In this document: in pieces, positions 1 through 29,043 of the stretch
Layout of the letters: each line of letters opens with the position of its first letter
Numbering within the stretch: position 1 is the first letter of the stretch
Source of the DNA: Chrysochromulina tobinii
Taxonomy: Eukaryota > Haptophyta > Prymnesiales > Chrysochromulinaceae
Direction of reading: 5' to 3'
DNA: 29,043 nucleotides
Assembly: GCA_001275005.1 (NCBI GenBank)
Contig: JWZX01002061.1
Location: forward strand, 1-29,043
Notes under the pieces: model-generated
What the model saw: the letters and a program-made list of their open reading frames with translations, nothing else
Told to the model about the DNA's origin: nothing
Database searches by the model: none
Program-made: the position numbers and the translations under genes

Positions 1-519
1 GCAGGCCATCGGGCTCGACGAGGGCATTGGGTAATGCGCGCCCGCACGAGGGGATTGCCGAACTCACGTCCACCTTTGGCATTGACTTGTTTATGCCGCC
101 AACTTTGGTGGGCCTTTTGTGAATCAAGACATCGATCTGTGAAGAGCCCAAAGTGGGTTACGTGCGCGATCCTCCGCGAGCCCCTCAGTAGAGAGCCTCT
201 CATTGATGCCTGTCCGATCATAGAACCAATGACAATTCTCATTGGGCGGTACACTCAGGTTGCCTTCCGCCTTCGCGGACCGCACTCACACTGAAAAATA
301 GTACTATCATGGAGGTGGTAATTAATCCAGGCTGTAAATTCTTTGAAAAATCAAACCACGAAAACGAAGAGACGTCCACGTCGTGCGGGTCTATTCTTCT
401 CTCGTCTCTTGAGTCTCGCGGGTATGCTAGTAGAAGTACACGATTGTCGCCAATACCGCTGCGCGCCGCTTTACCGGCGCGGCGGAGGACATAATGTGGT
501 AGATCCGAGCGATCTCCCC

Positions 520-621
520 GGCTTCGACCGGGTTCGACCGGATTGTGACGCTCATCAGAGCTCATCAGAGCTCATCAGAGGCTCATCAGAGCTCATCAGG
601 CTTCGTCCGGGTTCGACCGGA
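520..621 (-). repeat. CTGATGAGCT decamer array between duplicated flanks
   Basis: About five units of CTGATGAGCT (minus-strand sense) lie at 549-599. They are bracketed by a 23-bp direct repeat, 520-542 and 599-621, that differs at one base. The design, array plus duplicated flank, is that of the introns in the two minus-strand genes. Here no clean GT...AG pair restores a recognisable reading frame, so I cannot say it is spliced. Confidence 0.6.
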
Positions 622-747
622 CGGTCGTCGTCTCACCGCAGTGTGACGAGACGCCGCGCACTTTCCACGCACGGTACTCGACAGCTTCCTCGTAGCTCGT
701 AGGGATCGCTTTCTCCCGACACTCCCGTCGGATACGCGTCAAGTCGC

Positions 748-808
748 AAGCCAACCTGCAACCTGATGACCTCTGATGACATCCCTCATCAGAAGCCAAC
801 CTGCAACC
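748..808 (+). mobile_element. Short introner-like insertion in opposite orientation with 16-bp direct repeats
   Basis: A 29-nt core at 764-792 reads TGATGACCTC, TGATGACATC, CCTCATCAG on the plus strand. This is the same sense form seen in the introns of the minus-strand genes, but inverted. It is flanked by a perfect 16-bp direct repeat AAGCCAACCTGCAACC at 748-763 and 793-808, which looks like a target-site duplication. It lies outside any gene I can define. It is the only clearly inverted copy in the window. Confidence 0.65.
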
Positions 809-886
809 GGCCAAGCCATACCGTGCGTTCCACGAATCCGCGAATCCGCGCTCAGTACAGCGCTCAGTGCTGTGCAGAGTGCCCGC

Positions 887-3310
887 TCAGATGGCGTTGC
901 TCGTGCGCACCACGGCCCCAGCGCCATGGGAGAGGCGCAGCCCAGACGAGCGGTCCATGTCGAGCCTAGCCGAGGAGCGTCGCACAATGTCCTGTGCGCT
1001 CGAGTAGCTCGCGCGCGAGATGGTCACTGAGCGAACCACGTGGATGTCGCCGACGTCAATGTTAACGCCTTTGACCACCTCGCCGTCTTGGTTCTTCTCG
1101 TCCTTCAAGTTGTAGACCCACCTGATGAGGGATGTCATCAGAGGTCATCAGAGGTCATCAGTTGTAGACCACATGGCGATGCCGGCGAGCACCAACCCGA
1201 ACCATCGAGCGCAATCAAGCGCAATCAAGCGCAATCAAGCGCAATCAAGCGCGATCAAGCGCAATCAAGCGCAATCAAGTTGTAGACCCACATGGCGATG
1301 CCGGCGAGCACCAACCCGAACCACTGCTGAAGCGTGAGCGGCTCCGCTTCTGAGCCCATCAGGTAGGGCGACATCGAGAAGACGGACGCGAGGTCGAGGC
1401 AGAGCACCTGATGAGGATTGTCATCAGATGTCATCAGAAGTCACTCAGAGGTCATCAGAGGTCATCAGTGGCCACGGCAGAGAACGAGGCAGAGCACCGT
1501 GCCAATCTGAGTCCAAGTGATGAGGGAGGTCATCAGAGGTCATCAGAGGCCATCAGACGCACCGTGCCAATCTGAGCCCAAGTGGCCGACATGCGTTTCG
1601 TGAGCCAGAGCAGCAACACGTTGAAGACCACGTTGAAGAGGATGTAGATGAGGAACCAGAGCGCGGCCGATCCGCCCTCCGCCGCGCACACCCCATCGCC
1701 CGGGTTGTAGGAGTAGCTCACCTCACTCGCGTTACAGACGGACGGCGTCACCTGATGAGGGATGCCATCAGAGGTCATCAGAGGTCATCAGAGGTCATCA
1801 GAGGTCATCAGAGGTCATCAGAGGGCATCAGCGTTACAGACGGACGGCGTCACCGTAGACACATTCGACGAGGGCAGGTACGGTTGACCCGTTGAGTTTG
1901 TCGGAACTTCGCCAAAGAAGCATGTCCACGCGCGCACGAGGAACTCGCCCGTCTCCAGCGGCGGGTTGTTCGTCGCCGGCGGGGGCATCGGGATCCAATT
2001 GAGCGGGAAGGTGAGCAAGCCCCACATGATCTGCCAATTGCCCGACCACCAGCTCGCGTACATGACTTCGAGATCGACTGATTTGAGGCACCTGATGAGG
2101 GAGGCAATCAGCATGCCATCAGAGAGGCAATCAGAGAACTTCGAGATCGACCACCTGATGAGGGAGGCAATCAGCATGCCATCAGAGAGGCAATCAGAGG
2201 CCATCGAGATCGACCACCTGATGAGGGAGGCAATCAGCATGCCATCAGAGAGGCAATCAGAGGCCATCGAGATCGGCTGAGGTACTTTTGCTTGTAGCAG
2301 TTCGAGATGCCCGCTGGGATGGTGCCCACGACGTAGATGAGGTACCAGTACGCCGACGACTGCTGCAGCGTGCCGCCTGGTGCCGCGTACTCGCCCAGCG
2401 GCGGATCGTTCGTCTGCAAGTTGACGACGATCGACACCAGTCCACTCATCAGTATGAGAGCACAGCCGAGGTAGTGCTCCTGGTCGTACCTGATGAGGGA
2501 GGCAATTAGGTGTCATCAGAGGTCATCAAGAGGTCATCAGTATGAGAGCACAGCCGAGGTAGTGCTCCTGGTCGTACCTGATGAGGGAGGCAATTAGGTG
2601 TCATCAGAGGTCATCAAGAGGTCATCAGCTCCTGGTCGTACCGTGTGCCCAGGTAGATGAGGGAGGCAATTAGGTGTCATCAGAGGTCATCAAGAGGTCA
2701 TCAGCTCCTGGTCGTACCGTGTGCCCAAGTAGAAGATGGAGATGATGACGGTCCAGATGATGGTGAAGTTGGTCATGATGCCCTGGTCGTTCTGCGAGAT
2801 GTACGGGCCCGGGATGCCAGTGATCGCCGCGTTCAGCTGATCCCACAGAGAGAAGAGGGCGAGGCGCCACTGCGAGTACGGCTGGCCAGCGGCGGTCGCA
2901 ATGGTGGCATAGGGCAAGAAGAAGCTCAGATCATAGCGCAGGTCGCCAAGCGAGTAGCGTTGGTAGAGCACCCACGTGAGGCACATGAGGAACTGCGCAC
3001 ACTGCACGCCCACCGGCCAGAGGATGTTGTAGTACATGAGCTGGTAGTTGGCCATCCGGTCGACCACCCGCTTCGAGAAGACACGATCCATGGCCCGCAT
3101 GACCACGAACAGGATGAAGACCGTCGCGAGCTCTGTATTCTCCCACGTGAGCTGCTCCCACATGTGGCGGAGAGTGTGCTTGGAGCATGTGCGCGGTGAC
3201 TTGTTGAGCTCCGGCTCTGAGAGGCGGCTTCGCCGGTGCGGCGCGGGTGCCGTCGTATTGTCCTCGATGAGAGGCGCGGAGACCTCCGGAGCAGAGATGT
3301 GGCGAGACAT
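887..3310 (-). CDS. CRT-like (chloroquine-resistance-transporter-like) membrane transporter
   Basis: Six exons, read right to left: 3310-2718, 2489-2286, 2091-1854, 1751-1563, 1407-1292, 1121-887; 1,575 nt, 524 residues. Family evidence: the first membrane segment is followed by DRVFSKRVVDRMANYQ, the counterpart of the NKIFAKRTLNKIGNYSF stretch of Plasmodium CRT. Later come SLWDQLN, a TRYDQEHYLG stretch before the next helix, IPAGISNCYKQK, and about ten hydrophobic segments in all. CRT-like proteins belong to the drug/metabolite transporter superfamily. Plant members (CLT) sit in the plastid envelope and affect thiol export; the Plasmodium member sits in the digestive vacuole. The substrate here is unknown. 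The N-terminus (about 60 residues) is polar and shows no clear targeting peptide. The start at 3310 is the first ATG ahead of the conserved part. All five introns are decamer-repeat introns. The gene is divergent from selenoprotein S. Confidence 0.8.
1122..1291 (-). repeat. CRT-like intron 5 (decamer-array intron)
   Basis: The sense donor is GTGGGTCTACAACTTGA and the same 17 bases open exon 6, so the donor is a duplicated exon start. The array is CTTGATTGCG-type, about seven units. In the middle lies a second copy of exon-5 sequence (about 45 bp, plus strand about 1162-1206), then CTGATGACCT units and the end CCCTCATCAG. Phase 2. Confidence 0.8.
1408..1562 (-). repeat. CRT-like intron 4 (composite decamer-array intron)
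   Basis: Sense GTGCGTCTGATGG to TCCTCATCAG, phase 0. Between two decamer arrays sits a near-copy of both exon edges: the end of exon 4 (CTCAGATTGGCACG) joined to the start of exon 5 (GTGCTCTGCCTCG). The intron therefore looks like two insertions with an exonic duplication between them. Splicing it out whole joins IGT to VLCLDLAS. Confidence 0.8.
1752..1853 (-). repeat. CRT-like intron 3 (simple decamer-array intron)
   Basis: This is the clearest simple example. The first 23 bases of the intron (starting GTGACGCCGTCCG) are an exact copy of the first 23 bases of exon 4. Then come about six TGATGACCTC units and the end CCCTCATCAG. Phase 0. Confidence 0.88.
2092..2285 (-). repeat. CRT-like intron 2 (three tandem 63-nt units)
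   Basis: Plus-strand unit starts are 2092, 2155 and 2218, an exact 63-bp period. Each unit ends, in sense, in CCCTCATCAG followed directly by GTGGTCGATC. The intron donor is GTACCTCAGCC, an imperfect copy of the exon-3 start GTGCCTCAAATC. Units are stop-free in the exon-3 frame. Phase 2. Confidence 0.8.
2490..2717 (-). repeat. CRT-like intron 1 (three near-identical 50-nt elements)
   Basis: Three copies of the same element of about 50 nt lie at 2490-2540, 2578-2628 and about 2656-2704. They are separated by duplications of exon sequence of different length. A 37-bp duplication (2453-2489 and 2541-2577) is perfect; a 27-bp one (2629-2655 and 2705-2731) has one mismatch. The donor GTACGACCAGGAGC copies the exon-2 start. 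Phase 2. Confidence 0.8.
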
Positions 3311-3575
3311 GGCAAGAGCTGAGGAGCAGCAATCGCGGGCTCGGCGGTCCAAGCAGCGAGGTGCACAGCGCGGTCGTCCGTGTTGAGCGGCACGATGGGA
3401 GGGGAACTGTGTTGTCGGAGTGGCCGTGCCGCCAGTTTCGTCGCGTGCACGTGTTTTGTACAGGCATCTCCTACAGTGACGGAGTCTCGTGAAACCGAGC
3501 TGGGGTTTCGTGAATCCTGTCCATGGAAAGCAGGGCGACCGCCTCGACGACGGCAGAGCAGGCGACGGGGAGGAA
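3311..3575. promoter_or_regulatory. Divergent intergenic region between the CRT-like gene and selenoprotein S
   Basis: The 265 bp between two divergent start codons must hold both 5' UTRs and probably a shared or bidirectional promoter. I see no TATA box or other motif I would defend. Confidence 0.45.
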
Positions 3576-4199
3576 ATGGACATCGACATCGCCACCATCG
3601 CCTCTCAGCACCCTCTCATGACGGCGGTGCTCACGCTCACGCTGGCCTGGTACATCGCGTTTTGGTACGTAAACAAGCGCGGTGTGGTGGTCGGCTCGGG
3701 CGCTGCCGTCGCAAAGGCGGACAAGGATGAGGCCATCCGGCTTGCGCGCGAGCGGCAGCAAGCAGCTCTTGCTGACGCAGCCGTGGCGCGGCTAGCGGCG
3801 GCCCCCGACAAAGTGCGGGCGCCCGCGCCCGCACCAGCTCCTAAGCCCACCGCCATGCCTTCGCGCATGTCTGATGCCCTCGCACGTGCCGAAGCCGAGG
3901 AGGCAGCTAAGGCGGCCGCGGCGGGGCGGCTAGCAGCTGCCCTCGCACGCGCCGAGGCCGGTGGGACCGCCAAGGCGGCGAAAGCGGCAGAGGCACCAAC
4001 TGCTCTTGACGAAACTGCTCCGCCGCCGCCGCCCGTGAAAAAGCACGCCACCGTTGACGATCCAAACTCGTACTCGGCACGGCTGGCGCGCATCCAAAAG
4101 GGCAAGGGGCCTTCCGACCTCAACCCACTAGAGGGACACGCCAGTGGCTCCTCAGCAGGCAGCTCCTTCAAGTGCACCAAAAAGGGAGGCTGAGGATAA
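3576..4199 (+). CDS. SELENOS: Selenoprotein S (VIMP-like), UGA read as selenocysteine
   Basis: The open frame runs from ATG 3576 (context GGAAATGG) through 205 codons to TGA at 4191-4193. It continues with one glycine codon (GGA) and TAA at 4197-4199. The C-terminus is therefore GG-Sec-G-stop, exactly the ending of selenoprotein S in other eukaryotes. Supporting features are one N-terminal membrane segment (about residues 14-32), an Ala/Arg/Glu-rich helical middle, and the NPLEG motif matching NPLSG of human SELENOS. Cys200, six residues before the Sec, could form a selenylsulfide. Known role of the family: an ER-membrane reductase that links Derlin and p97/VCP in ER-associated degradation. 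The ATG at 3576 is chosen because upstream in-frame codons lack an ATG and the hydrophobic segment then sits near the N-terminus, as in the family. A conventional annotation would stop two codons early. No introns. Confidence 0.8.
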
Positions 4200-4458
4200 G
4201 CGCGCACGCCCGCACCCGCACCCACAACCCTGCAGCTTCGACCGCGATCGCCGGCGCAAGCCGGATGGACGAGGGCAAGTAGCAGATGGAGTGGTGGGGC
4301 ACCGCGCGTGCGTGCGCGTCAGACCGTGAGCGTGGATGGTTGGCCTTGCCCGCAAAGGCTCTCCCGCCCTTTCACGAGCTGATTGACGAATCATGATAGA
4401 CGCTTGGCACACCACCCGCCTTCCGACTTTTGTCGTGTACGACCTTCGTCGAGATCGT

Positions 4459-4519
4459 CCTTCGATAAATGACGCTGCGGCTCCAAGCGCTAGAGAGCTC
4501 GCTGCCGAGCAATCGAGGG
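4459..4519 (+). promoter_or_regulatory. SECIS element of selenoprotein S
   Basis: It lies 266 nt after the UGA, in the 3' UTR. Helix I: 4459-4466 CCTTCGAT pairs with 4512-4519 ATCGAGGG (8 pairs, one G-U). Core: ATGAC at 4469-4473 faces CGAG at 4506-4509, giving the tandem G-A/A-G pairs. Helix II: GCTGC GGCTC (4474-4483) pairs with GAGCT (4495-4499), a bulged C, and GCTGC (4501-4505), with one U-U mismatch. The apical loop (4484-4494) carries the unpaired AA at 4485-4486, 12 nt after ATGA. Spacing and core match the eukaryotic SECIS model. Folded by hand. Confidence 0.75.
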
Positions 4520-4826
4520 GGAAGGCGACCAGAAATTCCGACCCGGGACAACCCCGTGTGAGTTTCGCGATCAAATACCGTACAGCTTAGAGAAAGTATG
4601 AGTCCATCAGAGTGTCGCGAGATAGAAAGAGCAAAAGACCGCGATGGAACCGGGGGAGGGGAAAAGGGTCGGTTACCAAGATACCAACAGACCTGCAACT
4701 TTTGACGTGACTCGTAGGCGCACCGAGCGCCGATGATGTTTCTTTTCGGGTCGACCAGACGTGGAACAGAAGAACGAATGAGAGACTCTTGTCTTTTCTT
4801 GCGTCGACGGTCCCCGAGTCGGCAGC
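4520..4826. other. Intergenic, selenoprotein S 3' end to next gene
   Basis: This holds the rest of the selenoprotein S 3' UTR and the promoter/5' UTR of the next plus-strand gene. I see no AATAAA and no RNA gene. Confidence 0.4.
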
Positions 4827-7800
4827 ATGACTAGGCTAGCGCTCACTCATCGCTCGACCGCGAGTAAGAGCGCCCGCTCACCTCTCGAATCGCAAGCAGC
4901 AGCGTACACCTCTTCAGGTCCTCTCCCGTTGCCATCCCCGGCCCCGGGACCTCCTACCAAGAGTTCTTCACTCGGGGGGTCCACGACCTGGCAGGTCGAG
5001 CATGTACCGGTCGCAGCAACGGCGCGAGAATTTTACTCCCGTTCCATAGAAGCATCGGTGCAGCCGGGCTCGCCCACGTCACCTATGGCGGCATTTTCGG
5101 CGCCTGCGACCTCGCACGGCATGAAGGGCCTCATTGGCGATCCGTCGCGACTGGCGATGAATGCTGCGACGATTCAGGATCTGCACCGCACCCCCTTCTA
5201 CCCTCGAGCGGCGGACTTGGCTGCCGCCTCCTTCCGCAGCAACAACAGCGAGATGCTCCATGCAAAGGTGGTCAATGGCACCCTCGTGCCCACTCGACCT
5301 CGGCTATCTCCCATCGAAGCGCTGCTCACTCTCGCGAACGGTTCGCCGTCCGACGTCTCGTACCTGAGCGATCGCCCCGGTCATGGCGCGAATATGACCT
5401 CCAGAGATGCGCCGAAATCGCGAGGTCGCTCGTCGCGCTCGCCCAGAACCCTCGGGGGCCTTCCGCCACATCCGGCTCCGTGGGACTTGCCGTGGGAAGT
5501 GACGTCCCCCATGACTCCCCGACCCCCCACGGCCGGGAAAACGATGAGTCCCCCGCGACGCATCGCGGCGAGCCATGCGGACGACGCTCCTCCTAAGACC
5601 GCGCCTACCTATCCCGGACCTGCTGTCAGCGCATCGGAGTGGGTGAGCGACGATCTGGTGCCGTCGAGCCGCGTCGAGGCAATCCAGACCGCAGAGTGGC
5701 TGCGGCAGGCGCTGACAGATCGGGAAAAGACCAAGCCCAAGCCGAAGGCGAAGAACGATGCGGCGAAGAAAGGCGGAATCGACTCCGCGGCCATCTCTGC
5801 AGAACTCGGACTCTGGAACGAGGCGTTCGTCGAAACCGTGCGGCAGGTGCAGGTGCATTGCCAGGAGCGCGGCCAACTCCTCGACGCCATCCGGATGCGC
5901 TACATCAATCTCGTCGACGAGGTCCTGCGCGAACACGAGGCCGAGATGGAGAGGCTCAGGAAGGAATATGAGGCGCTGATGAAGGCTCAGCAAGAGGCGT
6001 TGACGACGAAGGCTAAGGTTTCGATGAACTTCCAGAAGGCGTCAGCCATGGGGATGCTCGACAGACTGAAGGCGCAGCAAGAGGCAGAAGAGGCGGCGGC
6101 CAAGGGCAGGAAGACTGAGCGGGAGGCTGCCCTCGAGATGCAGCTCGAGGGCCTGAAGCAGCAGATGGAGCTCCTCAGAAACCGGCTCTCTGAACTCGAG
6201 GCCCAGCTCAAGGATCTGCTCGATAAGCTCAACGCACAGCCGACTCTCGAAACCGTGCTCGAGAAGATTGACAAGCTCTCGTCGGACGATCAGACGACGC
6301 TCTCCTATCTTCTCCTCCGAGGCGTCGACGCCAAGGGCGACTATCGCAATCGCTACGCGTCATCCGCGCTCTTGCAGTCCAAGGGCGTGCCCGATGCCTC
6401 CGAGCTCGTCCGCAGCCTGCTCAATGCTCTCGGCCGCCCAGACCGCAGCGCCGTCATCCTGGCGCTCCTGCAAGGACTCGCCACACCAGAGCTGTACGCG
6501 CTGCAGATTGGTATGATCCGTTTGCTCGCCAGCGAGCTGGGAACACGCGCCGTCGCTGCCGACATCATGGCCTCCGTGTTCATCGAGAAGAGCCCGCCAC
6601 CTCTCAATTCCACCTCAGAAGATGCCAAGCCATTCCTCACGGGTGATGGCTTGGAGCTGGCCAGACCCCTCAAGCCAGGACTTCAGGGCGATCGGTACCT
6701 GTCGGCCATCATGATGCTCGAGGCCCTCGGCAAAGAGCCCAGCATCACCGCGCCTGAGTTCCTCAAGGCTCTGAGGGACAAGGGGCTGCCTGATGGGCTC
6801 AAAGGGGGTCCAGGACTCCAAAGAGGAACGAGCCGCGGCGGAGGCGGCGGAGGCGGAGGAGGCTACGGCGTCGACGGGAGCGGAGGCGGCGCCGGTGGAG
6901 GCGGCGCCGGTGGAGGCGGCGCCGGTGGAGGCGGCGGAGGCGGCGGGTACGGCAGCGACGCGGCGGGAGCAGAGGCGGCTGCCGCGGCTGCAGCGGCAGC
7001 GGCGTCGGCGGCGGCGAGGGATGCTGCGGCCGCAGCCGCGGCAGGGATGCAGGGATGGGGCGGGGCGGGTGGCGCCGGCGGAGGGCCAAGGAAACCTGGC
7101 GAGAGTGATGAGGAATACAACGCTCGTATGATCAGAGAAGGAGGCTACGGCCCTGGCGGCATCGGAGGTGCTGGTGGAGGGCCAAGGAAACCCGGCGAGA
7201 GTGATGAAGAGTACAAAGCTCGGATGATCAGAGAGGGAGGCTACGGCCCTGGCGGCATCGGCGGTGGTGGAGGGATGGATGATGCTGAGCTCAGGAGGTT
7301 GCGCGAGGAGAATGCAGAGAAGCAGAGGACCATCGACGATCTCAGGAGGCAGCTTGCAGAGAAGAATGCACGCGATGGCGCCGGAGGCAGCAACGCGTTT
7401 GGAGCGGAGGCGAGGAAAAGGAATCCCGGCGAGAGCGACGATGATTACAACGCGCGCATGAAGAAGCTTGATGATGAGACCGCAGTCGCAAGGAAAAGGA
7501 AACCCGGCGAGAGCGACGATGAATACAACGCTCGCATGAAGAAGCTCGGGTTAGAAGGAGGCGGGTCGGGAGGAAGTGGCAAGTCGGGGGCTGGCGGCGG
7601 CGCTGGGTCGGGAGGCGGCAAGTCGGGGGCTGGCGGTCGTGGAGGGCCAAGGAAACCCGGCGAGAGTGATGAAGAATACAACGCGCGGATCAGAGAGGGA
7701 GGCGGCGGCTCAGGAGGAGGACGCAAGGGTGGCAGGCGTAAACTTGCCGATGGCACCGAGGTTGACGATGACGATGGTACCGGAGGCGCCAGAGGTGGTG

Positions 7801-9113
7801 GCGGCCAGGGTGACGACGAGGAGGAGATCGAGGAGGACGGGCAGATCGATCCGTTTACCGGAATGATGTGGCCAGACAGCTCAGGGCTCAAGGCGCCCTT
7901 TGGAGGCTTGACCGTGACGACGACGGACATGAAGCCGATGGGCGTGCACTTTTTATACCGACTCGCCACGCAGAGCTTCGACGGCAAAATTAAGGCGGAC
8001 ATGAAGTGTCTCTCTAGCGGTGAGAAAACGGAGTTGCTGCCCTTCTTCATGGTCAAGTCGTTGGCCGTGAACGGCATGCAGGGCGACATGGCGCAGGTCT
8101 ACCTTTCGGAGATGTTCCGCGGGCTTGCGCGCTTCGGGCACGGCTCGGCACGCCTTCGAAACTTCAAAGCCGCCACGGGACTCTTCAACAAGAAGAAGAA
8201 CCAAATCATCATGGGTTCGCTGCAGCTCGAAATCTTCCTGAGCACATTCGAATCCATCGCGGCCCTCATGGGAGAGGAGAAGATCATGACACAGGTCCGC
8301 CACGACCAGATGTATGTGCGCTGGGGCGAGATCAACGAGCTTTACCTGCCCGTGGGCTACTTGCTGCGCGGCCTCGAGAAGGTCATGGTCCATGAGCACG
8401 ATGAACTGCGCAAGGCAATCTGGCCGCAAATGGAGGCCTGGGTCAAGGAGAACACGTTTGCCACCGAGAAGGAGTGCAAGGAGGCAGAAACTACTGCGGT
8501 GCCACCGTGCGGTCGCCTGACAAGCATGAAGGCGGTCGTGCTGGGAACCAAGAAGTGCTTTCAAAACGGCTTCGCGAACCTCGACCTCTTCCTGTACGAG
8601 CTATGGACGCGGCACGCGGGCTTCTGCAACCAGCACGCCAGCAAGGCCGCCAAAACTTTCGGCATGTACGACATCAACGGCGACGGCAAGTTCTCGCAGG
8701 AGGAGTTCAGGAAGATGCTCAAGACCATGGACCCGAATCTGGAGAACTGGGAGATTGAAGAGCTCTGGATCGGCTGCGGCGGCGCATCGGGAGTCGTCGA
8801 ATTGAAGACACTCGAAGACACCTTCTTCCGCATGACGCAGCTGCACAAGAAGGCCACCACCTCCGCCAAGAACACCACCGGGACCGCGCGTCACGCGCAG
8901 AAGGCGGAAATGGCCGCCGCGGTGGCCAAGGAGGCTGCGGAGGAGCTCGGCGTCCTCGTGACGCTCTGGAATACGGTGCGCGACGCGCCCGATGAGGAGC
9001 AGGCGACCATTCAGCTGCTCATGATGGGTTGCCGATGGGATACGGTCATGCGACTCAAGACAAACATCTATCGCTGGCAAAAGCGCACCAACAAGGGGTC
9101 GCGCAAGAAGTGA
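4827..9113 (+). CDS. Large p28-like, coiled-coil, EF-hand protein, probably axonemal
   Basis: A single open frame of 1,428 codons without introns. Residues 1-300 are Ser/Pro-rich. About 325-370 (LWNEAFVETVRQVQVHCQER, then GQLLDAIRMRY) resembles the axonemal dynein light chain p28/DNALI1 core, whose ELIRQVTINCAERGLLL stretch has the same spacing. A coiled coil follows to about 480, then a helical region to about 640. About 670-790 is Gly/Ala low complexity. Five copies of a PGESD[ED][ED]Y[NK]AR motif lie at about 753-960. An acidic linker precedes a conserved-looking C-terminal region that I do not recognise. It includes one canonical EF-hand loop, DINGDGKFSQEE, at about 1282-1293 with all calcium ligands, and a degenerate partner after it. 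p28 binds single-headed inner-arm dyneins; AXDND1 shows that large proteins can carry this domain. The dynein neighbour supports an axonemal role, but that is inference. ATG 4827 is the first in frame. Confidence 0.75.
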   Translation: MTRLALTHRSTASKSARSPLESQAAAYTSSGPLPLPSPAPGPPTKSSSLGGSTTWQVEHVPVAATAREFYSRSIEASVQPGSPTSPMAAFSAPATSHGMKGLIGDPSRLAMNAATIQDLHRTPFYPRAADLAAASFRSNNSEMLHAKVVNGTLVPTRPRLSPIEALLTLANGSPSDVSYLSDRPGHGANMTSRDAPKSRGRSSRSPRTLGGLPPHPAPWDLPWEVTSPMTPRPPTAGKTMSPPRRIAASHADDAPPKTAPTYPGPAVSASEWVSDDLVPSSRVEAIQTAEWLRQALTDREKTKPKPKAKNDAAKKGGIDSAAISAELGLWNEAFVETVRQVQVHCQERGQLLDAIRMRYINLVDEVLREHEAEMERLRKEYEALMKAQQEALTTKAKVSMNFQKASAMGMLDRLKAQQEAEEAAAKGRKTEREAALEMQLEGLKQQMELLRNRLSELEAQLKDLLDKLNAQPTLETVLEKIDKLSSDDQTTLSYLLLRGVDAKGDYRNRYASSALLQSKGVPDASELVRSLLNALGRPDRSAVILALLQGLATPELYALQIGMIRLLASELGTRAVAADIMASVFIEKSPPPLNSTSEDAKPFLTGDGLELARPLKPGLQGDRYLSAIMMLEALGKEPSITAPEFLKALRDKGLPDGLKGGPGLQRGTSRGGGGGGGGGYGVDGSGGGAGGGGAGGGGAGGGGGGGGYGSDAAGAEAAAAAAAAAASAAARDAAAAAAAGMQGWGGAGGAGGGPRKPGESDEEYNARMIREGGYGPGGIGGAGGGPRKPGESDEEYKARMIREGGYGPGGIGGGGGMDDAELRRLREENAEKQRTIDDLRRQLAEKNARDGAGGSNAFGAEARKRNPGESDDDYNARMKKLDDETAVARKRKPGESDDEYNARMKKLGLEGGGSGGSGKSGAGGGAGSGGGKSGAGGRGGPRKPGESDEEYNARIREGGGGSGGGRKGGRRKLADGTEVDDDDGTGGARGGGGQGDDEEEIEEDGQIDPFTGMMWPDSSGLKAPFGGLTVTTTDMKPMGVHFLYRLATQSFDGKIKADMKCLSSGEKTELLPFFMVKSLAVNGMQGDMAQVYLSEMFRGLARFGHGSARLRNFKAATGLFNKKKNQIIMGSLQLEIFLSTFESIAALMGEEKIMTQVRHDQMYVRWGEINELYLPVGYLLRGLEKVMVHEHDELRKAIWPQMEAWVKENTFATEKECKEAETTAVPPCGRLTSMKAVVLGTKKCFQNGFANLDLFLYELWTRHAGFCNQHASKAAKTFGMYDINGDGKFSQEEFRKMLKTMDPNLENWEIEELWIGCGGASGVVELKTLEDTFFRMTQLHKKATTSAKNTTGTARHAQKAEMAAAVAKEAAEELGVLVTLWNTVRDAPDEEQATIQLLMMGCRWDTVMRLKTNIYRWQKRTNKGSRKK
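6837..7720 (+). repeat. Gly/Ala-rich coding repeats and PGESD motif repeats
   Basis: GGC/GGA-rich codons encode GGGGG and GGAGG runs from 6837. They are followed by an Ala run (about 6960-7050). Five PGESDEEYNAR-type motifs start near 7090, 7190, 7420, 7500 and 7660. Two are followed by the same MIREGGYGPGGIGG segment, which points to recent tandem duplication within the frame. The repeats stay in frame throughout, so this is protein-level repetition and not an insertion. Confidence 0.8.
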
Positions 9114-9503
9114 GGGTCGACGACATGGAACATATTTATTTAATCTATTTAATGTATTTAATCGGAGCGAAGCGGAATTGAATTTGCTGCGCTTGATCGC
9201 CTTTGTACCGTGGAAAATTTGCCCTGCGCTGCGTGCACATTCGTTGAGACTCAAAGGACAAAGCGGACTGCGGCGGCTTACCGGTTATAGAAGCGTCCGT
9301 TTCAACATTCAAGATTATGTCATTGAAATTTGCAATGGGCCTCGTGCACGACGCGACACATCTTGGCCACCAACCGCCATGGCCATGCACACCAACCGCC
9401 ATGGGCATAAAAAGTACCGGGACTCGAATCAACGCCGCGGCCCGTGCCGCTCAACCTCACATCATGGTGAGCGGTTCTCAACTTCAGAGCACTAATTGAA
9501 GTC
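9114..9503. terminator. Convergent 3' intergenic region
   Basis: The 390 bp separate two convergent stop codons (9113 plus, 9504 minus). An AT-rich patch at 9131-9162 stands out from the GC-rich surroundings. On the minus strand it contains AATAAA (9135-9140), a possible dynein polyadenylation signal. A 15-bp direct repeat CACCAACCGCCATGG occurs twice near 9366-9404. A weak hairpin CCGCTCA/TGAGCGG lies near 9447-9475. No gene seen. Confidence 0.45.
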
Positions 9504-12500
9504 TCAATCGTCGAGCGCGCAGAGGGCGGCGACGCCCATGCGTACCCAAAGGTCGGGCGACTCATTGGTGGGCACCGAGATCGCGATCACAAAGTTGGTG
9601 GACGCGCCCGTGGTCGAGAGCGTACCGGCGCGCGCTGACGTCTTGTACAAAGGGCACTCGTAGTCGGACTCATCCTTGACACGGTGCGCGACGGGCAAGA
9701 AGTGGATGGTTGGCAGCATGGTGGCCATCTCCTTGGGTCGTGGCGGCTGCAGCCGGCGGCGCGTCCGGTTGTAGCGCGCGCCAGCGAGGAAGAGACCCAC
9801 AACAAGAATACCATCCTCAGGCGGCGGCGCGGGCGTGAACCCGGCCTCGGACGCACCCTCGGCACCAGCCTCGGCGGCGGCGGCGGCGACGGCGTCCGCA
9901 TCGGGCTCGTCAATTAACGTAAAGTCAAAGGAAAGGTAGTCGACGGGCGTGCGGTGCTTGCGTGCGTGCATCTGCAGCACGCCCGTCAGGACGCTCTGCT
10001 GCATGAAGAAGTAGGGCAGTACGAAACGCTCGGGCGGGCCGTACCCGACGAGCCAGCTCCGGATGAAACCGACTCGCTTTTGGAGGTCCGCGAACCAGGA
10101 GCTGAGCGGCTTGAGGGAGGGGTAGGCCACTTTGGCCCAGAGGGAGGGCACCTGATGAGGGACGCAATCAGACGCAATCAGACGCAAACAGACGCAATCA
10201 GATGCAATCAGACGCTCTTCGGGCGGGAAGAGGTTGGGCACCTCTCCCCTCAGCACCGAGGCGAGCATGCGCTCGAGCTCGGACGACATGAGGAGCGTGC
10301 CGTTGACGGCGAGCTGCAGGTCACGCAAGGAGCCCGCGACGGCGCGGAGCAGCGTGTTGAAATGGTCGAGCTCGTGCAGCAGGACGAGCTGGAGCGACGA
10401 GAGGCTGCCCATGTCGACCTTGCCGTCGTCGCTCACGCGCCCGAGAGCGCCTCGAAGGGCTTCGGTACGTTCCAGCGGGGCGGGAAGCTCACTCGTGAGT
10501 CGGGCAGCGAGGGTGGCGGCGGTGAGCTCGGCCGACTGGCCGGAGGCGCCGCCCGAGGCTAGGCGTGGCTGCACGTTGAGGATGGTGCGCAGCACGCTCG
10601 CGCTCTCGGCGAGGCCGTGCGTGATCTTGGCGTCCTGATGCAGCCCAAAGAGTGCCACGTCATCGTCCGCCGGGAGGGCGGCCACGTACGCACGGTAGCC
10701 GTCGAGCTCGCTTGCGGGAGGTGCGACGTAACGGCGGGCGAGCTTGGCGAGGTGCGACGTAACGGCGAGGGCCTCTGCCGAGCCGGAGGGCGCCCGGGAC
10801 GACGCGGGCACGGGGGTTGCTCCATCCCGGGGCGACGCGGGCACGGACGCCCCCTTTCGCGGCGTGGCGCTGCCGCTGCCCGCGCCGCCCGCGCTGCCCT
10901 CGCTGCCGTCGGCGGCGGCGGCGGCGGCGCCCGGGGCAAAGGAGTATCCCTCCTGCAGCGCGGCATCGCAGTAAAAGGAGCCGAGCAAGGAGAGGACGCA
11001 GCGCCGGTCCCATTCGTCGGTGACGCGCCCTCCGTAGTGGATGTGGCCCGTCACGTACGTGAGCGCGTCCCACGGCGCCGTCTTGGGCTGCTGCTCGAGG
11101 AGCATCGCGAGGGTCGCGATCGAGATCTCGAGATCGGTTTCGTTAAAGTCGTACCGGATGTTGAAGCCGAGCGCCCCAAACTTGCGCCGCTCTTGGAGCA
11201 ATGCATGCAGCGTCGTGAGCCCAAACAGGAGCTTACGCCACGTTGGCCGGGCACTCCGCACATCGATTGGCGAGCGTGGCGCCCTCCATCGCCGCCCAGG
11301 TGGCCTGCAGGTTCGCCTTGAGGCCGCGCGGCGGCTCGTACGTCATCTTGACCGCGTTCTGAAGGACGGGCACAGGGAAGTCCAAATTTGGAAACGAGGT
11401 GAGCCACAGACGAAACTCGTCATGGACGCCGAGCGGGTACGCTCCGGCGGAGAGGCCATCGACGGCGGCTGCCCGAGTGCTCACCACGGCGCCCGTCCGA
11501 GTGCTCACCACGGCGGAGAGGCCATCGACGAGCCGCTCGAGGCGCGGCATCCAGCTGGTGGCGAGGTGGCAGTTTTGGAGCAGCACCCAGTGCCCGGCCG
11601 CAACGCCCGCGTCCACCATCTTCTCGGCGACGGGGCCTTGGCCTTGGCCGAGCGACGTCGAGTGCAGCCGGTCGGCGAAGCCCTGCGCGCTCGCAAACTT
11701 GAGCAGCGCACCGAGCGGGTCTGCGCCCGAGGTGAGCACAAAGATCAAGGGCGTGCGCGGCGTCGCGTCCGCAAACGCGGCGCCCAGATTGAGCGGCTCG
11801 CGCTCGGCGAAGCGCTGGCCGAGCGTGCTGCCCACCACGTGCTCCATCGCGCCCAGCAAGATCTCGGGCCGGAGCAGCTTCGTCAAGAGCAGCCTCGCAA
11901 AGGGCGGCGGCGCGCCGGTGCGCTCGTCCACGCGCTCGTCCCAGTCGCCCGGCAGAGGGCACAGCCAGGGCTGCGGCTGCCTCTGCCAGACGGCCCACGC
12001 GAGCTCGCCCGAGATGTCGTCCTTGAGCGTGCCGAGCGAGCTGACGAGCCTCCCAAAATAGGAAGGCAGGCTCGCCTCGAGATGGTGGGCCAACTGCCAT
12101 TGCGACGACTCGAGATGCAGCGCGCTGGGCGGCGGGACGCTCGGTGAGTAGGCGCCGCCCACGCCGCCGCCCGCCGCCGCGCCCAGGAGCAAGCTGAGCC
12201 ACTCGAGCTCGCTGACCTGATGAGGAAAGCAATCAGAGAGTCATCAGCAGCCATCAGCCAAGGAGCCATTCGAGCTCGCTGACCTGATGAGGAAAGCAAT
12301 CAGAGAGTCATCAGCAGCAATCAGCCAAGGAGCCATTCGAGCTCGCGTGACCTGATGAGGAAAGCAATCAGAGAGTCATCAGCAGCAATCAGCCAAGGAG
12401 CTATTCGAGCTCGCGTGACCTGATGAGGAAAGCAATCAGAGAGTCATCAGCAGCAATCAGCCAAGGAGCTATTCGAGCTCGCTGACCTCCCCAGAGGAGC

Positions 12501-15500
12501 GCAGGATGGTCGAGGCGACGAGGAAGGCAAAGGTAGCCTTGTGCGCTTCGAAGAGTCCGCGCGCCACGTTCTCGAAGACGACGAGGGTCGCGTGGTCCAT
12601 TAGGTTGGCGACGCGGCTGTCGAGGTCATCGGAGGGCGCCGCCTGCTGGACCGCCTGCAAGAAGAGCCTCGTGATGTACGTGAGTGAGAATTGATACATC
12701 GGGTCGAGACGCGCCAGATCCGCGGTCACAAAGTAAAGGAGGGAGCCGCGCGCCGCCGCGGGCAAGTAGGACGCTCGCGCCGTGGCGAGCGCTCGCTGCG
12801 TCTTCTCTGCCGCGACGACGCGCCGTCCAATGACGGCCGCGGTCGCCTTCGAGGTCGAGAGCGTCGTGACGAGCGCTTCGTCATCGAGGATGTTCCCGCT
12901 GCTCGACGAGAGCAGTCGTAGGATGTCGTCTTCGAGCCCTTGCAGAGCCGCCCGGTCCGCGGCCATCGAGACGATCAGCTCGTTCTTCTCGTGCTCGAGT
13001 TGCGGCCGCTCCTCGCGCACCACGAGGCCGAGCAGTTGGTCCTCGAGCCCCGACTGCGTGACCGTGAAGTTGATCAGCGTCACCTTGATGCACACCTCGG
13101 GCAGGTAGTGTGGGTTGGGCAGCTTGGTCGTGAGGTACAGCCGGAAGGCAGGGTTCCACTCGACGACCTGCTCGCCCACCTTGATGACACGCCGCCCCTG
13201 CTGCTGGTACACGGCCTGGGTGAGGACGGTCTCGAGGGACGCGTCGAGGGCCTCGCCAATGTCTTCGAGGAGGACGGCCTGCGAGCGAGCGCCCATCACA
13301 GCGCCCATCAGGGGATCGATAAGGGGGCAATCATTGAGGGAGGTGGGGGATGGAGGCGGCAATCATTGAGGGAGGTGGGGGGGACACTCATGATTCCCAA
13401 GTGTGGCCATCCGTATGCACTCAATCATACTCAGCGCTCCTCCCCGCAATCTCACCGCGCCAGATCGTATCGAGCTCTCGAGGCTCTTGAGGAGATGCTT
13501 CTCTCCCGGCCGGCACACGGTCAACTGCCGGCTCGCCTGCTCCATCGATCGGATCCATTTGTTCGCCTGTGCCTGCGGGTCGATCGCGAGCGGCCATCGC
13601 TTTCCAACGGTCGCCAGCAGCGCATTCTCGGCTGAGTAGTCGTCGATGGGCAAGCCCCACTGCTGCCATTGCCGAATTAGGACGGGGTCGCCCATCGTCC
13701 CGACGAGATCGAACGAGATTGCCATCGGGTCGGCGCTCGGCACGGCGCTCATAGTGCTCGGCACGGCGCCTTCGCCGCGGTCCTCTCGCGACGGATCGTC
13801 CGCGCTCGGGGGAGGCTCGGGCGCCGTCTTGGGCATGGGCGTCGCCCGAAGCCCGCATTCGAGGCAGCGGCCTGTCCAGTCATCGAGGAGGCGCCGCCGG
13901 TACGCGGCGGTGAAGGGGCCCGCGTAGGCCACGAAGGCCGAGCACACGAACACGGAGCCCGTCAGCCCGCCGAGCCGCTCGCGTAACGTCTCCGCGGTGA
14001 CAGTCCATCGAGAAGATTCTTCCGCAAGGCCCGAGGTGAGCTTATCCGCCGTGAGCAGCCGTCGAGCCGTCGTGTCAGCCGCCTGCTGTAGACGAGCCTT
14101 CTCGGCGAGCGTCACGTCGCACTCCGCTTGCAGGTCGTCCACCTTCTTGACCACTGCGGCGAGCGCCTTCTCGACGACCTCAAGCTTGAGCTTCTCGGCG
14201 TCGAGGGTCGCCTGCGCCGTCGCGAGCGCTTGGCGCTTCGGTTCGATGACGGAGGCGACGTCGTTGTAGATCTTCATCGCGCGGCACCACAGGCACAGGC
14301 TCTTGCATGCTAACGACACCTTTTCGACCACCTCCGGCACAAAGTCGGGCTCGTCATAGTACCTGATGAGGGAGGCCATCAGACGCAATCAGACGCAATC
14401 AGACGCAATCAGACGCAATCAGACGCAATCAGACGCAATCAGACGCAATCAGACGCAATCTCTGATGCAATCTGGCACAAGGTCGGGCTCGTCGTAGTAC
14501 CGATTGATCTCGCGGATCACGCGCGCGGGGATGTGGTCCTTGTCGTACTCGACGAGCTTGTCCATCAGATATGGGTCGGAGAGGACCTTCTTGGCGGAGT
14601 CCCAGTCCGTCTTCGTGCCGAGCAGCACGCACACCGCCTCCATCACCTTCATCACGAGCGGCGGCGGCTTCGCGTACCTGATGAGGGAGGCGATCGGAGG
14701 CAATCAGATGCAGTCGGACGCAATCAGATGCAATCAGCAGAACACTCCAAGGCGTACCCCTTGACCTCGACCAGGTCCTGGTGAGGGAAGCAATCAGCAT
14801 GCAATCAAGGCGCACCCCTTGACCTCCACCAAGTCCGACTTGGAGAGCGACTTGAGCGACTTGACCGCGCTCTCGAAGGCGGGAAGAGCCTTGTCGAGGT
14901 CGGCCTGGGCGTCCTGTGCCATGCGCTCCACCTCCGCAGACGTGATGGCAACGGCCGCGGCCTCCTTCTCGACCTGCGCCTTCTGAATGTTCGCCTTGGC
15001 CGTCTCCGACTGCACCTGGGCGAGCAGCTGGCTGGTCTCGCGCGACTTTTGCTCGAGGATCGGCTGCAGCTCAGAGAGCTCGATCTTCATCTGCGCGACC
15101 GACGCGTTCGCCTCGCGCAGCTTGACGACGCCGCCTTCGAGCCGCTTGCATGCGGTGCCCACCTCGGCGCGCTTGGCGCTCAGCATGGTGGAGTAGAGCG
15201 CGAGGAGCTCGAGGAAGGACTTGGGCGTCACGTACGAGCGGCGGCGCTGCTCCTCGAAGAAGACGTCCGCCATCTCGCGCACCGAGGCATGCACGTACGC
15301 GGCGAGCTCGCCGAGCGTCGTCCTGGTCGGTGCGTCCTCCTGCATGCTGCCCGACTTGGCCGCGGCGTCGAAGAGCTGCTCCGCGACGGCCTTGAGCGCC
15401 TCCTCGGGCCACGGGTCGTACCTGATGAGGGAGGCCATTGGGAGTCATCAGAGGTCATCAAGAGGTCATCATAGGCAAACATAGGCAATCGGGAGGCAAT

Positions 15501-18500
15501 CAGGAGGCAATCAGTGGCACTCAGAGGCAATCAGAGGCAATCAAGAGGTACCTAGAGGCAATCAAGAGGCCATCAAACGTACCAGTCGATGGTGGTGCAG
15601 TTGATGAGCGAAGGGAACTGGCGGCAGCGCGATCGGAACGCATCACCCACGGGCGAGAAAGCGAGCACCAGGTGTAGGTGATCGCGCACGCGAGCGATGA
15701 AAAAGGAGCGTAGCGCGTCTCGCGTCTCTGGCAGCCCCGCCTCGCCTGCGGCCTTCCGAAGTCCGTTGAGCAGCTGGTCGAGCTCTTCGGGCGGGAAGAG
15801 GTTGGGCACCTGACGAGGGGCGGCGGGAGATCAGTGCGTCATCAGTGCGTCATCAGGGCGTCATCAGTGCGTCATCATGGCGTCATCAGCGGCAATCAAG
15901 GGAGATTTCACCTCGCCCGAGTTGAGAAGGGAGTCGACGTCTTCGAGCAGCGTCTCCGACACGATCTGCGAGTCGCAGAACAAGAAGGTGACGTCGACCC
16001 CCTCGCCGCCCGCGCTGACGTACAGACCCTTGAGATCCTCCCGAAAGTCCGCAGCCGAGTAACCCTTGCGCAGCTCGATTTGGAAGCACTTTTGGCCGCA
16101 CACGAACGAGGCGAAGCGGGTGAGCGACTGTTTGCCCGAGCCGCCCACGCCCACGAGCATCGCCGAGCCGCGCGGCGCCGAGAGGACGCGTGCGAGACGG
16201 CAGACATGCTCGATGGCGTCGGGGAAGAAGACGAGCGGCATCGGGCCGACTGATGAGGTGTACTCCTCCAAGTACGCATGGAGCACCGGCGGGAGGGTGT
16301 CGGACGCGTGGAGGACGCGCCCGTAGCTCGCGCCCGCGCCGCGGTCGCCCACGTCGGCGATGCTCGTCGAGAAGGCGGCGTACACGAGCTTGCCCGCATC
16401 GAGATCGTCATCTCGAATCTTGAGATCGCCTCCCTTCCAGTGCACGCGCCCGAGCTCGAGCAGCTTGTCGCGCAGCCAGGCGCGGTCCTCACCATCGACG
16501 AGCCGGTCGGAAAAGGTGCGCAGGCACTCGTGCCACCAGAGGTGGAGAAGCGCTGGCCGACCGGTCAGCTGGCTGGGCTGTACGCGCAGCACGCCCTGGA
16601 TCACCTGATGAGGGACGCAATCAGATGCGATCAGAGGCGATCAGATGCAATCAGTCCGGACGCACGCCCTGGATCACCTTGGAGAGGTCGCAATCAGATG
16701 CAATCAGATGTGATCAGATGCGATCAGATGCAATCAGATGCAATCAGCCCAGGATCACCTTGGAGAGGTCGCGCAGGTTAAAGGTGTAGTGCGGCTTGGC
16801 GGGGATCGGCCGGAGCGTCCTGGTCACGTCCTCGTAGAGCATGATCGATGACTCGACGAGGGGCTTGACGCACTCGCGCACCTGATGAGGGACGCAATCA
16901 GATGCCATCAGATGCCATCAGATGCAATCAGATGCCATCAGATGCAATCAGAGGCCATCAGAGGCCATCAGATGCCATCAGAGGCAATCAGCGCACCTCA
17001 AGCGGCCGCTGCGCGAGGAAGCCGCCCACGATGGCGCTCAGGATGGCGCGCAGTGAATGGGCGGACGGCTGTGGGAAACAAAGCACGTGGTGATGACGCA
17101 CGAAGCGCGGCGTCAGCGCCGACCGGCCGCCGCCCGGCGGCCCGCACGCGCACACGAGGGTCACGTCGGTCACGTCCTTCCAAAAGGGCTTGGTGCGGTC
17201 GTACAGCCCGCCGCGATCGACGAGCAGCCGGAGCAGCTCCACGGGCGGCGCGGCGCCGTACTGCTCGAGCGCGGGCATGTTCACGTCGTCGACGAAGAGG
17301 GCGAGGCGCTTCCCGGGCGGAGGGCCGAGTTGGGTGCGGCGCAGCTTCTCGAGACGCATCTCGATCATCATCTGCGTCGCGCCCGCCGACGTCTGCGCCG
17401 AGAAATTGAGCTGCGCCGAGATCCAGCTGGGCGCGATCTCGGTCGTCGGAGATGCAATCACGCCCTCCGCCATCTGCGAGAGCACGCTCTGCACCACGAC
17501 CGACTTCCCCACACCCGAGCCTCCACAGAGCATCGTGGGCTTCGACGCGCCCAAGTTGGCGCGCAGCATGAAGGCCGCGCACACCGTGTCCACCGTGGGG
17601 ACCAGGATGCGGAAGAACGGGAGCGTGCCGCTATACGTGAACGTGGGCACGAGCGACTGCCATGTGACGAAACTTGGGCACGGCGCGACCCGCCGCTCGG
17701 GCGGCGCGGCCTTGGGCCCCTTTTTGGCGCCCGGAGCGGCCTTCTCCTCGACGCGCTTGGGCGGGGGCGCGAGCGCGAGGTCGTGCACCGTACCTGTGGG
17801 GAAGTGGGCGGGGCGTCGTGGTGAGCACTTGCATGCCCCAGGGACGCAATCAGAGGCAATCAGAGGCAATCAGAGGCAATCAGAGGCAATCAGAGGCAAT
17901 CGGAGCGTACCGTGCGTGGGCACGATCGATCCTTCCGGGTCGACGTGCTTGCGCACGAATTCGTCAAAGGCGGCGCGCGAGGCTTCGTCAATCGAGCCGC
18001 CGAGCGTCCACACGAGGCAGAAGATGAAGAGCGACGTGATCCCGCGGCTCGAGATCCGCTCTGACGAATCTGACGAATCCTCCGCGTCGGCCGCCGCGCC
18101 CACCCCGCCTGCCGCGCCCACCCCGCCTGGCGCGCCCTTGGTGTCCGCGCCGCCGCCGGCTGCCCGCACGGTCGAGGCGGAGGGCAACGGCTGCTCGGCA
18201 TGGCGCTCGGGCACGAGGCCCGCGTAGCCGATCAGGGAGGCGAAGAGGGAGCTGAGCGCCATGACGAGCGCCGCGTCCACTGTCGGCACGATCTCCTTGC
18301 ACCGCAGGCGCACAAAGGAGAGTGCGCCGGGCACGTGCTTGTGGAAGAGGCCCTTGAGCAGCGCCGTGGCGGGCGCGTCCCACCCAAATAAGGGCAGCGT
18401 CTTGGCTGCCCATGAGGCGATGAGCGGCTGCCAGCCGAGGGTCTCGTCAGAGACGTACACCATGCCGCACCGGCTGACGGTCGCTGGCGAGGCGGCAGCG

Positions 18501-21500
18501 AGGTCCTGCACCTCGAAGAGCATTCGCATCTGAAAGTTGAGCTTGATGCGCTCCGCGTTCGCCAGGCAGAGGGTCATGTTGTCGTCGAGCACGGTGTTCA
18601 TGTTCTCGATCCAGAGGGCGTCGACCGGCCCGTCAAACACGGTCCACCGGTGGGCGGCCGTTTCAGACGTGTCGACGACCGCCTGCCGGATGAAGAAGGA
18701 GGCGAGTCCATCAGTCCACTCCTGCGTGAGCTCGTTGAATTCTCCGTAGAGCTCGCCCATCGAGATGCACTTGGGGTTGAAGACGACCGTGTGCACCTTT
18801 TGATGTGAGCTGTCGGCCGAGCCGGCCGCATGCAATGACGAGAGCGCGTCGCGCGTCGTGTTGAGCACGGTCGACTTGCCTCCGGCCGCCGGCCCGACGA
18901 GCATCACGCCGAAGCGCACGCGTAACGTCTGCTGCAGCTCGACCACCTTGCCTAAAAAGGCGGGAGCGGGCTGGAAGCCGAGCGCCTTGAGCTCGGCGGC
19001 GGCAGCGCGTTCGAGGGTCGCGTACTCGGTCGAGGCGGTGACCTTGACCTCCGGGTACAAGTCCGTCACGATCGCATGGAACAGAGGCAGATCCTGGGCG
19101 AGGAAGCGCTGTAGTGAGCACTTGCATGCAAGGCAGATCCTGGGCGATGAAGCGCAATCAGTCGCAATCAGTCGCAATCAGTCGCAATCAGCCACCTGGG
19201 CGAGGAAGCGCGGCACGTTGGCCTCCTGCATCGCGCGGATGAGCGCGAGCGCCTCGGGCAGCTCGGGCGAAGATCGCTTCTGGCCGCCTGCCATGACGAG
19301 CACCGACTTGACCTGTCGCATGCCGTAGTCGCGCTGTGGTGAGCACTTGCATGCAAGGCAGATCCTTGGGCGATGAAGCGCAATCAGTCGCAATCAGTCG
19401 CAATCAGTCACCTGGCGCATGCCGTAGTCGTAGTGGTCTTGCTGCGAGAGCTGCTCGGAGCAGAGCTTGTACCTGAGTAGGGATGCAATCAGGGGCCATC
19501 AGAGGCCATCAGAGGTCGCTCGAAGGTCATCAGAGGCCATCAGCGGTCAGTCAGAGGCCATCAGAGGTCGAGCGAAGGTCACTCATCAGAGGGCACTCGG
19601 AGGCACTGAGAGAGACTCTCAAGCAGCGGGTGCTCTGCATACATCATGACCATCTTCACAGCGAGCGGGCGTGAATCGACGAAGCCCTCCGCGTACAGCA
19701 TGATCTCCGCAATCAGCGCGTAATCAGGCACCATCATCGAGACCGGGCGGAAGAGCGCCTTGAGGTTGTCAGGCAGCTCGGTGCGGCCAGCGTAGCCCGG
19801 GTTCATCGTGATGCACACGTTGTTGGGCAGCACACAGATGCGACGGCCCTCGAAGAGGGCGGTTGGGGCTCCAGCGAGGCGCGCCTGCCGAATGGTGAGC
19901 AGCTGCTGCGCGACGACCGAGAGCACCTGATGAGGGAGGCAATCAGGAGGCAATTAGGAGACAATTAGGAGGCAATCAGGAAGCAATTAGGAGACCGAGA
20001 GCACCTCGATGTTGATCCGGTTGAACTCGTCGAGGCACGTCCAGCAGCCGCACTGCGCCACGCCCGAGAAGAGCTTGCCCATCGTCTTGTAGTCCAGCTG
20101 GTCGGAGCAGTTGTACACGATGCACTGCTTGGCGAGGCCCTTGGCGAGGTCCTTGACCGACTCGGTCTTCCCGGTACCCGCGGGGCCTGCGGGGGCTCCA
20201 CCCAGACTCAGGTGGAGCGCCCCACTCAGCGTCATCCAGCACCGGTCGGTGAGGGGAGTGACGACGAGGCGCGTGGGCACCCCCTCGTACTCGAAGCCGT
20301 ACCTGTGGGGAAGTGGCGGGGGCGCCGTGGTGAGCACTTGCATGCAAGCAGCAGCTGTTCGTACTCGAAGCCGTACGCCATGGTGGAGCTCGCTTGCTGC
20401 ACGATGCATGAGCCGCCACCGAGTGACTTGATGCTCGCCCCCGCGCCCCCCGCAGTGAAGTTGCCAACGGCTTCGGTCTCAGCGGCAGGCGCACTCGCAC
20501 TGCCCATCTCAGACGGCTCGAGATAGCCAGACGCTCGCTTCTTGAGGCCGTCGCGCGGCAAGGGCTTCTGCGCATCCGAGCTCCACTCGAAGCGCAGCTG
20601 CATCTGCCACGTGAACGAGTGCTTGGATGAGACCCTCTCGTCGACCATGGTCTCGGTGATATCGCGCGCATGCACGTCCGACGTGATGAGCGCCACGAGC
20701 GTGCGCCGGAGCAGGTGAGGCAAATCTCCCGACACCTCGCGCGCCAGATCGGCGAGCTGCGAGCGCGCCGTCTCGAGCACCCCTTCGAGCGCGCCCAGCC
20801 GCGCCGCCTCGGGCGCCTCGAACGCTCCCACGACGGCCTCGCACCAACCAATCTGGGCGGCGGTGAGCACGAGCTGCGACGGGTGTCGCCGGCACCATCC
20901 GAGCCGCTCCATGGAGGTCTGCGGGGCGTCCAGATGCGCCTCCCGCAGAAGCTTGTGGAGGGTGGCTGCCATGGCGTCCTCCACCCTGCTCAGCCACTCC
21001 TCGACGGCGCCGCGCGTGCGCACCGGCTTGAGGAAAGGCACCACCTCGCCCTCGCTCGAGATCATCGTCGTGATGTCGAGTGCCACGTCAGAGGGCGCAA
21101 AGTCGAGCTTCTTGATGCAGTCGAAGCACTTGATCAGATGAGGCTGCACCGCCATCGGGTTGCGCGCCTGCGCAAGGATCTCAAGCAGCTCGTCGTTTGA
21201 AAGGAAGCAGAAGCGCGGGAAGGCCTGCCGTTTCGTCTCGAGGTGATCCTCGACGCGCTTCTGCGTCTTGGCGAGCGTCTCGTTCGCACTGCGCAGCCAA
21301 TCGAGCACGCCGGGCGCCGTGCACGCCTTGAGCGCCTCGGGGTCTTTCTCGACGCCCTGTGCAAGAGAGCGATCGAAGGAGGACGTCAGAGGCCATCGGC
21401 GACAATCAGAGGGCCATCAGAGGGTCATCAGAGGGCCATCAGAGGGTCATCAGAGGGCCATCAGAGGGTCATCAGAGGGTCATCAGAGGGTCATCAGAGG

Positions 21501-24500
21501 TCCATCAGAGGGCCATCAGAGGGTCATCAGAGGGCCATCAGAGGGCCATCAGAGGGCCATCAGTCGCCATCAAGGGCACTCACCTTCATCAGCGAGCGCC
21601 ATCCTTGGTCGACCGATTGGAACATCTTGAGCTCGGTGGGCAGCTGGCGCTGTATGTCGGGCGCGACGAAGATCGACTCGAGATACATCCACGAGCGCTG
21701 GCACGCGAGCATCTCATCCATCGTGGCCGAGAAGAGCTGAAGCTTCTGATACCACATGTCCGCCTCGGAGCGTACCGCGGGGACGTGGGGCGAGGCCATG
21801 ACGGACTGGACCACGAGCTGTGTCTCTTCGAGGGTGGCGAGCACCTCATCCACCGAACCGAGCACGCAGGGGTCCTTGCCGTCCCGGAAGGTCTTCACAG
21901 TGAACTCGGACAGCTTCCACTGCTGCTGCACCTTGTCCATCATCTCGAGGAGGACCTGCCGAGAGTGACGAAACCCATCGACGGAAGCCATCAGTGAGGG
22001 CCCTCATCAGGGCAATCAGCGAGGCCATCAGGCGCCATCTGTTCGAGATGCGGTCGCGCAGTACCGCCTCCTGCGACGCGTCGTAGGCCATCTTGGCCAC
22101 CAGACCGTTGTGCACATGCAGCCGCCGCTCAACGGCCACGCGATACGTCAGCTGCTCGCCCCGCGGCAGCGGCTCCGCCGCCAACGCCACCGCCGCCCTC
22201 GGCAGCCCCTTTTCGGCCTTCACAGCCGCTGCGAGCGCCTTCTCGAGCGCGTTGTAGTGGGCGGGCTTCAGGTGAGGGGTGCGCACGCTCACGACGACGG
22301 GTAGCATCGAGCGGCTCTCGTCGATCAACGCCTTGAGACGCGGCACAACCGTGTTCGGGGGCATCCCCCTCTCGGCCTGCGAGAGGGCGCGGGTGTAGCG
22401 GAGCGTCGCCGCCTCCATCTCGCTCGGCTCGAGATGTGCGAGCGGCAGCTCGGCCCGAGCCGCCTTCGCCTTCTCGCCATCGTCTACGCAATTCCACAGC
22501 TCGGTCGCGATGCGTAGCGCCGTCGTGAGCGACTTGACCTCGTCACACGGGACCACGGGGAGCTGCAGCGAGCTCTGCCAGCGCTCGAGCTGGGCGGCCG
22601 CCTCGAGCAGCTCGTTGACGATCCCTTTGGCGCCCTCGAGATGAGCGAAGACGTCCGCCGGCGCTGTCGAGCCATCAAAGAGCAGTGGAGCTTCGGCGAG
22701 CAGCCGCTCATCGGCCGCACGCGTGCGCAGGGCGGAGAGCGCGGCCCCCACGCGCTCCGTCCAGCTCGCCAAGCGCTCCGTGTAACCGCTCTCGTGCTCG
22801 CCGATGGTGTTGGAGAGCGACGTGAGGGCCTCGGCAAGCGCCTTTCGCGTCGCCTTGGCGCCCTCGGAGGGTGCAATCTCAAACTCGGCGCAGAGCTCGT
22901 GGCACTCATTCGAGTGCTCCCAGCGCCTCGAGAGCTTATCGAACAGCTCGGCCGAGCGGCGCAGGAAGAGGGCGTACTCGACAAACTGGCCAATGCCCTC
23001 GGGCTTCTGCCGAAGGAATCCGTCGGCGTCCTGCACCTGATGGGGGAGGCAATCAGGGCTCATCAGGGGCAACCAGCTCGGCACCTGATGGGGGAGGCAA
23101 TCAGGAATCCGTCGGCGTCCTGCACCTCGCGCAGGATGCTCGACGATTGCTCATCGGCAAGGCGCGGCAGCAGCACCCGCACCGCGGCGAGCGAGCGCTG
23201 GGGCGCGGGCGTGAGCCGCTCGCGCAGCGCGCATGCATCGGCCGCAAAGATGCCCACGTGCACGTCGTCGTACATGGCCTGGTAGAGCGCAATCTGAGCG
23301 TCGAGCTGGTGCATCTTCTGACGAAACTCGTCGAGCCCTTCGGCGCGGCTGTGGTGCGCCAGCGGGCGCATGCTCTCGGCGTCGAAAGTCTCGTTTTCAT
23401 AGAGCAGCCGCGCATGCCCCGTGTACTCAAGGAGTAGGGCGTCGAGGGCGCGGTAGTTGCTCCGCACGAGCGCCCGCAGCGCGTCGACATGCGGTCGGGC
23501 CGACTCGGAGAGCAGCGTGACGAAACTCGTATGGCCCTCGGGCTTCTTGCTGCTGCTGCCCCCGGCGCCCCCGGCGGTGGACGAGCGTGCGCTGGGGGGG
23601 AGGGGGGCGTATGCGCCGATGGCGGCGTCGGCGGCGAGGTCGAGGGCCCCCTCCATCGCCTCGTCTACCGGTAGGGGTGTGAGCTCCATGATGGGCTGTG
23701 GCTCAATGTACCTAATGAGGGAGGCAATTAGGAGCACTCAGAGGCCATCAGAGGCCATCAGAGGCCATCAGAGGCAATCAGAGGCAATCAGGTTGCGGCT
23801 CAATGTACCTAACGAGGGTGGTCATCACAGGCAATCAGAGGCAATCAGCATGCAATCAATGGGCTGTGGCTCAATGTACTGCTTGAGCTCCGGCGCGTCG
23901 AGCAGCGAGCCAACCGCCGCGAGGACGTCCACTGGCTGTGCGACGAAGGCGACGAGGAGCTTCTCCCATTCGGCGCCGGCTGGCGAGTAGCGCACGCGCC
24001 CATCGGCGAGGGACAGGCGCACGCTGAACAGGATCGTCGGGGGCGCCTCGGACGGAGCGTCGTCCTTCTCGGCGGCGGCGGCTGAGGCGGCGGCGGCGGC
24101 GGCCGAAGCGGCAGGAGCAGCCCCGGGTGCGGCGGGCGGCGGCGGGGTCGCGCCGGACGTGTCGACTTCCTGGTCAACGTCCCTCGCACCGCGCGCCGCG
24201 TTCCGCTTGCGCGCCGCCCTTGCCGCCTCCTCGGCAGCTTGCCTGACCGCCTCGGCCGCCGCCTCGGCCGCCGCCTCGGCTGCCTCCTCCCACGCCTCCT
24301 GCTCGAGCGCCGTCGCGAGCAGCATGGGAGGCGTCACGCCCTCGCGAAGCAAGCCAGCACGCCGCGCGAGCCGAGCGGACGTGCTCGAGGCGCGACAAAA
24401 CGGAGGCGGCGCAGGCGGGAGCGTTAGGTGCGCAGGCGCACCGGCCGCGGCGGCGGCGGCCGCGGCCGCCGTCGCTGCGCCCGGCGGTGTGCGGGCATTG

Positions 24501-26539
24501 GCGGCGGCGTGGGCAGCCGAGTACATGCTGTGCAGGTCGCGCAGCGACGCGAGCAGCAGCTGCAGCAGCGACGATTGCAGCAGCGACTGCACGCAGCGCA
24601 CGAATCGCTCGGCGCGCTCGCACAGACGGCGCAGCTGCGCCCTCTGCTGGAACGAGCGCTTCGCCGCGGGTGCCTTGGGCACGATGAACGTCACGTCGCC
24701 GCCCAACATGGCTCCCTGACCCGCCGTCCCCATCGCCTGCGGCGGCTGCGGCGGCTGCTGCGGCTGCTGCTGCAGCTCAGCGTGCTCAAAAAACTCCTCC
24801 GCCTCGGCAAAGAGGTCATTGGCTGAGGTGGCATCGAGCTTGGCCTCGAGGTCGGCACGAGCCGCGGCGCACTCGCGGAGCACGGCGTTCAGGACCGCTT
24901 GCTTGAAGTCCGCGAGGCGCATGGACATGGCGGACAGGTGGCGCTGCTGCGCGTCCGCGACGGCCTCGAGGGAGGCGCCGCGCGCCGATGGGGTGAGCTC
25001 GTGCATGCGCATCGTGCGCAGCACGTCGCAATGGCGTGCCACCTCGAGGAGCGCGGCCGAAAAGTGCGGGTCGAGCACAAAGGCGCTCTCCTTGAGCGCG
25101 GCCTGCGTGCGCTTCCTTTTTTGGGAGGCGAGCTGATGGTGCCAGATCCCGTACGAGCGCCAGCGGTCGTACCGCTCGAAAAAGGGCAGCCGCATCAGTC
25201 GGCGGTAGAGCTCGCACTCGCGTCGCCACTGCACGAGCGGTGTGAAGTGCGCCTCGGTCTTGTACCGGTCGATGCGTCGAAAGTCGGTTACGCCCGCCTC
25301 GGAGATTGTGTAGTGCTGGTCGCGCAAGCGGCCGTTGCGTACCGCTGCGGCCGGGACGAGCATCAGGTCGTACGGGTTGTTCCCGAGGCCCTTGCGCCCC
25401 AGGTACGCGAACGCCTGGCCAGAGGCGATCACCTTCCTCACCTCGGCGAGGAGGGCGTCGACTTCGGCCATTGGGTCGTCCCTCCACCGCTCCGTGCCCG
25501 CAGCCGCCGGCGCGGCGCTCGGCACGGCGCTCTGCTGCTGCTGCTGCTGCTGCTGCGCCGCCCACACGCTGTGCTCCTGCGCCGGCGTCGAGTCGGACTC
25601 GCGTGGCGCCCACGGTGCCGAGAAGCTTCGTGGAACCCGAGCGGCGGTACCAGCGGCGGTACCAGCGGCGGTACCAGCGGCGGGCGGTAGCTCGCCAGCC
25701 GCGGCCGCTGCTGCTGCGCTTGCGTTCGCCTGTCTCTGCCAGCCGGCGCGGCCGAGGTCGCTCGAGAGGCTCGTGGCCCGCCCGAGGCCCACGTTAGGCA
25801 CGCTGCTGCCGGGAGGCGCTGCGGCTGAAGGAGGCATGGCGCCGGACCACGCGACGCGGCCCATCGAGGGCGGATACATGGAGCCCTCGGTCGGAGGCGG
25901 CACGGGCGGCACGGCTGAGGGAGGCATGGCGCCGGCAAAGACGGCCGCACCGGCTTGGCCGGAGGCGGGTGCCGACGGCCGCAGCAGGCGGCAGCCGATG
26001 GCCGGCGGCTGAGGCACGTGGCGTGGCACGTGGCTCGCACTCGCCGGCCGAATGCGGCCGACGGAGATGGCGGCAGTGGTGTACGCAGGCGGCGGCGGCT
26101 GCTGCGCTAGCTGCTGGTACTCGTCCGATGTGTGGTTGTTGGCTGCGGAGCGGGCGGAAGCGGCGCTCGCGGGCCGGCTCACTGGCCGGCTCGCTGAACT
26201 GAGAGACAGCACCGACGAGAGCGGCTGCACGGCGGCGCCCGGCAGAGGTTTGGAGGTGCTCGGCGTCACGAGCCGCGATGGTGCGATGGAGAGCGCCTTC
26301 GCATTCGAAGCGAGTGGCGCGGCAGGAATGGCGGCGTTCATGCGCGACGAACATGGCTGGCTCATCGACGGCGGCGGCGCCTGGGCTCCCACTGCCATTG
26401 CCGCCAGCCCGGGCTCCTGGCCGCCGGCAGTCTGAGCTTGGCGAATCCGCGCGCCGATGGTGCCTCCGGCGCCGCTGCAGCCGGATGGGGCTGGCTGGCG
26501 GTCCGATCTGGTCTGAAACGGTGGGGTCGTGTTGAACAT
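9504..26539 (-). CDS. Axonemal dynein heavy chain, probably single-headed inner-arm type (DNAH6/DNAH1-like)
   Basis: Twenty exons: 26539-23880, 23711-23126, 23036-22065, 21955-21584, 21356-20377, 20302-20005, 19926-19643, 19472-19412, 19312-19196, 19093-17911, 17793-16997, 16881-16759, 16604-15912, 15809-15583, 15421-14816, 14677-14501, 14362-13456, 13278-12487, 12216-10242, 10151-9504. They sum to about 4,818 residues once a one-base shift near 11261 is allowed. Residues 1-330 are low complexity (Ala, Ser, Pro, Gln). A tail motif [11 protein letters not shown] ... [18 protein letters not shown] is typical of DNAH6/DNAH1-type chains. Linker: [26 protein letters not shown]1: GPAGTGKTE (about 1895), [26 protein letters not shown]2: [12 protein letters not shown]3: [19 protein letters not shown]4: GVGGSGKQS. 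The stalk coiled coil and microtubule-binding domain span exons 15-17 (DWDSAKKVL). AAA5: [19 protein letters not shown]6: [11 protein letters not shown]. It ends in [15 protein letters not shown], like other dyneins. It is an ATP-driven minus-end motor of the flagellar inner arm. Confidence 0.9.
10152..10241 (-). repeat. Dynein intron 19: decamer intron with a copied AAA4 exon fragment
   Basis: 90 nt, phase 0, with about five CTGATTGCGT units ending CCCTCATCAG. Only GTGCCC at its start matches the downstream exon. The first 29 bases (10213-10241), plus an adjoining base, are identical to the start of exon 14 (15780-15809), encoding VPNLFPPEE. Removing it gives [21 protein letters not shown], the conserved dynein C-terminal motif. 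It has no in-frame stop. Confidence 0.85.
11250..11275 (-). pseudogene. Apparent one-base frameshift inside dynein exon 19
   Basis: The frame reading [18 protein letters not shown] runs into a stop at about 11233. The conserved continuation [22 protein letters not shown] is in the next frame from about 11261. No GT-AG pair nearby could remove the shift without losing conserved sequence, and dropping one base restores the usual spacing. This is a sequencing error, a disabling mutation or a programmed shift. The whole remaining C-terminus is intact, which favours error or a functional shift over decay. Confidence 0.65.
12217..12486 (-). repeat. Dynein intron 18: fourfold tandem intron unit
   Basis: Four copies of a 67-68-nt unit. 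In sense each begins GTCA(C)GCGAGCTCGA, a copy of the exon-19 start, followed by CTGATTGCTG, CTGATGACTC and TCCTCATCAG. Each unit has its own donor and acceptor, with no exon between them. Splicing it all out joins RSSGE to VSELEWLS. Phase 0. Confidence 0.85.
13279..13455 (-). other. Dynein intron 17: conventional intron
   Basis: The donor is GTGAGATTG and the acceptor CTCGCTCGCAG. The downstream exon starts GCC, not GT, and there is no flank duplication. It contains a 24-bp direct repeat (13326-13349 and 13358-13381) but no decamer array. It joins SIRSGA to [11 protein letters not shown], matching dynein AAA5. It looks older than the array introns. Confidence 0.8.
14363..14500 (-). repeat. 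Dynein intron 16: long perfect decamer array with 27-bp duplication
   Basis: Eight perfect plus-strand AGACGCAATC units fill 14381-14460. The intron opens with a copy (about 27 bp, three differences) of the exon-17 start GTACTATGACGAGCCCGAC and ends CCCTCATCAG. Phase 2. The copy has begun to diverge while the array is uniform. Confidence 0.88.
14678..14815 (-). repeat. Dynein intron 15: composite intron with internal exon copy
   Basis: Sense GTGCGCCTTGATTGC to CCCTCATCAG. In the middle, after an internal CCCTCACCAG, lies a copy of the exon-15 end and exon-16 start (GACCTGGTCGAGGTCAAGGG then GTACGCC). Used as an exon, that piece would break the frame; removing everything gives [21 protein letters not shown]. 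Phase 2. Confidence 0.8.
15422..15582 (-). repeat. Dynein intron 14: degenerate decamer array
   Basis: The donor is GTACGTTTG and exon 15 starts GTACGACC (5-bp match). The array mixes 10- and 11-nt units and includes an internal CCTCTAG|GTACC, a zero-length exon point. It ends CCCTCATCAG. It joins NCTTIDW to YDPWPEEAL. Phase 2. Confidence 0.83.
15810..15911 (-). repeat. Dynein intron 13: CTGATGACGC array
   Basis: Donor GTGAAATCTCCC, array of CTGATGACGC-type units (sense), end CCCTCGTCAG. Exon 14 begins GTGCCCAACC, so only GTG is shared with the donor. It joins LLNSGE to [10 protein letters not shown] in AAA4. The exon-14 start is the same sequence found in intron 19. Confidence 0.83.
16605..16758 (-). 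repeat. Dynein intron 12: composite intron with internal exon copy
   Basis: Two decamer arrays (CTGATTGCAT/CTGATCGCAT) flank a copy of both exon edges, GCGACCTCTCCAAG plus GTGATCCAGGGCGTGC. Sense start GTGATCCTGGGC, end CCCTCATCAG. Removing all of it joins [11 protein letters not shown] to [10 protein letters not shown], as in other dyneins. Phase 0. Confidence 0.83.
16882..16996 (-). repeat. Dynein intron 11: decamer array
   Basis: Donor GTGCGCTGATTGCC, about ten CTGATGGCAT/CTGATTGCAT units, end CCCTCATCAG. Exon 12 starts GTGCGC, a 6-bp match to the donor. It joins LAQRPLE to [10 protein letters not shown]. Phase 0. Confidence 0.87.
17794..17910 (-). repeat. Dynein intron 10: hybrid of decamer array and second element family
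   Basis: The donor GTACGCTCCG is followed by about six ATTGCCTCTG units. It then switches to the second element (GCATGCAAGTGCTCACCACG ... CACTTCCCCACAG) shared with intron 5. Exon 11 starts GTACGG. It joins VPTHG to [10 protein letters not shown]. Phase 1, the only phase-1 intron. Confidence 0.83.
19094..19195 (-). repeat. Dynein intron 9: composite intron, likely donor of intron 8
   Basis: Sense GTGGCTGATTGCG, CTGATTGCGA units, then a copy of the surrounding exon (CTTCATCGCCCAGGATCTGC), the second-family core TTGCATGCAAGTGCTCAC, TACAG, and another RFLAQ-coding copy ending GCCCAG. It joins VPRFLAQ to DLPLFHAIV. Exon 10 begins GAT, one of three exceptions to the GT rule. The exact acceptor is ambiguous because the exon end is duplicated. 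Confidence 0.72.
19313..19411 (-). repeat. Dynein intron 8: composite intron carrying foreign exon sequence
   Basis: Its plus-strand 19331-19409 is almost identical to 19106-19190 in intron 9, including a fragment of the exon-9/exon-10 junction that does not belong here. Its 3' end is a copy of the end of exon 8 (GACTACGGCATGCGACAG). It joins DHYDYGMRQ to [10 protein letters not shown]. Phase 0. Confidence 0.77.
19473..19642 (-). repeat. Dynein intron 7: worn decamer array
   Basis: Donor GTATGCAGAG, acceptor CCCTACTCAG. Units CTGATGGCCT and CTGATGACCT are interrupted by unrelated stretches, and there is no clear flank copy. It joins KMVMM to [11 protein letters not shown]. Phase 2. It looks older than its neighbours. 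Confidence 0.77.
19927..20004 (-). repeat. Dynein intron 6: short decamer array
   Basis: The first 12 bases, GTGCTCTCGGTC, repeat the exon-7 start exactly. The units are CTAATTGCCTC/CTGATTGCCTC (11 nt), with CTAAT in place of CTGAT in three of them. It ends CCCTCATCAG. It joins NRINIE to [10 protein letters not shown]. Phase 0. Confidence 0.87.
20303..20376 (-). repeat. Dynein intron 5: second element family, pure form
   Basis: 74 nt without decamers. It opens with an exact 18-bp copy of the exon-6 start (GTACGGCTTCGAGTACGA). It continues with CTTGCATGCAAGTGCTCACC and ends CCACTTCCCCACAG. It has a conventional pyrimidine tract. It joins SSTMA to YGFEYEGVP. Phase 2. Confidence 0.85.
21357..21583 (-). 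repeat. Dynein intron 4: conventional intron filled by an 11-bp array
   Basis: Donor GTGAGTGCC, acceptor CTCTCTTGCACAG; exon 5 starts GGC and there is no flank copy. Inside are about 14 units of an 11-mer (plus strand AGAGGGCCATC/AGAGGGTCATC). It joins GWRSLMK to [10 protein letters not shown]. The related array sits here in an otherwise ordinary intron. Phase 0. Confidence 0.85.
21956..22064 (-). other. Dynein intron 3: weakly repetitive intron
   Basis: Donor GTACTGCGCG, acceptor CACTCTCGGCAG. It contains scattered CTGATGGCCT, CTGATTGCCC and CTGATGAGGG but no regular array or flank copy. Exon 4 starts GTCCTC. It joins YDASQEA to [13 protein letters not shown], which fits the dynein linker. 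Possibly a decayed member of the family. Confidence 0.72.
23037..23125 (-). repeat. Dynein intron 2: decamer intron with exact 23-bp duplication
   Basis: Its first 23 bases (GTGCAGGACGCCGACGGATT and three more) are an exact copy of the exon-3 start. It contains an internal CCCCCATCAG followed directly by GT, and ends in the same CCCCCATCAG. Phase 0. It joins SSILRE to [10 protein letters not shown]. Confidence 0.88.
23712..23879 (-). repeat. Dynein intron 1: nested decamer intron
   Basis: It opens with an exact copy of the exon-2 start (GTACATTGAGCCACAGCCCA). A second, slightly changed copy lies mid-intron directly after CCCTCGTTAG. The 3' end is CCCTCATTAG. The arrays use TGATTGCCTC and TGATGGCCTC. 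It joins ELKQ to [10 protein letters not shown]. Phase 2. Confidence 0.86.
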
Positions 26540-26795
26540 TGCGAGGTTGACGTTGGTGCTCGCTTCACTGCACAGAAGACAACTCTCGCGGCAGTCCAGC
26601 GCGGCGCGAAAGTTTACACTGTGAACGTTGGTTCGTCACCAGAGGAGGTACATGTAGCACGTTTGTCTGTCTAGGGAAGCCCGGGGTGACGCTCAGATGC
26701 CAAGTTTGGACGACCTCTGGATTCTTGCGCCCTCGTTCGTTCGTGTCGCTTGTAGTCTCGGAGTCTCTTCTAAAGGCTCCTGGGCCTAGGGCGTG
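26540..26795. promoter_or_regulatory. Divergent intergenic region between dynein and FKBP
   Basis: 256 bp between divergent start codons, expected to hold both promoters and 5' UTRs. I see no clear TATA box. The layout repeats that of the CRT-like/selenoprotein S pair. Confidence 0.4.
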
Positions 26796-27266
26796 ATGCT
26801 GCGAGCCATCTGCCGCATGCCCTCGCTCCGGCACGCCTACCGCCACTTCTGCTCATCGCCTCCGCTCATAACCAAATCCAGCGGGCTCTTGTATCGGGAC
26901 ATCCATGTTCCCGAGAAGGCGGAGAAGATTGCGACCAACAACGTATCCGTCGCCGTCCACTACACAGGCCGGCTCGAAGACGGCACGGTGTTCGACTCCT
27001 CGGTGCAGCGCGGCACGCCCTTCCGGTTCATGCTCGGCCAGCGCGAGGTGATCAAGGGCTGGGACGAAGGCGTGCACGGAATGCGCGTAGGCCAACGTAG
27101 GCAGCTCGTCATCCCGCCGCACTTGGGATACGGCGCGCGCGGCGCTGGGCCCATTCCGCCCAACGCGTTGCTGCACTTTGATGTGGAGCTCGTTGATGTT
27201 GGCGCGCCAGATACCTCATTGCTCGGCCGGCTGACTACGCTGCTCAAGGCGCTGCCCTTCAAGTGA
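26796..27266 (+). CDS. FKBP-type peptidyl-prolyl cis-trans isomerase, probably organelle-targeted
   Basis: 156 residues, no introns. The start is the ATG at 26796. A leader of about 35 residues rich in Arg, His and Ser with no acids ([18 protein letters not shown]) suggests a mitochondrial or plastid presequence. The FKBP fold follows with its active-site residues: VHYTG (Tyr), TVFDSS (Phe-Asp), [15 protein letters not shown] (Trp), LGYGARG (Tyr), LHFDVEL (Phe). It catalyses proline isomerisation during protein folding. A short C-terminal tail of about 20 residues lies beyond the domain. Single domain, so a small immunophilin and not a multi-FKBP chaperone. Confidence 0.92.
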
Positions 27267-27612
27267 ACACCAATAAATAGATATCATAGTTTCGAAACAA
27301 TACCAGTGCCTAACCTTGCTTGCTTTACATGTCAAAGTGTCGCGCTTGCCCTCCGAAGTTCGTCGATGAGCGCGTAAAGCACACGCCCCGGGGAGGCACC
27401 GGACCATGTCGGTGTTGGAAGTGTGTAGTCCTGTAGAAGACGGAAGCAAGGTACCAAGGAAGCAGTGTTTCGTGTCCTGAATAACAAATACCACTACAGC
27501 GCGGGTGTATAGGGCCGCGCTGGGAACCTATACACAGAGGGCCGCTCTCGGACAAAGTTGACCTTTCTTCCGTTCTCGTGAAGTGATCACAACTAATCTC
27601 CGATCGCACGCA
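27267..27612 (+). other. Intergenic, FKBP to PsbP-like gene
   Basis: AATAAA at 27272-27277, six bases after the FKBP stop, is a likely polyadenylation signal. A perfect 9-bp inverted repeat GTGTATAGG/CCTATACAC (27505-27513 and 27527-27535, 13-nt loop) lies about 78 nt before the next ATG. It could be a 5' UTR hairpin or a protein-binding site. No gene seen. Confidence 0.5.
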
Positions 27613-28446
27613 ATGTTGCTCTCCGTGACACTGCTGGCGCTCGGCCTCCAGCTGCCGACGTCGCCCGTACTCGAGTCGGCTCACATGGGTCGGCGTGGGG
27701 CGTGCACGCAGGCGGCAGCGGCGCTCGTGGCGACCGCGCTCGCGCCCCTCGCGGCGCACGCGGACGTGCGCGGCGTCAACGAAAACCGGCCGACGAATGA
27801 AAAGGACTGCAACGCGCTGCTCACCAGGCTCGGCTACGCACCGATGAAGGTGTCCGGAGGCTTCTCGCCCCTGGTTCAGTTCATTGGGTTCGACAAGCCC
27901 GCCAACATCGACGGCTTCAAGGCCAAGGAGCGCGCCTTCCAGTCGCCGCTGCTCGTGCGCTTCCTTTACCCGAGCGGCTGGCTGGTTGAGTCGCCGTCGG
28001 TGACTGAGAACGGCGAGGCGGGCAACATCGGCGCGAACAACTACATCAAGGGCGATTCCGCCACCTTCGCCGCGGCGCCGCTGCCGAGCGGAGAGAAGCT
28101 CACGACGCTGAGCAAGCCCTTTTTTCAGAGCTGGCTCTCGTCCCAGATGACCAAGGACGTGTTCGAAGACGTCAAGGTGAAGAAGATCTCGACGGTGACG
28201 CAGCCGGACGGCACCGAGATGCTCATCATCAGCTTCGGCTACACGCTGCTCACGCGCGCCGGCTTCACCGTCCTGCGACAGGGCGTCGCAAGTGCTACAA
28301 TCACCGACAATGCCGTCGTCGGCATTGTGACGGCTACCACGGCGCTTCGTTACAAGGAGCTCGAGAGCCAGCTGATGACGATCTGCGACTCGTTCCGCGC
28401 GTACCAGGTTAAGGACCCCTCCTTTGTCCTCGGCATGACGGCCTGA
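27613..28446 (+). CDS. PsbP-domain thylakoid lumen protein
   Basis: 277 residues from ATG 27613, no introns. The leader is layered: a hydrophobic signal-peptide-like start (MLLSVTLLALGLQL), a short middle, then twin arginines (residues 27-28) ahead of an Ala-rich core ending APLAAHA at about residue 50. That is a typical Tat-type lumen-transfer signal. The mature part has VRFLYPSGWLVE, the FxYPxxW start of the PsbP fold, and ends with LESQLMTICDSFRAY, matching the family's C-terminal SF motif. PsbP family members assist photosystem II and other thylakoid complexes; which one this serves is not evident. The leader fits a secondary red-lineage plastid, although I do not see an ASAFAP motif. Confidence 0.8.
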   Translation: MLLSVTLLALGLQLPTSPVLESAHMGRRGACTQAAAALVATALAPLAAHADVRGVNENRPTNEKDCNALLTRLGYAPMKVSGGFSPLVQFIGFDKPANIDGFKAKERAFQSPLLVRFLYPSGWLVESPSVTENGEAGNIGANNYIKGDSATFAAAPLPSGEKLTTLSKPFFQSWLSSQMTKDVFEDVKVKKISTVTQPDGTEMLIISFGYTLLTRAGFTVLRQGVASATITDNAVVGIVTATTALRYKELESQLMTICDSFRAYQVKDPSFVLGMTA

Positions 28447-29043
28447 TCTGAGCTGGCATGGAGGGCTGGCAGGCGGCATGAGATGATCTGCAGAGGAACC
28501 ACACTCGCGGAAGACTGAGAGAGAGTCAGAGCGCCGGGTCGCCGCCGCGCCGTCCATTTAAACGTGATTGCATGGCGGCGTGGAGACATACACGCGAGAG
28601 CCTGACTCGGAAGAACGCACAAAGCCGCGCGCAAAAATGTTCTCGCATGTGTATGTGTCCTAGTGTACTCATGTAGGTCCTATCGTTCGAGCTACAAGCG
28701 GAGCGGCGGCGCGGCCGCCCGCGCGCGCCGACCCGCGACCGGATCCGCAGGTGCGGACGCAGCCGCCAGCCCGCTTGCCCGCCAAAACACATTCACGCAT
28801 GCGCGGTTGCACACACACCTCAAAAGTGCTCGCTTTTGCTCGCGAGCACCGCGAAGCATGACGGGCGAGGCGTTGGTGGGCATGCCTTGGAGACAGCCAT
28901 GCTGCAGGCGACATGGCCAACCTGCTCATGGGCGCAGCGGCGATGAGCAACCTCATGATGAGCCCGACCAGAGCACCAAGCAGGTCGCGTCACACCGCGT
29001 CAACGTCGACTTCTCAAGCTCTTGATCGATCATGTCTCGGCGC
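28447..29043. other. Right end, no confident gene
   Basis: About 600 bp. Open frames exist on both strands (plus 28663-29025, minus 28669-28956), but neither resembles a known family and both are Arg/Ala-rich as expected by chance at this GC content. A short plus-strand frame from ATG 28913 (MANLLMGAAAMSNLMMSP) runs off the edge and could be the start of a gene. No decamer array is present. Confidence 0.4.

Follow-up and report, generated by a model that had tools for sequence, protein, structure and literature searches.

The window, a stretch of 29,043 nucleotides from the 53-Mb draft genome of Chrysochromulina tobinii, a species of the haptophyte genus Chrysochromulina, carries on its minus strand a dynein gene in which 19 introns were placed (the donors of I2 and I7 were re-placed and I3 is uncertain). 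It also holds a second minus-strand gene and a PsbP-like protein, the name of which is taken from homologs; Pfam at E 0.001 returned no family for this protein or for the exon of the second gene. The coordinates and composition of the introns and of related insertions are collected in the table below.

Introns and related insertions in the window (copy, repeat of the neighbouring exon; gap-free, junction without gap in the dynein alignment)
Feature	Positions	Strand	Composition
I1	23712..23879	-	21-bp exon-start copy, partly repeated inside intron; variant acceptors
I2	23037..23125	-	23-bp exon-start copy; two acceptors of form CCCCCATCAG
I5	20303..20376	-	18-bp exon-start copy, family B core, CCCCACAG; junction at alignment start, no gap
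I6	19927..20004	-	12-bp exon-start copy, array, CCCTCATCAG; gap-free
I7	19473..19642	-	donor set at 19642 by homology (19606 before); acceptor CCCTACTCAG
I8	19313..19411	-	array and family B core, 21-bp exon-end repeat, near copy of I9 exon piece inside; gap-free
I9	19094..19195	-	array and family B core; acceptor AG within 17-bp repeated exon end; gap-free
I10	17794..17910	-	array, family B core, CCCCACAG acceptor; outside the junction alignments
I11	16882..16996	-	10-bp array, CCCTCATCAG, copied start about 6 bp; junction at alignment start, no gap
I12	16605..16758	-	array flanked by 26-bp exon repeat with AAG/GT; second array, 16-bp exon-start copy, CCCTCATCAG; gap-free
I13	15810..15911	-	array, variant acceptor CCCTCGTCAG; exon copy undetected; gap-free
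I14	15422..15582	-	array and CCCTCATCAG; copied start just 5 bp; gap-free
I15	14678..14815	-	two units in succession; gap-free
I16	14363..14500	-	27-30 bp exon-start copy with 2-3 changes, CTGATTGCGT array, CCCTCATCAG; gap-free
I18	12217..12486	-	about 4 tandem units of exon-start copy, array and TCCTCATCAG; period 68, 4.3 copies, 97% (TRF)
I19	10152..10241	-	start matches exon start after I13; then 10-bp array, CCCTCATCAG
Antisense family B core in dynein exon	11445..11529	-	between 19-bp direct repeats; repeat plus insert 66 bp, in frame
Intron, other minus-strand gene	1122..1291	-	17-bp exon-start copy, two arrays, CCCTCATCAG
Intron	1752..1853	-	23-bp exon-start copy, CTGATGACCT array, CCCTCATCAG
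Three 63-bp tandem units	2092..2275	-	each ends CCCTCATCAG/GT; donor not fixed
Intron of tandem units	2490..2717	-	exon-start copies and CCCTCATCAG
Copy outside placed exons	748..808	+	16-bp direct repeat around two units and CCCTCATCAG; repeat starts AA, not GT
Array of CTCATCAGAG units outside placed exons	520..621	+	between 23-bp direct repeats, one mismatch, without GT start

With 15 introns taken out, the dynein frame stays open over 2754 residues. Aligned to the solved dynein 8glv_Fm, all 11 of the junctions covered are free of gaps, the I7 donor among them having been fitted to homology and two (I5 and I11) lying at alignment starts. The predicted splice sites are consistent with protein homology, on which we relied because a short open-frame test, reaching 60 nt to each side, did not discriminate: the frame was open in 23 of 27 spliced joins, 6 of 27 unspliced ones and 21 of 27 shifted by one base.

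The original prediction had described an introner-like family with a recurrent acceptor, 10-mer arrays in most introns and a GT at the start of the downstream exon, and these traits are borne out. In the dynein gene, 12 of the 19 introns end in CCCTCATCAG or in a form one or two changes away, the exon after 16 of the 19 begins with GT, and TRF reports arrays of 10-11 bp. Exact copies of CCCTCATCAG in the window number 14 on the minus strand, each with GT next, and two on the plus strand, both without it. The genome search proposed for motif and acceptor was also run. Counted as sequence matches, part of which were assigned to introns, the array motif CTGATTGCCTCTGATTGCCT occurs 4997 times with up to two mismatches allowed (control 0), the acceptor CCCTCATCAG 2889 times against 35 for its reversed control, CCCTCATCAGGT, which is this acceptor followed by GT, 1827 times (control 2), and the core of a second family, family B, 2191 times (control 1). 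Acceptors and family B cores stand at many separate loci, the pattern of many similar introns at unrelated positions of one genome by which introners are recognized. The U2 of this genome carries the usual branch-site region GUGUAGUAUCUG.

In family A, which combines array and acceptor, the conserved part is a 20-nt cassette, CTGATTGCCTCCCTCATCAG, made of one putative branch-point motif, with its A 16 nt ahead of the terminal G, and the acceptor. Information content amounts to 0.55-1.7 bits per position from -20 to -11 and drops below 0.5 bit upstream of -20, which runs counter to the earlier view of the 10-bp array as the body of the element. The YTNAY motif stands in register in 75 of 97 cases in slot -20, and in 42, 27 and 23 in slots -30, -40 and -50. 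With both parts inside the cassette, the idea that an inserted element would bring branch-point motif and acceptor fits well. Judged by their letters, the arrays are a variable growth of the first half of the cassette. Array units from one locus resemble each other no more closely than units from different loci do (723 against 6828 pairs; the observed mean is reached in 1276 of 2000 permutations), which means that sourcing from nearby is not the rule. A depletion of AG (19 against 92 expected) and of GT (43 against 193) in the arrays was discounted as independent evidence, because it follows from one repeated unit. Copies capped by the acceptor have a variable left end and a right end fixed at CAG, also where no GT follows (748-808); arrays lacking the acceptor have no fixed right end.

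Beside these introns exist the second family and a reversed arrangement. The core of family B is GCATGCAAGTGCTCACCAC, commonly followed by CCCCACAG; in the reversed form the core comes after its own donor and the acceptor is taken from the repeated exon end.

The start of the exon beyond the acceptor is repeated upstream in 55 of 98 family A sites, of which 63 come from stretches chosen for dense acceptors, the threshold being the 99th percentile of 2819 mismatched-pair controls, with about 1% expected. By source, copies were found at 13 of 20 sites in the window, 5 of 11 in evenly spaced stretches, 35 of 63 in dense-acceptor stretches and 2 of 4 at pattern-hit loci. Family B has such a copy at 9 of 16 sites, again with about 1% expected, and at 43 of the 98 sites in family A and 7 of the 16 in family B the same percentile test detected none. 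Among the 55 copies, 42 begin with GT and 25 are identical on the left and right. The alignment of introns with their flanking exons, suggested as a check, thus upholds the claim that the intron start copies the start of the next exon and agrees with a donor supplied by the duplicated target. The length of 5-27 bases first given for the copy needs revision: where no acceptor precedes the left copy (38 of the 55), 32 copies span 12-47 bp, and six reach 59-60 bp because the repeat runs into a repeated array. As a donor, the left copy has on balance not improved (2 better, 2 worse, 31 equal), in a test biased by the finding of copies through a matching prefix.

A separate search for direct repeats, requiring a score of at least 16 and so blind to shorter repeats, yielded 38 clean insertions with flanking repeats of 16-55 bp (median 26.5); repeats with an array unit or an acceptor, those preceded by a unit, and duplicates are left out of this set. 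The antisense core within its 19-bp repeat and the two copies outside placed exons whose repeats do not start with GT suggest that insertion would require neither splicing nor GT. Selection probably removes genic insertions that provide no usable donor.

Three related proteins, taken as unspliced genomic frames, run through several of these sites without interruption: P0121 (79% identical, on a 38-kb contig) through I7-I9, P0134 (88% over 62% of the query, ending 7 residues beyond I9) through I6-I9, and P0145 at I13. Such absence in relatives, the mark of recent gain, was found at sites I6-I9 and I13 only. The same introns in distant relatives would have spoken against the original prediction; at those of the four sites I6-I9 that they pass, P0121 and P0134 run on without them.

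We therefore interpret these sequences as young introner-type spliceosomal introns, composed of an exon copy and a portable acceptor, and consider it probable that they spread by template switching. We infer that the cell uses the donor, branch point and acceptor, and that the cassette travels by switching in DNA replication or repair. A new strand would copy some 16-55 nt into the exon, switch to a cassette located elsewhere where a few letters match, copy it, and then return behind its starting point. The left copy of the exon start would act as donor where it begins with GT, the cassette would act as branch point and acceptor, and splicing would restore the message as it was. Tandem copying would afterwards extend the arrays and build chains of whole units.

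Microhomology, expected of template switching at both junctions, is present at both: at the left junction its median is 1 and its mean 2.2 nt (n=22; null mean 0.48), at the right junction 2 and 2.5 nt (n=11; null 0.45), in small sets whose null draws are repeated samples, making p-values optimistic. Repeats whose ends resemble an array contribute the largest values, and without values of at least 8 the means are 1.5 and 2.0. These figures replace a first count (means 2.9 and 4.2; null 0.55) in which tandem units were mixed in. In addition, two exon pieces lie inside introns and have one exact match each in the genome, 5.5 kb off in the window and 1.9 kb off in contig C8. The piece in I19 (10214-10243, taking in the two letters ahead of the intron) is identical to 15782-15811, after I13, at 30 of 30 positions; its 25-mer is exact only at 10214 and 15782, a third place, C1779, having 3 mismatches. 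Both cases come from a strict self-match search over a small part of the genome, with distant sources of carried pieces beyond its reach, in which three of seven rows support carried pieces (one for I19, two for a single pair on C8). Of the remaining rows, two are near repeats, inside L031 and inside L008, one is an antisense match of 22 nt and one matches a family B acceptor. Together, junction microhomology and the two locally carried pieces favour templated insertion.

Several other routes have to be weighed against template switching. A resident reverse transcriptase might copy excised intron RNA, with its 3' end at CAG, into a DNA nick by target priming, a rather unlikely origin under which the 3' end should be fixed, the 5' end ragged and the target-site duplication of variable length. 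The capped copies, with their fixed CAG and variable left end, conform to this; repeat lengths vary, as duplications from target-primed insertion do, and the genome has 26 RVT_1 matches, 22 of them above cut-off. However, in the ten RVT_1 loci examined out of these 26, neither array pair nor cap nor core lies within 2.5-3.7 kb, uncapped arrays are without the fixed right end, both sites of each carried-piece case share junction letters (by eye), and for target priming, repeats reaching 55 bp are long. A non-autonomous DNA transposon, that is, a MITE-like introner moved by some transposase, is improbable. It would account for dispersed copies with flanking repeats, some of them antisense or outside placed exons, and for the 5-bp inverted repeat seen by eye between the CTGAT that starts the cassette and the ATCAG that ends it. 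Nevertheless, the clean-case repeats of 16-55 bp are too variable for a fixed transposon duplication, and the fixed short duplication of a cut-and-paste element with terminal inverted repeats is absent from the 38 clean insertions, selected at a score of at least 16; the conserved unit is just about 20 bp, acceptor-less arrays behave alike, and some earlier introner families have repeats of 3-9 bp (excerpt of PMC9860276). The fixed CAG end of capped copies, kept at 748-808 where no GT follows, is a point against template switching, being equally predicted by RNA-templated or transposon routes.

Accounts in which the introns arise in place fare worse. That exon pieces containing AGGT were duplicated in tandem and a satellite grew there later is very improbable: such an origin belongs to a described class (excerpt of PMC3443670) and suits both the exon repeats around AG/GT and the whole units copied in tandem, but one 20-nt cassette, with GT after its last ten letters at 1827 places in the genome, is common to many loci, so that a copied source is needed and independent origin at different sites is unlikely. 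That the introns are old and acquired their satellite afterwards, or that the arrays are no introns at all, is scarcely credible. Some exon copies have indeed diverged, as in I16 with 2-3 changes, yet the left and right copies are identical in 25 of 55 sites, the uninterrupted relatives argue against old introns at I6-I9, and the dynein homology fits intron removal. A viral vector was also considered. The 20-mer cassette of family A has 0 matches in viral contigs; the core of family B has one, at the end of the 4554-base contig L065, whose frames look phage-like by their motifs, and it was set aside because the assembly may be chimeric.

The origin of new introns is a long-standing open question, of which the apparent large-scale gain in C. 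tobinii gives an unusually clear view. Long exon copies record where the duplication starts and ends, making intron birth readable site by site, and the identity between the two copies allows a rough dating of each intron. If template switching holds, massive intron gain would need no transposase, only a portable acceptor and error-prone copying. We advance more tentatively, as a possibility, that these are self-spreading introns free of any transposase, with a bare 20-nt cassette that moves through genes by microhomology template switching, a donor from a 16-55 bp exon duplication and chains of units that meet at AG/GT, have no exon between them and might be spliced stepwise. Among the matches listed from the introner literature, the design of exon copy plus cassette is not described in titles and abstract openings.

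Introners have so far mostly been interpreted as small transposons (excerpt of PMC9860276). According to the same excerpt, those of Symbiodinium microadriaticum likewise bring the 3' splice site while the duplicated target gives the 5' splice site, but with a 4-bp duplication and terminal inverted repeats instead of the variable 16-55 bp, 20-nt cassette and arrays of C. tobinii; family 5 of Chrysochromulina sp. TARA_PON_109_MAG_00232 resembles the reversed family B in combining its own donor with a target acceptor, although a 4-bp duplication is reported. The Amoebophrya introners share mass spread and direct repeats at their boundaries, but their direct repeats measure 3-5 nt, their inverted repeats 8-20 nt, and many of their splice sites are non-canonical (excerpt of PMC7789003). 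Closer in process are two modes of gain described in the excerpt of PMC3443670. Double-strand-break repair in Daphnia also leaves direct repeats, through repair of staggered breaks with filler, but these are short, whereas C. tobinii has one cassette in thousands of copies; in AGGT tandem genomic duplication a duplicated exon piece likewise gives the splice sites and the message is restored, without the shared inserted cassette that distinguishes the introns of C. tobinii.

Searching the draft genome (53,154,812 bases in 2253 contigs, the window being contig C987), we recovered the acceptor CCCTCATCAG 2889 times, against 35 for its reversed control, in line with the original reading of a recurring element. 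GT follows in 1827 copies (control 2) and A, C or T in 474 (control 30). In an alignment of 97 distinct exact copies, every position from -20 to -11 carries 0.55-1.7 bits, and positions further upstream carry less than 0.5. Immediately before the acceptor, ten letters follow the pattern CTGATTGCCT, with an in-register YTNAY in 75 of the 97 copies, and in 42, 27 and 23 at the next slots upstream. The conserved part is thus a 20-nt cassette (family A), made of a putative branch-point motif and the acceptor, and not the array of ~10-bp tandem units that had been taken for the body of the element. Since conservation is confined to -20 onwards and the register falls off upstream, the array represents growth of the cassette's first half. 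The distance from the motif A to the terminal G is 16 nt in 82 of 98 sites, preselected for a unit near the acceptor, and an intervening AG occurs in none of the 98. The U2 RNA of this genome possesses the usual branch-site region. GC follows the acceptor at 8 of the 98 family A sites and some left copies start with GC (L030, L031, L035, L038 and other loci), which suggests GC-AG introns.

Alignment confirmed that the exon start to the right of the acceptor is repeated further upstream in 55 of the 98 family A sites, with a match exceeding the 99th percentile of a control set of 2819 mismatched pairs; 42 of these 55 exon copies start with GT and 13 do not. Such copies were found at 13/20 sites of the window, 5/11 of evenly spaced stretches, 35/63 of stretches chosen for dense acceptors and 2/4 pattern-hit loci, and 25 of the 55 are identical. 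In 38 clean insertions the repeats measure 16-55 bp (median 26.5), the 16-bp minimum being imposed by the search. Three cases without splicing (see table) suggest that the repeats arise from the insertion itself, and that the genic GT excess would reflect selection for spliceable insertions.

Elements of the window found outside a spliced context
Feature	Position	Flanking repeat	Remark
Copy outside placed exons	748-808	16-bp repeat starting AAGCC	
Array outside placed exons	520-621	23-bp repeats	
Antisense family B core in dynein exon		19-bp repeats	repeat + insert = 66 bp, in frame

A second family (B) has its own core, GCATGCAAGTGCTCACCAC, with 2191 genome copies at ≤2 mismatches (control 1). 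In one arrangement a CCCCACAG-type acceptor comes after the core, and 9/16 sites show an exon-start copy, 13-40 bp long; in the other, seen in individual cases, a donor such as GTACGTTGATTGC precedes the core and the AG is supplied by a repeated exon end. Given the similar repeats left by both arrangements, a common insertion process may be involved. The family B core also turns up, together with the acceptor CACAG|GTGAG, at the end of a contig classed as viral whose frames look phage-like (L065:4495-4513); this end may be a chimeric assembly.

The main gene of the window encodes a dynein heavy chain on the minus strand. Removing 15 of its predicted introns (I4-I18), six of which have a length that is not a multiple of three, leaves a single frame that starts at the I4 junction and stays open for 2754 residues until a stop is reached, or 12 fewer with the I7 donor in its later position (shifted from 19606 to 19642 to match homology). 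When solved structures were searched with two spliced pieces, the dynein chain 8glv_Fm was the top match of each, aligning gap-free at 11 of 11 covered junctions (I5-I9, I11-I16). With I5 and I11 sitting at alignment starts, nine lie well inside, eight of them unfitted. The placement of I3 is uncertain. The frame also breaks near 11240 (within about 11230-11260, minus strand), by a WRKLLFGL motif and without obvious intron, perhaps from a one-base assembly error. At 1494-1584 (-), an array is flanked by 26-bp exon repeats and its acceptor is truncated; use of the closest AG would leave nine extra letters, so that intron gain there may be imprecise.

Against the alternative of old introns with later satellite growth, proteins of relatives, assumed to be unspliced frames, are uninterrupted at several of these sites: P0121 (79% identical, 38-kb contig) across I7-I9, P0134 (on a contig of 909 bases, 88% identical with 62% of the query covered, and ending 7 residues past I9) across I6-I9, and P0145 (67%) across I13. 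Adjoining this intron-rich gene, a long open frame at 4824-9110 (+) scores slightly under the Pfam cut-offs for EF-hand and axonemal dynein light chain. For the PsbP-like protein at 27607-28437, the nearest named relatives are Prymnesium parvum (57%) and Emiliania huxleyi (58%), and metagenome proteins match more closely; the genome is that of a haptophyte-like alga.

The elements are clustered in the genome. Across twenty evenly spaced 10-kb stretches there are 15 family B cores and 12 exact acceptors, 6 of which precede GT; two stretches, L011 and L017, contain 8 of these acceptors and 12 of the cores, and acceptor, core and array are all absent from 12 of the 20. Such a distribution could result from an invasion of particular genes, or from a draft genome that is mixed.

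As for the route of spread, most observations are compatible with template switching, and RNA-templated copying is the main rival. I19 begins with the same letters as the exon that follows I13, 5.5 kb away, and the shared 25-mer has exact genome matches at those two places only, with a third place at 3 mismatches. A family B intron of contig C8 holds an exon piece with one other match at ≤2 mismatches, 1.9 kb off. The I9 exon piece also lies inside I8, with one extra letter; a pattern search for it recovered no copies other than the two at I9. Shared letters at the junctions exceed chance, on the left (22 cases; median 1, mean 2.2 vs null 0.48) and on the right (11 cases; median 2, mean 2.5 vs null 0.45), and the means become 1.5 and 2.0 when values of at least 8 are left out. 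Array units were no more alike within loci than between them, which counts against local spread as a rule. Tandem copying also extends to whole units, with 4.3 copies of a 68-bp unit and three of a 63-bp unit (each at 97%), and leaves internal CAG|GT joints.

An introner-type intron gain is, from these sequence comparisons, a well-supported reading. Introners bringing their own acceptor and taking the donor from a duplicated target are described with a 4-bp duplication, and some earlier families with repeats of 3-9 bp (PMC9860276), whereas clean insertions here carry variable repeats of 16-55 bp; Amoebophrya introners have repeats of 3-5 nt (PMC7789003). Repeats flanking gained introns have been ascribed to staggered-break repair, and duplicated AGGT to tandem duplication (PMC3443670). 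Among the open-licence titles and abstract starts listed, none matched a portable acceptor cassette accompanied by exon copies of great and variable length, or a satellite of branch points. These elements are set apart as a new form of introner-type gain by their 20-nt cassette, by exon copies that are long and vary in length, and by a family B that can be used in either direction, supplying acceptor or donor.
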